Assembly: GCF_020991125.1 (NCBI RefSeq)
Contig: NZ_CP087715.1
Location: 3,401,001-3,465,000, forward strand
Reading direction: 5' to 3'
Length of the DNA stretch: 64,000 nucleotides
DNA from: Microbulbifer celer
GTDB taxonomy: Bacteria; Pseudomonadota; Gammaproteobacteria; Pseudomonadales; Cellvibrionaceae
The notes under the pieces were generated by a model, which had not been told where the DNA came from, searched no databases, and worked only from the letters and a program-made list of their open reading frames with translations. The position numbers and the translations under genes were made by a program. Shown here piece after piece: positions 1 through 64,000 of this stretch (within the stretch, counting starts at the first letter, position 1; every line of letters starts with the position of its first letter).

Positions 1-1209
1 CGAGCGCGGGGAAACCAGGGCAGCGTCAAGCTGGAAGGCGCCCGCCGCGGACGGCTGAACTACCCTGCCGCACCCATGCAGTGTTCGCCCCCCGAGCCCC
101 CCATGAACCTTTTGATAGTCGTAATGGACTCGGTGCGCTGGGACCTTCTGGAGCAACAGACCATGCCCACGCTGTGGGACCTGCGCTCTTCCTCTCAGGT
201 TTTTACGCAGCATTTCAGTAATGGCAATGCGACAAAGCCTGGTCTCTTCACTCTCTTTTACGGCATCCCTGCCAGTTACTGGGATGCGTTCAGTACCGCC
301 GGTCAGCCGCCGGTGATGATCGAGCGCATGCAAGCGCTGGGTTATGACACCAAGGTGCTGGCGTCGGCGACTCTGGTCAGCCCCGCATTCGATCGCAATA
401 TATTTTCCTCCATCGACAATCTGCGCCTGGAAACCCCCGGTAAAAAGCCCTGGCAGCGCGATGCCAGGATCACCCGGGACTGGCTCGATTACATGGAACA
501 GCGTGCGCAGCAAAAAGCAGAAAACCCCTTCTTCGGTTTCCTGTTCTACGACACCACGCACGGATATGAGGTACCGGAGGATTACCCGAAGTTTGAGCCC
601 TACTGGGACGTCAACCGGTTCGAACTCGATAACGACTTTGATCCGACACCCTTTCTCAATGCCTACCGCACTGCAGGGCACTACGTGGACAATCAACTCC
701 GCCAGGTGATTGATGATTTGCGAAAGCGCGACCTGCTGGAAAACACCATCGTGGTGGTGACTTCAGATCATGGCGAAGAATTCAATGAACATCGCAAAAA
801 CTATTGGGGCCATGGCAGTAACTTCGGCGACTACCAGTTACATGTGCCCCTGGTAATCCACTGGCCCGGCAAACAGCCACACACCTACCATCACCGCACA
901 CAGCATTTTGATGTAGCTCCCGCGCTGGTGCGCAATGCACTGGGGTGCGAGGCCACATCACCGAAAGCGTTCTCCTCGGACTACGGGTTGTTCAATAAAG
1001 GGCGCCTGGGCTGGAACATGTCTCACAGTTATATGGACTACGCGCTGTTGATGCCGGAATACCACCTGGTGAAACACGCCTCCGGCACCGTGGAACTCCT
1101 GGATACCCGGACTCTGGAGCCGGAGAAAAACAGACACATTCCCGGCAATGTTATCCAGGAAGTTTTGCAAGAGATGTCACGGTTTTACCAGTCTGAAGGG
1201 GAGAAGTGA
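1..1209 (+). CDS. YejM/PbgA-like inner-membrane hydrolase, 3' part (partial)
   Basis: This is the C-terminal part of an alkaline-phosphatase-superfamily protein related to YejM/PbgA, inner-membrane proteins with a periplasmic hydrolase-like domain that sense or control lipopolysaccharide supply. The frame is open from base 1, and the residues before the first ATG (76) include the LNYP stretch typical of the linker in this family, so that ATG is internal and the membrane helices lie outside the window. Visible motifs are the metal-site start NLLIVVMDSVRWD, a Thr in GNATKPGLFTLFYG where sulfatases carry the nucleophile, and TSDHGEEF followed by WGHGSNFGDYQLHVPLVI. A sulfatase Cys motif is absent. 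Whether it is catalytic cannot be judged here. A hairpin terminator follows. Confidence 0.85.
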   Translation, partial: RARGNQGSVKLEGARRGRLNYPAAPMQCSPPEPPMNLLIVVMDSVRWDLLEQQTMPTLWDLRSSSQVFTQHFSNGNATKPGLFTLFYGIPASYWDAFSTAGQPPVMIERMQALGYDTKVLASATLVSPAFDRNIFSSIDNLRLETPGKKPWQRDARITRDWLDYMEQRAQQKAENPFFGFLFYDTTHGYEVPEDYPKFEPYWDVNRFELDNDFDPTPFLNAYRTAGHYVDNQLRQVIDDLRKRDLLENTIVVVTSDHGEEFNEHRKNYWGHGSNFGDYQLHVPLVIHWPGKQPHTYHHRTQHFDVAPALVRNALGCEATSPKAFSSDYGLFNKGRLGWNMSHSYMDYALLMPEYHLVKHASGTVELLDTRTLEPEKNRHIPGNVIQEVLQEMSRFYQSEGEK

Positions 1210-1223
1210 AAACGCGGCGGAGG

Positions 1224-1257
1224 ACCAGTCAGGTGCAATCCGCCCTGACTGGTTTTT
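1224..1257 (+). terminator. Rho-independent terminator after the YejM-like gene
   Basis: A perfect 10-bp stem (ACCAGTCAGG with CCTGACTGGT) encloses a 10-nt loop and runs into TTTTT. It lies 15 bases after the stop codon and separates this gene from the convergent gene ending at 1280. Confidence 0.85.
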
Positions 1258-1279
1258 CAGCAGCCTGCTAGACGCTGAC

Positions 1280-1684
1280 TTAACCGTCAGTGCTTTCAGA
1301 TTTTTGCGCCTCGCGTAACTGTTCCAGCTTCTTGCTGGTTTCTTCAGCGCTTTCGCGTACGGGCGCAAGGTTATCCAGCTCGCCTTTGTGGCGGAGCGCG
1401 CGCGCTCTCGCTTCTTCTTCCGCACTGTAATCCGGCTGCAGCACCAGCCTGGGACCATTACTGTTAAAGCCAATCAGCACCCAGATAAAGAACAGCAGAC
1501 ACAGAAAACGGATGACCAGGGTACGGTCCAGCAGCCAGTGCATCCCCTGCCCGTGGCTGCGCAGGAAGCGTACCCGCAGGAAGATATTCAGTGCCAGCAG
1601 CACGCAGGCGGCTATCACGATCCAACTGGAGAGACCGCCGAGGGCGGTCATCAGCCAGTTGGCAATCTGCGCATTGAATTCCAT
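1280..1684 (-). CDS. Two-helix membrane protein of unknown function
   Basis: I do not recognise this 134-residue protein. It has two predicted membrane segments (about residues 18-36 and 58-76), a basic loop between them, and a charged C-terminal tail from about residue 85 rich in Glu, Arg and Ala that looks helical or coiled-coil. The ATG is preceded by GAGGGGAATCG, a good ribosome binding site. It begins 9 bases after the stop of the upstream SPFH lipoprotein gene on the same strand, so the two are very probably cotranscribed and the protein may act with it at the inner membrane. The partner role is inference from position only. Confidence 0.7.
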   Translation of the reverse strand: MEFNAQIANWLMTALGGLSSWIVIAACVLLALNIFLRVRFLRSHGQGMHWLLDRTLVIRFLCLLFFIWVLIGFNSNGPRLVLQPDYSAEEEARARALRHKGELDNLAPVRESAEETSKKLEQLREAQKSESTDG

Positions 1685-1693
1685 CGATTCCCC

Positions 1694-2590
1694 TCAGCGC
1701 TTGCGTGCGACCTGTTTGACCTGATCGGTAAATACTGCCTGCTGCAGCCCGATGGTGCCCAGCGCTTCCACCGGCACAAACACCTTGTTCTCGGATTCCG
1801 CCATACGATCGAGTACTTCCAGTGTGCGGTAGGCGAGATACTTATCCGTTACTGATTTGGCCAATAGATCATTCACTTCTTTCTGCCCCATGGCTTTTTC
1901 ACGGGCAACCGCGCGGTTCATTTTTTCCCGCTCAAGATCCCGCTCCATCTGGATTTTCTGGATCTCGAACTGGGCCTTTTCCTGTTCGATCAGTTCGCGG
2001 CGCTCGGCGGCGCGCTCCTTGGCCTCGGTGATGACCTTGGGAAACTGTACGTCGGCAATGCCCAGACGCTTGATCTTGATCGGGGTTCCGTCCAGGGAGG
2101 TCGTGACTGCTGAAAAAAGTTCCTGGCTCAACATTTCACGGCTGGAAGCGATTTCGTTAATGGAGTACTTGGCGATCACCCGGCGCACCACATCCCGGAT
2201 CACCGGCTGTGCATAGGTGCTGTACACCTGGTTCACAGAGATATTGTCCTGGCTCGGCGGTACCCGATCAAAAATATTATCGATGTAGGTTTCGTTGACG
2301 GAGCCGGTCATGCGGATATCAAAGCTCATATTGAGCTGATCCTTGGGCATGAACAGCTTGAATTTCTCCATATGACCGAAGTCCGCGGTGGCGAGCGTAA
2401 CCAGTTTATCGCAATAGAAAATACACGGATCCAATCGGAATTTGGACGGTGGTACCGTATTGGGCTTGTAGCCATTCTTGGTGAGGATTTTGCCCACGTG
2501 GGCCGGGGGCACTTCCACCCGATCGCCACAGGCCACCAGGCCCAGAATCAGACCGGATACAATGAACAGCTTTGACAACTTAGACAGCAT
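1694..2590 (-). CDS. SPFH/Band 7 domain lipoprotein
   Basis: A 298-residue SPFH (stomatin/prohibitin/HflK) type protein. The N-terminus is a lipoprotein signal with lipobox LVAC (Cys at about residue 21), so the domain should face the periplasm; +2 is Gly and +3 Asp. Residues about 25-180 form the Band 7 domain and about 190-245 a long Glu/Arg/Lys-rich coiled coil (EAKERAAERRELIEQEKAQF), the usual layout of SPFH oligomers. The start is supported by GAAGGGAAA upstream. Most SPFH proteins use a transmembrane or hairpin anchor; a lipid anchor is less usual. It heads a two-gene unit with the small membrane protein downstream and diverges from the DUF350-transglutaminase pair. Confidence 0.8.
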   Translation of the reverse strand: MLSKLSKLFIVSGLILGLVACGDRVEVPPAHVGKILTKNGYKPNTVPPSKFRLDPCIFYCDKLVTLATADFGHMEKFKLFMPKDQLNMSFDIRMTGSVNETYIDNIFDRVPPSQDNISVNQVYSTYAQPVIRDVVRRVIAKYSINEIASSREMLSQELFSAVTTSLDGTPIKIKRLGIADVQFPKVITEAKERAAERRELIEQEKAQFEIQKIQMERDLEREKMNRAVAREKAMGQKEVNDLLAKSVTDKYLAYRTLEVLDRMAESENKVFVPVEALGTIGLQQAVFTDQVKQVARKR

Positions 2591-2685
2591 CGGATTTCCC
2601 TTCTCGCTTGAATCAGGAGCGAACCTTAAGGGCTCTCTCCGACAGCCGCAAGCGAATGGGAAATATCGCTCGGAATATGATCTAA

Positions 2686-2949
2686 TTGACTGTCTTTCAA
2701 CAACACTGGACCCCTGAAGTGCAAACGGAATTTCTCACTGCAACCCTGTTCAATCTGGGCATCAACTTGCTCTATACCGTTCTCGCCATCTTCGTTGCAA
2801 TGGTGGCATTGCTGATTATCGACAAGAAACTACTGAAGCATGTCGATATCGAGCAGGAGTTGAAAAAAGGCAATATCGCGGTGTCCATCTTTGCCTCCAC
2901 TATTCTGGTTTTTGTTGCCCTGATTATTTCTTTCGGGCTCAAGGGCTAG
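2686..2949 (+). CDS. DUF350 family small membrane protein
   Basis: An 87-residue protein with two membrane helices (about residues 24-45 and 62-83) joined by a loop with IDKKLLKHVDIEQELKKGN, which matches the DUF350 (YjfL-type) pattern. The function of DUF350 is not established; the family often occurs beside SPFH, PspA-like, ATP-grasp or transglutaminase-like proteins in membrane-stress loci. The frame opens with TTG at 2686; a GTG at 2719 is an alternative start with a GGA eight bases before it. It lies 7 bases before the transglutaminase-like gene, so the two form an operon. Confidence 0.7.
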   Translation: MTVFQQHWTPEVQTEFLTATLFNLGINLLYTVLAIFVAMVALLIIDKKLLKHVDIEQELKKGNIAVSIFASTILVFVALIISFGLKG

Positions 2950-2956
2950 GAACACG

Positions 2957-3769
2957 ATGCGCCTGTTACTTGGACTTCTGCTATTCAGCCTGCTGCTGAT
3001 TTCACTACCGGAAATCCTGCAGCAAAGCCAACCACCAGAAGAGGTGCTGCTGATTCAACGGCAGATGCGCACCGCCGAAAGTAGCGAGGATGCGGGGCGT
3101 GAGGACAATCAAAGCGGAACGGTAGTGATCTCCGGCACCAGCTCACCCCTGACGGAATCCATGGTGCAGCGGGCGGTGGGCGCCCAGCCAGAGGAGCGCA
3201 GCAGCTACATTTCGATCTGGGACTGGCAGGGTGTTAAAACAGCCACCGCTTCTGCCCGCGGTCTCGACAGTCTGCATCACTTTGCCAACAGCTATCTGGT
3301 GGGCTTTCAACCCTTCGAGACCGACGCCCTGTGGGTGCCCCTGTACACTCTCGCCACGCGCAAGGAATACCAGTACGACCATCTACAGTATTCCGGGCTA
3401 GCAGACATCTGGCAGACCTCCCGCCAGGCTTACTACCAGAAACGTGGCGACTGTGAGGATCATGCCATTCTACTCGCAGACTGGTTGATCAACCTCGGTG
3501 TCGATGCACGAGTCGCCCTGGGCACCTACAAGGGCGAGGGGCATGCGTGGGTGATCGCAGTAGTGAACGACACAGAGTATCTGCTGGAGGCCACCAGCAA
3601 ACGTCGGCAGTCCAGCTGGCAGGCAATGCCGCTCGCCGCACTGGCAGAGGGCTACGAAGTGGAGTTCCAGTTCAATCGGGACTTCTTCTGGGCGAAAACC
3701 ACTTCCGCTCCAACAAGAACCTATCGCGGCAAACACTGGGTCCGGAAATCCCAGTTTATTCGCGGTTAA
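2957..3769 (+). CDS. Transglutaminase-like cysteine protease/transferase
   Basis: A 270-residue exported or membrane-anchored protein with a hydrophobic N-terminus (residues 1-19) and a transglutaminase-fold domain. The catalytic pattern is visible: Cys166 in RGDCEDHA, His196 in GEGHAWV, and an acidic residue shortly after (Asp204 or Glu211). Such bacterial domains usually cleave or rearrange amide bonds rather than crosslink proteins; the substrate is unknown. The ATG follows AGGAACACG. It is coupled to the DUF350 gene immediately upstream and faces away from the SPFH lipoprotein gene, suggesting a shared envelope role. A strong hairpin terminator follows. Confidence 0.75.
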   Translation: MRLLLGLLLFSLLLISLPEILQQSQPPEEVLLIQRQMRTAESSEDAGREDNQSGTVVISGTSSPLTESMVQRAVGAQPEERSSYISIWDWQGVKTATASARGLDSLHHFANSYLVGFQPFETDALWVPLYTLATRKEYQYDHLQYSGLADIWQTSRQAYYQKRGDCEDHAILLADWLINLGVDARVALGTYKGEGHAWVIAVVNDTEYLLEATSKRRQSSWQAMPLAALAEGYEVEFQFNRDFFWAKTTSAPTRTYRGKHWVRKSQFIRG

Positions 3770-3788
3770 TTGTACCGGGTTTATCGCC

Positions 3789-3816
3789 AAAGGCCGGCGC
3801 TGCGGGCCGGCCTTTT
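3789..3816 (+). terminator. Rho-independent terminator after the transglutaminase-like gene
   Basis: AAAGGCCGGC pairs with GCCGGCCTTT across a 7-nt loop, followed by a short T run. It is 19 bases after the stop codon. Confidence 0.8.
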
Positions 3817-3887
3817 ACTAAAGGGTTCGAATAGGGATCAAAACACTACACCCAATGCACTAAGTCCGGTGTATTCAATTTAAGTCA

Positions 3888-6278
3888 CTAAATGGGAGAA
3901 CCCGGCGGCATCGATTTGATATCTGCAGGGCTCACTTCCAGATTTCCCGCCATAAATTGCGCTATACGTTGTGCCTCATAAAAGTAATGCGCGTTATAGC
4001 CTTGTGGATCTCCCCCAAACAGTTTCATGCGGCCAATAGCGTGCTGGATTTTTGCCAGTTCCAGACTCGCCTGCCCACGTGCCGATGACGGGGCCTTCTT
4101 ATTGCTCGCGAGCAACATCAGCTGATGGATATACACGTGGTTGACGCGCTGGTGAATCGCCGCCTCCAGATTCTCATACCGAGCACTGGATATGGCATGC
4201 TCCGTCAACCGGGACAGCATAGCGCCAAAGCTGGGCCCATCTCCCCGCCTTGCATGCTGCTGCTGTAACCGCGCCGCACGCGCCGGATCGAGCAGAATGG
4301 AAAAAGTATGGCCCGCAGCAGCCTCGGCCAGCGCGACCCCGTCAAATGCGACACCGGTATAAGCCGGAGCACTCTCCCTGGTGCGGGCGTAACCGTATGA
4401 TTTAGGTGGTAAAAGGTTCAACACATCTTCCGGCAGGGTGAGGAATTCTGGCTCAAGGGTTGTCACCAGTGCGTCTATGGCCTGTTGTTGCTTTTCCACG
4501 GACACCATGCGGAAGCTATTCGCATCCGCGTTATTATACTGATAATCGTAATCCAGCCCCCCGATCAGTTTGCCTACAGCTTCCACCTGGTAACGGTGAC
4601 CGTAATAGACTGGTACCAGGGTTTCATCCAGTGACGATCGCGGGACATCCGGGCGGTTTGCCGCGGCACTGAAGTTCTCCAGTGCATGACGGCGCATTGC
4701 CACCATACGCTCAAACTCTTCCAGTGGTCTGGCGCCGTTATCCCACAGGTGAGATTCGCTGTGGGCATTATTGATCGCGCGAGAGTCCGGGTCGGAGATA
4801 AATCGCAATCCCCGGTGCTCCGCCTCTTCAATAATACTGGCCAGGTACCGGCTTCCATCCTCTGTGATGCCGTATCCATAGCGGATTGCGATTTCGTCCC
4901 AGGCACCGATACCCGTCGTGTAAGCGGTTTGAATGGATGCCTTGCCGTCAGTCAATGTGACCAGTGGTGCCGGGTAATCCATGACCGAAGCGCGGTTTTC
5001 TGTGCTGGCAATAAAATTGTGCGCGAGCCCCAGGGTATGCCCCACCTCATGAGCGGAGAGCTGGCGAATCCGCGCCAGAGCCATGGCCTTGAGATCCTCG
5101 GTATCCGCATCTTGCTCGCCGTAAGGCTGTAACAATCCTTGCGCGATCAGAAAATCCTGACGTACCCGCAGAGAGCCTAGGGTGACATTGCCTTTTAAAA
5201 TCTCGCCAGTGCGCGGGTCCGAAATAGAATAGCCGTAGGACCAACCGCGGGTGGAACGGTGTACCCAGTTGATCACGTTGTAGCGCACATCCAGCGGGTC
5301 CACGTCTTCCGGCAACAACTTCACCTGAAAGGCGTCTTTGAAACCGGCCGCCTCAAACGCCTGGTTCCACCAGCTTGCCCCTTCAATCAACGCACTGCGT
5401 ACCGGCTCCGGCACACCGGAGTCCACATAGTAAACAATGGGCTCCACAACCTCGTCACTGTCCGGCTTCTTCTGTAACCGGTGGCGGTAGATCAAGCGCT
5501 GATCCATTGGCATATCGATGGGCGCAGCGTAATCCCGGTAAGTCAGCGGGAAGTAACCCGAGCGGCTGTGGAAGCGTCGCGGTTGATAACCGTCCTCGGG
5601 CAATGCGACCAGAGAAATATGCTGGCGCAGCGTGATCAGTTTCGGTGTGGGCACAACTTCTTTGACATGCTCACCGGGCTTGCTTCCGGAAAATGTCAGT
5701 TGCGCTTCAAATTCGCTGTTTTTGGGAAAGGCCTTGGTGCGAGGCAGGTATATTGCCGACTTGCTTTTATCGATGGCGTAGCTACCTTGCTTGGTGTCTT
5801 CCAACCTCTGGGCAATGCCGTGCTGGTCGCTCAGCAGGAATGGGGTAAAGTCCACCAATACGCTGCCCGCGCCTTCCGCCTTGACCTCGAACCCCCACAG
5901 AATCGATGAAGCAAAAGCTTCCTCCACCGCGCGGCGCTCTGCCGCATTCTCTGTCTGTGCACGGTATCGGGTATTTACCTGATGCATCAGCACCTTGTTA
6001 CCAACCCGTTCAAAGGTGATCAGCCGAGTATCCCCCACCTGGTTGCGGTCCAGGCCAACAGGGTTGGAGCCGAGCCCCTGTGCCAGTCCGGTCAATAGCA
6101 GCAGCTCGCGATCAAACTGGCCAACTTCCAGGTACAAACGTCCCTGTGCTGAATCCCAGTAAAAATCAAACAGGCCCTCCTGCTTTTCCATCTTCGCGGT
6201 AAAGGTGTCGATATTGGCAGCACTGGCTACACCGGTCACCACGCTGAAAAGAACAATCAACAGTAATCTCGGGATCAC
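3888..6278 (-). CDS. Secreted zinc metallopeptidase, DUF4953/DUF5117 type
   Basis: A 796-residue protein with a Sec signal (cleavage near ASAAN, about residue 21). The metzincin-like zinc motif HEVGHTLGLAHNF lies at about residue 409 with the catalytic Glu and three His. The N-terminal half matches the DUF5117-type beta domain, and the middle and C-terminal parts match DUF4953, an architecture common in marine and Bacteroidetes-type bacteria and thought to degrade proteins outside the cell. I see no frameshift. It is transcribed alone, toward the transglutaminase-like gene, and diverges from the TSUP permease gene across 353 bases. Confidence 0.85.
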   Translation of the reverse strand: MIPRLLLIVLFSVVTGVASAANIDTFTAKMEKQEGLFDFYWDSAQGRLYLEVGQFDRELLLLTGLAQGLGSNPVGLDRNQVGDTRLITFERVGNKVLMHQVNTRYRAQTENAAERRAVEEAFASSILWGFEVKAEGAGSVLVDFTPFLLSDQHGIAQRLEDTKQGSYAIDKSKSAIYLPRTKAFPKNSEFEAQLTFSGSKPGEHVKEVVPTPKLITLRQHISLVALPEDGYQPRRFHSRSGYFPLTYRDYAAPIDMPMDQRLIYRHRLQKKPDSDEVVEPIVYYVDSGVPEPVRSALIEGASWWNQAFEAAGFKDAFQVKLLPEDVDPLDVRYNVINWVHRSTRGWSYGYSISDPRTGEILKGNVTLGSLRVRQDFLIAQGLLQPYGEQDADTEDLKAMALARIRQLSAHEVGHTLGLAHNFIASTENRASVMDYPAPLVTLTDGKASIQTAYTTGIGAWDEIAIRYGYGITEDGSRYLASIIEEAEHRGLRFISDPDSRAINNAHSESHLWDNGARPLEEFERMVAMRRHALENFSAAANRPDVPRSSLDETLVPVYYGHRYQVEAVGKLIGGLDYDYQYNNADANSFRMVSVEKQQQAIDALVTTLEPEFLTLPEDVLNLLPPKSYGYARTRESAPAYTGVAFDGVALAEAAAGHTFSILLDPARAARLQQQHARRGDGPSFGAMLSRLTEHAISSARYENLEAAIHQRVNHVYIHQLMLLASNKKAPSSARGQASLELAKIQHAIGRMKLFGGDPQGYNAHYFYEAQRIAQFMAGNLEVSPADIKSMPPGSPI

Positions 6279-6631
6279 TGACGCCCCCTTTTAGTCGAAG
6301 TTATGAGTTTGATTCTGATCGTGATTTTGCACTCAGAAGGCTATTCGTGTCGAAGACTATCAGTGTCTAGACGATTGAAAGTCGATTCCGCTCAATTGTA
6401 AGCATGCACCAGATTTATGCTGGCGTGGTGCGCTTCTTTACCTGAACCGCGAACGTAACTCCAGACTGGCTTCATATGAATTGTCACTTGCGTTCGTTTG
6501 GCCCCTGAAAGCCCTCCACTCATCCCAACCACCCCCAGGAGACGCCTGCTTCGACTCCCGCTGCCCGCAATTGGCACAGTTAATGCTTTTTACAGAAAAA
6601 GTTTGCTAAGAGTCTGTGCAAAGGGGCACCT
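6279..6631. other. Divergent intergenic region between peptidase and permease genes
   Basis: This 353-base gap holds the promoters of two divergent genes. Apart from a sigma-54-like match near the right end I see no repeat, RNA gene or credible reading frame. Confidence 0.6.
6571..6587 (+). promoter_or_regulatory. Possible sigma-54 promoter (-24/-12)
   Basis: TTGGCACAGTTAATGCT has GG and GC exactly 12 bases apart, fitting the TGGCAC-N5-TTGC pattern at all but one core position. It lies 45 bases before the start of the TSUP permease gene. A single match of this length can occur by chance. Confidence 0.35.
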
Positions 6632-7450
6632 ATGAGCGTCGAAGAAATCACTCTGTTTATTCTGCTTCTGTCTCTCGCCGGTTTGGTGGCAGGCATCACT
6701 GCAGGCCTCTTCGGCAACGGGGGCGGCTTTGTCGTGGTCCCGGCACTGCTGATGGTATTTCCATTCCTGCACAGTGCATCCAGTGAGTTGATGCGGGTTG
6801 CAGTGGGCACCTCACTGGCATCGATCGTGATCTCTTCCGCACGGGCGGTACACGCGCACAATCGTCGCGGTGCGGTGGATTTCAAGGTATTGCGGGACTG
6901 GTCACTCTGGGTGGTTCTGGGCGTAGGTGGCGGACTGTATATTGCCTCGTTTACCGACAGTAAAAGTCTTATCTATGTATTTGCTGCGGGCGTTCTCCTT
7001 TATTCCGTCTACTTCCTGTTTCCGAACCTTTTCGACAGCCTGAAAGGGAAACTCAGCATGCCCACGGGAATGGCACGCGCGTCGCTGGCCAGTTTTCTCG
7101 GCGGCTTTTCTTCACTGTTGGGGATTGGCGGTGGCACCATTACGGTGATGACCATGGTGCTGTGTAACCGGCCCGCGCACCAGGCGGTGGCAACTGCATC
7201 TGGCGTGGGCTTTCTGATCGGACTGCCCGGCGCTGTAGGCTTCCTGATTATGGGCCTCGGCGCACCAGATCTGCCCATGGGCTCCGTCGGCTACATCAAT
7301 ATCCCCGCACTACTGGCTATCTCACTATTCTCCGTCATTTCTGCACCGATCGGTGCGCGCTGGGCTCACAGCCTGGACGAACTTCACCTGAAACGCCTGT
7401 TTGGCCTCTACCTGATTCTGGTTTCCATCACCATGTTTGCAAAAGCATAG
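6632..7450 (+). CDS. TSUP (TauE/SafE) family permease
   Basis: A 272-residue integral membrane protein with about eight hydrophobic segments and the two repeated TSUP half-motifs: the first around LVAGITAGLFGNGGGFVVVP and the second around FLGGFSSLLGIGGGTITV. The family moves sulfite, sulfoacetate, sulfonates or similar anions across the inner membrane; the substrate of this member cannot be read from sequence. The ATG is preceded by GGGG at good spacing. The aminotransferase gene starts 73 bases downstream on the same strand and may be cotranscribed, but a shared pathway is only a guess. Confidence 0.8.
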   Translation: MSVEEITLFILLLSLAGLVAGITAGLFGNGGGFVVVPALLMVFPFLHSASSELMRVAVGTSLASIVISSARAVHAHNRRGAVDFKVLRDWSLWVVLGVGGGLYIASFTDSKSLIYVFAAGVLLYSVYFLFPNLFDSLKGKLSMPTGMARASLASFLGGFSSLLGIGGGTITVMTMVLCNRPAHQAVATASGVGFLIGLPGAVGFLIMGLGAPDLPMGSVGYINIPALLAISLFSVISAPIGARWAHSLDELHLKRLFGLYLILVSITMFAKA

Positions 7451-7523
7451 CGGGTAAAGAGTGCTCTTTAAAAGTGCTGACCCAAAAAATAAAAATCCAC
7501 CTCTACCATCGGGAGCTACGAGA

Positions 7524-8669
7524 ATGCATAAAAAATTAAGCCGCAGAATGTTCATGCAGGGTGCTGCGGCCGCCCTTTCGGCGACGGCGGCGGCGCGAAT
7601 TACCGCTGCCCCCAGTAAAGAAATGGTACGACCGCAACCCATCTACGGGCCTCCTCCTGGCGTTGCCAAGCTGAATGCCAATGAAAACCCATACGGTCCC
7701 AGCCCCGCCGCACTCAAAGCCATGATGGAAGCGAGTCAGAAAGGGGCATACTACGTTTACGACAGTGTGATGCGGTTGAAGTCGATGATTGCGGAGCGCC
7801 ATGGCGTTACTCCGGATCATGTGGCGCTGGGTTCCGGTTCCAGTGCGGGGCTCACTGCGGCGGCGATCGTTGCTGGCCGCGAAGGCAATATTCTCGGCCC
7901 CGACCTGTTTTGGGACACAACCTCTCGTGTAGTGGAAATCCAGAATCTGGGCAAGATTAAACGTCTGCCCAAACTCGACTCGCTCGCCATCGATCTGGAT
8001 GCGATGTACAGCGCCATTGACGATTCCGTATCCATGGTTCAGGTCACCAACCCCAACAATCCAACCGGTATGCTGATCAATCCGGTAAAAATGCGCGAGT
8101 TCTGCCTCAAGGCATCGAAAAAGTGCACCGTACTGGCAGACGAGGCATACAACGAGCTGACTGACAGTAGCGACGCCAACACCGTCATCCCGCTGGTCAA
8201 GGAAGGCCACGATATTATCGTGGCCCGTACCTTTTCCAAGATCTACGGCCTTGCCGGTATGCGCGTCGGTTACCTGATTGCACAACCGGAAAAGATCGAG
8301 CAAATGCAGCGTTTTGGTATCGGCTGGTACGGCCTCAATCAGGCCGGTCTCGCGGCCGCGATCGCCTGCTATGAAGACCACCGCTTTATGGATTTCTGCC
8401 GTGGCAAGGTAAAGGAAGCGCGCGAAATGGTTGCGTCAGCGGTAAAGGAGAATGGTCTGAGTGCACTGCCCTCGGTGACCAACTTCATGTTCGTCAATCT
8501 GGGGGATCTGAATGCCGAAACCTTCCGCCAGGAAATGGAAAAAGAAGGTGTGCTGATCCGCGGTATCTATCGCGACTACACCAACTGGTCCCGGGTCAGC
8601 ATGGGCCATCTGGAGGATGTGGAAAAATACACCTCCGCCCTTCCCAAGGTACTTCATCGCATGAGCTGA
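7524..8669 (+). CDS. PLP-dependent aminotransferase (HisC-like) with twin-arginine signal
   Basis: A 381-residue fold-type I aminotransferase. The PLP lysine is about Lys239 in RTFSKIYGLAGMRVGY, and the substrate/PLP motifs LNANENPYGPSP, NPNNPTG and DEAYNELT are present, closest to histidinol-phosphate aminotransferases. The chosen ATG (7524) follows GGGAG with 8-base spacing and gives the N-terminus MHKKLSRRMFMQGAAAALSA, a twin-arginine-like signal with a hydrophobic stretch and an Ala-rich end. An upstream ATG at 7461 would add 21 unlikely residues. If exported it would be a folded cofactor-containing periplasmic enzyme. It is unlikely to be the housekeeping HisC because no his genes are nearby and that enzyme is cytoplasmic. 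Confidence 0.85.
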   Translation: MHKKLSRRMFMQGAAAALSATAAARITAAPSKEMVRPQPIYGPPPGVAKLNANENPYGPSPAALKAMMEASQKGAYYVYDSVMRLKSMIAERHGVTPDHVALGSGSSAGLTAAAIVAGREGNILGPDLFWDTTSRVVEIQNLGKIKRLPKLDSLAIDLDAMYSAIDDSVSMVQVTNPNNPTGMLINPVKMREFCLKASKKCTVLADEAYNELTDSSDANTVIPLVKEGHDIIVARTFSKIYGLAGMRVGYLIAQPEKIEQMQRFGIGWYGLNQAGLAAAIACYEDHRFMDFCRGKVKEAREMVASAVKENGLSALPSVTNFMFVNLGDLNAETFRQEMEKEGVLIRGIYRDYTNWSRVSMGHLEDVEKYTSALPKVLHRMS

Positions 8670-8693
8670 ATTCACGCAACAATCGCCCCAAAT

Positions 8694-8715
8694 GGCCAGC
8701 TCTGCTGGCCTTTTT
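8694..8715 (+). terminator. Rho-independent terminator after the aminotransferase gene
   Basis: GGCCAGC-TCT-GCTGGCC followed directly by TTTTT, 25 bases after the stop codon. Confidence 0.85.
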
Positions 8716-8742
8716 GTGTCTGTTATTGAATGCCTAATGGTC

Positions 8743-8768
8743 AAAAAAATCCCCGCAGAGCGGGGATT
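8743..8768 (-). terminator. Rho-independent terminator for the TonB receptor gene
   Basis: On the minus strand AATCCCCGC-TCT-GCGGGGATT runs into a T tract. It lies 45 bases past the receptor stop codon and back to back with the plus-strand terminator at 8694. Confidence 0.85.
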
Positions 8769-8812
8769 AACCATGGTAGAAGACACACCGTTGGTTTGTA
8801 AGATTGTAAACC

Positions 8813-11353
8813 TTAGAAGTTGTGGTTCAGGCTCATGTAGTAGAAACTCCCCTGCCAATCCACAATCGTACCCGCCATATAGATGGCGCCGCAGCATTCA
8901 TCTCCGAGCTGATCCATTTCCGGGTACTTATCAAAGATATTGCGGCCACCGATACTCACGTTTGTCATCTCGGTAATGTGGTAACGACCTTCCAGGTCCA
9001 CCTGAATCACAGGGTCATACTCCTGAGTATCGCCGGCCTCGAAGTTTTCATAGCTGCCATACCAGTTGGCTCGAGCCATGATTGATACCGGTCCGATGTC
9101 GTGCAATGCGGTTACTGCACCACGCAATTCAGGCTGGAAATTTTCGAAGTCGAATTCATCCTCTTCATTCAGGTATTCACTGGGGTCAGAAGCGAACTCA
9201 GACTTGTTGTAGTTAAACGACGCCGTAAGATTGGTCACGCTGGTATCGGACCAACTCAGGGGGTAGGTCGCCACCACATCTACACCCTGGGTGCGGGTAT
9301 CGAATGCGTTGGTGAAGTAGAACACACCGCCGATGGATTCCGCCCCTACGACTCCAGCGTCCACCAGTGCCAGATAGTTGTCGTATGCCGCACCGGAGTC
9401 CGTCTCTGCAGAAACATCCAGTGTGGAAATCGCGTAAGTGCGATCATCCACATCGATACGATAGAAGTCCACGGTCATGGAAAGCGCATCGAAGTCGGCA
9501 GTAAAGCCGAAGGTATAGTTGATGGAGGTTTCCGGCTTTAACGCCTCCGCTCCCAGCGCCTGCGCAACCGGACTGGTAGCCGGGAACAGACCGGTAGCAA
9601 CCGGGAAGCCGTTGGGTAAACGTGTGGAAACGTTTGTGGTCCCCTGCTGGCCCGGTGTTGGCGCACGGAAACCGGTACCGACGGATGAACGCAGGCCGAT
9701 GTTTTCCGTCAGGTCGTATTGCATTGCGAGCTTGCCTACTAGCTCGGAATCAAAATCGGAGTAGTCTTCAAAACGCATTGCTCCCTGCACAAACAGCCTA
9801 TCGGTCACGTCAGTACTCAGGTCACCGTAGATCGCGTAGGAGTCCCGGCTATAACTACCGGAGTATTCCGGTGAGTAGCCGGGGAAGCCATTGGAACCCA
9901 CGCCTACAACGGTATAGACCGGGTCGTTTTCATCCGCGCAATTCAGGCTTGAACCACTATCGATCACCGTCTGCCCCGCTGCGGTGGGCACAGCGCCATC
10001 ACAGAACCCCCAGGGGTCTGGGGTAGCATAGGGGCCGGCCGCGTAGGAAGCTTCATCCCCACCGGTGAGTTCGTAGGACTCGTCCATATAGCTCAAGCCA
10101 AATGCAGCCACCACCGGTGCGTGCATACCCAGTTCCAGCGCCTTGGAGAAATCTGCCTGTAACTGCACCTCCTCATTGGCCAGGGTGCCCGGCCTGAAAG
10201 AAGTCGGGCTCGCAGGCCCCATGGATGGGTTGATGGTATTTTTCAGGGTGTAGTCGATATCGCTGTAACCATAGCGTGCGCTGAAGTCGTACAGCACACC
10301 GGACAGCGTTTCACCTTTCAGCCCGCTCGCCAGTGAGTAATCGGTAACTTCACCGGCGAATCGAGGGGTGAAACCGCCGGGGAATTTCTCCAGCGGGCTA
10401 TAGATCGAACCGTCTTGTTTTCGCAGATCTTCAATAGTGCCATTCCCGGGATAACGATAGTAGAAACCACCATCTGCCGAACTCTCGGAATAGTTACCGA
10501 ACGCGTAGATTTCTTTGCCGCCACCCAGATCGTATCCGGCATTAAAGAATAGCCGCGAACCTTCGGTATTTGGCTGCCCCCAGGGCTGAACTACATCTCC
10601 TTCCAGAGATGCATTTTCTGCTGCGGCAATAAATTCTGGACTCTGCTCGTCAATGCAGAACCAGCTTTCGCAATATTGTTCAGAGCGGGAGGTGAAGTCT
10701 GACTGGGATACCTCGCCGGAGATACTGAAGAAACCGTCGTTACCGATGGGCATGCCTACGTTGCCAGTGGCAGTCGTCTGGAAGCCATCGCCTTCGGTGT
10801 ACTCACCGGCGCGTACACTGACCGATCCGCCTTCCGCATTATCCTTCAGGATAAAGTTGATCACGCCGGCAATGGCGTCCGAACCATATTGCGCTGCCGC
10901 ACCATCGCGCAGCACCTCTACCGACTTCAGTGCGGAACTCGGAATGGTCGCAATGTCCGGCCCCTGGGTACCGGAACCACCAATCTGCACCAGCGCGGCG
11001 CGATGACGACGCTTGGAGTTGACCAGAACCAGGGTTTTATCGGTGGGCATGCCCCGCAATTGTGCCGGGCGGACAAAGGTGCCGCCATCACTGATGGGCT
11101 GACGGTTAACATTGTAAGAAGGTACCAGCGTTTTCATCACATCGTTGGTATCTGTATAAGAAACCGACTCCAGAGCCTCACTGCCGAATACATCTACCGG
11201 CACCGGCGAGTCAGAAACTGAGCGGGGTTTTCCCCTGACCCCGGTTACCGCCACCTCTTCGATTTCCTCTTCCGCCATCGCGGGTTGAACCGGCGCTAAT
11301 GCCCCACCGGTAATCATTGCCAATACCGCATAACTGAGAGTTTTACGCTTCAT
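8813..11353 (-). CDS. TonB-dependent outer-membrane receptor
   Basis: An 846-residue TonB-dependent receptor. The N-terminal Sec signal (MKRKTLSYAV to about residue 27, ending QPAMA) is followed by a TonB-box-like EEVAVTG, then a plug domain (about residues 45-165, with VEVLRDGAAAQYGSDAIAGV) and a long beta-barrel ending in the outer-membrane C-terminal Phe (LNHNF). The frame stays open 53 codons upstream of the chosen ATG but that part is not signal-like. The plug GSDAIAGVINFILK and Asp/Gly/Ser/Tyr-rich loops resemble receptors for carbohydrates, peptides or large organics in marine gammaproteobacteria rather than classical siderophore receptors, but the ligand is unknown. No linked transporter is seen. 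Confidence 0.9.
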   Translation of the reverse strand: MKRKTLSYAVLAMITGGALAPVQPAMAEEEIEEVAVTGVRGKPRSVSDSPVPVDVFGSEALESVSYTDTNDVMKTLVPSYNVNRQPISDGGTFVRPAQLRGMPTDKTLVLVNSKRRHRAALVQIGGSGTQGPDIATIPSSALKSVEVLRDGAAAQYGSDAIAGVINFILKDNAEGGSVSVRAGEYTEGDGFQTTATGNVGMPIGNDGFFSISGEVSQSDFTSRSEQYCESWFCIDEQSPEFIAAAENASLEGDVVQPWGQPNTEGSRLFFNAGYDLGGGKEIYAFGNYSESSADGGFYYRYPGNGTIEDLRKQDGSIYSPLEKFPGGFTPRFAGEVTDYSLASGLKGETLSGVLYDFSARYGYSDIDYTLKNTINPSMGPASPTSFRPGTLANEEVQLQADFSKALELGMHAPVVAAFGLSYMDESYELTGGDEASYAAGPYATPDPWGFCDGAVPTAAGQTVIDSGSSLNCADENDPVYTVVGVGSNGFPGYSPEYSGSYSRDSYAIYGDLSTDVTDRLFVQGAMRFEDYSDFDSELVGKLAMQYDLTENIGLRSSVGTGFRAPTPGQQGTTNVSTRLPNGFPVATGLFPATSPVAQALGAEALKPETSINYTFGFTADFDALSMTVDFYRIDVDDRTYAISTLDVSAETDSGAAYDNYLALVDAGVVGAESIGGVFYFTNAFDTRTQGVDVVATYPLSWSDTSVTNLTASFNYNKSEFASDPSEYLNEEDEFDFENFQPELRGAVTALHDIGPVSIMARANWYGSYENFEAGDTQEYDPVIQVDLEGRYHITEMTNVSIGGRNIFDKYPEMDQLGDECCGAIYMAGTIVDWQGSFYYMSLNHNF

Positions 11354-11660
11354 GTGCCACCTTTTGCTTTTACTAATGCCATAACCATTATTTTTATGAG
11401 GCAAAAGCTGCCCGTGCCGCGCAAACTGGTGCGAAGCAGATAGGTACATCAATATCGTGGGTGCTTTCTGGTGCAGTGAATACTGCAACCTCTTATATGG
11501 CTGATTCAGCAATATGCGTGCCAGCTATTTACCCTTTGGGCACAATCGGGGCATAGAACATGTTTCAAATTTTTTTGAACCGGGTGCATCTGAACGGAGT
11601 GATCATGTAGTCCCAGTTAGAACAGCAACAACGAATGGCTTCAGATACGAAGATTTATCT
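11354..11660. other. Divergent intergenic region between TonB receptor and DUF2884 genes
   Basis: These 307 bases hold the divergent promoter area. A plus-strand frame opens at 11514 and continues into the next gene, but the codons before 11661 give no signal peptide and look untranslated. I see no repeat or structured RNA. Confidence 0.5.
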
Positions 11661-12473
11661 ATGAAGAACACTTTGATACTTCTGACTTCCCTCTCACTGG
11701 CAATCCCTGCCCTCTCTACCGCGGGGGACGTGGATCTGGGTATAGGCGAGAGTGATTGTTCGGTAGAGCTCAACCACAACACCCGTGTAGGGCCTGACTT
11801 TTTCGAAGTCAGCCGCGAAGATACACCACAGCGCCTGCGCTTCGACCAGAAACGACCGGCCGAAGTAATGATTGATAATACCGCACTCCCCTTGAATGCC
11901 GCCCAGCAGCGACAGATGGAGGTATACCACGCCGGCCTGTATCAGTCCGGCCAGGACCTTACCCAGATCACCGTGGATGCGGTAGATATCGTCATGGAGG
12001 GAGTGGGAATCGCGCTCACCGCCCTGGCCGGTGCCGACCACAAGGATACAGTGGAATTCCGGGCGGTAGCTGATGAGCTGCGCAAGGCAACTCGCGAACG
12101 CGTCACGGCCCAAGATGGAGTGTATGCCCTGGGCGAAAACTGGAGTAATGATATCGGCAGCACCATCGAAGAAACCGTGGAGCGCGAACTGGAACCACGG
12201 ATTGAAAAAATTGCTATGGAATCCGCGGGCAATATCGCCTGGCACGCGCTGAAAGCGGTATTTACCGGTGGTGCCAGTATCGAGCGCGATGCGGAAGCGG
12301 CAGCCGACGCTGCAGAAGAAATCGTGGAAGCGCGCGCGTTACAGCTGGAATCCCGCGCTGAGAACCTGTGCCACAACCTGGCGGTAATGGACACCATAGA
12401 AGTTGACCTGCAGAGCGTGACACCTCAGCTGAAAGATTTTGATCTGATCAGTCTCGACGCATCTACTGATTGA
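11661..12473 (+). CDS. DUF2884 (YggN-like) exported protein
   Basis: A 270-residue protein with a clear Sec signal at the chosen ATG (MKNTLILLTSLSLAIPALSTAG). The mature start, with DCSVELNHNTRVGPDFFEV, and the following predicted helices resemble the YggN/DUF2884 family of periplasmic proteins of unknown function. The middle is helical and rich in Glu, Ala and Thr; residues about 215-245 are Ala/Glu rich and probably coiled. The frame could start at 11514, but that adds 49 residues ahead of the signal peptide. The gene stands alone between a divergent receptor and a strong terminator. The family assignment is by residue pattern and moderately sure. Confidence 0.65.
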   Translation: MKNTLILLTSLSLAIPALSTAGDVDLGIGESDCSVELNHNTRVGPDFFEVSREDTPQRLRFDQKRPAEVMIDNTALPLNAAQQRQMEVYHAGLYQSGQDLTQITVDAVDIVMEGVGIALTALAGADHKDTVEFRAVADELRKATRERVTAQDGVYALGENWSNDIGSTIEETVERELEPRIEKIAMESAGNIAWHALKAVFTGGASIERDAEAAADAAEEIVEARALQLESRAENLCHNLAVMDTIEVDLQSVTPQLKDFDLISLDASTD

Positions 12474-12514
12474 TCGGCGACTCAAGACTTCGTCAAGAAG
12501 CCCCCCAAGACTTC

Positions 12515-12540
12515 AGGCTGCCTAGTGCGGCCTTTTTTTT
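12515..12540 (+). terminator. Rho-independent terminator after the DUF2884 gene
   Basis: AGGCTGC pairs with GCGGCCT (one G-T pair) around CTAGT and is followed by eight T. It isolates the DUF2884 gene from the unrecognised pair that starts 20 bases later. Confidence 0.85.
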
Positions 12541-12559
12541 ATCCGCGCCCTTGTGAATC

Positions 12560-13129
12560 TTGGTTTCAAGTATTATTGACGAGCTTGGGACCTGGAAAAC
12601 CCCAAAACAAAAAATTGAAGAATGGAAGTCTGGCCCCGACGAACTTGCAGAAGTACTGATTAATACCCAGAAACAGTATTGGGGAGAAAGCGATCAAACC
12701 CATCACTGGTATATTTTCGGACATGGTAGCAAGCTGCTTGACAAGGCACTGTCTAAAGTAGAACAACTGGGGCACGGTGGACTCAGTCATCATGAATTCA
12801 GCTTTATTGAACCCCGCACCAATCTCGGCGCAGTTCTGGATAAAATCGATCGTCTTGGAGGGCACTTCAATAAAACGCTTTCGCTGAAATCCATCGGAGC
12901 AAAATTCCATCAGGCACTGGATGCGGATGCCACCGTCGCCGGTTTACAGGCACACGATAAAAGCTGGACAGACCTCGATCAGAAGTTGCGTCCCAGCGCT
13001 GCCCTGTTACAAAAGGTTGATAGCGTTGTTCAGGGAGTTTCAGCCAATCCTCAGCAAGTTGCGAGTTTTTCCAGTAAGAACTTTGTGGCGCTGGTGGACA
13101 AACTCTCAGAAAGCCTGGCGTGGGGATAA
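12560..13129 (+). CDS. Unrecognised protein, first gene of a coupled pair
   Basis: A 189-residue protein I do not recognise. It has no signal peptide or membrane segment. It is rich in Lys, Asp, Leu and Ser and probably mostly helical, with a His-rich patch near residues 47-55 (QTHHWYIFGHGS) and another near residues 70-78 (LGHGGLSHH). The only start ahead of the body is TTG at 12560, three codons after an in-frame stop, and no strong ribosome binding site is visible, so the true start may be a little downstream. The next gene begins 5 bases after its stop, which suggests translational coupling. Base composition looks more AT-rich than the neighbours. Confidence 0.55.
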   Translation: MVSSIIDELGTWKTPKQKIEEWKSGPDELAEVLINTQKQYWGESDQTHHWYIFGHGSKLLDKALSKVEQLGHGGLSHHEFSFIEPRTNLGAVLDKIDRLGGHFNKTLSLKSIGAKFHQALDADATVAGLQAHDKSWTDLDQKLRPSAALLQKVDSVVQGVSANPQQVASFSSKNFVALVDKLSESLAWG

Positions 13130-13134
13130 GACCG

Positions 13135-13977
13135 ATGGACGACCTTATCGACCAGCATAAAGTGCTGGACTACTGCGCTTTCGAAGACAGCTCCATCAGC
13201 TGTTATGATCTATCCGGAATCCAGCTTGTTTTTCCCGGGGAAATTGCCGAACCCCATGAATATCACCCGGGATATATTTCGCATTGCGTGGATATATACG
13301 ACCACGAGGTCTTTGAGCCGTACATATCTCCTCTTTGCCCCAGAGATTATAACAACAACCGTCCCAAACGCAGCTATGCGGATATATCTACCGTCTGGTG
13401 GCGACATTTCGTGCCATACGACTCTCAACTGGCAGCAGTTGGCAGCTGTAAGATTGATATACGCGTAATCTGGCCTGCATCGGATGCGCATCCATTCGAA
13501 ATCAACTTTACTGATCGTGACAGCTTCGAAAGTGCCTGCTTTGATATTGCTAACGAGAAGGAGCTTGATCCGAAGGCTTTTCTTTATCCCAAAAAATTCG
13601 ATGAGCTAATCCACCACAACATCAAAAACCGACACTGGGTCCAGGCTAACCACGGAAGCTATTCAGTACATCGTCATTACACTTTCTATACCGCCCTCAC
13701 CAAAGACCATCTTCTGAAACTTGTGTTCCGCCCTCACGGCTACTGGGACCAGGGCACCGAGCCCCCACCAGAAACACTGAAAAAAGTGTTTGTGAGCTTC
13801 TGGGACTTTATGGACAAGCTGACCATTATCGAAGAGAGGGCGCAGCAAACCCGACAACCCGGTATTGAGCTGAAGGGCGAGGCACTGGAACGCCATCGGT
13901 TTGAGCAGGAACAGGCGCGTAAAAGGTCGGAAAGGAAACTTCAATCCGCTCTCGGGGATTCACTGGATGGCTGGTAA
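13135..13977 (+). CDS. Unrecognised protein, second gene of a coupled pair
   Basis: A 280-residue soluble protein with no signal or membrane helix and no family I can name. It is rich in aromatic and His residues (KNRHWVQANHGSYSVHRHYT, FRPHGYWDQGTEPPPE) and ends in a charged helical tail of Glu, Arg and Lys from about residue 225. The ATG at 13135 follows GGGGATAAG, which overlaps the stop of the preceding gene; a GTG at 13120 in the same frame is less likely. With the first gene it forms a two-gene unit closed by a terminator. An effector and partner, or toxin and immunity, is one possible reading, but nothing in the sequence proves it. Confidence 0.6.
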   Translation: MDDLIDQHKVLDYCAFEDSSISCYDLSGIQLVFPGEIAEPHEYHPGYISHCVDIYDHEVFEPYISPLCPRDYNNNRPKRSYADISTVWWRHFVPYDSQLAAVGSCKIDIRVIWPASDAHPFEINFTDRDSFESACFDIANEKELDPKAFLYPKKFDELIHHNIKNRHWVQANHGSYSVHRHYTFYTALTKDHLLKLVFRPHGYWDQGTEPPPETLKKVFVSFWDFMDKLTIIEERAQQTRQPGIELKGEALERHRFEQEQARKRSERKLQSALGDSLDGW

Positions 13978-14004
13978 GAAAACCCGCATCGAGTGAACTT
14001 TGGG

Positions 14005-14024
14005 AAGGCCGCACAAGCGGCCTT
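14005..14024. terminator. Hairpin terminator between convergent genes
   Basis: AAGGCCGC-ACAA-GCGGCCTT, a perfect 8-bp stem with a short T-containing tail on the plus strand. It lies between the orphan pair and the convergent peroxiredoxin gene and may serve both. Confidence 0.75.
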
Positions 14025-14035
14025 TACTTTGTCTG

Positions 14036-14554
14036 TCACTCTTTCCGCGCTACGCCCAACTCTCCGAGCGTTGCCGCCATATCCTGTGCACTGCTGGCCG
14101 GTTTGATATCCCGGTCGATCTTCAGGATCTTGCCATCCTTGCCGATATAGAAGGTCACACGCTTGGCCATATTCAGTACCGGCATTTTTACATCATAGGC
14201 TTCGGCCACTTCACCGGTGGGGTCGCTCAACAGTGGGAAATCCGCTTTCTGCTCATCGGCAAATTTCTTGTTGTCCTCCACCTCGTCGGTACTGGCCATA
14301 AAGTAGGCGGCGTCGTACTCGCGGATCAGGTGCCCATTTTCCGCCAGCGACTTGCACTCGATGGTACAGCCCTTGGTGAACGCCTTCGGATACCAGGCGA
14401 CGACCACCGCCTGTTTACCGCGGTAATCCTCCAGGGAATAGGTCTTGCCATCGGAAGCTGCCAGGGAAAAAGCGGGAGCCTGATCCCCTACTTCCAACGC
14501 AAAAGCAGGTAAAGCGATTGAAAAACACATCGCCAGCAAGAATAACTTTCTCAT
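14036..14554 (-). CDS. Periplasmic peroxiredoxin, AhpC/TSA (BCP-like) family
   Basis: A 172-residue thioredoxin-fold peroxidase with an N-terminal Sec signal (MRKLFLLAMCFSIALPAFA) and a typical core start EVGDQAPAFSLAASDGKTYS. The peroxidatic site is T60-KG-C63 in FTKGCTIEC; a second Cys (67) lies four residues later and could be the resolving Cys, one residue closer than the usual BCP spacing. It should reduce peroxides in the periplasm. The chosen start (14554) has the signal peptide and follows AAGGAAGAG; an upstream in-frame ATG at 14635 only adds linker. It diverges from the metallopeptidase lipoprotein gene across 254 bases. Confidence 0.85.
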   Translation of the reverse strand: MRKLFLLAMCFSIALPAFALEVGDQAPAFSLAASDGKTYSLEDYRGKQAVVVAWYPKAFTKGCTIECKSLAENGHLIREYDAAYFMASTDEVEDNKKFADEQKADFPLLSDPTGEVAEAYDVKMPVLNMAKRVTFYIGKDGKILKIDRDIKPASSAQDMAATLGELGVARKE

Positions 14555-14808
14555 TTCTTTCTCTTCCTTAAATTCAAGCCTCCCTGACGGAGACTCTGAC
14601 TGATGATTCACCCTTGGCCACATGACAGCAACCACTGGAAACGATCAAATTTTAACCGTAGAATCGCGTCTTTTTTGCGCTGTCGCAAAATCAACCGGAA
14701 TGGATTGCAGGGGGCTCCGGTAACAGCAGCACCAGGGATTGGGGCCGATTCAATAACCTCTGGACTATGGCCAAGAGTCCGGCACGAAGCAACCTCAATT
14801 CCGATAAC

Positions 14809-16122
14809 ATGCAATTCAGTACCTTCCGGCTGCTTAACCTCTCCCTACTGTGCCTTTTACTTGCTGGATGTGGCGGTGGAGGCAGCGGCGGCGATACACC
14901 GAAGTCAGAGGTCGATCAGGCTCCGCCTCCCTCCTATTCACCCGATTCTTCCGGTGGCACTTCTGATACGTCCGCGGGCGCTTCCGGATCACAATCCGGC
15001 GGGCAGACGGCCGAGGGCAGTTCCAGCAGGGTTCGCCCAGGGGACTATGCCACCATCGCCAACTGTCCGTTGATCGCGGGCAACGAGACCGCCGAATTCA
15101 AGCTTCTGTTCATCAACCTGGACAAGGCCCCCTATTTCGATGAAATCGTAGACGATGCCATCCACAATCAGTTTCAGGCACTGGCGCCATTCCGGGACTT
15201 TTTGGGACATTTTGCTTTTTATTCACTGGCGTTGAGCGGGTCGGACGCACTCGGGTGTGAGAAAACCGGCAACAGCAGCGGCGCCTCGTTCGCCTGTGAT
15301 GACGACAAGGTGCATCAGGCAATTCTGCAACAGTGCGACATCGACGATATCCACGGCGTCATGAAAGTGGTCATCGCTGATACCGGCTACGGTGCCTCCG
15401 GGGGCGAGATCATTTATCTGGGCAGTGACAGCAACTGGCCGGATACTGGTACTGCCCTGTACAACCTGCGCAATCTGGTAATCCATGAGATCGGGCACAA
15501 TTTCGGGCTCGCGGATTTGTATGACGGCGGCGTCAATGCGGACGGCTCCGCTGTCACCGGTTGGCCCAGCGATCTTTCCCGTCAGTGGCGCAACCTGGAT
15601 GGCCCCGGGTGCGGCAAATGGTGCAGCAGTTTCAAGCCAGCTTCCGAGTATACACAATCAGCCAGCGCCGCCTGCCAGACGTTTGAGAGCAAGGACAGCT
15701 GTATCAGTTACAACCGCAATGACGACGGGCAATGTGAAACCAATGACGATGGCACCGTCACCTGCTGCGCCTGGTCGGAAGATACCGTCGACGATTATTT
15801 CGGGGGCCAGTGCACCCCCGCCTGGGGAGAGGAAAATATCGGCCTGGACTGCCTGCAAGGCGCCGGCTGCTTTTACGGTGGATCCTACGGGAACAATTCC
15901 TGGCGACCGGTAAAAAGTGTGTCCGAGAGCATCATGTACGGTGCCGTACAGTCGGATGCGTTCGACAGTGTGTCAGAACGGGCGCTGTCGGAAGCCATCC
16001 GCTGCTGTGGGACGGCTGACGACAGCACGGCATCCTGCACGGCATTCCGCGATGAATTTTCCCTGTTCCTGAAAGAGCACCAGCCATTCAAGGAGCGCGT
16101 TGGCTCCTGCGGGTTCAATTAG
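14809..16122 (+). CDS. Cys-rich zinc metallopeptidase lipoprotein (M11-like)
   Basis: A 437-residue lipoprotein: the signal ends at lipobox LLAGC (Cys21), followed by a Gly/Ser/Pro-rich linker to about residue 75. The zinc motif HEIGHNFGLADLYDGG starts at His226 (HExxHxxGxxD), as in gametolysin-like M11 metzincins. From about residue 268 onward there are many Cys, including CGKWC, CQTFESKDSC, CETNDDGTVTCC and CLQGAGC, suggesting a disulfide-stabilised domain. The ATG at 14809 is chosen because it gives the lipoprotein signal; the frame also has ATG 14767. It probably acts at the cell surface or in the periplasm. It converges on epd with only 11 bases between stops. Confidence 0.8.
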   Translation: MQFSTFRLLNLSLLCLLLAGCGGGGSGGDTPKSEVDQAPPPSYSPDSSGGTSDTSAGASGSQSGGQTAEGSSSRVRPGDYATIANCPLIAGNETAEFKLLFINLDKAPYFDEIVDDAIHNQFQALAPFRDFLGHFAFYSLALSGSDALGCEKTGNSSGASFACDDDKVHQAILQQCDIDDIHGVMKVVIADTGYGASGGEIIYLGSDSNWPDTGTALYNLRNLVIHEIGHNFGLADLYDGGVNADGSAVTGWPSDLSRQWRNLDGPGCGKWCSSFKPASEYTQSASAACQTFESKDSCISYNRNDDGQCETNDDGTVTCCAWSEDTVDDYFGGQCTPAWGEENIGLDCLQGAGCFYGGSYGNNSWRPVKSVSESIMYGAVQSDAFDSVSERALSEAIRCCGTADDSTASCTAFRDEFSLFLKEHQPFKERVGSCGFN

Positions 16123-16133
16123 TCGCAGACCAG

Positions 16134-17153
16134 TTAATCGCCGTACAGCTGCCGGGTGACATCCAGCATCCGGTTGGCAAAGCCCCATTCGTTATCAAAC
16201 CAGATCAGCACTTTCACCAGCCTACCTCCGGCGACCCGGGTCTGGCTGGCATCGACGATGCCGGAGCGCGGGTCGTGGTTGTAGTCGCAGGAGGCCAGAG
16301 GTTCCTCAGTGTAACCGAGAACACCAGAGAAACGGGTCTCCGCCGCGCGCTGTAAAACCGAGTTCACTTCCGCCTGGGTGACGTCTCTGTTCAATTGCAC
16401 CGAAAGATCGATAGCGGAGACGTTGACGGTGGGTACGCGCATGGCCTGGGCTTCGAATTTGCCGGCCATGTCGGGCAGGATCCGCTCGATGCCGCGGGCG
16501 AGGCCGGTGTCCACGGGGATGATCGACGAGATGGCGGAGCGGGTTTTGCGCAGGTCGGTATGATGGTAGGCGTCGTTCACCGGCTGGTCGTTCATGGCGG
16601 AGTGGATGGTGGTGATGACGCCGGCTTCGATACCAAAGGCGCTTTCCAGGGCCGCAATCACGGGGATGCTGCAGTTGGTGGTGCAGGAGGCGGCGGAGAT
16701 GATGGTCTCGTTGCCGGTGAGTGCGGTGTCGTTGACGCCGTAGACGATGGTGGCGTCGACGTCGCTTTTGGCGGGCTGGGAGAAGATGACTTTTTTCGCT
16801 CCCGCTTTTAAATGCAGCTCTGCACGCTCGCGTTCGGTGAAGCTGCCGGTGCACTCCAATACGATATCTACACGCGTCTTTTTCCAGTCGAGGTCTTCGA
16901 GGTTTTCACAGTGGGTGACGGCGATGTGGTCGTCATTAACCTGCAGGGACTGGTCGTGGGCGGTAACTTCGCCGTGGAAGCGGCCGTGGACGGTGTCGTA
17001 TTTGGTGAGGTGGGCGATGGTGGCGCAGTCGGCCAACTCGTTGATGGCGACGATCTGCAGCTGGTCGCGCAGGTTGGATTCGTACAGGGCGCGCAGAACG
17101 CTGCGTCCGATGCGGCCGTAGCCGTTGATGGCGAGTCTTATTGGGTTGGGCAT
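16134..17153 (-). CDS. epd: D-erythrose-4-phosphate dehydrogenase
   Basis: A 339-residue GAPDH-family enzyme. The Rossmann start is [10 protein letters not shown] and the catalytic Cys lies in [14 protein letters not shown], with the partner His in [12 protein letters not shown]. The motifs [20 protein letters not shown] and [12 protein letters not shown] follow the Epd subgroup rather than glycolytic GAPDH. Epd oxidises erythrose 4-phosphate to 4-phosphoerythronate for pyridoxal phosphate synthesis. The ATG at 17153 is chosen; codons further upstream run into a palindromic repeat. It lies downstream of tkt on the same strand, as in many gammaproteobacteria, but the usual pgk does not follow, and a 111-bp palindromic element sits between the two genes. 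Confidence 0.9.
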
Positions 17154-17209
17154 GTATACCTCGGGCTTTTTCCACCACCCTCGGTTGTGCTCTGCTCCAG
17201 CGTGGTGGC

Positions 17210-17320
17210 GGCCGGGCACTGGGGGCGGGTTTTCAGGACCGCTGTGAATACATCCATGTAAGCTGCGGCGCAAACATCCTGTTTGCGACGCTCCTGAAAA
17301 CCCGCCCCCAGCACCCGGCC
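17210..17320 (+). repeat. Palindromic element, copy A (tkt-epd gap)
   Basis: A 111-bp element: left arm 17210-17238 and right arm 17292-17320 pair over 29 nt with two mismatches, enclosing 53 nt. Inside are hairpin 1 (TACAT-CC-ATGTA) and hairpin 2 (GCAAACA-TCC-TGTTTGC). It is flanked by GTGGC on the left and TTCG on the right, as in other copies. It lies between tkt and epd and would be transcribed, in antisense sense, in a tkt-epd message, so it may attenuate or process it. Confidence 0.9.
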
Positions 17321-17382
17321 TTCGATTCTGACTGCTGCGCTACGCCTCAAATATCGTAAGCAGCACAGCAGTCAGAGTTTCA

Positions 17383-19383
17383 TTACTTCAGCAGTCCTTC
17401 AACCGCTTCCGCAACTTTCTCGGCAGTGATGCCGAAGTGCTTCATCAGGTCACCGGCCGGGGCAGATTCACCGAAGGTGTCCATGCCGACGATGGCGCCG
17501 TCGAAGCCGACGAACTTGTACCAGTAGTCCTTGTGACCGGCTTCCACCGCGACGCGGGCGCGCACGTTGGAAGGCAGTACGGATTCACGGTAATCCGCAG
17601 GCTGGGCGGCGAAGGCTTCGGCGCAGGGCATGGAGACCACGCGCACTTTGCGGCCGGACAGTTGTTCGGCAGCGGTAGTGGCGAGCTCTACTTCGGAGCC
17701 GGTGGCGATGATGATGGCTTCCGGTTCGCCGTCGCAGTCGCGCAGCACGTAGCCGCCCTTCTCGACGTTGGCCAGTTGCTCGTCGGTGCGCGGCTGCGGG
17801 GCAAGACCCTGGCGGCTGAAGATCAGCGCGCTGGGGCCGTCGCTGCGGGAGACGGCCATTTTCCAGCTCACGGCAGATTCGGTGGCGTCACAGGGGCGCC
17901 AGGTCTGCAGATTCGGGGTAGCGCGCAACGCGGTGAGCTGCTCTACCGGCTGGTGGGTAGGACCGTCTTCGCCGAGGCCGATGGAGTCGTGGGTGTAGAC
18001 GAATACGACTTTCTGTTTCATGAGCGAAGCCATACGCACGGCGTTACGGGCGTATTCCATGAACATCAGGAAGGTTGCGCCGTAAGGTACGAAGCCGCCG
18101 TGCAGGGCGATGCCGTTCATGATGGCGCTCATGCCGAATTCACGTACGCCGTAGTAGACGTAGTTACCAGAGGCGTCGTCGGCGCTCACGCCTTTGGCAC
18201 CGGACCAGATGGTGAGGTTGGAGCCGGCCAGGTCGGCGGAGCCGCCGAGGAATTCCGGCAACAGCGGACCGAAGGCGTTCAAGGTGTTCTGGCTGGCCTT
18301 ACGCGAGGCCACTTTCTCGCCGTCGGCCTGGCACTGTTTGATGTACTCGTCGGCCTTGGCGAGGAAGTCTGCGGGCAGTTCGCCCTTCATGCGGCGTACA
18401 AACTCTTCGGCGAGTTCCGGGTACGCCTCTTTATAGTCTTCGAAGATGTCGTTCCACTCGTCTTCCTGCTCGGAACCTTTAACGCGCGCGTCCCAGGCGT
18501 GGTACAGGTCTTCGGGAATGACGAACGGTTCGTGCTTCCAGCCCAGGGTCTCGCGTACCAGGGCGATTTCGTCGTCGCCCAGTGGTGCACCGTGACACTC
18601 TTCGCGGCCCTGCTTGTTGGGGGAGCCGAAGCCGATCACGGTCTTGCAGCAGATAATGGTGGGCCTGGACGTTTCCGCGCGGGCTTCTTCGATCGCGGCC
18701 TTGATCGCCTGCGGATCGTGGCCGTCCACATTGGAGATCACGTGCCAGCCGTAGGATTCAAAGCGCTTGGGCGTGTCGTCGGTGAACCAGCCTTCGACTT
18801 CACCGTCGATGGAGATGCCGTTGTCGTCGTAGAACGCGACCAGCTTGCCCAGACCCAGGGTGCCCGCCAGGGAGCAGGCTTCGTGGGAGATGCCTTCCAT
18901 CAGGCAGCCGTCACCCAGGAAGCAGTAAGTGTGGTGGTCCACCAGCTCGTAGCCTTCGCGGTTGAACTGAGCGGCGAGGACTTTCTCGGCCAGCGCAAAG
19001 CCCACGGCGTTGGTGATGCCCTGGCCCAATGGGCCGGTGGTAGTCTCTACACCAGGGGCATAGCCGTACTCGGGATGGCCCGGGGTTTTGGAGTGCAGTT
19101 GGCGGAAGTTCTGCAGCTCGTGGATGGACAGGTCATAACCTGTCAGGTGCAGCAGGGAATACAGCAGCATGGAACCGTGACCGTTGGAGAGCACGAAACG
19201 GTCGCGATCCGCCCACTCGGGGTTGGCGGGATTGTGCTTGAGGTAGTCGTTCCACAGCACTTCGGCAATATCAGCCATCCCCATGGGCGCGCCGGGGTGG
19301 CCGCTCTTGGCTTTCTGGACCGCGTCCATAGACAGGGCGCGAATGGCATTGGCCTTTTCTGTGCGAGAAGGATTAGAAGACAT
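17383..19383 (-). CDS. tkt: Transketolase
   Basis: A 666-residue full-length transketolase of the non-oxidative pentose phosphate pathway, transferring two-carbon units with thiamine diphosphate. Visible are [20 protein letters not shown] at the N-terminus, the thiamine diphosphate motif [12 protein letters not shown] (about residue 155), the central pyrimidine domain with [16 protein letters not shown], and the C-terminal domain from about 540. The ATG at 19383 gives the usual family start ([16 protein letters not shown]); an ATG eight codons upstream is possible. It leads a minus-strand unit with epd and diverges from the ArsR-methyltransferase regulator gene; two related palindromes lie in the shared promoter region. 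Confidence 0.95.
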
Positions 19384-19612
19384 AGTGGGCTCTCGGTTTG
19401 GAATCATCAGTTCTCAGATGCGCTGCGGGTCCCGGCTCTGGTGGCCAGCTTGCCGCGGCAACCCATTCCCTGCGCGACCTGACGGCCGGGGTAAATGGGG
19501 TGCGTATTTTCCCGTAAACCACCGACGCCTGCAAAGGCCGGGTGGCCAAATACTGCCCTTCTGCGAAACATTTTCCCAATACACCTACCTGGAACGAATT
19601 GGTTTCAACTGC

Positions 19613-19652
19613 ATCAAAGTTTTTCAATGAAGCTGCATCAAAAAACTTTGAT
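19613..19652. promoter_or_regulatory. Tandem operator candidates in the tkt/regulator divergent promoter
   Basis: Two related 16-bp sites lie 24 bp apart: 19613-19628 (ATCAAAGTTTTTCAAT) and 19637-19652 (ATCAAAAAACTTTGAT). The second is a perfect ATCAAA-N4-TTTGAT palindrome; on the minus strand it shares ATCAAAGTTTTT with the first. Both are preceded by CTGC as direct repeats. The second site lies just upstream of a possible -10 box (TAAAAT, 19658-19663) for the regulator gene at 19684. They are the natural binding sites for that regulator, and could also affect tkt. Confidence 0.6.
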
Positions 19653-19683
19653 ATAGGTAAAATCCACTGCTAGACTCCGCTCC

Positions 19684-20673
19684 ATGCTTGAATCCAGCCA
19701 ATCCTCATCACGGTCCGCCCGCAGCCCGGAGCAGAACCCGGAATCCCGCGCCAGCGCGCAGATTCCCCAGCTGGCGGCGACCCTGAAGGCCGCCGGCGAC
19801 CCGTTGCGGCTGGAGATCCTGCGCCTGTTGAGCCAGGACTCATACAGCGTGCTGGAGCTGTGCCGTATCTTCGACCTGCGCCAGCCGGCGCTGTCCCATC
19901 ACCTGAAGGTGCTGTCCCAGGCGGGGCTGGTGAGCAAGCGGCGCGAGGGCAACAACCTGTTTTACCGGCGCACGGCCAGCAGCGAGCTGTTACAGCAACT
20001 GTTCTCCGGCCTGGACCAGCTGCCGCTGACGCAAGAGCGCGCCGCAACCGTGGCCCAGATCGCTGCCGAACGCGCAGAGGCTTCGCGCCGGTTCTTCGCC
20101 GATTACGGCAACCGCTTCCGCGAACAGCAGGAGTTGATCGCCAGTTATAACGTGTACGGTCCTCAGGTGGCACAGCTGTTGAAACCGGGGCGTCACGCGC
20201 TGGAGGTGGGCCCCGGTGAGGGGGAGTTTCTGGCGGAGCTGGCGAGCCGTTTTGGTACGGTGACGGCGCTGGATCTGTCGCAGACGATGCTGGAGCGGGC
20301 GCAGGAATTTGCGGACGAGCAGGGTCTGCAGAATATCGAGTTTGTGTGCGACGACACCCGCGCGGCGGCATCCCGCCCGGAGAGTGCGGACTGCATTGTG
20401 GTGAATATGGTGTTGCACCACACGCCGGATCCGGCACAGATTTTTCACGATCTGCAGAAGTCGTTGAAGGTGGGTGGTCAGTTGTTGATTACCGAGTTGC
20501 ACGATCACAAGCAGGATTGGGCCCGGGATGCCTGTGGTGATCTCTGGCTGGGCTTTTCGCCTCAGCAGTTGATTGCGTGGGCGGCCGACGCCGGTTTGCA
20601 GAGAGGCCGTAGTGAGCACAGTGCTTTGCGCAATGGTTTCCAAGTGCAGATTCAGGAGTTTGTTAAGGGGTGA
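19684..20673 (+). CDS. ArsR-family HTH fused to SAM-dependent methyltransferase (SahR-like regulator)
   Basis: A 329-residue fusion. Residues about 25-105 form an ArsR/SmtB winged helix (AAGDPLRLEILRLLSQDSYS, QPALSHHLKVLSQAGLV) without the Cys metal-binding motif. Residues about 150-325 form a class I methyltransferase fold (motif I ALEVGPGEGEFLAEL, post-I VTALDLSQTML, then NMVLHHTPDP). This architecture occurs in SahR-type regulators that sense S-adenosylhomocysteine through the methyltransferase-like domain, and here it stands directly upstream of metK, ahcY and metF, the SAM cycle itself. It probably represses the cycle and itself through the paired sites at 19613-19652. I cannot tell whether the methyltransferase domain is still catalytic. 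Confidence 0.85.
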   Translation: MLESSQSSSRSARSPEQNPESRASAQIPQLAATLKAAGDPLRLEILRLLSQDSYSVLELCRIFDLRQPALSHHLKVLSQAGLVSKRREGNNLFYRRTASSELLQQLFSGLDQLPLTQERAATVAQIAAERAEASRRFFADYGNRFREQQELIASYNVYGPQVAQLLKPGRHALEVGPGEGEFLAELASRFGTVTALDLSQTMLERAQEFADEQGLQNIEFVCDDTRAAASRPESADCIVVNMVLHHTPDPAQIFHDLQKSLKVGGQLLITELHDHKQDWARDACGDLWLGFSPQQLIAWAADAGLQRGRSEHSALRNGFQVQIQEFVKG

Positions 20674-20719
20674 TCGGTTGTGGACTCCGTAGCCTTGGAG
20701 CTCTGTTTTAGCTTCGGGC

Positions 20720-20844
20720 GCCAGATCACCGGGTGCAACTTTTCGGAACCGAGCTAGGCGCCCCCCTGTGAACCCATCCCTGGGCGCTGCGGCGCAAACA
20801 TCCTGTTTGCGACGCTTCCGAAAAGTTGCACCCGGTGCTCTGGC
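20720..20844 (+). repeat. Palindromic element, copy B (regulator-metK gap)
   Basis: Arms 20720-20748 and 20816-20844 (29 nt each, one mismatch) enclose 67 nt, 14 more than copies A, D and E. The extra bases (AGCTAGGCGCCCCC) are inserted just inside the left arm. Hairpin 1 is CCCAT-CC-CTGGG and hairpin 2 is GCAAACA-TCC-TGTTTGC. Confidence 0.9.
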
Positions 20845-20915
20845 TTAACGAATGACCACTGGACTTTGTAAGCAACTTTCGCCAACAACGACGAAGCAAT
20901 GAAGTACAAATCGAA

Positions 20916-21027
20916 GGCCGAGAGGCCGGGGAAAGGTTTCAAAAGCGTCGGCGACAGGGACGTCGCCGCCGCAGCGTACAGGGATGTATTTACAGCGGTT
21001 TTGAAACCTTTCACCGGCCTCTTGGCC
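20916..21027 (-). repeat. Palindromic element, copy C (regulator-metK gap, opposite orientation)
   Basis: Arms 20916-20944 and 20999-21027 (29 nt, two mismatches) enclose 54 nt. Read on the minus strand, hairpin 1 is TACAT-CC-CTGTA and hairpin 2 is GGCGACGTCCCTGTCGCC. It lies 71 bp from copy B in inverted orientation, so the 451-base gap before metK is mostly repeat. Confidence 0.9.
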
Positions 21028-21124
21028 GCCACCCAAACAGGAACAATGCTCCGGATTAAGAAACTACGGAGTGCTAAACAAGATTTACGCCAACCGCCAG
21101 CTGCGGAAAAAGGAGAAGCTCACA

Positions 21125-22345
<1,221 letters not shown>

Positions 22346-22419
22346 ACAGGTTGGGCAGGCCACAAGTCCGCCCAGCATTCGCCAGGCAAAACCCGAGCGA
22401 CAACCCAGAGATTTAGGAC

Positions 22420-23805
22420 ATGAACCAGATGAGCACCGAATTCAAAGACTTTAAAGTAGCCGACATCAGCCTCGCCGATTGGGGCCGCAAAGAAATCGAA
22501 ATCGCCGAAGGCGAAATGCCGGCCCTGATTACCCTGCGCGAGAAATACCGCGCAGAGCAGCCGCTGGCCGGCGCCCGCATTATGGGCTGTATCCACATGA
22601 CCATTCAGACCGCAGTACTGATCGAAACCCTGGTCGCCCTGGGCGCGGAAGTACGCTGGTCTTCGTGCAATATTTTCTCCACCCAGGATCACGCTGCCGC
22701 GGCCATCGCCGCCAGCGGTGTACCGGTATTCGCCTGGAAAGGCGAAACCGAAGAGGAATACGAGTGGTGCCTGGAGCGCACCATCGGCGCGGACGTGGCC
22801 GGCTGGCAGCCGAACCTGATCCTCGACGACGGCGGTGACCTCACCGAGCTGCTGCACCGCAAATATCCGGAGCTGCTGGACAAGTGTCACGGTATCAGTG
22901 AAGAAACCACCACCGGCGTGCATCGCCTGCAGGACATGCTGAAAGCTGGCACCCTGAAAGTACCGGCGATCAACGTCAACGACGCTGTCACCAAGAGCAA
23001 GAACGACAACAAATACGGCTGTCGCCACAGCCTGAACGACGCCATCAAGCGCGGCACCGACCACCTGCTGGCCGGCAAGAAAGCGCTGGTGATCGGCTAC
23101 GGCGATGTGGGTAAAGGCTCTGCCGCCTCCCTGCGCCAGGAAGGCATGATCGTGAAAGTCACCGAAGTGGATCCGATCTGTGCGATGCAGGCCTGCATGG
23201 ACGGCTTCGAGCTGGTTTCCCCGTATATCAACGGCGTCAACGACGGCAGCGAATCCTGCATCAACAAGGCACTGCTGGCGAACACCGACCTGATTGTGAC
23301 CACCACCGGCAACGTGAATGTGTGCGACGCGAATATGCTGAAGGCGCTCAAGTCCGGCGCTGTGGTTTCCAACATCGGGCACTTCGATAACGAGATCGAC
23401 ACCGCCTTCATGCGTGAAAACTGGGAATGGCAGGAAGTGAAACCCCAGGTGCACAAGATCGTGCGCAACGCCGACAACAACGATCACCTGTTGCTGCTGT
23501 CCGAAGGACGCCTGGTCAACCTGGGCAATGCCACCGGCCACCCGAGCCGCATCATGGACGGTTCCTTTGCCAACCAGGTGCTGGCACAGATCCACCTGTA
23601 CAAGGAAAAGTTTGCCGAACTACCGGCGGACCAGAAAGTTTCCGCGCTGTACGTAAAAGTACTGCCGAAACACCTGGACGAAGAAGTGGCCAAGTACATG
23701 GTGGAAGGTTTCGGCGGTGTAATCACCCGCATGACCGAAGATCAGGCCAACTATATTGGCGTATCCGTAGACGGCCCTTACAAGCCGGAAAGTTACAAGT
23801 ATTAA
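22420..23805 (+). CDS. ahcY: S-adenosylhomocysteinase
   Basis: A 461-residue S-adenosylhomocysteine hydrolase that splits S-adenosylhomocysteine into homocysteine and adenosine with a tightly bound NAD. Visible are [16 protein letters not shown], the NAD site [19 protein letters not shown] (about residue 226), [11 protein letters not shown], and the conserved C-terminus [14 protein letters not shown] 22420 is preceded by AGGA at short spacing, and ATG 22429 is an alternative. It lies 74 bases after metK and removes the inhibitory product of SAM-dependent methylation. Confidence 0.97.
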
Positions 23806-23816
23806 GCCTTTGGTTA

Positions 23817-23889
23817 CTGGATGCCGGCCTGCGCCGGCATGACGATGGAATAGATTGATTCGTCACCCCGGACCTGATCCGGGATCCAG
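23817..23889. repeat. REP-like inverted pair before metF
   Basis: Two related units in inverted orientation: 23817-23845 (starting CTGGATGCCGG, ending CCGGCATGACGA) and 23861-23889 (starting TCGTCACCCCGG, ending CCGGGATCCAG). Each can fold on itself and the two can also pair. Units of this CTGGAT-CCGG / CCGG-TGACGA type are widespread intergenic repeats in proteobacteria. It sits between ahcY and metF and overlaps the extended, probably untranslated metF frame. Confidence 0.8.
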
Positions 23890-23914
23890 AAAGACCGAGG
23901 GAATGGAACAGAAC

Positions 23915-24748
23915 ATGAGTCAATTACGTATCAGCTTTGAGTTTTTCCCACCCAAGACCGAACAGGGTCGGGAAAAGCTGTACAACACCCGCGAACAATT
24001 GCAGGCGTTCAACCCGGCGTTCTTCTCGCTGACCTATGGTGCCGGCGGTACCACCCGCGACACCACGGCGAACATCGTCACCGGCCTGCGTAAGGATGGT
24101 ATTTCCATCGCCCCGCACCTGTCCTTCGGCGGCGACAATGAAGAGATCGTGCTCGGATTGCTGGAGCGCTACAAAGAGGCCGGCGTGGATCGTATCGTCG
24201 CGCTGCGTGGCGACATTCCCTCCGGCATGGGCTCCGTGGCACAACTGGTGTACGCCAACGAACTGGTGGCGTTTATCCGCCGCCATACTGGTGACCATTT
24301 CCAGCTGGAGGTTGCCGCCTACCCGGAAATCCATCCGGAAGCGGAAAGCTATGACGACGATATCCGCTTTTTGAAAGGCAAGTTCGAGGCCGGCGCCGAC
24401 AGTGGCCTGACCCAATACTTCTACAATCCGGATGCGTACTTTTACTTTATGGATCAGTGCGAGAAGGCGGGCATCAACAAGCCCATCTACCCGGGCATCA
24501 TGCCGATCACCAACTTCGCCAACCTGGCGCGCTTCTCCCGCAACTGCGGCGCGGAAATTCCGCGTTGGCTGAAGTACCGCATGGAGAGCTATCGCGATCC
24601 GGAAGATGTGAAAAAGCTGGGGCTGGAAGTAGTCACCGACCTGTGTGAGACCCTGCTGGACGGTGGCGCGCCCGGCCTGCACTTTTACACCATGAACCAG
24701 GTTGAGCCTACCAGCAGTATTCTGAAGGCCCTGGACATTAATGGCTGA
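23915..24748 (+). CDS. metF: 5,10-methylenetetrahydrofolate reductase
   Basis: A 277-residue MetF-type flavoprotein of the TIM-barrel family that reduces methylenetetrahydrofolate to methyltetrahydrofolate for methionine synthesis. Motifs include RISFEFFPPKTEQGREKL at the N-terminus, LTYGAGGTTRDTT, VALRGDIPSGMG (about residue 95), QYFYNPDAYFYF and PGIMPITNF. The frame opens at 23855 inside a repeat; ATG 23903 has no room for a ribosome binding site, so ATG 23915, with GGA eight bases before it, is preferred. It completes the methyl cycle with metK and ahcY upstream and ends at a bidirectional terminator. Confidence 0.95.
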   Translation: MSQLRISFEFFPPKTEQGREKLYNTREQLQAFNPAFFSLTYGAGGTTRDTTANIVTGLRKDGISIAPHLSFGGDNEEIVLGLLERYKEAGVDRIVALRGDIPSGMGSVAQLVYANELVAFIRRHTGDHFQLEVAAYPEIHPEAESYDDDIRFLKGKFEAGADSGLTQYFYNPDAYFYFMDQCEKAGINKPIYPGIMPITNFANLARFSRNCGAEIPRWLKYRMESYRDPEDVKKLGLEVVTDLCETLLDGGAPGLHFYTMNQVEPTSSILKALDING

Positions 24749-24770
24749 GAGCGTACTCTTGTAATACCAC

Positions 24771-24800
24771 AAAAAAGCGCGGATCAGTCCGCGCTTTTTT
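24771..24800. terminator. Bidirectional terminator between metF and the OmpA-like gene
   Basis: AAAAAAGCGCGGA-TCAG-TCCGCGCTTTTTT is a perfect 13-bp stem with A and T tracts on either side, so it can end transcription both ways. Its loop contains the stop codon of the minus-strand OmpA-like gene. Confidence 0.9.
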
Positions 24801-25395
24801 GTGGGTATGATTTCGATTTGCTCATTCGCACATTGATCGGCTTGCCGTTGTAATTCATCACCCGCACCACCAGTCTCCGATTCTGCGCCCGCCCCAGTTC
24901 ACTGTCATTGTCGGCAATGGGATCCGAATCTCCATACCCCTGCGCCTCTACCCGCTCGGCACTGATACCCCGCTCGAGCAGGAATTGTTTGACCCAATTG
25001 GCACGCCACTGGGACAGCTTCTGGTTTTTTGCTGAATCTCCCGCATTGTCCGTATGCCCCTCAACGGCGATTTTCAGGTCCGGGAAATCCCGCATGATAA
25101 CGAGCAGCGCCTCTACATCATCGAGAGTATTCATCTTCGGTGCAAAGCCACCGGGTTCGAAATCAACATCCAGAATGAATGTGTCACTCTGCCGCTGTTG
25201 CCCCATCAGAAAACGCACCATGGCATCGCCAAATGGCGCCGCGTCGCGAGCGGCCTGCTCTCTGTCGCCACCGGTGACCAGGTCGCGCGGATCCAGGGTG
25301 TACTTCTTGGTCGGATCAGGGCAACCCGTTAACAGCAACGCAGCAAAGACTGTGGAAACGATCGCAATATGGGGTCGCGGGGGCAAAACAGGCAT
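24784..25395 (-). CDS. OmpA/MotB-domain lipoprotein
   Basis: A 203-residue lipoprotein with lipobox ALLLTGC near residue 24 and a C-terminal OmpA-like peptidoglycan-binding domain (about residues 85-195: KIAVEGHTDNAGDSAKNQKL, RVEAQGYGDSDPIADN, AQNRRLVV). It probably anchors the outer membrane to the cell wall like Pal or YiaD. The ATG at 25395 gives the signal and follows AGAGGAAG; a longer frame to 25518 adds no signal. It is a single gene, diverging from an exported protein gene, and its stop lies in the loop of the terminator shared with metF. Confidence 0.85.
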   Translation of the reverse strand: MPVLPPRPHIAIVSTVFAALLLTGCPDPTKKYTLDPRDLVTGGDREQAARDAAPFGDAMVRFLMGQQRQSDTFILDVDFEPGGFAPKMNTLDDVEALLVIMRDFPDLKIAVEGHTDNAGDSAKNQKLSQWRANWVKQFLLERGISAERVEAQGYGDSDPIADNDSELGRAQNRRLVVRVMNYNGKPINVRMSKSKSYPQKSAD

Positions 25396-25567
25396 AGAGC
25401 CGCTTCCTCTTGGTGAATGATAGAAGGCGGTTCGCGCATTGTAGGATCGCCCGATGCCAATCCGTAGCCTAATCCTGAGCGAGACGCAGAGCACGGTTTC
25501 TGAGATGATCACGGGCACCCTAACCTTTAACGCACCCCCTAACCTTGCCTACGCCGGGGAGATCGAC

Positions 25568-26320
25568 ATGAACAAACAACTGATTCTTACCCTTGTTGGG
25601 GCCATCGGCATCGTGCTGGCTCTGGTATTAGGCTCAAGCGTTAGTGCCCAGCAAATCGTGAGCGTAGATCCCGGCGATGCGTGGTTGGATGCGAGTGAGG
25701 GGTATCAGGAGAAAGTTACCTGGCGCGTGGCGAGCCACGGTGGCGCGGCGTCGCCACGGGGCGTTTTTGTCAATCTGGACAACAGCCAAGAACTGGCAGT
25801 GGTGGACCGGATTCTCGAGTTTTCAGGTAATCGCGGCGAGGTAACCGAGACGGTACAGATCTCTGCGCAACAAGTGCACCAGTGGCACGCACAGGGTGTG
25901 CGCCGGGTGGGTTACCGCCGGGTATTCGCCGGCGCCGCGGGCAGCCTTTCCAATCACATCCTGTTCGATCTCGACGCCAGTGGCCGCCTGGCACAGGTGC
26001 AGGCCAGCCCCGAGCAGCAGACCGTGAGCGGAAAATCCAGGCAGATGATGCTAGCGTGGAACCTGAATTCCGACCTCGGCAGTATCAGTGCCCATTCCGA
26101 GAGCGGTCAGTTTATGGTAGGTGATCGCGTGGTCTACGAGGTGCTGGAGCCGCTTTCAGCCGAAGGGGACAGCCGCCTGAACGAGACCGTTACCCTGCCG
26201 CCCGGACTGATTAATGAACTGGTTGCCAACGGCATCTATCAGGTGCGCTACACCCGGACTTTTGTCGATGACAAGGACACCCGCCGCAGCGCTTCAATGA
26301 ATATCAGGCTGACGCAGTAG
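25568..26320 (+). CDS. Exported protein of unknown function
   Basis: A 250-residue protein that I do not recognise, with a clear Sec signal (residues 1-29, ending VSA-QQ). The rest is predicted mostly beta, and appears as two related halves: each has a segment with a verb-like pattern of VDRxLEFSGNRGEVTETV / LNETVTLPPGLINEL, then HQWHAQGVRRVGYRRVFAG / VANGIYQVRYTRTFVDD, which suggests duplicated immunoglobulin-like domains. ATG 25568 follows GGGGAG; the frame opens earlier at 25454 without a signal. It stands between a divergent lipoprotein gene and a convergent HAD phosphatase gene. Confidence 0.65.
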   Translation: MNKQLILTLVGAIGIVLALVLGSSVSAQQIVSVDPGDAWLDASEGYQEKVTWRVASHGGAASPRGVFVNLDNSQELAVVDRILEFSGNRGEVTETVQISAQQVHQWHAQGVRRVGYRRVFAGAAGSLSNHILFDLDASGRLAQVQASPEQQTVSGKSRQMMLAWNLNSDLGSISAHSESGQFMVGDRVVYEVLEPLSAEGDSRLNETVTLPPGLINELVANGIYQVRYTRTFVDDKDTRRSASMNIRLTQ

Positions 26321-26335
26321 CGCACTGTCCCCGGA

Positions 26336-26986
26336 TCAAAAATAATCCAGCAGCAGCTGCATATCGTGAATAACCCGCGCGCCTTCGGCTTCCAGTTGCC
26401 GGCCGCGGTTGCCGTTGTGGCTGTAGCCCACGACCGGCATGCCAGCAGACACTGCCGCCTTCACGCCGGCAATGGAATCCTCCACCACCAGGCAGTGCTG
26501 CGGTGCAATACCAAACTGGCGCGCGCTGTGTAAAAACAAATCCGGCCAGGGTTTTCCGCGGCCAACATCGTCGGCACTGAAAATGCGCCCGTCAAAAAAG
26601 TCCCACAGGCCGGTTTTATTCAAGGTAATCTGCATTTTGGTATGCGGCCCCGACGAGGCCACACAAGTCTGCAGATCCGTAGTACGCAGTCTTTCCAGTA
26701 CCTCATGAATACCGGTCACCGGCTCCAGCTCAGTATGAAAGGCCTCGCGGATACGGCGCTCGGTGTTGTGGAAATAAGACTCCGGTAACGGACCGCCATA
26801 GCGGGTTTCAATATCCAGGATACAATCCCTGGAGGGGCGACCACTGAACTGCTCGTCCAGCTCGTCCGCGGTGGCGGGCATACCCAGCTTTGTCATTTCT
26901 TCTGCCAGCACCCGACAGACGATGCTTTCGCTATCGACCAGCACACCATCGCAGTCGAAAATTACCAGTTTGGTATCGTGTATCAA
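26336..26986 (-). CDS. HAD-family phosphatase (YieH/phosphoglycolate phosphatase-like)
   Basis: A 216-residue haloacid-dehalogenase superfamily hydrolase. Motif I is VIFDCDGVLVDS with the nucleophile and acid Asp two residues apart (Asp11, Asp13), motif II is CVASSGPH, and motif III/IV is KPWPDLFLHSA ... CLVVEDSIAGVKAA. The four-helix cap follows motif I. The closest relatives by pattern are YieH and beta-phosphoglucomutase-like sugar phosphatases; the substrate is not determined. It lies 15 bases after the convergent exported-protein gene and 18 bases downstream of a small membrane protein gene on the same strand, perhaps in one transcript with it and rsmE. Confidence 0.85.
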   Translation of the reverse strand: MIHDTKLVIFDCDGVLVDSESIVCRVLAEEMTKLGMPATADELDEQFSGRPSRDCILDIETRYGGPLPESYFHNTERRIREAFHTELEPVTGIHEVLERLRTTDLQTCVASSGPHTKMQITLNKTGLWDFFDGRIFSADDVGRGKPWPDLFLHSARQFGIAPQHCLVVEDSIAGVKAAVSAGMPVVGYSHNGNRGRQLEAEGARVIHDMQLLLDYF

Positions 26987-27004
26987 CTTGCTTGCATCCT
27001 TAAT

Positions 27005-27367
27005 TCAAGTGGCGGAAATCAACAGAATACCAATCAGCACACCGGCGGCGCCCACCAACCGCACCAGGTTTTCGTTGCCGTGCACGATGCCCAGTACAAA
27101 TTCCCGGGTTTTCTCAAACCCGGATTGCAGGGCAAAGGCGCCGATCACTACCAGAAAGATCCCCAGCACATTGAACAAAGTGGCCCAACTGCGGGTATCG
27201 GAAATCAGCAGGAATACAATACCGATCACGATGCGCGCCCAGGCACCAAAATAGAACATCTGGGGATTCATTCTCTCACCGAGGTCTCTCGCCACCTGGG
27301 GTTTGAGAATAATCAGAATGGACATGGCGGTAATTGCCATGCCGATCAACCACACCAGTGCTTTCAT
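27005..27367 (-). CDS. Small four-helix membrane protein of unknown function
   Basis: A 120-residue membrane protein with about four hydrophobic segments (near residues 3-21, 42-57, 63-81 and 99-118). I cannot name the family. It lies between rsmE and the HAD phosphatase gene on the same strand with 30 and 18 base gaps, so all three are probably cotranscribed. The ATG follows AAGGAGAGAG, a strong ribosome binding site. Confidence 0.65.
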   Translation of the reverse strand: MKALVWLIGMAITAMSILIILKPQVARDLGERMNPQMFYFGAWARIVIGIVFLLISDTRSWATLFNVLGIFLVVIGAFALQSGFEKTREFVLGIVHGNENLVRLVGAAGVLIGILLISAT

Positions 27368-27397
27368 AACTCTCTCCTTGTTGGTTGAGCGCTTCTT

Positions 27398-28150
27398 TCA
27401 GAAGTCGCCCCATTGGAACTGCAGTACGGACAACGCCGCCACGGGTGCAGTTTCGGTGCGCAGCACCCGCGGCCCCAGACGCAGCGGGTGAAACTGCCGC
27501 TGCATTGCCAGTTCGATTTCGTCTGCAGACAGGCCGCCTTCCGGCCCCACCAATAATAGCGCGGACTGCGGACGGCCAAACTGTTGTTCCAGTTGTGGCA
27601 GTGATACGTCGGTGCGGTGGTGCAGTACGAGTTTAAGTGTTCCGCTCAGGTCTGCTGCGTCTTCACTGGCGAGAAACGGAGCAAACTTCATTGGCGCCAG
27701 TATCTGCGGCACGCGGTTGCGCGCGCTCTGTTCACAGGCGCTGATGGCGATCTGCTGCCACTGGCCGAGTTTTTTCTGCAGCCGCTCGCCGGTGAGTTTC
27801 ACTTCGCAGCGCTCGGTAAACAGGGGCTGGATGTCCGTCACCCCCAGTTCGGTGGCTTTCTGGATTACCCAGTCGAAACGGTCGCCGCGGGAGATGCCGA
27901 TGGCGAGGGTGATGGCCAGCGGTGATTGTCGATCCTCTGCGGTGTGGGCGCCCAGTTTTACCCGGGCGGTTTTCTTGCCCGCTTCGAGTATCTCGGCCTC
28001 GTATTCCCCGCCCTGCCCATCAAACAGTATCAACGGCCGGCCGGGGCCCAGTCGCAGGACCTTGACCACATGGCGGGACGCGGATTCGTCAAGTTGAACT
28101 TCGGTTTTACCCGCCAGGGGTTCGGCGGAAAAAATACGGGGGATACGCAA
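27398..28150 (-). CDS. rsmE: 16S rRNA (uracil-1498-N3)-methyltransferase
   Basis: A 250-residue SPOUT-class methyltransferase that modifies U1498 of 16S rRNA with SAM. It aligns along its length with RsmE: N-terminal RIPRIFSAEPL, then ATELGVTDIQPLFTERCEVK, ACEQSARNRVPQI, LLVGPEGGLSADEIELA and LGPRVLRTETAPVAAL at the knotted cofactor site. No ATG occurs at the expected place; TTG at 28150, preceded by AGGA seven bases away, gives exactly the family start MRIPRIF, so I use it. A longer frame to 28399 crosses a palindromic repeat and is not credible. It leads the small operon with the membrane protein and HAD genes. Confidence 0.92.
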   Translation of the reverse strand: MRIPRIFSAEPLAGKTEVQLDESASRHVVKVLRLGPGRPLILFDGQGGEYEAEILEAGKKTARVKLGAHTAEDRQSPLAITLAIGISRGDRFDWVIQKATELGVTDIQPLFTERCEVKLTGERLQKKLGQWQQIAISACEQSARNRVPQILAPMKFAPFLASEDAADLSGTLKLVLHHRTDVSLPQLEQQFGRPQSALLLVGPEGGLSADEIELAMQRQFHPLRLGPRVLRTETAPVAALSVLQFQWGDF

Positions 28151-28254
28151 CGATAGATCCTGAATGGGGACGGAGTTGCGTGAAGGGTAATACAGGTGGC
28201 GGGGAGATTGTAGGTGCGCAGCGATTCCGATGGGCTCTGTCCCGCTTCCGTGGC

Positions 28255-28365
28255 GGTGGGGCACTGGGTATCCGTTTTCAAAACCGCTGTGAACCCATCC
28301 ATGGGAGCTGCGGCGCAAACATCCTGTTTGCGACGCTTTTGAAAACGGATACCCAGCACCCCACC
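28255..28365 (+). repeat. Palindromic element, copy D (RND-rsmE gap)
   Basis: Arms 28255-28283 and 28337-28365 (29 nt, two mismatches at the same inner position as in copy A) enclose 53 nt. Hairpin 1 is CCCAT-CC-ATGGG and hairpin 2 GCAAACA-TCC-TGTTTGC. The arm sequence around GTATCCGTTTTC is unlike other copies, yet both arms match each other. Confidence 0.9.
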
Positions 28366-28406
28366 TTAAGTCCACATAAATCACTTCGTAAGAAACCATA
28401 CGCGAA

Positions 28407-28494
28407 GCGCCCTTATCGGGATGAGGTGATTCGATGCGGAACGATTGCCGATGAGGTTGTGGAGTATCGGATTACCTCATCCCGATAAGGGCGC
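28407..28494. repeat. Long inverted repeat, different family
   Basis: A perfect 21-bp inverted repeat, GCGCCCTTATCGGGATGAGGT at 28407-28427 less its last base and its complement at 28474-28494, encloses 46 nt that can pair further but imperfectly. It lies 41 bp from copy D, downstream of the RND gene, and shares no sequence with the seven-copy family. It may act as a terminator-like stem or be another mobile palindrome. Confidence 0.8.
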
Positions 28495-28533
28495 GCCACC
28501 GGGCCCGAATAAAACCCGGCGGCGGCTAACCGA

Positions 28534-31500
28534 TCAGACCTTCTCGAAACTGACCGGCAGCTCCTCAGAAGCCTTGTCGCCCTTCACTTTGACACGCAGG
28601 GTCTCGATCACCTTGTACAGGTTCGGTACCAGAACCAGCGTCACGAAGGTGGCACAGAGGACGCCGAAGGCCAGGCTGACCACCATCGGAATCAGGAACT
28701 GGGCCTGGATCGAGCGCTCGAACATGATCGGCAGCAACCCGATAAACGTGGTAATGGAGGTCAGGATGATCGGACGGAAACGGTCGCGACCGGCCTGAAC
28801 CACCGCGTCCATGACCGCCATACCCTGGGCACGCAGCTGGTTGATGCGGTCCATCAATACCAGGTTGTCGTTCACCACCACGCCCGCTGCGGCGAGGAAG
28901 CCGAGCATGGACATGATGCTGATGTCATAGCCCATCAACAGGTGGCCGAGGATCGCGCCGAAGAACCCGAAGGGTACCGCGGTGAGAATCAGCAGCGGCT
29001 GCGAGTAGGAGCGGAACGCAATGGCCAGCAGCGCGTATATTGTAAACAACGACAGGATAAAGAAGGACAGGATCGCGGTGCCGAACTCAGCCTCTTCCTG
29101 CATCTCGCCCGCAGTCTTGAGGCTGAACCCCGGGAACTGGGCTTCCCACTGCTTCAGGTTCTCTTCGCGCAGCTGCTTGAGGATCTCGAATGCCGGTGAC
29201 GAGCCCGGAATCAGTTCCGCAGTCACCTGCACCGTGCGCTCACGATCGTTGCGGCGGATGGTGGTGTAACCGGGTACATAGACCGCGTCCGCCACTGCAG
29301 TGAACGGTACTTCGCCTTCGTTGGTGCGCACGCGGATACGATCGATCTGGTCTTCGCTGGCACGCTCTTCCTGCGGATAACGTACCATCACGCGCACATC
29401 TTCACGGCCGCGGGGAATGCGTTGTACTTCTTCACCGTAAAAACCCTGACGCACCTGCTTGGCCACGTCGGCGAGGCCAATGCCCATGTTGGTGGCGTGG
29501 GGCTTCAACTGGATCTCGATATCCTGACGGGCGGCAACCAGATTGTCGCGCACGTCGTAGACACCGGCATACTTGGCCAGCGCATCTTTCACCGCATCCG
29601 CGGCGCGGCGCAGTTCATCCATATCGCCGGACGCGGTACTGAGGTTCAGGGACATGCCCGCGCCGCCGTCGTTGATGGTGTGGTGGATTTTCATCTCTTC
29701 CACACTGGCCGGCAGTTTACCCACATACTCGCGCCACTTGAGTGCCAACTGTTCGGAGGTGACGTCGCGCTGCTCGCCATCGGTGAGCTGAAGGATCACG
29801 TTCACGTTACCCCGCCACAGGAACACCATGGTGTTTTCCACGAAGTCTTTGCCACCGTTCAGGGCCAGCATATCCGGGTCCTGAGCGACCTTGGCACCGG
29901 CACGTTCGAACTGCTGCAGTACCCGTTTGGCCTCTTCAAAAGATTCGCCCTGGGCCATGGTGGTCTTCAGCTCGAGCATGTCCGAGGGCACCTCGGGAGA
30001 AAATGCAGAACCGATATAGCCCCCCTTGAACACCGCAAACGACAACATCAGGGCCATAAAGAAGATCATCACCGTGGCGCGGCTGTTGCCCAGGGACTTT
30101 TCCAGCAGCGGCATATAGTACTTGTCGCCGGCCTGCTGCATGGCATTGGCAAATTTGCCCCGTACCGCCTGCAGTTTTTTGCCAAGCCCGGAGGTGGCCG
30201 GCTTTTCCGGCTTCAGGTTCACCAGGTGCGCCGGCAGGATCAGCAGCGATTCCACTAGGGAGAACGTCAGGCACAGCAACACCACCACCGGCAACGCCAT
30301 CATCATCTGTGAAGTGACGCCGGGCAGGAACAACATGGGTACAAAGAACACCATGGTGGAGACCACGGCGAAAATTACCGGCGCAGATACGGTCTTCACC
30401 CCGGCTTCTGCGGCCTTGAGCCCGGTCTCGCCACGGTCGTGGGCGGCGTGCACCGCCTCGCCGACAATGATCGCATCATCCACCACGATACCGAGAATCA
30501 TCAGGAAGGCGAACAGCGACAGCATGTTCAGGGTCACACCGGTGGTGGGCAGCAACCAGAAGGCGCCCATAAACGCGGTGAAAATACCGATGGTTACCCA
30601 CACCGCCAGTGCCGGGCGCAGGAACAGCATCAACAGTACAAACACAAGCGCCAGACCGGTGACTGCGTTCCAGAACAGCATGCTCATGCGGCTCTCATAC
30701 GCTTCAGAGAAATCGAACCAGGTCTCGAACTCCATTCCCGGTGGTAGTGTCTCGCGGGCCTCTTTCATGAACGCGCGGATCGCTTCAGCAGTGGCCACTA
30801 CGTCCAGTGGCTCCCCCTGCATCACCCGCAGGTTCATGGCCGGTGCACCATTGAAACGGATCACCGACCCCTCTTCCTCGAAACCGTCGTGGACGGTGGC
30901 CACATCCCCCAGCAACAGCTGGGTGCCGTCTTCCCGACTCAACAGGGGAATGCGCTCGAAGTCCGCCTGGGTATAGGCCTGGCCGCGGGTCTGCACCTGG
31001 ATATCACCGCGGTCGGAGCGCACGCGGCCTGCCGGCAGGTCCAGGGAGGAACGGCGCACGGCGCTGGCCACATCGTCGAAGGTCAGGTTGTAGCGGCGCA
31101 GGTTGATCTCGGAGACCTCGATGGAGACTTCGTCGGCGCGATCCCCCCACACATCTACCCGCCGCACGCCCGGCAACAGCATCAGTTCATCGCGCAGGTC
31201 GAGAGCGGTCTGTTTGAGCTGGCGATCAGAGACGGGACCGCCGATGGCGATCATCATCATCTGCTGCTCCCACTCCTCCAGCGCGATCACCGGGCGCTCG
31301 ATGTCAGAGGGGAAGGTATTGATGGAGTCCACCTGTACCTTGATATCGTTCAGCAGGCGCAGCTCGTCGTACCCCTCACTGGCCTCCACCCGTACGGTGC
31401 TGTGGCTGCGGGCGGACCAGGAGTTGATCTCCTTGATGCCTTTCACCTCGGCAATGGCCTGCTCCACACGCAGGGTGACCTGCTGCTCCACTTCCGCAGG

Positions 31501-31668
31501 ACCGGCGCCGGGGTAGCTGATATCAACCTTGACCACGCCGGGGTTGATGGCCGGAAACACTTCCCGGCCCACATGAGAAATACCAAACAGGCCACCAATG
31601 ACGATCATGATCATCAGCAGGTTGGCGGCCTTACCGTTGCGGACGAACCATCCAATAATGCCCTGCAT
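28534..31668 (-). CDS. RND efflux transporter, inner-membrane subunit
   Basis: A 1044-residue AcrB-type RND transporter with twelve membrane helices in two halves. The central helix carries the proton relay pair in MILGIVVDDAIIVGEAVHAA (about residues 390-410), and helix 1 is near residues 12-30. Two large periplasmic loops follow helices 1 and 7. It couples proton entry to export of drugs or other small molecules through an outer-membrane partner. Within the class, motifs such as IIGWFVRNGKAANLLMI and the long central loop place it near AcrB/HAE-1-like and other multidrug pumps from marine bacteria. It starts 2 bases after the adaptor gene stop; no outer-membrane channel gene is linked. Confidence 0.92.
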   Translation of the reverse strand: MQGIIGWFVRNGKAANLLMIMIVIGGLFGISHVGREVFPAINPGVVKVDISYPGAGPAEVEQQVTLRVEQAIAEVKGIKEINSWSARSHSTVRVEASEGYDELRLLNDIKVQVDSINTFPSDIERPVIALEEWEQQMMMIAIGGPVSDRQLKQTALDLRDELMLLPGVRRVDVWGDRADEVSIEVSEINLRRYNLTFDDVASAVRRSSLDLPAGRVRSDRGDIQVQTRGQAYTQADFERIPLLSREDGTQLLLGDVATVHDGFEEEGSVIRFNGAPAMNLRVMQGEPLDVVATAEAIRAFMKEARETLPPGMEFETWFDFSEAYESRMSMLFWNAVTGLALVFVLLMLFLRPALAVWVTIGIFTAFMGAFWLLPTTGVTLNMLSLFAFLMILGIVVDDAIIVGEAVHAAHDRGETGLKAAEAGVKTVSAPVIFAVVSTMVFFVPMLFLPGVTSQMMMALPVVVLLCLTFSLVESLLILPAHLVNLKPEKPATSGLGKKLQAVRGKFANAMQQAGDKYYMPLLEKSLGNSRATVMIFFMALMLSFAVFKGGYIGSAFSPEVPSDMLELKTTMAQGESFEEAKRVLQQFERAGAKVAQDPDMLALNGGKDFVENTMVFLWRGNVNVILQLTDGEQRDVTSEQLALKWREYVGKLPASVEEMKIHHTINDGGAGMSLNLSTASGDMDELRRAADAVKDALAKYAGVYDVRDNLVAARQDIEIQLKPHATNMGIGLADVAKQVRQGFYGEEVQRIPRGREDVRVMVRYPQEERASEDQIDRIRVRTNEGEVPFTAVADAVYVPGYTTIRRNDRERTVQVTAELIPGSSPAFEILKQLREENLKQWEAQFPGFSLKTAGEMQEEAEFGTAILSFFILSLFTIYALLAIAFRSYSQPLLILTAVPFGFFGAILGHLLMGYDISIMSMLGFLAAAGVVVNDNLVLMDRINQLRAQGMAVMDAVVQAGRDRFRPIILTSITTFIGLLPIMFERSIQAQFLIPMVVSLAFGVLCATFVTLVLVPNLYKVIETLRVKVKGDKASEELPVSFEKV

Positions 31669-31670
31669 GA

Positions 31671-32936
31671 TCAGAAGGCCCCCTGTGCCGCGGCGGTGGT
31701 GCTGCCGGAGGATTCCTCCGGAGATTCTTCCTCGGCTTCCTTATTCTCTTCCTCCTCACCCAGAATCAGGCCACTGGGCTTTTCATTCAGAGGATTGGGT
31801 GTGAGCACCATGCCCTCGCGGCTATAGCCGAGGCTGGACACCACAATTTTCTCGCCGGTGGCAATATCCCCGCGCAGCCATACCTGATCACCTACCGCCT
31901 GCAGCAGCTCCACGTCGCGGAAACCGAGCTGGTTCTCATCATTCAACACCAGGATGTGATCGCCTTCGTGCAGTGCCTGGCGCGGCAGGATGGCGATGTC
32001 GTCGTAGGTCCTGCCGGCGATATGGGCCTCCACAAACAGACCGTTGATCAGCGGAGCCTCGCCGGCGTACGGGTTCTGAATCTGCGCCACGGCGTAAACG
32101 AAACGGCTGTTGGGGTCGATAGCCGCTTCGGTGCGCACGATCCGGCCACGCCATTCGCGCTCCTTGCCCGCCAGATTGGCGGCGACACGCACTGCTGGAC
32201 CATCTTCCACGGCTCTGCCCAGTGGCAGCTCCAGCAGGGAGAGTTGATGATCGGTCAGTGGCAGGCGAATCTCGGCAATGTCGGTGCTGTGGATACGGGC
32301 CAGCTGGGTGCCCGGGGTAACGTACTGGCCGATATCCACCAGAGTCTCCACCACCCGGCCGGCGAACGGCGCCTTCACCGCGGTGCGATCCAGGTCCAGT
32401 TTGGCTTGGTCGCGATCGGCCTTCGCTGCAGCCAGCCCTGCTTCGGCCGCAGCCAGTTGTGGCTTGCGCAGAAACAGGTCATTGGCCGTGGCCGTTCCCA
32501 GGTCGCGCCATTCACGCTTGGCCTGCTTGGCCATCCCCTGCTCCTGGGCCAGAGTGGCGGCTGCGGTGGCCACCTGGGATTCCGCACGGGTCAGCGCGTG
32601 GCGGTAGTCCGCTGGTTCGATCTGTAACAGGGAATCCCCCTGCTGGAAAAAACCGCCGGGCACGAAGGCATCGCCCACGCCCTGGATCACACCGCCCACC
32701 CGGGCCACCACTTCAATCTCGTGGCGTGCGTGTACAGAGCCCTGGCTGGGTACCAGCAGGGTCTGGCGGCTGGGCTCCGCGTAGAGCACATCCGCCATGG
32801 GTGGCACCACGGCTTCGGCAACTTTTTCCTCTGGCTTCGGGGCCATCATGAAGACAGCAGCTACCGCAGCTACGCCAGCGGCAACAACAATTCCTAATAC
32901 TTTATTTTTATGTGCTGGTTTCACAAATGATTCCAT
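31671..32936 (-). CDS. RND periplasmic adaptor (membrane fusion protein)
   Basis: A 421-residue membrane fusion protein. A hydrophobic N-terminal anchor (about residues 10-30) is followed by the biotinyl-lipoyl-like half motifs VPSQGSVHARHEIEVVARVG and VKAPFAGRVVETLVDIGQYV, a long helical hairpin rich in Ala, Gln and Glu between them, and a beta-barrel domain. The C-terminus is unusually acidic (GEEEENKEAEEESPEESSG, about residues 392-410). It connects the RND pump, which starts 2 bases downstream, to an outer-membrane channel encoded elsewhere. The two genes are one operon diverging from tex. Confidence 0.9.
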   Translation of the reverse strand: MESFVKPAHKNKVLGIVVAAGVAAVAAVFMMAPKPEEKVAEAVVPPMADVLYAEPSRQTLLVPSQGSVHARHEIEVVARVGGVIQGVGDAFVPGGFFQQGDSLLQIEPADYRHALTRAESQVATAAATLAQEQGMAKQAKREWRDLGTATANDLFLRKPQLAAAEAGLAAAKADRDQAKLDLDRTAVKAPFAGRVVETLVDIGQYVTPGTQLARIHSTDIAEIRLPLTDHQLSLLELPLGRAVEDGPAVRVAANLAGKEREWRGRIVRTEAAIDPNSRFVYAVAQIQNPYAGEAPLINGLFVEAHIAGRTYDDIAILPRQALHEGDHILVLNDENQLGFRDVELLQAVGDQVWLRGDIATGEKIVVSSLGYSREGMVLTPNPLNEKPSGLILGEEEENKEAEEESPEESSGSTTAAAQGAF

Positions 32937-33276
32937 TGATCAAAATTTAACTAGTTGGGCATTCTACTGGAGTTGGGCGACAAATAAACCTGTCCGGGAT
33001 GCGAGCTGCCGCAACAAAATGCACTTGACCGCAAACGGATGCTGTGAGCAATTTTCGGGAAGACGATCAGTCTTGGTGACCGCCGCCGCTTGGCCCATAA
33101 TGGCCGCCCATTTTTTGCAGTCCGGTAACGCTTACCGGGCTGCGGGTTGAACATCGGTCATTGGACACGGTCTGTTCATTCGCTATCGCCGCCGCCGGCA
33201 AAGGGCGCGCCCAAATTTGTGACCGGGACGCGGGCCCGCGTCGGTTAATGAACCATCGAGGATGTAAATAAACAAG
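32937..33276. other. Divergent intergenic region between efflux operon and tex
   Basis: These 340 bases hold the two divergent promoters. A perfect small hairpin CCGGTAA-CGC-TTACCGG (33122-33138) has no T tract, and I see no RNA gene. Confidence 0.5.
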
Positions 33277-35622
33277 ATGTTGGATATCAACGCCCGTATC
33301 GCTGAAGAACTCAACGTGCGCCCGCAACAGGTGGCCGCCGCAGTGGGACTGCTGGACGAAGGCGCCACCGTGCCCTTCATCTCCCGTTACCGTAAGGAGG
33401 TGACCGGCGAGCTGGATGACACCCAGCTGCGGACCCTGGAAGATCGCCTGCGCTACCTGCGCGAAATGGAAGAACGCCGCACCGCGATCCTCAAGAGCAT
33501 CGACGAGCAGGGCAAGCTGACCCCGGAACTCACCCAGCAGATCAACGCCGCCGATACCAAGAACCGCCTCGAAGACCTCTACCTCCCCTACAAACCCAAA
33601 CGCCGCACAAAAGGCCAGATCGCCATCGAAGCCGGTCTCGAGCCGCTGGCCGACGCCCTTTACGCCGACCCTACCCTGAATCCGGAAGAGGAGGCACAGC
33701 AGTACCTCAACACCGACAACGAAGACGCCGCCCTGCATGTCAAAGACATCAAGGCCGCCCTCGACGGTGCCAAGTTCATCCTGATGGAGCGCTTTGCCGA
33801 AGACGCCGAGCTGCTGGGCAAGCTGCGGGATTTCCTCAGCCGCGAGGGCCAGGTGAAATCCAAGCTGCTGGACGGCAAGGAACAGGAAGGCGCCAAGTTC
33901 CGCGACTACTTCGAGTACGCTGAACCCTTTGCCAAGGTCCCCAGCCACCGCGCCCTGGCCATCTTCCGCGGTCGCAACGAAGGCATTCTCGCCATCAATC
34001 TCGGTCTCGAGGGCGACGAAGAGCGCACCCCCAGCCAGGCCCATCCCTGCGAGGTGATGATCGCCCGCCACGTGGAAATCGAAGACCACGGCCGCCCGGC
34101 GGACAAGTGGCTGGGTGAAGTGGTGCGCTGGACCTGGCGTATCAAATTGCTCACCAGCCTGGAAACCGACCTCCTCGGCCAGCTGCGGGAAATGGCAGAA
34201 GAGGAAGCCATCAAGGTCTTCTCCCGCAACCTGAAAGACCTGCTGCTGGCGGCCCCGGCGGGCCAGAAGGCCACCATCGGCCTCGACCCGGGCCTGCGCA
34301 CCGGGGTGAAGGTAGCGGTGGTGGACGCCACCGGCAAGGTACTGGACCACACCGCCATCTACCCCAACCCGCCGCAGAACAAGCTGGCGGAATCCGCTGC
34401 GGTGATCGCGGCGCTGTGCAAGAAGTACGATGTGGGCCTGATCGCCATTGGCAACGGTACCGCCAGCCGCGAGACCGACAAGTTCGTCGGCGAGACTATC
34501 AAGCAGTTCAAGCTCAGCGCGCAGAAGGTGATGGTGAACGAGGCCGGCGCCTCCATTTACTCCGCGTCCGAATTCGCGGCGAAAGAGTTCCCGGACCTGG
34601 ATGTGACCATCCGCGGCGCCATCTCCATCGCCCGTCGCCTGCAGGACCCTCTGGCGGAGCTGGTGAAGATCGAACCAAAGTCTATCGGTGTCGGCCAGTA
34701 TCAGCACGACGTCTCCCAAACCCAACTGGCGCGCTCCCTGGACGCCGTGGTGGAAGACTGTGTAAACGGCGTCGGCGCCGAGCTGAACTCCGCCTCCGCG
34801 CCGCTGCTGTCCCGCGTGTCCGGCCTCAGCGCCTCCATCGCCAACAATATCGTCACCTACCGCAATGAGAACGGCGCGTTCAAAAGCCGCAAACAGCTGA
34901 AAGAAGTCCCACGCCTCGGGCCCAAGGCGTTTGAGCAGGCCGCCGGCTTCCTGCGTATCAACAACGGTGAAGACCCGCTGGACCGTTCCGGCGTGCACCC
35001 GGAATCCTATATCGTGGTCAAGCGTATCGCTGAAAAGCACGGCCGCGAGATCAACAGCCTGATTGGCGATTCCGGCTTCCTGCGCCAGCTGAACCCGGCG
35101 GACTACACCGATGAGAAATTCGGTCTGCCCACGGTAAAAGACATCATCGCCGAGCTGGAAAAGCCCGGCCGCGACCCGCGCCCGGAATTCCGCACCGCCC
35201 AGTTCGAAGAGGGGGTGGAAGAGATCAAGGATCTGCGCCCGGGCATGGTACTCGAAGGCACCGTCACCAATGTCACCAACTTCGGCGCGTTTGTAGATAT
35301 CGGTGTACACCAGGATGGCCTGGTACACATCTCCGCGCTGTCCGAGAAATTCGTCAAGGATCCCCACGAAGTGGTGAAGGCGAATGACATCGTCAAGGTG
35401 AAAGTGATGGAAGTGGACGTGGCGCGCAAGCGTATCGGCCTGTCCATGCGCATGAGCGACGAGCCCGGCGAGCAGGGCAGTGGCGGTGTCAAGAAAGGTG
35501 ATCACCGCGAAAGTAAACAGGCCCAGCGTCACAACAATCGCAACCGCCAGCAACAGGGCGGAAACGGTGGCCGCGGCAGCATGGGTGATATCCTCGCTGC
35601 AGCAATGAAGGGTAAAAAATAA
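33277..35622 (+). CDS. tex: Tex, RNA-binding transcription accessory protein
   Basis: A 781-residue cytoplasmic protein of the Tex/YhgF family, linked to transcription and RNA metabolism. The N-terminal helical part ([20 protein letters not shown]) leads to a YqgF-like RNase H fold ([20 protein letters not shown], about residue 330), tandem helix-hairpin-helix motifs around residues 500-560, and a C-terminal S1 domain (about 655-725: [20 protein letters not shown]). The tail after 735 is Gln/Arg/Asn-rich and probably disordered. A good terminator follows. A long opposite-strand frame over this gene is a codon-bias shadow. Confidence 0.95.
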
Positions 35623-35640
35623 CAGTCCTCTTCATACCGC

Positions 35641-35668
35641 AAAGGGCGATCATTGATCGCCCTTTTTT
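35641..35668 (+). terminator. Rho-independent terminator after tex
   Basis: AAAGGGCGATCATTGATCGCCCTTTTTT: a GGGCGAT/ATCGCCC stem with a 5-nt loop followed by six T. It lies 19 bases after the stop codon and precedes the histidine decarboxylase gene. Confidence 0.85.
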
Positions 35669-35718
35669 ATTGCCAACCTTTGAAACTATTCTTATAAAAA
35701 TTTACAAGGCTTTTCGAG

Positions 35719-36846
35719 ATGACGCTCTCCACTTCCGATCGCGCACGCCTGCAGGCGTTTTTGGAAAACACCCGCAAGAACACCGAGTCCTACCTCGGCT
35801 ACCCGGTCTCCAAGGATTTTGAATTCGACGACCTGGTGGATTTTTTGCGCTACCCCCTCAACAACCTCGGCGACCCCTTCAGCGATTCGACCTGGCGCGT
35901 GGACAGCCGCGGCTTTGAGCGCGACGTCATCACCTTTTTTGCGGAAATGTTGCGGGCACCGGAAAACGACTGGTGGGGTTACGTCACCAACGGCGGCACC
36001 GAGGGCAATCTATATGGACTGTATCTGGCGCGGGAGCTTTTGCCCAAGGGCATTGTGTACTACTCCCAGGACACCCACTACAGCGTGGCCAAGAACCTGC
36101 ATTTTCTCGGCATGCGTCACATCATGATCCGCTCGCAGAAAAACGGCGAAATCGATTACGACGACCTGCGCGAGACCCTGCGCGCACGCCGCGATATTCC
36201 GCCGATTATCTTTGCCAATATCGGCACCACCATGACCGAAGCGCGGGACGATCTGAACAAGATCAATAATATCCTCGACGAGATGGCATTCAGCCAGCGC
36301 TATATTCACAGCGATGCCGCGCTGTGCGGGGGCATGGCACCGTTTATGGATCCGCGCCCCGCATTCGACTTTGCCGACGGCGCCGACAGCATCTCCATCA
36401 GCGGCCACAAATTTTTCGGCTCGCCGATTCCCTGCGGCATTGTGCTGGCACGCAAATGTAACGTAGACCGCATTGCGCGTTCCATTTCCTATATCGGTAA
36501 CCTGGATACCACCATCACCGGTTCACGCAACGGCTTTACCCCGCTGGTGCTGTGGCACACCATCAAATCCCTGGGTGTGGAAGGACTGGCCGCGCGGGTA
36601 CAGCATTCCCTGGACACTGCCAGCTATGCGGAAACCCAGATGCGCCACGCCGGCATCAACGCCTGGCGCAACCCCGGCGCCATCACCGTGGTGTTCCCGC
36701 AGGTGGCGGAATCGGTGAAACAGAAATGGCAGCTGGCTACCGCCAACGGCGAGAGTCACGTGATCTGTATGCCCAATGTTACCCGGGCGCAGATCGACGA
36801 ATTGATTGAGGATATGTTGGCAACGTCTGCGGATGAGGCAGGATAA
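35719..36846 (+). CDS. hdc: PLP-dependent histidine decarboxylase
   Basis: A 375-residue group II decarboxylase that closely follows the enterobacterial and vibrio histidine decarboxylases that make histamine. Diagnostic residues are present: GYVTNGGTEGNLYGLYLARE, DTHYSVAKNLHFL, YIHSDAALCGGMAPF, SISGHKFFGSPIPCGIV with the PLP Lys at about residue 233, and TGSRNGFTPLVLW. It stands alone after a terminator; no histidine/histamine antiporter and no siderophore synthesis genes lie in the window, so the destination of the product is unknown. It converges on rluA. Confidence 0.9.
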   Translation: MTLSTSDRARLQAFLENTRKNTESYLGYPVSKDFEFDDLVDFLRYPLNNLGDPFSDSTWRVDSRGFERDVITFFAEMLRAPENDWWGYVTNGGTEGNLYGLYLARELLPKGIVYYSQDTHYSVAKNLHFLGMRHIMIRSQKNGEIDYDDLRETLRARRDIPPIIFANIGTTMTEARDDLNKINNILDEMAFSQRYIHSDAALCGGMAPFMDPRPAFDFADGADSISISGHKFFGSPIPCGIVLARKCNVDRIARSISYIGNLDTTITGSRNGFTPLVLWHTIKSLGVEGLAARVQHSLDTASYAETQMRHAGINAWRNPGAITVVFPQVAESVKQKWQLATANGESHVICMPNVTRAQIDELIEDMLATSADEAG

Positions 36847-36923
36847 GTCAGCTTGCGCTTGGCCGAGAGGACACCCCCATTGGTGACAGCTCCTCATGTA
36901 CAACAGATAACGAGACACCGCGC

Positions 36924-37592
36924 TCACCCGTCAGCCTGAAAGGCTTCGCCCGGATTGCACAGGAAATGCATTTCCCTACCCAATACTGGATGCTCAAAAC
37001 CCAGCACCTGCGCATGCAGTAGCAACCGCGGTGCCGCCGCCAGTGCCTCCGGGTGGGCATAGAAGGGATCGCCGAGAATCGGGTGGCCGAGCGCCTGCAT
37101 ATGTACCCGCAGCTGGTGCGAGCGACCGGTGATGGGGATCAGCTCCAGCAGGCTGGTGGCGCCGTCACTGTCGAGCTTATGCCAGCGGGTCTGGGACGGC
37201 TTCCCGGACTCGAAACAGACCTTCTGCCTGGGGCGATTGGGCCAGTCGCAGATCAGTGGCAGGTCCACTGTGCCCTCGTCTTCCACCGGTTCCCCCCACA
37301 CCCGCGCAATATAGGACTTATCCACCTGACGGTTCTGGAACATTGTGCTCAGTGCGCGGTGAACCTCTTTGCCCCGGCCCATCACCACCAGGCCGGAGGT
37401 ATCCATATCGAGGCGATGCACGATCAGTGCATCCGGGTATTCAGCCTGCGCACGGCTGGCGAGGCTGTCTTTGTGGGCGGGGTCGCGGCCGGGAACGGTA
37501 AGCAGGCCGCTGGGCTTGTCGAGTACCAGCAGCTCGGCGTCGCTGTAGACGACATCAAGATAGGGGGCGGCGGGCGGATTATAGGGGCGCAA
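36924..37592 (-). CDS. rluA: Dual-specific pseudouridine synthase RluA
   Basis: A 222-residue RluA-family synthase that converts uridine 746 of 23S rRNA and uridine 32 of several tRNAs to pseudouridine. It matches RluA over its length: NPPAAPYLDVVYSDAELLVL, DKPSGLLTVPGRDP, the catalytic HRLDMDTSGLVVMGRG (Asp in about position 62), DLPLICDWPNRPRQKVCFE, and ITGRSHQLRVHMQALGHPIL near the C-terminus. No S4 domain is present, as expected. It lies 46 bases downstream of the thioesterase gene on the same strand. Confidence 0.92.
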   Translation of the reverse strand: MRPYNPPAAPYLDVVYSDAELLVLDKPSGLLTVPGRDPAHKDSLASRAQAEYPDALIVHRLDMDTSGLVVMGRGKEVHRALSTMFQNRQVDKSYIARVWGEPVEDEGTVDLPLICDWPNRPRQKVCFESGKPSQTRWHKLDSDGATSLLELIPITGRSHQLRVHMQALGHPILGDPFYAHPEALAAAPRLLLHAQVLGFEHPVLGREMHFLCNPGEAFQADG

Positions 37593-37638
37593 ATCTGAAG
37601 CTCGGGAATTACTGGATTAGGTACATCGACCCGCAAGC

Positions 37639-38082
37639 TTACGCAATTTTCTCCAGCGCCGCGCGGATTTTCGCGGGAATGGGCACGGAACGGTTTGCCC
37701 CGCGTGCAACAAATACGTGGGTGAAGGTGCCGTTCGCGGCAGCCTGAAGCTCACCGGCGCGGAAGATCCCCACCCGGTAAACCACGGAGCTGTTACCCAG
37801 CTTCTCTACCCGGATACCCGCCTCCAACTGCTGTGGATAGGCCAGCGGGGCGCGGTAGTCGCAGCTGGAATTGACCACAAAGGCCACCTCCTCACTGTTG
37901 TGGATATCCAGCCCACCCTCTTCGATCAGATAGCGGTTTACCGCGCTGTCAAAGTAGCTGTAGTAGGTCACGTTGTTCACATGCCCGTAGATATCATTGT
38001 CGTGCCAACGGGTGCTGATGGGATAGAAGGCCCGGTAGTGATCGCGCTCAAACACGTCTGCGGATCTCTGCTGCTCTGACAT
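37639..38082 (-). CDS. Acyl-CoA thioesterase, 4HBT (YbgC/FadM-like) family
   Basis: A 147-residue single hot-dog-fold thioesterase. The active-site segment is TRWHDNDIYGHVNNVTYYSYFDSAV, with the catalytic Asp in DNDIYGHVNN. Such enzymes hydrolyse acyl-CoA thioesters in the cytoplasm, here with an unknown chain-length preference. ATG 38082 gives the family start (MSEQQRSADVFERDHY); a longer frame to 38169 overlaps the alcohol dehydrogenase gene and is unlikely. It follows that dehydrogenase gene by 55 bases, so both may be one unit. Confidence 0.85.
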   Translation of the reverse strand: MSEQQRSADVFERDHYRAFYPISTRWHDNDIYGHVNNVTYYSYFDSAVNRYLIEEGGLDIHNSEEVAFVVNSSCDYRAPLAYPQQLEAGIRVEKLGNSSVVYRVGIFRAGELQAAANGTFTHVFVARGANRSVPIPAKIRAALEKIA

Positions 38083-38137
38083 ACGCTCTTTCTCTCTCCG
38101 AGTCTGCTTCTGTGTGGGCCGATGCGCTGTAAGAATT

Positions 38138-39349
38138 TCAATAGGCTGCGCGATAGATCGCCAGCGCATCCCGCTCGGTCACGGTACGGGGATTGTTGAC
38201 CAGCAGGCGCTGCTGCTTCATCGCCTCACTCGCCAGTAGCGGCAGAGATGCCTCATCGACATTGCAGTCGCGCAGGCGATTGGGAAGCCCCAGCTCCACA
38301 ATCAGATTTTCCAGCCAGCAGATCAACTGTTCCGTCACTTCACTATCACTACCGGCAATACAGGCGTCGCCCATGATGTGGGGCGCCAGTTCGGCGTACG
38401 CGGCGCCGGCGTTTGCGGCATTGAAGCGCAACACCTGCGGCAATACCAGAGAATTACTCAGGCCATGGGGAATATGGAAATGACCACCGAGCGGATAGGC
38501 CAGCGCATGCACCGCCGCCACCGGTGCATTGGCAAACGCCTGGCCGGCATAGAGTGCCCCCAGCAGCATGTTGCCCCGTGCCATCAGGTTACTGCCATCG
38601 TGGGTCGCGGCGGCGATGTTACTCGCCAGTAGCTGTAACGCCTCTCTGGCCAACATGTCCGAGACCGGATTTTTTTTATCGCAGCTGGTGTAGGCCTCTA
38701 TCGCGTGCACCATGGCATCGATGCCGGTGGCTGCCGTTACATGGGCGGGGAGCCCGAGGGTGAGCTCGGCGTCCAGCACCGCAATGTCCGGCTGTAAAAC
38801 TGGCGACACAATCCCGGCCTTGGTGGTTTCGCCCGTGGTGACGATGGCGATCGGCGTCACTTCGGAACCGGTACCCGCGGTGGTGGGCACCTGCACCAGT
38901 GGCAACCTGGGGCCACGGGTATTATCCACACCGTAGAGTTCCTCCAGAGATTCGCGACACTCGGGGTGTGCCAGTACTGCCACCAGTTTGGCCACGTCCA
39001 TGGAGCTGCCACCGCCAAACCCCACCACCAGCTCAGCACCCAGTGCACGCGCGGCATGGGCCGCCGCCTCAATGGTGGCATCTTTGGGATCGGCCTCTAC
39101 CCGGTCGAAAATCCCCAGGCGCAGACCGGCGTGATCGAACCCCGGCAAAATGCGATCCAACAGCCCCGCATTCACAATACCGCTGTCGGTAACCAGCAAC
39201 ACCTTGCTGGCGCCCTCTGCGCGACAGAGGTCGGCCAGCCTGGCCGCGGCGCCGGCCTCGCAAATGATGGTTCTGGTGGTGGAAAACCGGAAATCCCGCA
39301 TGGTGTTCTCTATCGCCTCTTCACCGCTATCGTTTTTGTTTTCTGACAC
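38138..39349 (-). CDS. Iron-containing alcohol dehydrogenase
   Basis: A 403-residue group III (Fe-type) alcohol dehydrogenase. The NAD(P) motif GGGSSMDVAKLVAVL (about residue 112) and the metal-binding segment TGIDAMVHAIEAY, followed by ANAPVAAVHALAYPLGGHFHIPHG, hold the conserved Asp and His ligands. It oxidises a primary or secondary alcohol or reduces the aldehyde; the substrate is not predictable here. An N-terminal stretch of 15 residues rich in Asn, Asp and Glu is not in most family members, so the start may be Met17 (MRDFRFSTTR). It diverges from the ParD-like gene. Confidence 0.87.
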   Translation of the reverse strand: MSENKNDSGEEAIENTMRDFRFSTTRTIICEAGAAARLADLCRAEGASKVLLVTDSGIVNAGLLDRILPGFDHAGLRLGIFDRVEADPKDATIEAAAHAARALGAELVVGFGGGSSMDVAKLVAVLAHPECRESLEELYGVDNTRGPRLPLVQVPTTAGTGSEVTPIAIVTTGETTKAGIVSPVLQPDIAVLDAELTLGLPAHVTAATGIDAMVHAIEAYTSCDKKNPVSDMLAREALQLLASNIAAATHDGSNLMARGNMLLGALYAGQAFANAPVAAVHALAYPLGGHFHIPHGLSNSLVLPQVLRFNAANAGAAYAELAPHIMGDACIAGSDSEVTEQLICWLENLIVELGLPNRLRDCNVDEASLPLLASEAMKQQRLLVNNPRTVTERDALAIYRAAY

Positions 39350-39467
39350 AGAGCATTCAACGGGGTTAACCGGGGCTTGGCCATTACCTCAGATTTCCGG
39401 TTCACGCGCCGACACGGGATCTCCCTCTTTACCTCGCCCTTTACCTTCCCGACCAACTAGCGCACAA

Positions 39468-39482
39468 TATACGCAACGTATA
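39468..39482. promoter_or_regulatory. Palindromic operator candidate upstream of the ParD-like gene
   Basis: TATACG-CAA-CGTATA is a perfect 6-bp inverted repeat with a 3-base spacer, 37 bases upstream of the ParD-like ATG and in the region where a promoter would lie. ParD-type ribbon-helix-helix proteins usually bind short palindromes in their own promoters, so this is a plausible autoregulatory site. Confidence 0.5.
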
Positions 39483-39518
39483 CACTTCATATACTCCGTG
39501 ACAGATGGTGAACACTTC

Positions 39519-39734
39519 ATGGGAATCGTCAAAGTTTCCGACGCAGTACACGACGAGATTCGTCAGGCGAGTGCGGCCATGTCGCGCTCCATCAATGCCC
39601 AGGCCGAGTTCTGGATACGTGTCGGCATGCTGGCCGAGCTCAACCCCGACATGACCTACAACCAGCTGTGTAAAAAAATGCTGCGGGAAGCAACACCGAC
39701 ACTGGACACACTGATCGGAGAGCCGTCGCAATGA
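39519..39734 (+). CDS. ParD-like family protein (antitoxin-like ribbon-helix-helix)
   Basis: A 71-residue protein that fits the ParD-like family: a short N-terminal strand (MGIVKVSDAVHDEIRQASA) and helices with FWIRVGMLAELNPDM. ParD proteins are DNA-binding antitoxins, but no ParE-type toxin is next to it. Instead its stop overlaps the start of a methionine aminopeptidase gene by four bases (ATGA), so the two are translationally coupled. ATG 39519 is preceded by GGTGAAC; a longer frame to 39150 lies over the divergent dehydrogenase gene and is not real. This ParD-like/map pairing occurs elsewhere in proteobacteria, which speaks against a true toxin-antitoxin module. Confidence 0.75.
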   Translation: MGIVKVSDAVHDEIRQASAAMSRSINAQAEFWIRVGMLAELNPDMTYNQLCKKMLREATPTLDTLIGEPSQ

Positions 39735-40504
39735 ACCGCCCCATTATCAAGACGCCAGCCGAACAGGAACTGATGCGGGAGTCCGGGCGACTGCTGGCCA
39801 GAGTGTTTGCCATGCTGGATGACTTCGTCACCCCCGGCGTGACCACCATGGAGATTGACCGCCAGGTGGAAACTTTCATCACCCGCGACCTGAAAGCGCG
39901 CCCGGCCAGCAAGGGCCAGTACGACTACCCCTACTCCCTCAACACCTCCATCAATGAGGTAGTCTGCCACGGCATGCCCAGTGCATCGCGCAAACTGAAA
40001 AGCGGCGACATCGTCAACCTGGATATTACCCTGGAAAAGAACGGCTTTATTGCCGACTCCAGTAAGATGTACATGATCGGCGAGGTACAACCGGCAGCCC
40101 GCAAACTGGTGCAGGCGACCTATGACGCCATGTGGAAAGGCATCGAAATCGTACGCCCGGGCACCACCCTCGGCGATATCGGCCACGCCATCCAGAAACA
40201 CGCCGACAGTCACGGTTACAGTGTGGTGCGCGAATACTGCGGCCACGGTATCGGCCGCGAAATGCACGAGGCTCCACAAGTACTACACTTCGGCCGCCCC
40301 GGCACCGGCGAGATACTCAAGGAAGGCATGACCTTCACCATCGAGCCGATGATCAATCAGGGCACCCACAAGACCAAAACCAAGAAGGACGGCTGGACGG
40401 TAATCACCCGCGACAAAAAATTGTCCGCGCAGTGGGAGCACACAATACTCGTGACAGCTGATGGATTTGAGGTGCTTACCCTGCGACAGGAGGAAGCCCG
40501 CTAG
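39731..40504 (+). CDS. map: Type I methionine aminopeptidase
   Basis: A 257-residue methionyl aminopeptidase (pita-bread fold) that removes the initiator Met from nascent proteins. Two-metal ligands are visible in order: Asp in VNLDITLEKNGFIADSSKMY (two Asp, about residue 98), His in CGHGIGREMHEAPQVLH (about residue 167), Glu in FTIEPMINQ and a late Glu in WEHTILVT. The ATG overlaps the ParD-like stop. It is probably a second copy, because the housekeeping map normally sits beside rpsB, which is not in this window. Confidence 0.92.
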   Translation: MNRPIIKTPAEQELMRESGRLLARVFAMLDDFVTPGVTTMEIDRQVETFITRDLKARPASKGQYDYPYSLNTSINEVVCHGMPSASRKLKSGDIVNLDITLEKNGFIADSSKMYMIGEVQPAARKLVQATYDAMWKGIEIVRPGTTLGDIGHAIQKHADSHGYSVVREYCGHGIGREMHEAPQVLHFGRPGTGEILKEGMTFTIEPMINQGTHKTKTKKDGWTVITRDKKLSAQWEHTILVTADGFEVLTLRQEEAR

Positions 40505-40575
40505 CAGATTGCGGACCCGCGGATAGGGCACGTGAACAGGCACCGTGTACAAACAGTCAGCTTAGACTTAATACA

Positions 40576-41391
40576 ATGAATAACCATACAAAGTTCTACA
40601 CCGAGAAAACGCTGGAGTCCTGGGATGAGGCTGCGGACATTCACGCGGCCAAAAATACGGATCTCGAGCAACGTGTATCCGTGCCCGGGTTTAACGCCTT
40701 GGAAGAAGATTTCAATCTGATGGTCGACCGATTTGACCTCTCGGAGAAATCGGTGGTTCAGGTCTGCTGCAACAATGGGAAAGATCTGATTTCCCTCAAA
40801 AACAAGGGTGCCGGCTACTGTCTGGGCTTAGATGGTTCACAAAAATTTATCACCCAGGCAAAGCAGCTTGCCCAGGCAAGCCGTCAGCCCGACATCGAGT
40901 TCGCATGTGTCAACCTCTACGACATCCCCTCAGAACCCTTTCCAGAATTTGACTTCCTCGCGAGCACTGTTGGCGTTATCGGCTGGATGCCGGACTTGCA
41001 AGTATACTTCAAAATCTGCGCAAGCCTGATCAAGCCCGGTGGTTACTTCTTGATGGAAGAAATCCATCCCGTCTTGAACATGTATATCGAAGGTCCACCT
41101 TCAACACTTGGGATGAGCTACTTTGACCGTTCCCCACAAAGAGACACCGAAGGATTGGATTACTTTGAAGGCGAAAAGTACAAGGCGAAAGAAAACTATT
41201 ACTTTCAGCATACATTCAGCGATATATTAACCGCTGCGATCAGCAGTGGGCTGGAGTTGCAATATATAGAGGAGACTGCGGCTAACGTGGGAAACTACTG
41301 TGCAGATCTGGAGCGAGAGCAATATAATCCACCGCTAGCATTTGTCGCCTGCTGGCGGAAAACCCCGGAGAACAAAGGCAACCACGCATGA
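40576..41391 (+). CDS. SAM-dependent methyltransferase (class I)
   Basis: A 271-residue Rossmann-fold methyltransferase. Motif I is unusual (VVQVCCNNGKDLISLKNKG) but followed by a proper acidic motif (CLGLDGSQKFITQAKQL) and a later FDFLASTVGVIGWMPDLQVY typical of motif III/IV. No signal or membrane helix is present. The substrate is unknown. Its base composition is more AT-rich than that of the map and DUF1294 genes. It lies 71 bases after map on the same strand with no terminator between them, so it may be cotranscribed. Confidence 0.75.
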   Translation: MNNHTKFYTEKTLESWDEAADIHAAKNTDLEQRVSVPGFNALEEDFNLMVDRFDLSEKSVVQVCCNNGKDLISLKNKGAGYCLGLDGSQKFITQAKQLAQASRQPDIEFACVNLYDIPSEPFPEFDFLASTVGVIGWMPDLQVYFKICASLIKPGGYFLMEEIHPVLNMYIEGPPSTLGMSYFDRSPQRDTEGLDYFEGEKYKAKENYYFQHTFSDILTAAISSGLELQYIEETAANVGNYCADLEREQYNPPLAFVACWRKTPENKGNHA

Positions 41392-41466
41392 ACACTCGCA
41401 ACCCTGAAACCGACACCCGTGTTCAGGGGCCGGCAATGATGCCAGACCGGTTTAGCAACTGACATA

Positions 41467-41844
41467 ATGTTTTCAGTATTCTTCTTACCCTTGGTTTTCT
41501 TCCTGCTGTTGGGCACAGGAACGCTGTTTCATTGGCTGCCAACGGCCACATTCCCCTACTTTGTCGGCATCAGCCTGGTGACTTTTATCGCCTATTACCT
41601 GGATAAATCCGCTGCACGCCAGGGATCCAGACGGATCCGCGAGAACACACTGCATGTGCTCTCCCTCGCCGGCGGCTGGCCCGGTGCCCTGATTGCGCGA
41701 CATCAATTCAGACACAAAACCCGCAAACAGCCCTTCAGGCTGGTATTCTGGCTCACCGTGATGGGCAATATCGCCCTGCTCGTCTGGGCATTGACCACCG
41801 ACGGCTTGTACTATTTACAGAACCTAATCACTTCCTACCTATGA
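41467..41844 (+). CDS. DUF1294 membrane protein
   Basis: A 125-residue membrane protein with about four hydrophobic segments and the DUF1294 signature YYLDKSAARQGSRRIRENTLH ... LAGGWPGALIARHQFRHKTRK. In some proteins this domain is fused to a cold-shock domain; here it stands alone. Function unknown. Its stop overlaps the start of the DJ-1/PfpI-family gene by four bases (ATGA), so they are coupled. Confidence 0.85.
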   Translation: MFSVFFLPLVFFLLLGTGTLFHWLPTATFPYFVGISLVTFIAYYLDKSAARQGSRRIRENTLHVLSLAGGWPGALIARHQFRHKTRKQPFRLVFWLTVMGNIALLVWALTTDGLYYLQNLITSYL

Positions 41845-42470
41845 CATCGACCGTTTCAAATACACAACAATCCTTGAATATCGGCATCTATATTTATGAC
41901 GATGCCAAGGTTCTGGATTTTTCCGGCCCGTTCGAAGTATTTTCCACAGCCAGCAGGCTCTCGGAACCCAGCGGCTTGTTCAACGTCATCCTGATCGCAC
42001 AGAACCCCGGCCCGGTTCGCGCGAGAGGGGGCTTCAGCATCAACCCCAGCCACAGCATCGATAACCATCCGCCACTGGATGTACTGGTGGTTGCCGGTGG
42101 TGTGCATACCGCAGAGCTGCAAAAAACCGACGTCATCCGCTGGATAGCGCGGATATCCGAGCGCACGCAACTTACCGCATCAGTCTGCACCGGCGCATTT
42201 CTGTTGGCCGAAGCCGGTCTTCTCACCGGGCGCTCCGCCACCACCCATTGGGAAGATATTCCCGATCTGAGGACTTGCTACCCAGATATTCAGGTGCTCG
42301 ACAACCGGCGCTGGGTGGATGAGGACGACGTGATCACGTCCGGTGGTATCTCAGCGGGCATCGATATGAGCCTGCACCTGGTATCGCGATTGGGAGGAAT
42401 GACACTGGCCGAGTTGACCGCAAAACAGATGGAGTTTGACTGGCGTTGCGACAACGACCCTGACACATAG
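41841..42470 (+). CDS. DJ-1/PfpI family protein
   Basis: A 209-residue member of the class I glutamine amidotransferase-like DJ-1/PfpI superfamily, close in pattern to the isocyanide hydratase and AraC-type amidase branch. The reactive Cys is about Cys116 in TASVCTGAFLLAEAGLLTGR, and the nearby Glu32 (FSGPFEVFS) is the usual partner. Conserved LVVAGG and ITSGGISAGIDM are also present. No HTH domain follows, so it is not a full AraC-type regulator. The gene overlaps the DUF1294 gene by four bases and is followed 11 bases on by a glyoxalase-like gene. Confidence 0.85.
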   Translation: MTSTVSNTQQSLNIGIYIYDDAKVLDFSGPFEVFSTASRLSEPSGLFNVILIAQNPGPVRARGGFSINPSHSIDNHPPLDVLVVAGGVHTAELQKTDVIRWIARISERTQLTASVCTGAFLLAEAGLLTGRSATTHWEDIPDLRTCYPDIQVLDNRRWVDEDDVITSGGISAGIDMSLHLVSRLGGMTLAELTAKQMEFDWRCDNDPDT

Positions 42471-42481
42471 GGGAGATACCC

Positions 42482-42865
42482 ATGCTGAAGTCTATCCACC
42501 ACGCCGCCATCATCTGCTCCGACTACCAGCGCGCAAAACATTTCTACACTGAGATCTTGGGCCTGACCGTATTGGCTGAGAATTACCGTACAGCCCGCGA
42601 TTCTTGGAAGCTCGATCTGGATCTGCCTGACGGCGGCCAGGTTGAACTGTTCTCTTTTCCGGATGCACCCCCACGCCCCAGTTATCCCGAGGCGCGGGGT
42701 TTGCGCCACCTGGCATTTGCGGTGGACTCGGTGGAGGAATGCAAGGCGGACCTGGAAGCAAAAGGGGTAGAAGTGGAGCCGGTGCGGGTGGACGAATATA
42801 CCGGCCGCCGATTTACTTTTTTCAGTGATCCAGACGGGTTGCCACTGGAGCTGTACGAGTCCTGA
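42482..42865 (+). CDS. gloA2: VOC-family protein, YaeR/GloA2-like
   Basis: A 127-residue glyoxalase-fold protein that follows E. coli YaeR (GloA2) closely: VHH-type start SIHHAAIICSDYQRAKHFYT, then ARDSWKLDLDLPDGGQVELF, LRHLAFAVDSVEECKADLEA, and the ending RFTFFSDPDGLPLELYES. The metal-binding His near residue 6, His in LRHL and Glu in the final LELYES are present. The exact reaction is not established for YaeR. It ends a small operon with DUF1294 and DJ-1/PfpI genes. Confidence 0.85.
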   Translation: MLKSIHHAAIICSDYQRAKHFYTEILGLTVLAENYRTARDSWKLDLDLPDGGQVELFSFPDAPPRPSYPEARGLRHLAFAVDSVEECKADLEAKGVEVEPVRVDEYTGRRFTFFSDPDGLPLELYES

Positions 42866-42907
42866 CTTGAAAGCAATTTATAGAAAGCGCCGGGACTGAA
42901 GCCGGAA

Positions 42908-42933
42908 ATAAAAAAAGGGGAGCAATGCTCCCC
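42908..42933 (-). terminator. Rho-independent terminator after the MA-like peptidase gene
   Basis: On the minus strand GGGGAGCA and TGCTCCCC form an 8-bp stem followed by seven T. It also separates this gene from the convergent GloA2 gene. Confidence 0.85.
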
Positions 42934-42990
42934 GACAAGACCAATTTTTTAGTTTTTCACTCATAAATTTTCACGAGTTACACTCAAGCG

Positions 42991-44619
42991 CTACATACTG
43001 ACGCTTTTTCCCGTTGCACCACCGGGGCGTTTTTCCCGGTTCTTGGCGTGCTGGGTGGCTTTGGCCCGCTCGTTCTGCTGCTCACCGGCTTTATCGCTGT
43101 TTTTGGTCAGCGGTTTGCTCGCGGTTTCGGGCTTCAGTTCTGCCAGCATCATTTTCATCTCGTTGTACTCCCGCTCATCGGTGAGCTCCAGCATCAGCGG
43201 CTGGGCCACGCGGGCGAAGTATTCCGCGTCTTTCTGGTTGTACAACTCCTGCGCCATCCACTGGGCAATATGCAGCTCTCGCGGTGCGCGCAGGTAGGCC
43301 TGCTCCAGCATTTCCATATAGCGCTTCTGTGGATAACCCAGCATTTGCAGCGTGATTGCAAGGCCGTACCAGTTCATTGCCGCATCGGATTGTTCATTCA
43401 CCAACTGCACGAAGTTGTCTCGCGCTTTCTTCAGCTTGGTGGAATTGCGGTTGCCATTGAAGTTGTTGATTTCACGGTTCAGCCACAACCAGGCCCGAGC
43501 CTTCTGGTACCACAGGTTTTTGCGCTCAGAGGGCGCTATCTGCGCCATCAGTTGTTCGGCGCGGTCAAAGTTACCCACACGGGTTTCCGCTTCCGCCTGT
43601 ACCGCGGTCAGCTTCGGGGTATAGATCCCGTTCTCGCGAGCGTAAGCCACCATCGGTTCGAGGCTCTCGAGGTTGTAACCAGATTTGACCACGAAGCGGG
43701 CCAGCTCCACCACGGCATCCGCACCGCTCAACTGCGCGACTTTCGGGTGCACAGGGCGGAAGGTTTTCGGTACCTTGCCTCGCGCCAGATCAAACACACC
43801 CTGCTCAAACTGCGCGTAATAGTTGTCTTCGATCTCTTTGATCGACATCCCCAGGTTTTTCACCAGCGCCTTTATCGGATCGGCGCCGTTGTTGTAATCC
43901 TTCACGAACTGCTTGAATGCATCCGCCTTACCACTTTTCATGATGATCCAGTGCGCCAGCATCCAGCCACTCGCATACACCCGGCCCTTCTCTTCATCCG
44001 GCGTGTTGTACACAGTGGCACGCAGCAGCTCCTGCAGCGGCATCGGGCTGGTGTAAAGCAGTGTCATCGCGCGCTCACCAGGGATGGCGCCAATCTCATA
44101 GGAGTTGTTGGCGCCAAAGGTCATGGTGGACATGAACTCGGCAAAACCCTCGCTGTACCAGTAGGGGTAGTGCGTGGTGGTGCCGTTGTAGCTCAGGAAG
44201 TGGGTGTATTCGTGGAACAGAAACTCCCGCGCTTCCAACTGGCGCTCGCCGGTACGGCCATCCAGGTTCACCAGGGCGTAACTGCCGTCGGCGGTGGTGT
44301 CGAACAGGCCATTGGTCATCTCGGAGAGATCTTCCCCCACCAGTCCCGCATAACTTTTGCGGTCTTTGGCGGCGTAGATGGTGAGCTTGGCGCCATCATC
44401 TTCCGCGCCCAGCAGGTGGAGGGCGACGGAACGGTAGCGCTCGAGATCTTTCGCCAACTGGCGTACGGAATTCGGCTCCGCGTCGGTGATGATCTCAAAG
44501 TTAGCGCTGTCAATTTTGTACCAGGTTTCCTTGGCGAGATTGTCTGCCGCTGCAGCAGCGCCCGCAAACAGAAGTGCGCTGGAAAAAACGACTATGGAAG
44601 CAAGCAATCTTGAAAACAT
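42991..44619 (-). CDS. Exported zinc peptidase, MA-like/DUF1570 type
   Basis: A 542-residue exported protein with a signal peptide (MFSRLLASIVVFSSALLFAG) and a zinc peptidase core: HEYTHF starts at His136 (HExxH), and WYSEGFAEF supplies Glu158 as the third ligand, the gluzincin-like layout of peptidase MA/DUF1570 proteins. Residues about 340-500 contain helical TPR-like repeats; the tail is Lys/Arg/Glu-rich and probably disordered. ATG 44619 gives the signal; the frame opens at 44766 without one. It may act on surface proteins or peptidoglycan; the substrate is unknown. It diverges from the S15-type hydrolase gene. Confidence 0.82.
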   Translation of the reverse strand: MFSRLLASIVVFSSALLFAGAAAAADNLAKETWYKIDSANFEIITDAEPNSVRQLAKDLERYRSVALHLLGAEDDGAKLTIYAAKDRKSYAGLVGEDLSEMTNGLFDTTADGSYALVNLDGRTGERQLEAREFLFHEYTHFLSYNGTTTHYPYWYSEGFAEFMSTMTFGANNSYEIGAIPGERAMTLLYTSPMPLQELLRATVYNTPDEEKGRVYASGWMLAHWIIMKSGKADAFKQFVKDYNNGADPIKALVKNLGMSIKEIEDNYYAQFEQGVFDLARGKVPKTFRPVHPKVAQLSGADAVVELARFVVKSGYNLESLEPMVAYARENGIYTPKLTAVQAEAETRVGNFDRAEQLMAQIAPSERKNLWYQKARAWLWLNREINNFNGNRNSTKLKKARDNFVQLVNEQSDAAMNWYGLAITLQMLGYPQKRYMEMLEQAYLRAPRELHIAQWMAQELYNQKDAEYFARVAQPLMLELTDEREYNEMKMMLAELKPETASKPLTKNSDKAGEQQNERAKATQHAKNREKRPGGATGKSVSM

Positions 44620-44970
44620 ATTCTGGCCACCCGGGTTTTCGCTATCGGTGTAACTGACTATTTTTTGGTCAACGTTACGCGAAAAGCCACAATAACCGTT
44701 TTTATTGGTTAAAAAAAGAACAATCTTAAAGCGGAACCCATAATTCAACGGGGGAATAAAGACCAACCAGTCACAACCGTGGTTTGGTGACCAATAGGTT
44801 CTGCGTGGTCATTTGCGACAGTGACCGAGAACACCCTCACAGTCATAGCCTTTCGGGGATTTTGTGTGCGCCGGTTTTTCTAAACTTACGAGATCCGTCG
44901 GCGCTACTGGCGGATGCGATGAAAAAGTAAAAGCAACAATCAAAAAACAATAAAGCCCAGAGAGAAAACC
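44620..44970. other. Divergent intergenic region between peptidase and hydrolase genes
   Basis: This 351-base gap is AT-rich and holds the promoters of two divergent exported-enzyme genes. No clear repeat, RNA or extra gene is visible. Confidence 0.5.
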
Positions 44971-46530
44971 ATGAAAAAACTCGCTGTAATGGCGCTGCTG
45001 GCCGGTGCCCTGTCGTTGAATCTGGCCACGCCGGCGCACGCCGCCCCTACTTTCATTCCCGACCTGGATATCACCAGCTTCGATGGCACCGAGCTGGACG
45101 CCAACCTGTTCGTGCCCGAGTCCCCTGCCCCTGCAAGCGGCTACCCCACGGTGCTGTTTACCAACAGCTGGGCACTCGACAAGCACCAGTACCTGCTGCA
45201 GGCAAAAGAACTGGCGAACCGCGGCTATCTGGTGATGAGCCATTCCACCCGAGGCTTCGGCGCCTCCGGAGGCACCGTGGATGTCACCGGCCCCGCCACG
45301 GTGGCAGACGCGCGGGTGCTGATCGACTGGCTGGAATCCAACTATCCGGTGGGCAATCTCGGTCTCGCCGGTATCTCCTACGGCGCAGGCACCTCCCTGG
45401 TGGTGGCGGCAGCCGATCCGCGCGTGGATGCAGTGGCGGCGCTTTCCGGCTGGTCAGACATTGTCGAGGGTCTCTACCCCAATGAAACCGTCAACCTGGT
45501 CTGGGGCAGCCTGCTCACCTTCACGGCGTTCAACCTCGATCCATCCGTGGACACCATCTGGAGTAACCTGCGCAACGGCACCGATATCGACAGCGTGTAC
45601 GACTTCGCCGCGCCCCGCTCCGCACTCAGTTATGTGGAGCAGCTCAACAGCAACGGCACCGCGGTACTGATGTCGAACAACTTTGCCGATTACCTGTTCA
45701 AGCCCAACAGCATGACCCATCTCTACTCTCTGCTGGACGGCCCCAAGAAACTCATGCTCAACCCCGGCACCCACGCCATCGGCGAGACCCTGGGCGGCAA
45801 TGAAGGACACATCTGGGCCACCAGCTTCCGCTGGTTTGATCGGTTTGTGAAAGGAGAAACCAACGGCATCGACAGCGAACCCAAAGTCGACATGACCGTA
45901 CGTATCAGCAACAAACTGGAACAGTTCGACGACTTCCCGGTAACCGACCGCTCCACCCATTACTACCTGCACCCGCGTCTCAGCTACTTCAACAACGGCC
46001 GCATGAAAACCGGCCCCTACAAGGGCTGGGGCTGGAGCAACGACTTCCACGGCGGCGCCGACACCGCAGCCGGCACCGGCATCCCCCTGATCTCCGACGC
46101 CCTGGAAGGCTTCGGCATCCCCGTATTCACCAATATGAACGGCATCAACGGCTACCACGCCATCGAATACAACTCCCCGGTACACTGGGACACCTTCAAA
46201 ATCCGCGGCACCCCCACCCTCGACCTGTGGATAAAACCCAGCAAACCGGAAGTACAGTTGCAGGTACACCTCTACGACACCGACCCCTTCGGCTGGGGCC
46301 GCCTCATCACACACGCCCCCGTCACCCTGCACAACGCCGACGTGGGCCGGGCACAGAAAGTCTCGCTGGAACTGTTCACCACCTCCTATGACGTACCGCC
46401 GGGCCATGTGGTGACCCTGGCGATCGATACCGAAGGCGCGATCTACCAGAAGCCCGCGGACACCCGTTACGAGATCGAAGTGCCCTATCGCCGGGATAAG
46501 CAGTCGGTGCTCACTATTCCGCACCTCTAA
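44971..46530 (+). CDS. Exported CocE/NonD-type hydrolase (S15 family)
   Basis: A 519-residue alpha/beta-hydrolase with a Sec signal (residues 1-25, ending AHA). The nucleophile elbow GISYGAG places Ser at about residue 136, and a later Asp and His complete the triad in the N-terminal domain (residues about 30-320). The C-terminal part is a jelly-roll domain of the X-Pro dipeptidyl-peptidase/CocE type. It cleaves peptides, esters or amides in the periplasm or outside the cell. The ATG follows AGAGAGAAAACC. A palindromic element (copy E) follows its stop by 24 bases. Confidence 0.85.
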   Translation: MKKLAVMALLAGALSLNLATPAHAAPTFIPDLDITSFDGTELDANLFVPESPAPASGYPTVLFTNSWALDKHQYLLQAKELANRGYLVMSHSTRGFGASGGTVDVTGPATVADARVLIDWLESNYPVGNLGLAGISYGAGTSLVVAAADPRVDAVAALSGWSDIVEGLYPNETVNLVWGSLLTFTAFNLDPSVDTIWSNLRNGTDIDSVYDFAAPRSALSYVEQLNSNGTAVLMSNNFADYLFKPNSMTHLYSLLDGPKKLMLNPGTHAIGETLGGNEGHIWATSFRWFDRFVKGETNGIDSEPKVDMTVRISNKLEQFDDFPVTDRSTHYYLHPRLSYFNNGRMKTGPYKGWGWSNDFHGGADTAAGTGIPLISDALEGFGIPVFTNMNGINGYHAIEYNSPVHWDTFKIRGTPTLDLWIKPSKPEVQLQVHLYDTDPFGWGRLITHAPVTLHNADVGRAQKVSLELFTTSYDVPPGHVVTLAIDTEGAIYQKPADTRYEIEVPYRRDKQSVLTIPHL

Positions 46531-46554
46531 CTACGCGGAGAAGTAAGAAGCGAA

Positions 46555-46665
46555 GGCAGAGCAGCGGGTACGGGTTTTCAGGAGCGTCGCAAACAGGATG
46601 TTTGCGCCGCAACGCCCAGGGATGGGTTCACAGTGGTCCTGAAAACCCGTACCCGCTGCTCTGCC
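46555..46665 (-). repeat. Palindromic element, copy E (S15 hydrolase-M1 peptidase gap)
   Basis: Arms 46555-46583 and 46637-46665 are perfectly complementary over 29 nt and enclose 53 nt. Read on the minus strand it has hairpin 1 CCCAT-CC-CTGGG and hairpin 2 GCAAACA-TCC-TGTTTGC. It starts 24 bases after the hydrolase stop, where a terminator would be expected. Confidence 0.9.
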
Positions 46666-46810
46666 GCCACCAAGCGATTCGACGCCCCCATGGCACCCAA
46701 CTCAACCCAGCGCACAACCCCACCTCCCTGTCCTATCGCCCCTGCAGCTGACCACCCAGTTACCGCTACAATAGGGCAAACCTCTAACCAGAAATTCCAA
46801 ACCAACCACT

Positions 46811-49558
46811 ATGCGACACACAGCCCTGATCCCCCTCCTCGCCGGATTACTACTCTTGGGCGGCTGCGACGGCGGCAAAAAGCCCACACCGGAAACCGAC
46901 CAACCCACCGCCGAAGACAGCAAACAGCAGGAATCGGCCACAAGCAACCAGGAAGAGCAGCCCCCCGCCGGCAAGCTGCCTGAAGGCGTACGCCCCAAAG
47001 CCTACCGCCTCGACCTCATCCTCGACCCGCGCGAAGACCGCTTCCACGGCCAGGTGGAAATCGACATCGAGCTCGACAAGCCCAACGGCCATATCTGGAT
47101 GCACGGTAACAATATCGACGTCGCCGAAATTAACGCACTGGTCCCCGGCGACGACAGCAAACAGAAAACCGAAGACACCGTCATTCCCGCCCACTACCGC
47201 CAGATGCTCGACAGCGGCGTAGTGCGGGTCGACTTCTCCGATGAAGTACCCGCCGGCGAAATCACCCTGCAGATCAACTACAGCGCGCCGTTCGATAAAA
47301 ACCTCGCCGGCCTGTTCAAAGTGGAAGAGCGGGGCAATGCCTACGCGCTGGCCAAATCCGAGTCCATCCAGGCCCGTCGCTTCCTGCCCGGCTTTGACGA
47401 GCCCGGCCTCAAAGCCACCTATGACATCAGCCTCACCATTCCCAAGGGCGACGTCGCCATCGGCAACGCCCCGGAAATCAGCCGCGAGGACGCCGGCGAC
47501 GGCATGGACAAAGTCACCTTCGCCCAGACCCGCCCCATGCCCACCTACCTGTTGTCCCTGGCGGTGGGCCCGTTCGATGTGGTAGAACGCCCGGCGATCC
47601 CCGCCAATGAATACCGCAAGCATGAGTTGCCCCTGCGCGGCTTCGCGCGCAAAGGTCGCGGCAAAGACCTCGCTTACATCCTCGATGTGACCCCACAGAT
47701 GCTGCGCATTTTTGAAGAGCAATTGCAGCGTCCCTACCCGTTCAAGAAACTCGATATTGTGGCCGCGCCACAATGGCCGAGTGGCGCTACCGAGCTCTCT
47801 GCCGCCATCACCTATCGCGAACAACGTATTCTGGTGGATGGCGACGAGCCCGCCCCGGGCCTGCGCCTGGCCCTGCTCGGTGTGCACGCCCACGAGATCG
47901 CCCACATGTGGTTCGGCAATCTGGTCACACCACCGTGGTGGGATGACCTGTGGCTGAAAGAAGGCTTCGCTACCTGGGGCACACCGCTGGTACTGACCCT
48001 GATGGAACCGGACGGCGGCCACGACCTGAACGCCTCCGTGCGCGCCATCAGTGCCATGAAGCTGGACTCCCTCGCAAGCACCCGCGCCATCCGTGAGCCC
48101 ATTGAGGATAACCATAATATCCGCAATGCCTACGACTCGATCACCTACGCCAAGAGCCTGGGTGTCATTCATATGGTGGACGAATTCTTCGGCGCCGATA
48201 CTTTCCGCCCGGCACTGGGCCGTTATATCGAAACCTTTGCCGACGGCGTTGCCGATTCACCGGATTTCTACAAAGTCATCGGCGAAGAAACCAACAGCCC
48301 GCAACTGACCGATACCTTCCAGAGCTTTGTGGAGCAGAAAGGCGTACCGCTGCTGCAGATGACCGTGGACTGCAATACCAAAGACGCCGCCAAAGTGCTC
48401 GTCAAGCAGCAGCGCTACAAACCGCTCGGCTCCCCCATCGCCGACAGCGGTCAGCAATGGAGTATTCCTTTCTGCATGCGCAGCAGCTCCAGCGTGACCC
48501 AGTGTGAGTTCCTGACAGACACCGAACAGGCGATCGATGTTTCCGGTGGCCAATGCCCCTCCTGGGTACTGCCCAATGCCAATGGCAGCGGCTACTACCG
48601 CTTCTCCATGGATGAAAAGCAGTGGCAGGCATTACTGGGGCAGTTTGCGAAACTCGAACCCACCGAAAAGCTCTCCGTGATCGACAGCGCTTTCGCCGCG
48701 TTTGAAGCCGGACAGCTGAAACCGGAGACATTGCTGGAAGTGGTCCGCCTGTCGGCAAAATCCGACAAGCGTCAGGTGGTCGAAGCCCCGCTGGGGTATC
48801 TCACCAAGTACGCCGACCACTATGTGGAGCCAAAGCAGCAGGAAAACTGGCAGACGTTCCTCGCCGATCTCTACGGGGCAAAGGTCAAAGCGCTGGAAAA
48901 CAGCAGCGATAACGAAAACAAGCTGCTGTACAGTGAGCTGTTGGGTTTCCTCGCCCTGGACGCCAAGGACAAAGACGCGCGCGCACTGCTACAACAGCAG
49001 GCCGAAAAGTTTGTCGGCTTTGAACAACCGCGCGATCCGAAGGCACTCAACTCCGACCTCTACCAGAGTGCCCTGACCGTCGCGGTACAGGATTCCGGCA
49101 AGCCCTTTGTGAAACAACTGATTCAGGTCCGCAGCGAACTGGACGACCCGCTGTTCGACAGCGCCAGCGCCAATGCCCTCGGCCGTGTCACCGACCCGGC
49201 ATTACTGGACACGGTGCACCAGCTCGCACTGAGCGACAATATGGGGGCACGGGAAGCATTCGGGCTGGTGAGCAATGCCCTCGCCGAACCGGAATTGCAG
49301 GCAAAAAACTGGGACTGGCTGCGGGATAACTTCAGCAAGGTGGTGGAGAAGATTCCGGAACAGTGGCGACGCAACACCCCGCGCTTTGCCGCCCACTTCT
49401 GTGATGCCGATTCGCTGAAGCAGGCAAAGCTGCTCTTTAGCCAGCAGAAAAAACTGGTACCCGGCTACGAGCGGGCCATGTCGCAGACAGAAGAGAGCAT
49501 CAATCTGTGTCTGGCTCTGAAAGAAAAAGGACACTCGCTAACAAGCAGTGTGAAATAA
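46811..49558 (+). CDS. M1-family zinc aminopeptidase, lipoprotein
   Basis: A 915-residue M1 (gluzincin) aminopeptidase carrying a lipoprotein signal with lipobox LLLGGC near residue 19, so it is anchored in the envelope rather than cytoplasmic. The zinc site HEIAHMWFGN (about residue 360) with WLKEGFATW contains HExxH and the third ligand Glu. The exopeptidase GAMEN motif is replaced by GATEL (SGATELSAAITYRE): the Glu that binds the substrate N-terminus is kept, while Met and Asn are changed. A C-terminal ERAP1-like helical domain follows. It should trim peptides in the periplasm. ATG 46811 follows no strong ribosome binding site, but it gives the lipoprotein signal. Confidence 0.85.
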   Translation: MRHTALIPLLAGLLLLGGCDGGKKPTPETDQPTAEDSKQQESATSNQEEQPPAGKLPEGVRPKAYRLDLILDPREDRFHGQVEIDIELDKPNGHIWMHGNNIDVAEINALVPGDDSKQKTEDTVIPAHYRQMLDSGVVRVDFSDEVPAGEITLQINYSAPFDKNLAGLFKVEERGNAYALAKSESIQARRFLPGFDEPGLKATYDISLTIPKGDVAIGNAPEISREDAGDGMDKVTFAQTRPMPTYLLSLAVGPFDVVERPAIPANEYRKHELPLRGFARKGRGKDLAYILDVTPQMLRIFEEQLQRPYPFKKLDIVAAPQWPSGATELSAAITYREQRILVDGDEPAPGLRLALLGVHAHEIAHMWFGNLVTPPWWDDLWLKEGFATWGTPLVLTLMEPDGGHDLNASVRAISAMKLDSLASTRAIREPIEDNHNIRNAYDSITYAKSLGVIHMVDEFFGADTFRPALGRYIETFADGVADSPDFYKVIGEETNSPQLTDTFQSFVEQKGVPLLQMTVDCNTKDAAKVLVKQQRYKPLGSPIADSGQQWSIPFCMRSSSSVTQCEFLTDTEQAIDVSGGQCPSWVLPNANGSGYYRFSMDEKQWQALLGQFAKLEPTEKLSVIDSAFAAFEAGQLKPETLLEVVRLSAKSDKRQVVEAPLGYLTKYADHYVEPKQQENWQTFLADLYGAKVKALENSSDNENKLLYSELLGFLALDAKDKDARALLQQQAEKFVGFEQPRDPKALNSDLYQSALTVAVQDSGKPFVKQLIQVRSELDDPLFDSASANALGRVTDPALLDTVHQLALSDNMGAREAFGLVSNALAEPELQAKNWDWLRDNFSKVVEKIPEQWRRNTPRFAAHFCDADSLKQAKLLFSQQKKLVPGYERAMSQTEESINLCLALKEKGHSLTSSVK

Positions 49559-49577
49559 AACGCTGACCCATAAAAGC

Positions 49578-49606
49578 AAAAACGGCAGCCATTGGCTGCC
49601 GTTTTT
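49578..49606. terminator. Bidirectional terminator between M1 peptidase and HdeD genes
   Basis: AAAAACGGCAGCC-ATT-GGCTGCCGTTTTT is a perfect stem with A and T tracts on both sides, placed 19 bases after the M1 stop and 25 bases before the HdeD stop. Confidence 0.9.
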
Positions 49607-49630
49607 AGTTTCATTTCTTTTTTTATTACC

Positions 49631-50212
49631 TCACGATTTCTTTAATCTCCGCAGCCGGAACGCCAACCAAACGAGAATCAGCCCGAACAGAATCGCATAA
49701 CCGCCGATCAGCCACAGCAGCGCCAACGCACCCGCCCCAGGCTTCATCAACAGCACCAGACCAAAAATCACCGACAGCACACCGGCACAGATCAGCAACC
49801 ATTCGTGGTCGATTTCCTTGCGCAGGCGGATGGCGCCGATGATTTCAAAGATTCCCCGCACCAGGGCCCAGGCGCCAATGAAGACCACCAGTACCAGGCC
49901 GGTAACCTGAGGATAAAAGAAGGTGACGATACCGGCGGCGATACCGGTGATGCCCACAAACAGCAGCCACCACAGGGAGGACTTGCTCGCCTGTCCGCGC
50001 CCCTGAATTGCACCGTAAATCGCGACCACACCATCCACCAGGGTATAGGCGCCGAACAGGATGATCAGGCTGAGCAGGGTTATGCCCGGCCACACAAACG
50101 TAAGCACACCAAAGAGAATCGCAAATAGCCCCCGCAACAGGGCAACCCACCAATTGTCCGCCATCAATCGGAGCATGGGGCGGGTGGAAAGATTGATCAT
50201 CTGATCGGACAT
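49631..50212 (-). CDS. HdeD-family membrane protein
   Basis: A 193-residue integral membrane protein of the HdeD (DUF308) family, with six hydrophobic segments and paired helices such as WWVALLRGLFAILFGVLTFVWP and LWWLLFVGITGIAAGIVTFFYP. The E. coli family member protects against acid at high cell density. Here the role is unknown. ATG 50212 (MSDQMINLSTRP) is preferred to a frame opening at 50290. It lies 80 bases after the LytTR response-regulator gene on the same strand and may be regulated by it. Confidence 0.85.
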   Translation of the reverse strand: MSDQMINLSTRPMLRLMADNWWVALLRGLFAILFGVLTFVWPGITLLSLIILFGAYTLVDGVVAIYGAIQGRGQASKSSLWWLLFVGITGIAAGIVTFFYPQVTGLVLVVFIGAWALVRGIFEIIGAIRLRKEIDHEWLLICAGVLSVIFGLVLLMKPGAGALALLWLIGGYAILFGLILVWLAFRLRRLKKS

Positions 50213-50292
50213 GGGCACTCCCGGCTTGATAAAGCTGCTGCTAAAACAATGGCACCGGGAGTTATAGGGTAGAGAGGAAAAACAGACCAACT

Positions 50293-51120
50293 TTAAATGA
50301 AATGCTGGACCTTGTTTTTATAACTGCGGCTCATTTTGAGCCGTTCACCGTTATTCAGTACCAGGTGATATTCCCCGTTGATATGCGCGCAGATCTCACG
50401 CACCTGCTGTAGATTGACGATGGTGGAGCGGTGGATGCGCTGGAACACTTTCGGATCCAGCTGCTGCTCCAGCTCTTTCATGGTGATTCGCATCACATGG
50501 GTTTCCCCATTGGCATGGACACACATATAGTCGCCGGCGGCATCGATCCAGTCGATCTCCCGCGCCGGCACCAGGGTGATTTTGCCGGAATCCTTGATCG
50601 CGAGCTTGTCCGGGTAGCGGCTCCCGCCCAGTTCGCCGGAGACGAGCTTCTCCTCCAGTGCTGCGGGCGTTTCCTGGGTCAGGTCCGCCACCGCTTCCAG
50701 CAACTGATCCCGCTGCGCGGCGATGTCCTCGCTACCGAGTTTGTCGCGCACGCGCTCTAGCGCCAGCGTCAGACGATCCTCTTCTATGGGCTTGAGTACA
50801 TAGTCCACTGCGTTGACTTCAAAGGCCTCTACCGCGTACTGATCGTAAGCGGTAACAAATACGATCTGCGGCAGTTCATCGCGGGGCAGCAGCTGAACCA
50901 GTTCCAGGCCACTGATCCCCGGCATCTGAATATCCAGAAATACCACATCCGGATGCAGGGCGAGGATCTGATCCCGCGCTTCGCGGCCATTGCTGCACTC
51001 GGCAATCACCTCCACACCGCCTTCGGTATCCCCCAGGGCTTCAAGGCGCAGGCGCAGGCCGCGACGGGCCAGGGGTTCGTCATCGACAATCAGGGTTCTG
51101 AGTGGTGATTGCGCAGTCAT
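50293..51120 (-). CDS. LytTR-family response regulator
   Basis: A 275-residue response regulator. The receiver (residues 1-125) has the acidic pair in LIVDDEPLARR, the phosphoacceptor Asp63 in VVFLDIQMPG and the conserved Lys in VDYVLKPIEED. A linker leads to a C-terminal LytTR DNA-binding domain (about 175-275: IHRSTIVNLQQVREI, GERLKMSRSYKNKV), as in AlgR/BtsR. It is the second gene of a pair with the LytS-like kinase, 30 bases upstream; the kinase should phosphorylate Asp63. Which genes it controls is unknown; hdeD follows directly. Confidence 0.92.
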   Translation of the reverse strand: MTAQSPLRTLIVDDEPLARRGLRLRLEALGDTEGGVEVIAECSNGREARDQILALHPDVVFLDIQMPGISGLELVQLLPRDELPQIVFVTAYDQYAVEAFEVNAVDYVLKPIEEDRLTLALERVRDKLGSEDIAAQRDQLLEAVADLTQETPAALEEKLVSGELGGSRYPDKLAIKDSGKITLVPAREIDWIDAAGDYMCVHANGETHVMRITMKELEQQLDPKVFQRIHRSTIVNLQQVREICAHINGEYHLVLNNGERLKMSRSYKNKVQHFI

Positions 51121-51150
51121 GTAGGCGCCTCTTGGTCGATATCAGTGATG

Positions 51151-52239
51151 TTATTCGGTTTCAAACGGAATGCGCAGATGTACCGACAGTCCGCCGCCGG
51201 AACGATTGCTGAAGCGGGTTTTCTGCTCGCTACCGTACAGTGCGCGCAGGCGCTCAATGGTATTGCGCACACCGACGCCACTGCCACTGCCCAATCGCGC
51301 CAGATCCGCCTCTGGCACGCCGGGGCCATTGTCCGAGACTTCAATCAGCAGCTCGCCGGCAAATACCCGCGCCTTGATCACAATCTCTCCACCCCACTCC
51401 CGCTGGGAGATGCCGTATTTGATCGCATTCTCCACCAAAGGTTGCAACAGCAGACTGGGCACCAGTGCCGTGGCCGCCTCCCCCTCCAGATCCACGTTGA
51501 CCTGCAGGCGGTCGGCAAAACGTACCCGCTCAATATCCAGGTACAGTTTCAGCGCCTCGACCTCTTTGGCGAGGGTGACCTTCTGCATGGGGTCGTTATC
51601 CAGAGAATGACGCAGGAACTGCGACAGGCGGGTGACCATGCTGTTGGCGGTCTTGCCATCCTGCTCCAGAATCAGGGTCGATATGGCATTCAGGGTATTG
51701 AACAGAAAGTGGGGGTTGAGCTGGTAGCGCAGCATTTTGAGCTGCGACTGATGGGCAATGGATTCCGCCTTCAGCGCCTTTTCCTGTTGCAACAGCGACG
51801 CCTGATAGTACTTGATGCCGTAGTAGAGCGCCGTCCAGGTCATGTAGATCAGGAACGAATAGGAGAACCAGTACACCGCCATCACCGCCGGGTGTTCATC
51901 GCTTTCCTTACCGTACAACCACAGGGAACCGCCGAACTTGATCCCTGCCCACACCACTGCGGCGACAATCACCACCCCCAGGGAGCCGAACAGGCGATTC
52001 CCCGCCGGCTTGTCCCACAGGCGCTGGAAGCAGCGGTGCATCACCTCGGTCAGGGCCACACCGGACGCCGTCGCCACCGCAATATAGCCGGTGTGCAGCC
52101 AGTGGTTTGCCACCCAGAAGAAGCTGCCCACAAACGTCAGCAGTGTATAGCCGCCCCAGCCGCTGCATTGCAGCGCCCAGTACTGCCAGCGCTGTGACGC
52201 CAGCTTTTCGGACAGCCAGTTGAAAACAGAAATACCCAT
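51151..52239 (-). CDS. LytS/AlgZ-like histidine kinase
   Basis: A 362-residue membrane-bound histidine kinase of the His_kinase (LytS/YehU/AlgZ) type. Four hydrophobic segments cover residues about 20-145. The phosphoacceptor is His177 in LRYQLNPHFLFNTLNAI, and the ATP-binding part has LLLQPLVENAIKYGI and the G-box VSDNGPGVPE, then GVGVRNTIERLRALYG. There is no large extracytoplasmic sensor domain, so it may sense membrane state or a small ligand via the helices. It forms an operon with the LytTR regulator downstream and diverges from the EVE-domain gene. Confidence 0.9.
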   Translation of the reverse strand: MGISVFNWLSEKLASQRWQYWALQCSGWGGYTLLTFVGSFFWVANHWLHTGYIAVATASGVALTEVMHRCFQRLWDKPAGNRLFGSLGVVIVAAVVWAGIKFGGSLWLYGKESDEHPAVMAVYWFSYSFLIYMTWTALYYGIKYYQASLLQQEKALKAESIAHQSQLKMLRYQLNPHFLFNTLNAISTLILEQDGKTANSMVTRLSQFLRHSLDNDPMQKVTLAKEVEALKLYLDIERVRFADRLQVNVDLEGEAATALVPSLLLQPLVENAIKYGISQREWGGEIVIKARVFAGELLIEVSDNGPGVPEADLARLGSGSGVGVRNTIERLRALYGSEQKTRFSNRSGGGLSVHLRIPFETE

Positions 52240-52466
52240 TCAGTTCCTATAACATCCCGTTACCGCCGCTGCGGTAGCCGCGAACTGTAAGTGGGCGCCC
52301 ACTGGCAGGTTGCCAGGAAAAGCGCACGCCAATTTGAGAAAATAGACTAATCCACCACCGGCCCCGGCGAAATACCGCCAAACGCGTCAATCGGACGGAC
52401 TGCCGCATGCCACAGGGATTGGCGCTGGCCCCGGGGAAAAACCTGCCTCCACAACCAGGAACACCC

Positions 52467-52928
52467 ATGAACCACTGGCTTTTCAAATCCGAACCGGACG
52501 AATACAGCATCGACGACCTGAAGGCAGAACCCCGGCGGACGGGGCGCTGGGATGGTATCCGCAACTACCAGGCACGCAACTTTCTCCGCGACAAAGTAGC
52601 TGTGGGGGATGGAGTGCTGTTCTACCACAGTGCCTGCAAGATTCCCGCGGTGGTGGGCGCCGCCAAAGTGGTGCGTGCCGCCTATCCAGACCCGGCCCAG
52701 TTCGACCCCGAGTCAAAGTACTTCGACCCCAAGGCAACCCGGGACAAGCCGCGCTGGTTTTGCGTGGATATCCAGTGGCAGAGCCAGTTCGCACACCCAG
52801 TGCCCCTCAAGGTGATCAAGCAGGACCCGGCACTGGAGGAGATGGTGTTGGTGCGGCAGGGACGGCTGTCAATTCAGCCGGTGACCGAGCAGGAGTGGCG
52901 GCGGATCGAAAAACTCGGTAACGGATGA
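52467..52928 (+). CDS. EVE-domain protein (PUA-like)
   Basis: A 153-residue single EVE domain (PUA/YTH-like fold) with the family start NHWLFKSEPDEYSIDDL, the aromatic pocket parts WDGIRNYQARNFLRD and the segment KPRWFCVDIQW. EVE domains bind modified bases in RNA or DNA; the small stand-alone bacterial proteins have unclear function, though related domains appear in restriction systems. ATG 52467 follows AGGA; a frame start at 52407 adds an unlikely Pro-rich leader. It diverges from the kinase gene and converges on the DUF3094 gene. Confidence 0.85.
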   Translation: MNHWLFKSEPDEYSIDDLKAEPRRTGRWDGIRNYQARNFLRDKVAVGDGVLFYHSACKIPAVVGAAKVVRAAYPDPAQFDPESKYFDPKATRDKPRWFCVDIQWQSQFAHPVPLKVIKQDPALEEMVLVRQGRLSIQPVTEQEWRRIEKLGNG

Positions 52929-52948
52929 GCCCACTCCTCCGCCCTTTG

Positions 52949-53152
52949 TCACACCACGCCTTTGGTACCGGCGATTACCAGGCTGAGCAGAGAGAGCGCA
53001 GTCAGTACCACCAGAATCACCGCAAGTAACAGGAACGGCCGGAAGGGCTTACGTTCGACGTCGTTGTGGCCGCTTTTCAGGTAGGCATCCACCTTGGCCT
53101 GATCCTCCTCGGAGAGCTTTTTCTCTGGTATGAACGGGTCTTTGTCAGACAT
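52949..53152 (-). CDS. DUF3094 small membrane protein
   Basis: A 67-residue protein with a charged N-terminus (LSEEDQAKVDAYLKSGHNDVERKPFRP) and one C-terminal membrane helix (about residues 40-62). This matches DUF3094, a small family of Pseudomonas-type and related gammaproteobacteria; function unknown. It converges on the EVE gene with 20 bases between stops and is followed upstream on its strand by the terminator of the acyl-CoA dehydrogenase gene. Confidence 0.75.
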   Translation of the reverse strand: MSDKDPFIPEKKLSEEDQAKVDAYLKSGHNDVERKPFRPFLLLAVILVVLTALSLLSLVIAGTKGVV

Positions 53153-53211
53153 GACTGTGCGGACCTCGATTTTTATTGTGTTACCCCGAGTCTAGAAGAA
53201 TCCCCTCAATG

Positions 53212-53235
53212 AAAAAAGCCCCGCAGTGCGGGGCT
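53212..53235 (-). terminator. Rho-independent terminator after the acyl-CoA dehydrogenase gene
   Basis: On the minus strand AGCCCCG-CACTG-CGGGGCT is followed by TTTTTT, 24 bases past the stop codon. Confidence 0.85.
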
Positions 53236-53258
53236 GATCGGCAGAGCTGGTTTCAGGC

Positions 53259-55040
53259 TTAGAACAACTCTTCTTCCAGATCCATCAGGGTCTCACTGCC
53301 CGCGAGTACGCTGTTGGCCAGTGCGGTGGCCTGGGGCAGCAGGCGCGCGAAGAAGAAGCGCGCAGTCTTGACCTGGCTGCGGTAGAAATCTTCCGTCTCC
53401 GCCTGCGGGCCGGCAACGCTCGCCACCTTGGCCCACATAAAGGCATAGGCCACGTAACCGAACAAGTGCAGGTATTCCACCGACGCCGCACCCGGTGCAT
53501 TGGGGTCGGTTTTGGAGGCCTCGATCACCGCGGCGGTCACATCTTTCAGTCGCTGCAGCTCGGTGGTCAGCGGGCCGATAAACTCCGCCAGCGCTTCGTT
53601 ATCGGCATTGGCATCGATAAAAGCCTGCACGTCTGCCGCGAACAGATCAAAGAAGGCGCCGCCATTGGCCACGGTCTTGCGACCGATCAGGTCCAGTGCC
53701 TGGATGCCGTTGGTGCCTTCGTAGATCTGGGTAATACGCACATCGCGTACCAGCTGTTCCTGACCCCACTCGCGGATATAGCCGTGGCCACCGAACACCT
53801 GCTGGCCAAGTACGGTGCACTCGAGCCCTTTATCGGTGAAGAAGGCTTTGGCAACCGGCGTGAGCAGCGCCACCATGGCTTCCGCGTGTTTCTTCTCTTC
53901 ACCCTCGCCAAACTTGGCAATATCCAGCCACTTGGCCACGTAGGTAGACAGCGCACGGCCGCCGCCGATCAGGGCTTTCTGGGTCAGCAACATGCGGCGC
54001 ACGTCCGGATGCACGAGAATTGGGTCGGCGGCTTTTTCGGGCTGCTTGGCGCCGGAGGGCGAGCGGCTCTGAACGCGGTCGCGGGCGTACTCGATGGCAC
54101 TCTGATAGGAGCGCTCGGACGCGCCGAGGCCCTGGATGCCCACGCCCAGGCGCTCGTAGTTCATCATGGTGAACATGGCCGCGAGCCCCTTGTTCACCTC
54201 ACCCACCAGCCAGCCCTTGGCGCCGTCGAAATTCATCGCACAGGTAGCGGAGGCCTTGATGCCCATCTTGTGCTCGATGGAGCCACAGCTGACCGCATTG
54301 CGCTCACCCAGGCTGCCGTCTTCATTGACTATGATCTTCGGCACCAGGAACAGGGAGATGCCTTTTGGCCCCTTGGGCGCGTCCGGCAGCTTGGCCAGGA
54401 CCAGATGGATGATGTTTTCCGACAGATCGTGCTCACCGCCGGTGATAAAGATCTTGGAACCGGTAATGCTGTAGCTGCCATCCTCCTGTGGCTCCGCCTT
54501 GGTGCGGATGATGCCCAGGTCGGTACCGGCGTGGGGCTCGGTCAGGTCCATGGCGCCGGCCCAGCTACCTTCATACATTTTCGGCAGGTATTTCTGTTTC
54601 AGCTCCTCAGTGGCGTGGGCGTCGATCGCCAGGCAGGCACCGTTGGTCAGTACCGGATACAGGGCGAAAGAAATATTCGCCGCGCAGATCATCTCTTCCA
54701 CCTGGGCGCCCAGGGTCTTGGGCATGCCCATGCCGCCGTATTCCGGGTTGCCTACCAGCGCCCCCCAACCGCCTTCGCAATAGGTGGCGTAGGCTTCCGG
54801 GAAACCTTTTGGCGTGGTCACGACCCCGTCGCTCCAGTGGCAACCTTCTTCATCGCCGCTGCGGTTGATCGGGTCGAGGGTGTTGGCGGCCAGCTTGGCC
54901 ATCTCTTCGAGAATGGCATCGGCGGTTTCGCGATCGGCGGTTTCCGCCAGTGCCGGCAGGCGTGCCCACAGCTTGTCGGCCTCGAATACCTCGTGCAGCA
55001 GGAAGTTCATCTCGCGCAGTGGCGCCTTGTACTCGGCCAT
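53259..55040 (-). CDS. Acyl-CoA dehydrogenase, long type with C-terminal domain
   Basis: A 593-residue FAD enzyme of the acyl-CoA dehydrogenase family with the extra C-terminal helical domain typical of the long 590-600-residue subgroup. Visible are EGGWGALVGNPEYGGMGMPK, MDLTEPHAGTDLGIIRTKA, KIFITGGEHD, QVFGGHGYIREWGQEQLVRD and the catalytic-region QIYEGTNGIQALDLIGRK. It takes the first oxidation step of beta-oxidation or a related thioester (relatives include DmdC-type enzymes); the substrate is not sure. A PsrA-type palindrome lies 54 bases upstream of the ATG, consistent with fatty-acid control. Single gene. Confidence 0.92.
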   Translation of the reverse strand: MAEYKAPLREMNFLLHEVFEADKLWARLPALAETADRETADAILEEMAKLAANTLDPINRSGDEEGCHWSDGVVTTPKGFPEAYATYCEGGWGALVGNPEYGGMGMPKTLGAQVEEMICAANISFALYPVLTNGACLAIDAHATEELKQKYLPKMYEGSWAGAMDLTEPHAGTDLGIIRTKAEPQEDGSYSITGSKIFITGGEHDLSENIIHLVLAKLPDAPKGPKGISLFLVPKIIVNEDGSLGERNAVSCGSIEHKMGIKASATCAMNFDGAKGWLVGEVNKGLAAMFTMMNYERLGVGIQGLGASERSYQSAIEYARDRVQSRSPSGAKQPEKAADPILVHPDVRRMLLTQKALIGGGRALSTYVAKWLDIAKFGEGEEKKHAEAMVALLTPVAKAFFTDKGLECTVLGQQVFGGHGYIREWGQEQLVRDVRITQIYEGTNGIQALDLIGRKTVANGGAFFDLFAADVQAFIDANADNEALAEFIGPLTTELQRLKDVTAAVIEASKTDPNAPGAASVEYLHLFGYVAYAFMWAKVASVAGPQAETEDFYRSQVKTARFFFARLLPQATALANSVLAGSETLMDLEEELF

Positions 55041-55093
55041 GGTGTCACCTCTCCCAGTCGGTTCAGATGGAATAATTAGCGTTCAATCGTTTG

Positions 55094-55113
55094 TTTCAAA
55101 CACATGTTTGAAA
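55094..55113. promoter_or_regulatory. PsrA-type fatty-acid-responsive operator
   Basis: TTTCAAAC-ACAT-GTTTGAAA is a perfect 8-bp inverted repeat matching the PsrA box (CAAAC-N2-4-GTTTG). A further GTTTGAAAT half-site lies at 55119-55127. It sits 54-73 bases upstream of the acyl-CoA dehydrogenase start, a promoter position. PsrA is a TetR-family repressor of beta-oxidation genes released by long-chain fatty acids or acyl-CoA in pseudomonads and relatives. Confidence 0.7.
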
Positions 55114-55201
55114 TATCTGTTTGAAATTTAGGGCCAAGGGACGCCCAAGTCAAGACGCCAGCCCTCGTACGGCCAGCAGGTCAGTCAGGGAATTGCATGT
55201 G

Positions 55202-55227
55202 CCAGCGGCCCACCGGTGGGCCGCTGG
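55202..55227. terminator. Perfect palindrome downstream of bioD
   Basis: CCAGCGGCCC-ACCGGT-GGGCCGCTGG folds on itself, 30 bases after the bioD stop on the minus strand. No T tract follows in that direction, so termination by this hairpin alone is uncertain. Confidence 0.5.
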
Positions 55228-55256
55228 TAAGAATCGCTAACCGTGCTCGGGGCACA

Positions 55257-55958
55257 TTAGTCAGCAGAAGATAGCAGCGGGGAGAGGTCCAGGTGGGCGG
55301 CGCCGTTGCGGTAGTCGCCGGATTCATCGAAGGGCATCACGCCCAGGCAGGGGGCCGGTAGCAGCGCGCGCAAGGTCATCAGGTTTTCATCGCTGCGGGG
55401 CATCTCGCGTTGCGGGCCGCGCACGAAATTGGCCACCCAGCCCGCCAGAGGCAGGCCGTCGTGTCGGATCGCTTCGGCGGTCAGCAGCGCGTGATTGATA
55501 CAACCCAGCTCCATCCCCACCACCAGGATCACCGGTAGCTCCAACGCCCGCGGCAGATCCGACAGGAAGGCACGGGGTGCCAGCGGTACCCGCCAGCCGC
55601 CAGCGCCCTCGATCAGTACAAACTCGGCCGCACCACTCATTACGCCACGACAGATACCCGCCAGGCGCGACGGGTCCGGTCGCCTACCCGCTTCCATGGC
55701 GGCAATATGCGGGGCAATGGCCGGCTCCAGCGCGATGGGATTCACCTGCTCGTAGGGCATCTCCACGGTCATCGCCTGTTGCAGGGTCAGCGCATCGCTG
55801 TTGCGCAGTCCCGCATCGGTCTGCTCACAACCGGAGGCCACCGGCTTTACCGCCGCGGTCTGCAGCCCCTGCTCGCCGGCCGCTGCCAGCAGCGCGGCAG
55901 AAACGTAAGTTTTACCCACTTCGGTATTGGTACCGGTGACAAAAAATGTACGGGTCAC
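55257..55958 (-). CDS. bioD: Dethiobiotin synthetase
   Basis: A 233-residue ATP-dependent carboxylase-type enzyme that forms the ureido ring of dethiobiotin, the penultimate step of biotin synthesis. The P-loop start FFVTGTNTEVGKTYVS (residues 5-20), the substrate site VKPVASGCEQ and the later EGAGGWRVPL and LVVGMELGCINHALL fit BioD. In many relatives bioD ends a bioBFHCD cluster; here no other bio gene is in the window upstream, as the next gene (ldt) is divergent, so it appears as a single gene. I saw no BirA box near its start. Confidence 0.92.
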   Translation of the reverse strand: MTRTFFVTGTNTEVGKTYVSAALLAAAGEQGLQTAAVKPVASGCEQTDAGLRNSDALTLQQAMTVEMPYEQVNPIALEPAIAPHIAAMEAGRRPDPSRLAGICRGVMSGAAEFVLIEGAGGWRVPLAPRAFLSDLPRALELPVILVVGMELGCINHALLTAEAIRHDGLPLAGWVANFVRGPQREMPRSDENLMTLRALLPAPCLGVMPFDESGDYRNGAAHLDLSPLLSSAD

Positions 55959-56299
55959 GGAATTTCCCCCTTCTCTTTGGAGTCTTGTTTTCGGGTCTTT
56001 TTATTGACGCCTCTTTAAACATAGACTACGTGGTGATAAATTAACCATATAGCGCACTATTCACACAACCCGGACCACTAAACGTTGTCGAGGTTTAGGA
56101 TAATCGCCTAATAATTGCCCCGACTGCGGTTTGGGTTGGCAGCAAAGGACAGCGCTGTCATAACGCTTTTGCGCCTTTGCATCGCACCGCGCAACCACAT
56201 TGCTCTCCGCCAGTTGGCTGAGATGTGGAAGTCCCAAGGTGGTGCGACAGTGCAGACGCTGACTTCGCCCCGGTCATATAAACAAAATCGACGAGAGCT
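55959..56299. other. Divergent intergenic region between bioD and the L,D-transpeptidase gene
   Basis: These 341 bases hold both promoters. The only clear symmetry is a 6-bp inverted repeat CTAAAC-N9-GTTTAG at 56078-56098, which is too short to assign. No RNA gene or repeat of the palindromic family is present. Confidence 0.5.
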
Positions 56300-56785
56300 A
56301 TGCGAACGATCATTCTAATACTTGCCCTGCTGGCCCCGGCCTTTGCCGTGGCCAAAATCAAACCGGTCGACGAGGTGGTGGTCTACAAGTCCAAGCACCT
56401 GATGCAGCTGAAGCGCAATGGCCGTGTTGTGAAGAGCTATAAGGTGGTATTCGGGCAAAACCCGGTTGGCCACAAACAGTACGAGGGCGACCAGCGCACC
56501 CCCGAGGGCCGCTATACCCTGAACTGGAAGAAGAAGAACAGCACCTACTACCGCGCGATCCATATCTCCTATCCCAATGCGCAGGACCGCGCACGGGCGC
56601 GCAAAATGGGCCGAAGCCCCGGTGGTCTGATCATGATCCACGGCCAGAAGCCTCAGTGGAAAAATATCGAGAAGTACCTGACGCGGATGAACTGGACCAA
56701 TGGCTGTATTGCGGTGACCAATCCGGAGATGGACGAGATCTGGGCGATGGTGGATACCGGTACGCCGATTGAGATTTTTCCGTAA
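56300..56785 (+). CDS. L,D-transpeptidase (YkuD domain)
   Basis: A 161-residue exported protein: signal peptide about residues 1-19 (MRTIILILALLAPAFAVA), then a YkuD catalytic domain. The active-site segment is HGQKPQW (His114) and NGCIAVTN with Cys136, close to the YkuD HxnxxxxxxxxxxxxxxxSxGC layout in a YafK-like variant. It would crosslink peptidoglycan or attach or release lipoproteins in the periplasm. A signal for other domains is absent. It diverges from bioD; downstream are two palindromic elements (copies F and G), and dnaB converges. Confidence 0.85.
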   Translation: MRTIILILALLAPAFAVAKIKPVDEVVVYKSKHLMQLKRNGRVVKSYKVVFGQNPVGHKQYEGDQRTPEGRYTLNWKKKNSTYYRAIHISYPNAQDRARARKMGRSPGGLIMIHGQKPQWKNIEKYLTRMNWTNGCIAVTNPEMDEIWAMVDTGTPIEIFP

Positions 56786-56849
56786 GAACTGCTTCGTAAA
56801 AACCACAGGGTATCCAGAATATCCAGAAGGTCAGATGCGAAGGCAGCGA

Positions 56850-56947
56850 TACCGGGCAGCCCTTTGCGAGACCTTCTAAAACAGGGACGTTTTAGAAGAG
56901 CCCCCATGGATGGGTTCACGGCGTGTCTCGCAAAGGGCTGCCCGGTA
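56850..56947 (-). repeat. Palindromic element, copy F (divergent variant)
   Basis: Perfect 23-bp arms (56850-56872 and 56925-56947) enclose 52 nt. On the minus strand hairpin 1 is CCCAT-CC-ATGGG and hairpin 2 is a longer stem (CTTCTAAAA) closed by the loop CGTCCCTG. The linker between arm and hairpins is shorter than in other copies, and the arm sequence is unrelated, but the loop motifs and the flanks (AGTGGCG and CCTTCGCATC) match the family. Confidence 0.85.
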
Positions 56948-56987
56948 GCGGTGACGCCACTGAGGGTATTTAAGCTCCCTGAGTGGC

Positions 56988-57099
56988 GGCAGAGCACCGG
57001 GTGCGGGTTTTCAGGACCGCTGTATATACATCCCTGTACGCTGCGGCGGCGACGTCCCTGTCGCCGACGCTCCTGAAAACCCGCACCCGGTGCTCTGCC
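56988..57099 (+). repeat. Palindromic element, copy G (ldt-dnaB gap)
   Basis: Arms 56988-57016 and 57071-57099 are perfectly complementary over 29 nt and enclose 54 nt, with hairpin 1 TACAT-CC-CTGTA and hairpin 2 GGCGACGTCCCTGTCGCC, the same as copy C. It lies 40 bp from copy F in inverted orientation; together the pair is bounded by an outer inverted repeat at 56830-56846 and 57095-57111. Confidence 0.9.
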
Positions 57100-57146
57100 T
57101 TCGCATCTGACAACTGCACTTCGACTACAGGCTTCTACTCTCCAGA

Positions 57147-58592
57147 TCAATCCCCGCCCTGGTAATACTCCGGCGCCAGATCATCAAACCGGGTGTACTT
57201 GCCGATAAACGCCGCACGGCAGGTACCGATCTCACCGTTACGCTGCTTGCCGATAATCAACTCCGCCATGCCCTTGTCCGGACTGTCCTCGTTGTAATAC
57301 TCATCGCGATAGATAAACAGGATCACATCCGCATCCTGCTCGATCGCCCCGGATTCCCGCAGGTCCGAGTTCATCGGCCGCTTGTTCGGGCGCTGCTCCA
57401 CCCCCCGGTTCAACTGCGACAACGCAATTACCGGGCATTCATACTCTTTCGCCAGCGCCTTCATCGAGCGGGAAATCTCCGAAATCTCCTGGGTACGGCC
57501 CTCCGTTGCGCCTTTTACCTGCATCAGCTGCAGGTAATCCACCATCACCATCGCCGGCATCGATCGACGCTCCGCCTCTTCCCGGCTCAGTTTCGGATCC
57601 GCCTGCATCAGCTTGTTGGTATGGTCGCGCACAGTCCGCTTCACCCGCGCGCGCACCTCACTCGGGGAAAGACCGGGGGTATCGTCGATATACAACCCCT
57701 TGCCTTTCATCTTCTGCACCGCACTGGAAAGCTTCGGCCAGTCCTCTTCCTGCAACTTGCCGTTACGAATCCGTCCCTGATCAATACGACCGATCGAGGA
57801 CAGCATCCGCATCACCAGGCTGTCGGACGGCATTTCCATACTGAAGATCAGCGTGGGCTTTTCCTGGGATAGCATAGCGGCTTCAATAAAGTTCAGCGCC
57901 AGCGCGGTTTTCCCCATGGACGGACGGGCGGCGAGGATGATCAGCTCCCCGGGCTGCCAGCCCGAGGTACGCTCGTCCAGCTCGGAAAGTCCGGTCCCGA
58001 GACCGGTAATGTCGCCCTCGGATTTGAACAGCTCATCGATGCGTTCAACGGTCTTTTTCAGCAGTGTGTCGACGCCGACAAAGCCGCCCTCTTTGGCGCG
58101 CCCCTCGGCAATCTCCACCACGCGGCGCTCTGCCATCTGCAGCAGCTCGGCGGAACCAAGGCCACCAGGATTGAAGCTGGTGCGGCTGATTTCGCCGGCA
58201 GCGGCGATCAACTGGCGCAACATGGAGCGCTCGCGCACGATCTTGGCGTAAGCGACGATGTTGGCTGCAGACGGGGTATTTTCGGCCAGTTCGGCGAGGT
58301 AGGCGGGGCCACCCACATCCGCCAGCAGTTCGCGGCGGGCCAGGGCTTCGGCCAGGGTCACAATGTCCAGCGGCTGCTCGCTGGCAACCAGATCCTGCAT
58401 CACCGCAAAGATAGTGCGATGACTGGCAACGAAGAAGTCAACATCGCTGAGCTGTTCCGACACCGCATCCAGGCGGCTGGCATCCAGCATCAGGCCACCC
58501 AGTACCGATTGCTCCGCCTCTACGGAATGCGGCAGCGGGGAGCTCGACTGAGCTTCCTGGGTTTCTTCTTCTGGCGGAACGAAATCATTCAT
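57147..58592 (-). CDS. dnaB: Replicative DNA helicase DnaB
   Basis: A 481-residue DnaB-type helicase that unwinds DNA ahead of the replication fork. The N-terminal primase-interaction domain (LPHSVEAEQSVLGGLMLD, about residues 20-130) and the RecA-like C-terminal domain (Walker A in ILAARPSMGKTALALNF, about residue 225; Walker B VMVDYLQLMQV; the arginine finger region SDLRESGAIEQDADVI) are present. No intein. It lies 145 bases downstream of rplI on the same strand, as in Pseudomonas, but is separated from it by a strong hairpin, so it probably has its own promoter in that gap. Confidence 0.97.
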   Translation of the reverse strand: MNDFVPPEEETQEAQSSSPLPHSVEAEQSVLGGLMLDASRLDAVSEQLSDVDFFVASHRTIFAVMQDLVASEQPLDIVTLAEALARRELLADVGGPAYLAELAENTPSAANIVAYAKIVRERSMLRQLIAAAGEISRTSFNPGGLGSAELLQMAERRVVEIAEGRAKEGGFVGVDTLLKKTVERIDELFKSEGDITGLGTGLSELDERTSGWQPGELIILAARPSMGKTALALNFIEAAMLSQEKPTLIFSMEMPSDSLVMRMLSSIGRIDQGRIRNGKLQEEDWPKLSSAVQKMKGKGLYIDDTPGLSPSEVRARVKRTVRDHTNKLMQADPKLSREEAERRSMPAMVMVDYLQLMQVKGATEGRTQEISEISRSMKALAKEYECPVIALSQLNRGVEQRPNKRPMNSDLRESGAIEQDADVILFIYRDEYYNEDSPDKGMAELIIGKQRNGEIGTCRAAFIGKYTRFDDLAPEYYQGGD

Positions 58593-58620
58593 GGTGCGGA
58601 ATTTACCGGGTTCAGAAACA

Positions 58621-58660
58621 AATCAGGCGCTGGATTCCTTCCGGAATCCAGCGCCTGATT
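58621..58660 (-). terminator. Hairpin terminator between rplI and dnaB
   Basis: An 18-bp perfect stem (58621-58638 with 58643-58660) closed by TTCC is followed on the minus strand by TGTTTCT. It probably ends the rpsF-rpsR-rplI message ahead of dnaB. Confidence 0.75.
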
Positions 58661-58736
58661 GTAGCGCGACCTGACCACTAACAGACAACTCCGTTGCAAT
58701 CAGTCGCACAAGTACCGCAAGTGGTATGAGAGAAGC

Positions 58737-59183
58737 TTACTCGGCTTCTACCACAACCTTGACGGTGGTGATCACGTCGGAGTGCAGCTGCACGTCCACG
58801 TCAAATTCACCCAGTTCGCGCAGCGCACCTTCCGGCAGCTTCACTTCGGCTTTCTCTACGGCAACGCCGGCAGCGGTGATCGCTTCGGCAATGTCGCGAG
58901 TGCCGATGGAACCGAACAGCTTGCCTTCGTCGCCGGCGTTGGCGGCGATGGTAACAACCAGGTCGGTCAGCTTTTCAGCGCGGCTTTCAGCTTCGCTCAC
59001 CTTGGCGGCGGCAGCCGCTTCCAGTTCTGCGCGCTTGGCTTCAAACTCAGCAACGTTCGCTGCGTTGGCCAGCACGGCTTTACCGGTAGGCAGCAGGAAG
59101 TTGCGGCCAAAACCGGCTTTTACTTCAACGCGGTCGCCCACGTTGCCCAGTTTGCCTACTTTATCGAGCAGAATAACTTCCAT
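58737..59183 (-). CDS. rplI: 50S ribosomal protein L9
   Basis: A 148-residue ribosomal protein L9 with the usual two globular domains joined by a long helix: N-terminal [36 protein letters not shown] motif, the helical linker ([20 protein letters not shown]) and a C-terminal domain (residues about 80-148). It binds 23S rRNA. It is the last gene of the rpsF-rpsR-(membrane protein)-rplI unit and is followed by a strong hairpin. Confidence 0.97.
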
Positions 59184-59217
59184 CTCGGAACCCTCAGTTT
59201 CAGTTCGTGTGCGGCGG

Positions 59218-60066
59218 TCAGGATTTTTTGCCTGTCCGCGCGCGAATATCTATCCAGCTATCTATCAGAGCCAGGCCACACAGGAACCCGGCCAGCGGCA
59301 GTACCGCAATGACCAACATCACATACAGCGCGATCAACGGCCCGCGTCCCCAGCCACGTTCGGCGACCTGCCAGTGAATCAGGCAGATACCCGCCACCAG
59401 CATGGGGAAGGCGGCAACTGCACCCCAGAACACATAGTGCTCATTCACCAGGCACAGGACCCACAACAGCATGCCCAGTGCGGCAATCGGTAGCGGCATG
59501 CGCAGTTGATGCATCTCCAGGCGTAAACCGCCGGGGTTGTACAGCAACGCCTGCCACCAGCGTGCCAGCAACAGCGCCAACATCGCGCTGATTACTGATA
59601 CCCATGCCAGGTACCCGGTGGCCTGGGTCTCACTGGCAAATGCCTGGCCCAGTTGCTGTGCTTCCGGGCTGTTGGCGCCGCCAGCGGCTTCCGTGACGGC
59701 CTGCAGCAGTATTTCCATCACTCCGCCAGATACCTGGGAGGTGATGAGAATGCCCACTGCGGAGGCCAGGGTCAGTGCAACCAGGGCCCAGCTCCACGCG
59801 CGTGTAGCGCGCAGTACCAGGGCGCCGATCAGCACCGCCACAAAGTGGGTCAGCGCCAGTCCCGCCATCAGCGGGGTCATGTAACCGGCGCCGGCAGCGG
59901 CCACCACCGGCAATGCAGCCCAGGCCAGAACAAACAGGCCGTCGCTACTGCCGCGGCGCAGCCCTACCAGTGCCAGCACCGCAGGGCTGATCAGTGGTAT
60001 CCCCACCATAGTGAGGAGTACCGACCGCACGCGCGACCGCATGGCAAATTCAGCGATGGCGCGCAT
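59218..60066 (-). CDS. Membrane protein between rpsR and rplI (DUF2232/YybS-like)
   Basis: A 282-residue integral membrane protein with about eight hydrophobic segments (for instance [20 protein letters not shown] at the N-terminus and [20 protein letters not shown] near the end). It occupies the same position, between rpsR and rplI, as a membrane protein of Pseudomonas, and the pattern resembles the DUF2232/YybS group. Function unknown. It starts 46 bases after rpsR, so it belongs to the ribosomal operon. The family name is an inference from position and shape. Confidence 0.65.
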
Positions 60067-60112
60067 TAGATAGCTTCTCTTTTACAACAAAGCTTACGAA
60101 GCAAAGCGCAGC

Positions 60113-60343
60113 TTAAGCTTCGTGGCTGTCCGTGTACGGCAGCAGGGCCAGGAAACGCGCGCGCTTGACCGCAGTGGACAACTGGCGCTGGTACTTGGCT
60201 TTGGTGCCGGTGATACGGCTCGGTACGATTTTGCCAGTTTCAGAAACGTAGGCTTTCAGGGTATCGAGATCTTTGTAATCGATACGCTTGACGCCTTCGG
60301 CGGTGAAACGGCAGAACTTACGACGACGGAAAAAACGTGCCAT
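60113..60343 (-). CDS. rpsR: 30S ribosomal protein S18
   Basis: A 76-residue S18 with the typical basic start [20 protein letters not shown], the middle [20 protein letters not shown] and the ending [16 protein letters not shown]. It binds S6 and the platform of the small subunit. It begins 12 bases after rpsF. There is no priB between them, unlike in E. coli. Confidence 0.97.
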
Positions 60344-60355
60344 CTGATTATCCCC

Positions 60356-60802
60356 TTACTCTTCGCTTTCGGCGTTATCGGAAGATTTCTCTTCCGCTTT
60401 CTCGGAAGGCTTGTCTTCCTTCTCAGTGCGCTCGCGACGCTCAGAGCGTTCCGCACGGGCAGCTTTGCGCTCGCGGGACTCTTTCTCAGCCTTCATGATC
60501 GGGCTTTCTTCGGTAACCGCTTCGTCTTCGCGGATAACCAGATTACGGATCACGGCGTCGTTGTACTTGAAGTTGGTGGTCAGTTCCGCCAGTGCTTCTT
60601 CGGTACATTCAACGTTCAGCAGAACGTAGTGAGCCTTGTGGATCTTGTTGATCGGGTAAGCCAGACGGCGGCGGCCCCAGTCTTCCAGACGGTGTACTTC
60701 GCCGCCGCTTTCTTTGATGGTCGCAGTGTAGCGCTCGACCATGCCGGGCACCTGCTCGCTCTGGTCCGGGTGAACCAGGAATACAATTTCGTAATGACGC
60801 AT
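60356..60802 (-). CDS. rpsF: 30S ribosomal protein S6
   Basis: A 148-residue S6 with the RNA/S18-binding core ([20 protein letters not shown], residues 1-98, including [20 protein letters not shown]) and a long acidic/basic tail of about 50 residues rich in Glu, Lys, Arg and Ser ending AESEE, a tail like that extended by post-translational glutamylation in E. coli. It is the first gene of the S6-S18-L9 operon; 292 bases separate it from the preceding gene and hold its promoter. Confidence 0.97.
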
Positions 60803-61094
60803 TTTTGCTCCTTACGGGTTAAACAGCCTCCCGGCTTGTCGTTGGTGACTGCCCGGTGAGGCAAGGAGTGCAACGGGCAACAGGTCTAGGACCACGGGCC
60901 TATTGCGGGCGGCGTATTCTATGCGGGGGGGAAACTGGTTGCAAGTTGATCGATTGCGCTGGGCGCGAGAATGTTGCAACAGAGACCAATTAGTGGGCAC
61001 AACATAGTGGGCACAACGGCCCGACAAAAATCTGACCAAAAAGTCAGACCGGATACGGGGCTCCCACCCCGTATCGCGACTCGAAACCGGCTGC

Positions 61095-62411
61095 TCAGAA
61101 CACGTAGCGCACACTCAGGTTGGCTTCGGTCTTGTCGTAGCTGTAAATATCGAAGTTCTCGTCGTTGACGGTGCGCACCACCCGCGCGTCCAGCTGCAAC
61201 CGTGGCAGCAGCCGTAGCTCTGCCCCCACCCAGCTGCGCAGGCGGGTGCCGTCCCGGGCCCGGTCCTTGAACTGGCCGTCGCTGTCCTGCAGGCGGTTGT
61301 TATCCTGGTAATGGCTCACCCGGTAATGGCTGCCAGCGTTGAGGGTCCAGCCTTGCGCCACCGGCAGTTCCGCTTCGAGCCCGACGGTCTGGCGCCGGGG
61401 CGAATAGCTGTAAAAGCCATCATCGGCGGTAGTCAGGTCCTGGCGATCATCCAGGTCGAGGCGGTACAGGGCATCGATATCCAGCATTGCCAGCGGCGTG
61501 GTCCAGCGCGCCTCGAAGCGCTGACGCCAGCCGTCCAGATAACGGAAATCCTCGGTCGCGGCGAAATAGCCGGGCAGGTATGCCAGGGTCAATACGCCAC
61601 TGTCGAACGACTGCTGCATGCGACCCACGAAGCGCCACTCGCTGGTAACACGTTCACCGCCGAGCGAGGCAGTTTCCGCGACACCCCCCAGTTCCACCAG
61701 CCACCCCTGCCAGGGCACATGGCGGGAGACCCCCAGATTGAAACTGGACAGGTTCAGGCTATCCAGATCGCTGTAGCGGCGGCCGAAGGCAAACCCGTGC
61801 AGACGCCAGCCATCCTCCGCGGTGCCCTGCAGGCGGTACTGCCCCCAGGCGAACAGTTCGGTGTAGGTGTCCTCTCCTACCGAGTCATCGGTCAGCAGCG
61901 CGTTCTGCAGTGAGTAGGCGTTGCTGTCATAGCCGGACGACAGGCTGAGCAGGGCCAGCCCGCGATCCTCTTCCGCAGTCGGTTCCTGGTCGCTCGTCTG
62001 CGCCAGGGCAGTGAGGCGCATCAGTGCAAAGCGGCGCAGCTTGGGAGAGGCGCTATCGGTGAGTGCACGATAGTGCCCTACAGCGGATACTGGGCGTCCC
62101 TGCTTTTCCGCCATCATTCCCAGTTGCAGACGCGCCACCTCGCCCCACTCCGGGTCATCCAGCAGCTTCTGAAACTGCGCCTGCGCAGCCGGGTAGCGCT
62201 GCAACTTGAACAGTGTCACCCCCAGGTTGTAGGTCAGGCTGGGGCCCTGCTGACCCGCTTGCCGGGCCTGCTCGAAATGCGCCAGGGCGCGCTCGTACTG
62301 TCCATCCTTAAATGCGGCGGTGCCACTAACAAAAGGCTCCGCGGCGCCTGCGGGCGCCGCAATAGCGGCGTATATAAGCAACCCGGCAAGCAACTTTGAC
62401 GTCAACGCCAT
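61095..62411 (-). CDS. TPR plus beta-barrel outer-membrane protein (Slam-like)
   Basis: A 438-residue exported protein: a signal peptide (about residues 1-23, ending AGA), tetratricopeptide-like repeats around residues 25-140 (FKDGQYERALAHFEQARQAG; YNLGVTLFKLQRYPAAQAQF), then a C-terminal half of alternating beta strands ending in the outer-membrane signature SVRYVF with final Phe. This resembles the DUF560 surface lipoprotein assembly modifiers (Slam) but the match is by layout, not confirmed. It follows the coiled-coil, anti-sigma and sigma genes on the same strand (105-base gap), which suggests control by that sigma factor. Confidence 0.7.
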   Translation of the reverse strand: MALTSKLLAGLLIYAAIAAPAGAAEPFVSGTAAFKDGQYERALAHFEQARQAGQQGPSLTYNLGVTLFKLQRYPAAQAQFQKLLDDPEWGEVARLQLGMMAEKQGRPVSAVGHYRALTDSASPKLRRFALMRLTALAQTSDQEPTAEEDRGLALLSLSSGYDSNAYSLQNALLTDDSVGEDTYTELFAWGQYRLQGTAEDGWRLHGFAFGRRYSDLDSLNLSSFNLGVSRHVPWQGWLVELGGVAETASLGGERVTSEWRFVGRMQQSFDSGVLTLAYLPGYFAATEDFRYLDGWRQRFEARWTTPLAMLDIDALYRLDLDDRQDLTTADDGFYSYSPRRQTVGLEAELPVAQGWTLNAGSHYRVSHYQDNNRLQDSDGQFKDRARDGTRLRSWVGAELRLLPRLQLDARVVRTVNDENFDIYSYDKTEANLSVRYVF

Positions 62412-62516
62412 TTACAATCTCTCCAAACACAACAGGCCGGGCGCACTGCGCCCAGCCTCAAGTCAGAATCATTCACTAACAGGCTTCACCCGTTATCCTC
62501 TTTTCAGCCCGCTGAA

Positions 62517-63128
62517 TCAGCCTTCAACAGCGACGTCAGCCGCCGCTGCCGGATCCCGGTCCATCGCCCGATCCATCAGACTCTCCAGATCCACCGGCAA
62601 GCGGTCTTTCACATCTTCCGGCAGGTTGTCGATGATGGACTGCACATCCTCCATGGATCCCTCGTAGTCGGCGCCGCTCATCGCATTCTTGAGCGCTTCT
62701 TCGGCCGTCTCGCGAGCGGCAGCGGCATTTTCCTGCGCACTCAAAGCCGCAGCGTTGGCATTGGCCATCGCGGCCTCACTCTGGGCCATGGCATTGGCGA
62801 CCAAGGCTGCAACTTCTTCCGCTTTCAGCTTGCCGGCCGCACGCAGCTCGGCTTCCGCTTCCTCCATCTCTTCCGCATCGGCACTGCGGGCGGCAATCGC
62901 GGCATTGGCCGTTGCCAGGCCCTCGGCGGCCGCTTCCACGGCGATACTGCTCGCCGCTTCAGGCAGTTCGATCACATTGATCGCATCCGCGGCAGTGGCT
63001 TCGGCGTCAACCACAGAGACCTCCACATCCAGGTCGGCATTGACCTCGACTTCATTTGCCAGCGCCTTGCCGCTGACCGGCGCGGCAACAATCAGGCCCA
63101 GCGCCATCCATGTTTTCAACGTTTTCAT
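62517..63128 (-). CDS. Exported Ala/Glu-rich coiled-coil protein
   Basis: A 203-residue protein with a signal peptide (about residues 1-24, ending ALA-NEVEV). The rest is extremely rich in Ala, Glu and Asp, with long helical stretches (AIAARSADAEEMEEAEAELR, EEVAALVANAMAQSEAAMAN) that should form a coiled coil, and a conserved-looking acidic end (NLPEDVKDRLPVDLESLMDR). I know no family. Position 38 bases downstream of the anti-sigma factor gene and before the beta-barrel gene suggests that it is part of the envelope module. Confidence 0.65.
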   Translation of the reverse strand: MKTLKTWMALGLIVAAPVSGKALANEVEVNADLDVEVSVVDAEATAADAINVIELPEAASSIAVEAAAEGLATANAAIAARSADAEEMEEAEAELRAAGKLKAEEVAALVANAMAQSEAAMANANAAALSAQENAAAARETAEEALKNAMSGADYEGSMEDVQSIIDNLPEDVKDRLPVDLESLMDRAMDRDPAAAADVAVEG

Positions 63129-63166
63129 GATTCAACCTCACTTGTGTCTATAGAGCGTGCTTGGAG

Positions 63167-63841
63167 TCAGATGGTTTGCGGTTCCGGTGTCGCACGTTGC
63201 TGCGGCGCCAGAAGCGCTTCCGGCATAGCTGCCCCCGAGGGCAGGTCCACCGGTACATAAAATTCTTTGCGGGCACCGTTATGTTCGATGCGAATCCGTA
63301 TCTGGGTGCGCTGTCCATTGCGTACCCGCACCGGCAGGGTGAGCCAGTTCACCCCGGCATCAAGGTCGGTGCGCCAGCGTAATTCCCGTTGATCCCCATA
63401 ACCTTCGAGCGCGAGATTTTCCGGCAGTGATACGCTGATCATCGCGCCCTGTATGGCACGCCCGGTATCCACCGAAACATTGACCGGTAGCGTCGCAGGC
63501 TCCGCCGAAGCGACGTTCACCACTTCGGTCGCCGGTGTCGACGACTGCCACTGGGGCAGCGCGGCGAACACCGCCAGCAGCAGGCTGGCCGCCGTGGCCA
63601 GCTGCCACCTGCGCACGCGCGCCCGGTCCCGGTTGCGTTGATTCGGCAGTGCGGCATTGAGCACCCGCGTTTCAAAGTGCTCACCGGGCTCCGGTGCCGG
63701 CATGGTCCGCAGCAGGTTGAGCAGGCGGAGTTCTTCGGCGTATTCGCGACAGTCACTGCAACGATGCAGGTGCTTCAGCAGTGCGCCGTTATTTTCCCGT
63801 TGCATCAATTCCAGTTCGCGGCGGGCCTGACAGCAGTTCAT
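63167..63841 (-). CDS. Zinc-finger anti-sigma factor
   Basis: A 224-residue membrane protein with the zf-HC2 anti-sigma motif near the N-terminus: HLHRCSDC, with His24, Cys28 and Cys31 (HxxxCxxC), and earlier Cys3/Cys4. One membrane helix lies around residues 80-97 (LATAASLLLAVFAALP), and the C-terminal part is periplasmic and beta-rich. It should bind and hold the ECF sigma factor encoded just upstream (43-base gap), releasing it on an envelope signal. The start is the ATG at 63841; the unit continues with the coiled-coil and beta-barrel genes. Confidence 0.85.
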   Translation of the reverse strand: MNCCQARRELELMQRENNGALLKHLHRCSDCREYAEELRLLNLLRTMPAPEPGEHFETRVLNAALPNQRNRDRARVRRWQLATAASLLLAVFAALPQWQSSTPATEVVNVASAEPATLPVNVSVDTGRAIQGAMISVSLPENLALEGYGDQRELRWRTDLDAGVNWLTLPVRVRNGQRTQIRIRIEHNGARKEFYVPVDLPSGAAMPEALLAPQQRATPEPQTI

Positions 63842-63884
63842 GGTTTTCTCCTCGGGCGCTTCGCGCTTGCCACTCGATTACTGA

Positions 63885-64000
63885 TCAACACGCGGCAAAG
63901 GCCGCTACGGTTCCCGGTTCGAGTACAGATTTCAGTTTTTTCCGCGCCCGGTGCAGGCGGGATTTCACGGTGCCGACACTGATTTCCAGTATCTCGGCCA
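63885..64000 (-). CDS. ECF sigma factor, C-terminal end (partial)
   Basis: Only the last 38 codons are inside the window. They encode AEILEISVGTVKSRLHRARK followed by KLKSVLEP and a short Ala-rich end, which is the helix-turn-helix of sigma region 4 in extracytoplasmic-function sigma factors. It lies directly upstream of the zinc-finger anti-sigma gene on the same strand, the usual sigma/anti-sigma arrangement. Regions 1-3 are beyond the right edge. Confidence 0.85.
   Translation of the reverse strand, partial: AEILEISVGTVKSRLHRARKKLKSVLEPGTVAAFAAC

Follow-up and report, generated by a model that had tools for sequence, protein, structure and literature searches.

NEMIS, ERIC and similar sequences are intergenic palindromes of 100–150 bp and in this respect are like the element described here; to our knowledge they have no tip with two GGA loops. 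In AAV-type T-shaped terminal repeats an outer stem encloses two small hairpins, an analogy of plan and not a proposal of kinship. CsrB-, RsmY- and RsmZ-type CsrA sponges are dedicated sRNA genes. Such sponges carry GGA in hairpin loops that occur in pairs (PMC4333381), as does our element, which differs from them in occurring in both orientations to genes. CsrA/RsmA proteins are described as binding GGA in a hairpin loop within CANGGANG (PMC6849547). REP and REPIN sequences are given as palindromes of 20–40 bp with an unpaired GTAG or CGTC tag (PMC3733652). Together with RAYT, the REP/REPIN/BIME group resembles the element in being intergenic, high in copy number, arranged in inverted dimers and placed near gene 3′ ends, with mobility in trans proposed (PMC3733652, PMC8266576; see also PMC3116915); the element is nevertheless much longer (110–130 bp, with ends GTGGCG and CCTTC), has a composite tip, lacks a GTAG or CGTC tag and has no linked RAYT that we could find. 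Finally, TwoAYGGAY (Rfam RF01731) is a candidate RNA (Weinberg 2010, PMC2864571) for which other authors earlier proposed CsrA binding; the available passages of the TwoAYGGAY literature do not call it a repeat.

We analysed a 64 kb window of the Microbulbifer celer genome, the window being the whole stretch of DNA under analysis. A first-pass annotation had reported seven palindromes here, each with outer arms enclosing two small hairpins, and all seven were recovered in place and folding in this way. The unit measures 110–130 bp; it has end boxes, a pair of arms each about 30 nt long and, at the tip, two small hairpins side by side. Its informative strand, designated R, is the reverse of the one first called forward, and on R both loops read CA(N)GGANG; orientation varies among copies, as had been noted. 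The alignment behind model R1 took in copies A, C, D, E and G, leaving out B and F. The features are as follows.

17202–17328, R strand (-): copy A, subfamily I (R1 match on the + strand, R being its complement, E 5e-34)
20712–20852, R strand (-): copy B, subfamily I, with 14–16 nt inserted at the hairpin B base (R1, E 9e-24)
20908–21035, R strand (+): copy C, subfamily I, forming an inverted pair with B (R1, E 5e-29)
28247–28373, R strand (-): copy D, subfamily I (R1, E 2e-32)
28250–28256, (+): end box GTGGCGG of copy D (sequence reading)
28294–28305, (-): hairpin B of copy D, R-strand loop CATGGATG (sequence reading)
28315–28331, (-): hairpin A of copy D, R-strand loop CAGGATG (sequence reading)
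28399–28502, (-), the strand of the model match and not R: a palindrome related to the element, similar to it at the ends and with arms that pair near-perfectly, but with another tip (weak R1 match, E 7e-8)
46547–46673, R strand (+): copy E, subfamily I (R1, E 2e-33)
56834–56963, R strand (+): copy F, subfamily II (R1, E 7e-29)
56980–57107, R strand (-): copy G, subfamily I, forming an inverted pair with F (R1, E 4e-33)

With filters off across the 64 kb, the seven copies were the only matches on the model strand at E 9e-24 or better. The same seven places also match R1 more weakly on the opposite strand, as is usual for palindromes. Copy F, first read as having shorter arms (23 nt), has arms of 29 nt with two mismatches, and all seven copies align over 29–32 nt with 0–3 mismatches. 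The flanks reported as shared proved to be the ends of the unit but are not invariant: B lacks both exact boxes, D ends in CCTTAA and F begins with GTGGCGT.

The seven copies are the local count of a genome-wide repeat. At least 158 copies are present in the M. celer genome, comprising 150 listed copies (those scored among 2,275 candidates, the weakest at E 1e-16) and eight more found by script. Among the 149 listed copies that could be read, one lacking a flank, the end box GTGGCG is exact in 119 and CCTTC in 109. Their arms pair near-perfectly while varying freely in sequence. The element combines recurrent end boxes, a pairing stem of free sequence and a conserved two-hairpin tip. The 150 copies form 134 groups, none of which overlaps a gene, and the seven window copies are intergenic; gene overlap and orientation rest on our own, simple gene caller. 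Inverted pairs 17–84 bp apart, like B/C and F/G, account for 16 of the 134 groups, and six groups lie in divergent gene gaps. Single copies in tandem gaps are found at a median of 44–48 bp after the upstream gene. No replication-strand bias was detected (p 0.61, the contig start being assumed to be the origin). Orientation to genes is near random (53 co-directional versus 36 opposite, p 0.09), and the plain message-processing role once suggested is therefore not supported.

Pairing, and not the sequence of the arms, is what is kept, as had been supposed: covariation is seen among copies and pairing persists across genera. Among related copies, with the structure taken from the same alignment, 28 of 37 stem pairs carry double-sided changes and covariation reaches 0.61, compared with 0.19 when shuffled and at most 0.11 when slid. 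Chance is excluded because there are double-sided changes and the covariation stands above both controls. Stems diverge widely among genera yet still pair, helix 2 being paired in 98.3% of cells in an alignment of best-match copies fitted to the structure. Unrelated arms even occupy the same gene gap in related species.

The wobbles in the stem are biased by strand. In the 149 copies they number 199 G.U on R versus 20 A.C on R (unselected figure; here as elsewhere, kinship among the copies means that counts do not represent independent events). At outer stem positions the figures are 158 versus 9, over ranges picked after inspection of a table of 120 copies; the position tables exclude 28 of the 149, many of which contain an insert, and one copy of poor quality. 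Within the stem of 37 copies from other genera, G.U on R again exceeds A.C, by 26 to 9. Host transcription was considered as a source of the bias and rejected, the ratio being alike for co-directional (33:3) and opposite (26:3) copies. Two intact loops are equally common in the two classes (54 of 64 and 41 of 47), and score ranks do not differ between them (p 0.77). Since orientation is near random, and wobble bias and loop integrity do not differ with it, selection appears to follow the element rather than host transcription; it seems to act on the element itself. Another conceivable role is that of a strand-neutral terminator, an mRNA 3′-end stabiliser or an RNase III site. Copies sit shortly after stop codons, the seven window copies with flanks have predicted folding energies of -71 to -92 kcal/mol, and terminator-like hairpins were seen by eye at the places of D and E in element-free relatives, all of which would suit such a role. 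It would leave the conserved GGA loops, the conserved tip and the strand bias of the wobbles unexplained, however, and we consider it very unlikely.

Two CA(N)GGANG loops, corresponding to the CsrA/RsmA motif, are found in 129 of 149 own-genome copies and in all seven read from elsewhere in the class; beyond the own genome, tip readings cover 37 copies from the order in addition to these seven. Where two hairpins were found (140 of the 149 copies), hairpin B is invariably CANGGATG, under a rule that itself requires GGA. In 125 of the 140, hairpin A shows the CA..G context, a figure that includes 62 with the shorter CAGGAYG or similar form without N; in the other 15 it reads GAGGGAYC. Judged by sequence, GGA is thus presented in a hairpin loop as in RNAs that bind CsrA/RsmA, and CsrA probably binds the tip when it is transcribed. 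A CsrA-family gene was detected in 36 of 38 genomes, with one match in the own genome. No copies lie beside csrA paralogues at 20 loci of the element-poor species G003, G010 and G014. The host might use these loops as distributed RNA sites, such that transcribed copies titrate or recruit CsrA at many message 3′ ends in the manner of a scattered CsrB/RsmZ. This would agree with the fit of both loops to CANGGANG or the shorter CAGGAYG, with the near-ubiquity of CsrA-family genes in those 38 genomes, with the binding proposed by others for TwoAYGGAY, and with the slight co-directional excess. Opposite copies, in contrast, keep loops and wobble bias equally well, and genome G018 gave no CsrA match though it holds at least 59 copies; on balance we find host use unlikely.

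The first-pass annotation knew of no named family with this plan, whereas the R strand of some related copies matches TwoAYGGAY. Both have an outer stem with two adjacent hairpins and CAUGGAUG-like loops; the element differs in that it is repeated, at least 158 times in the M. celer genome, and in that its arms vary. The combination of two hairpins, (A)YGGAY-type loops and one outer stem is present here, with two loops in 129 of 149 copies. The letter Y of AYGGAY is not kept, because a purine often precedes GGA. Matches to RF01731 coincide with the element in eight of the ten best loci, all eight on R, and two element relatives exceed the curated 43 bits (L308, 45.6; G041, 43.5). A match in G039 is not this element. 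Within the window no Rfam family reaches its gathering score, and copies F and G gave no RF01731 match even at E 10 in a permissive test of the two; the best score in the own genome is 32.3 bits, below the curated 43, and a permissive test of loci from other genera matched 3 of 13. Matches to RF01731 are mostly below the curated score, and such long hairpins also match eukaryotic miRNA models, some with better E-values. On both counts the link to RF01731 is weak.

Relatives of the element occur in 109 of 293 genomes of the order, the own genome included, and in 41 of 273 other genomes of the class. Filters were strict in every scan that covered more than 40 genomes, and copy numbers in relatives are lower bounds (59, 11 or 12 scored per genome). 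Old copies also exist, a point against the reading proposed below: a pair at the dnaB locus is common to G018, G021, G025 and G029. Copy D had no blastn match in phages, plasmids or viral contigs, and no viral contig carried the exact core pattern. A literature search that covered few subscription papers gave no description of this repeat, whether among work on palindromes and miniature insertions, on Microbulbifer, on CsrA repeats, or on RAYT and TwoAYGGAY; exact element words returned only papers with unrelated biomedical titles.

We infer that the element may be mobile. It had been suggested that a mobile hairpin was moved in trans, and trans is the fitting form of mobility because none of the 19 distinct window proteins scanned, a set that includes neighbours of each copy, resembles a transposase, in agreement with the first-pass annotation; a clean empty site, on the other hand, was not found in relatives at the three gene gaps compared. 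Direct repeats of at least 4 nt at the ends were present in 10 of 106 copies, against 6.1 expected from shuffled pairs, and the target site duplication typical of a MITE of a DDE transposon was thus not seen. Movement by a RAYT (Y1 transposase), as for REP/REPIN-type elements, would be in keeping with the intergenic location, high copy number, inverted pairs and 3′-end placement described for REPs, and a search for Y1_Tnp in 43 genomes gave one match in the own genome. The conserved ends carry no GTAG or CGTC tag, however, and the unit is 110–130 bp rather than 20–40. Of 31 Y1_Tnp loci, made up of the own gene and the strongest match in each genome, only one has a copy less than about 1.5 kb away, so that RAYT genes are not flanked by the repeat as in REP/REPIN systems. 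The own Y1 gene has no copy in the surrounding 7 kb and no repeat of the element's kind around it, and the copy-rich genomes G012 and G022 (52 and 49 matches) have no Y1_Tnp match. No trans factor was found among Y1 transposases, and we regard a RAYT-driven element as highly doubtful.

We propose, with about an even chance of being right, that the element is a non-autonomous hairpin repeat, REP-like though much larger, which a putative factor disperses in trans, with a TwoAYGGAY-type tip that is a predicted CsrA docking site if transcribed. Copies would spread via the R strand: as single-stranded DNA or RNA it would fold, and a trans-acting factor would recognise its tip and ends. Arm pairing would be kept because folding is needed for spread, and hairpin-templated correction of the stem perhaps helps to keep it, which is a guess. 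Whenever transcription of a copy runs along R, its pair of loops would dock one CsrA dimer. A bolder version, which we think quite improbable, is a selfish hairpin propagated as a single strand, in which the CsrA-type tip would be the recognition head, the stem would be free because of arm-to-arm DNA re-copying, and hundreds of copies would both spread by the CsrA network and load it. If the proposal is true, the abundant dispersed repeats of Gammaproteobacteria include close kin of a candidate RNA family that has received little study, and genomes hold hundreds of predicted CsrA sites beyond the known sponge RNAs. The inner stem, nearly wobble-free yet sequence-free, raises the question of how a palindrome stays paired, which orthologous copies can test directly.

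The palindrome at 28399–28502 is the one end-boxed palindrome with a different tip found in the own sequence analysed; it has matches in G001 and G002, and orthologues were seen. By eye, element-free relatives carry a short terminator-like hairpin at the place of copy D (L405–L408 and L410), and element-free relative L388 has one at the place of copy E.

All seven copies that the first-pass annotation had claimed for the window are present at the places claimed. They are its only matches at E 9e-24 or better to a covariance model of the element, five of the seven having been among the sequences used to build that model. A related palindrome at 28399-28502 matched weakly. In the M. celer genome, whose 4,346,001-bp contig carries the window, the model gave at least 150 matches and the element core pattern gave 74, compared to 0 for a reversed control; 8 extra copies were located by script, and 3 further two-loop places resemble copies. 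The 150 listed copies were unevenly spread over successive tenths of the contig (23, 14, 7, 6, 6, 13, 17, 14, 17 and 33). At E 0.001, the element was found in 35 of 37 Microbulbifer genomes and in 4 of 21 other genomes of the order. An order-wide search at E 1e-4, counting own and same-genus genomes, gave 109 of 293 genomes and 52 of 119 genera. A class sample at E 1e-5 gave 41 positives among 273 other genomes, all 41 outside the order, and two loops were present in all 7 copies read from there. Phages, plasmids and viral contigs contained no element detectable with the probes used.

On the strand called forward in that annotation, the element reads GTGGCGG, arm, hairpin, hairpin, arm, CCTTCG. 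Among 149 copies read, end box GTGGCG stood at its expected place in 119 and CCTTC in 109 (CTT in 34 more), with both in 92; beyond them, little is conserved except a weak [AG]CTTCG about 20 nt further on (34/119 copies). Position tables covered two subfamilies of 58 and 62 copies, leaving out 28 others and one poor copy. Of the 1560 cells that these tables hold for the 13 inner stem pairs, 1551 are Watson-Crick, and several positions show all four pair types. Covariation of the element was well above both controls, shuffled and slid. Best matches were also picked from other genera (37 copies, 27 genomes); these share the tip and diverge widely in their arms, which are perfect in 14 of the 37. 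Our guess is that the inner stem, nearly wobble-free on both strands, might reflect templated correction of the palindrome.

Arm sequence changes in place while pairing persists, and pairing is not instantly restored. At the dnaB gap, complete copies occur in 11 of 30 loci. Relatives G018, G021, G025 and G029 have one element pair in common, in which a single base pair sets G018 apart from the rest, altered on both sides (G-C versus A-T); G001 and G002 likewise differ by one two-sided pair change. The remaining arm changes there are single-sided, and other species carry different copies. In the gap of copy E, 2 of 18 scanned loci (of 27), those of G000 and G001, hold copies with unrelated arms; by eye, remnants were seen in G008 and G020, and a short hairpin with similar ends in G018. 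The gap of copy D holds the element in 4 of 18 scanned loci (of 30), and the palindrome beside this copy shows, by eye, several two-sided changes between species. This sister palindrome (window 28399-28502), with similar ends and a different tip, has 5 matches in G001 and 1 in G002. The window copy at 20712-20852 and other copies carry a recurring insert of 14-16 nt (GAGCTAGGCGCCCCCC) where tip hairpin B begins at its base; at dnaB it is present in G021 and G027 and absent from relatives' orthologous copies.

Stem wobbles in the 149 copies were of the forward A.C kind, equivalent to G.U on the reverse strand, in 199 cases versus 20 of the opposite kind. An uncorrected alignment gave 208 versus 62, 42 of the 62 lying in or beyond an end box. 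Outer positions of the tabulated copies gave 158 versus 9 (80 versus 9 minus two tandem-wobble positions), and the 37 other-genera copies leaned the same way (26 versus 9). Since the bias is toward G.U on the reverse (R) strand, we conclude that R is the strand that folds. Both tip loops show GGA on R, which the two-hairpin reading rule itself requires; of the 149 copies, 140 showed two hairpins under this rule. The hairpin B loop was CANGGATG in 140/140, and hairpin A loops were mostly CAGGGACG (40), CAGGATG (37), CAGGACG (22) or CAGGGATG (21), plus 15 of GAGGGAYC. An independent reading found two CA(N)GGANG loops in 129 of 149 copies. Apart from these 149 copies, 436 kb of sequence contained the two-loop motif 8 times: 4 times in further copies, 3 in copy-like places and once in a gene. 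The CsrB repeat is the shorter CAGGAYG. The element loops correspond to the Rsm/CsrA motif, which PMC6849547 prints as CANGGANG. A GC-rich insert (GGCCGAAGGCGCC...) lies inside a GGA loop of copies at M. celer 162929, 676042, 2380958, 2635713, 3244407 and 3554097; its first 13 letters occur at 7 places in the M. celer sequence examined, 6 of them in an element GGA loop, which behaves as though it were a target of the insert.

Rfam reported no family at curated score on the window, and copies F and G (56834-56963 and 56980-57107) gave no match to RF01731, TwoAYGGAY, up to E 10. TwoAYGGAY matches appeared in 3 of 13 other-genera loci, all on R, at 41.9, 45.6, 41.3 and 35.1 bits, the curated cut-off being 43 bits. 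The same scans returned sub-threshold miRNA and Ysr224 hits, some with better E-values than TwoAYGGAY; long hairpins tend to give hits of this kind. At E 0.01, RF01731 matched in 13 of 38 genomes, 2 above cut-off: the match in G041 coincides with the element, but that in G039 is not this element. Eight of ten RF01731 loci inspected coincide with the element, 8/8 on R. A 2010 table within PMC2864571 classes the motif as probably RNA and not cis-regulatory, giving human gut, Gammaproteobacteria and Clostridiales as its sources; PMC4333381 proposed that CsrA binds it. Given the RF01731 coincidence and these papers, the tip is not new. The literature searched yielded no description of such a tip in a repeat that is abundant and free to vary in its arms.

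The 150 listed M. celer copies form 134 groups (118 single copies, 16 inverted pairs), none overlapping a called gene. Their gaps are tandem in 100 cases, convergent in 27, divergent in 6 and of unknown type in 1, compared to 19 tandem, 8 convergent and 11 divergent among window gaps of at least 60 bp; the element thus avoids divergent gaps. The genes beside the window copies are ordinary ones, GAPDH, transketolase, YkuD and DnaB among them. For single copies in tandem gaps, R was co-directional with the genes in 53 and opposite in 36 (p 0.09). Co-directional and opposite copies did not differ in wobble bias (33:3 versus 26:3), intact loops (54/64 versus 41/47) or score rank. No other finding argues as strongly as this equality for selection on the element itself, targeting its own propagation or its own transcript. 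To the observed structure, folding strand, abundance and upkeep of pairing, our preferred reading would add mobility, a single-strand intermediate and a role for CsrA: a large hairpin repeat would be mobilised in trans, its R strand would be recognised in folded form, and its tip would probably be bound by CsrA when transcribed.

No CsrA-family match was obtained in G018 or G019, both single-contig genomes rated complete. Three genomes with few copies of the element (G007, G011 and G019) have no extra csrA. Most genomes rich in copies have one csrA. Six same-genus genomes (G003, G004, G006, G009, G010 and G014), which may form one clade, have 5 to 19 csrA-like matches, a few broken or partial, with the most in G010 (19); five of the six have few element copies (1-11), and G006 has 52.
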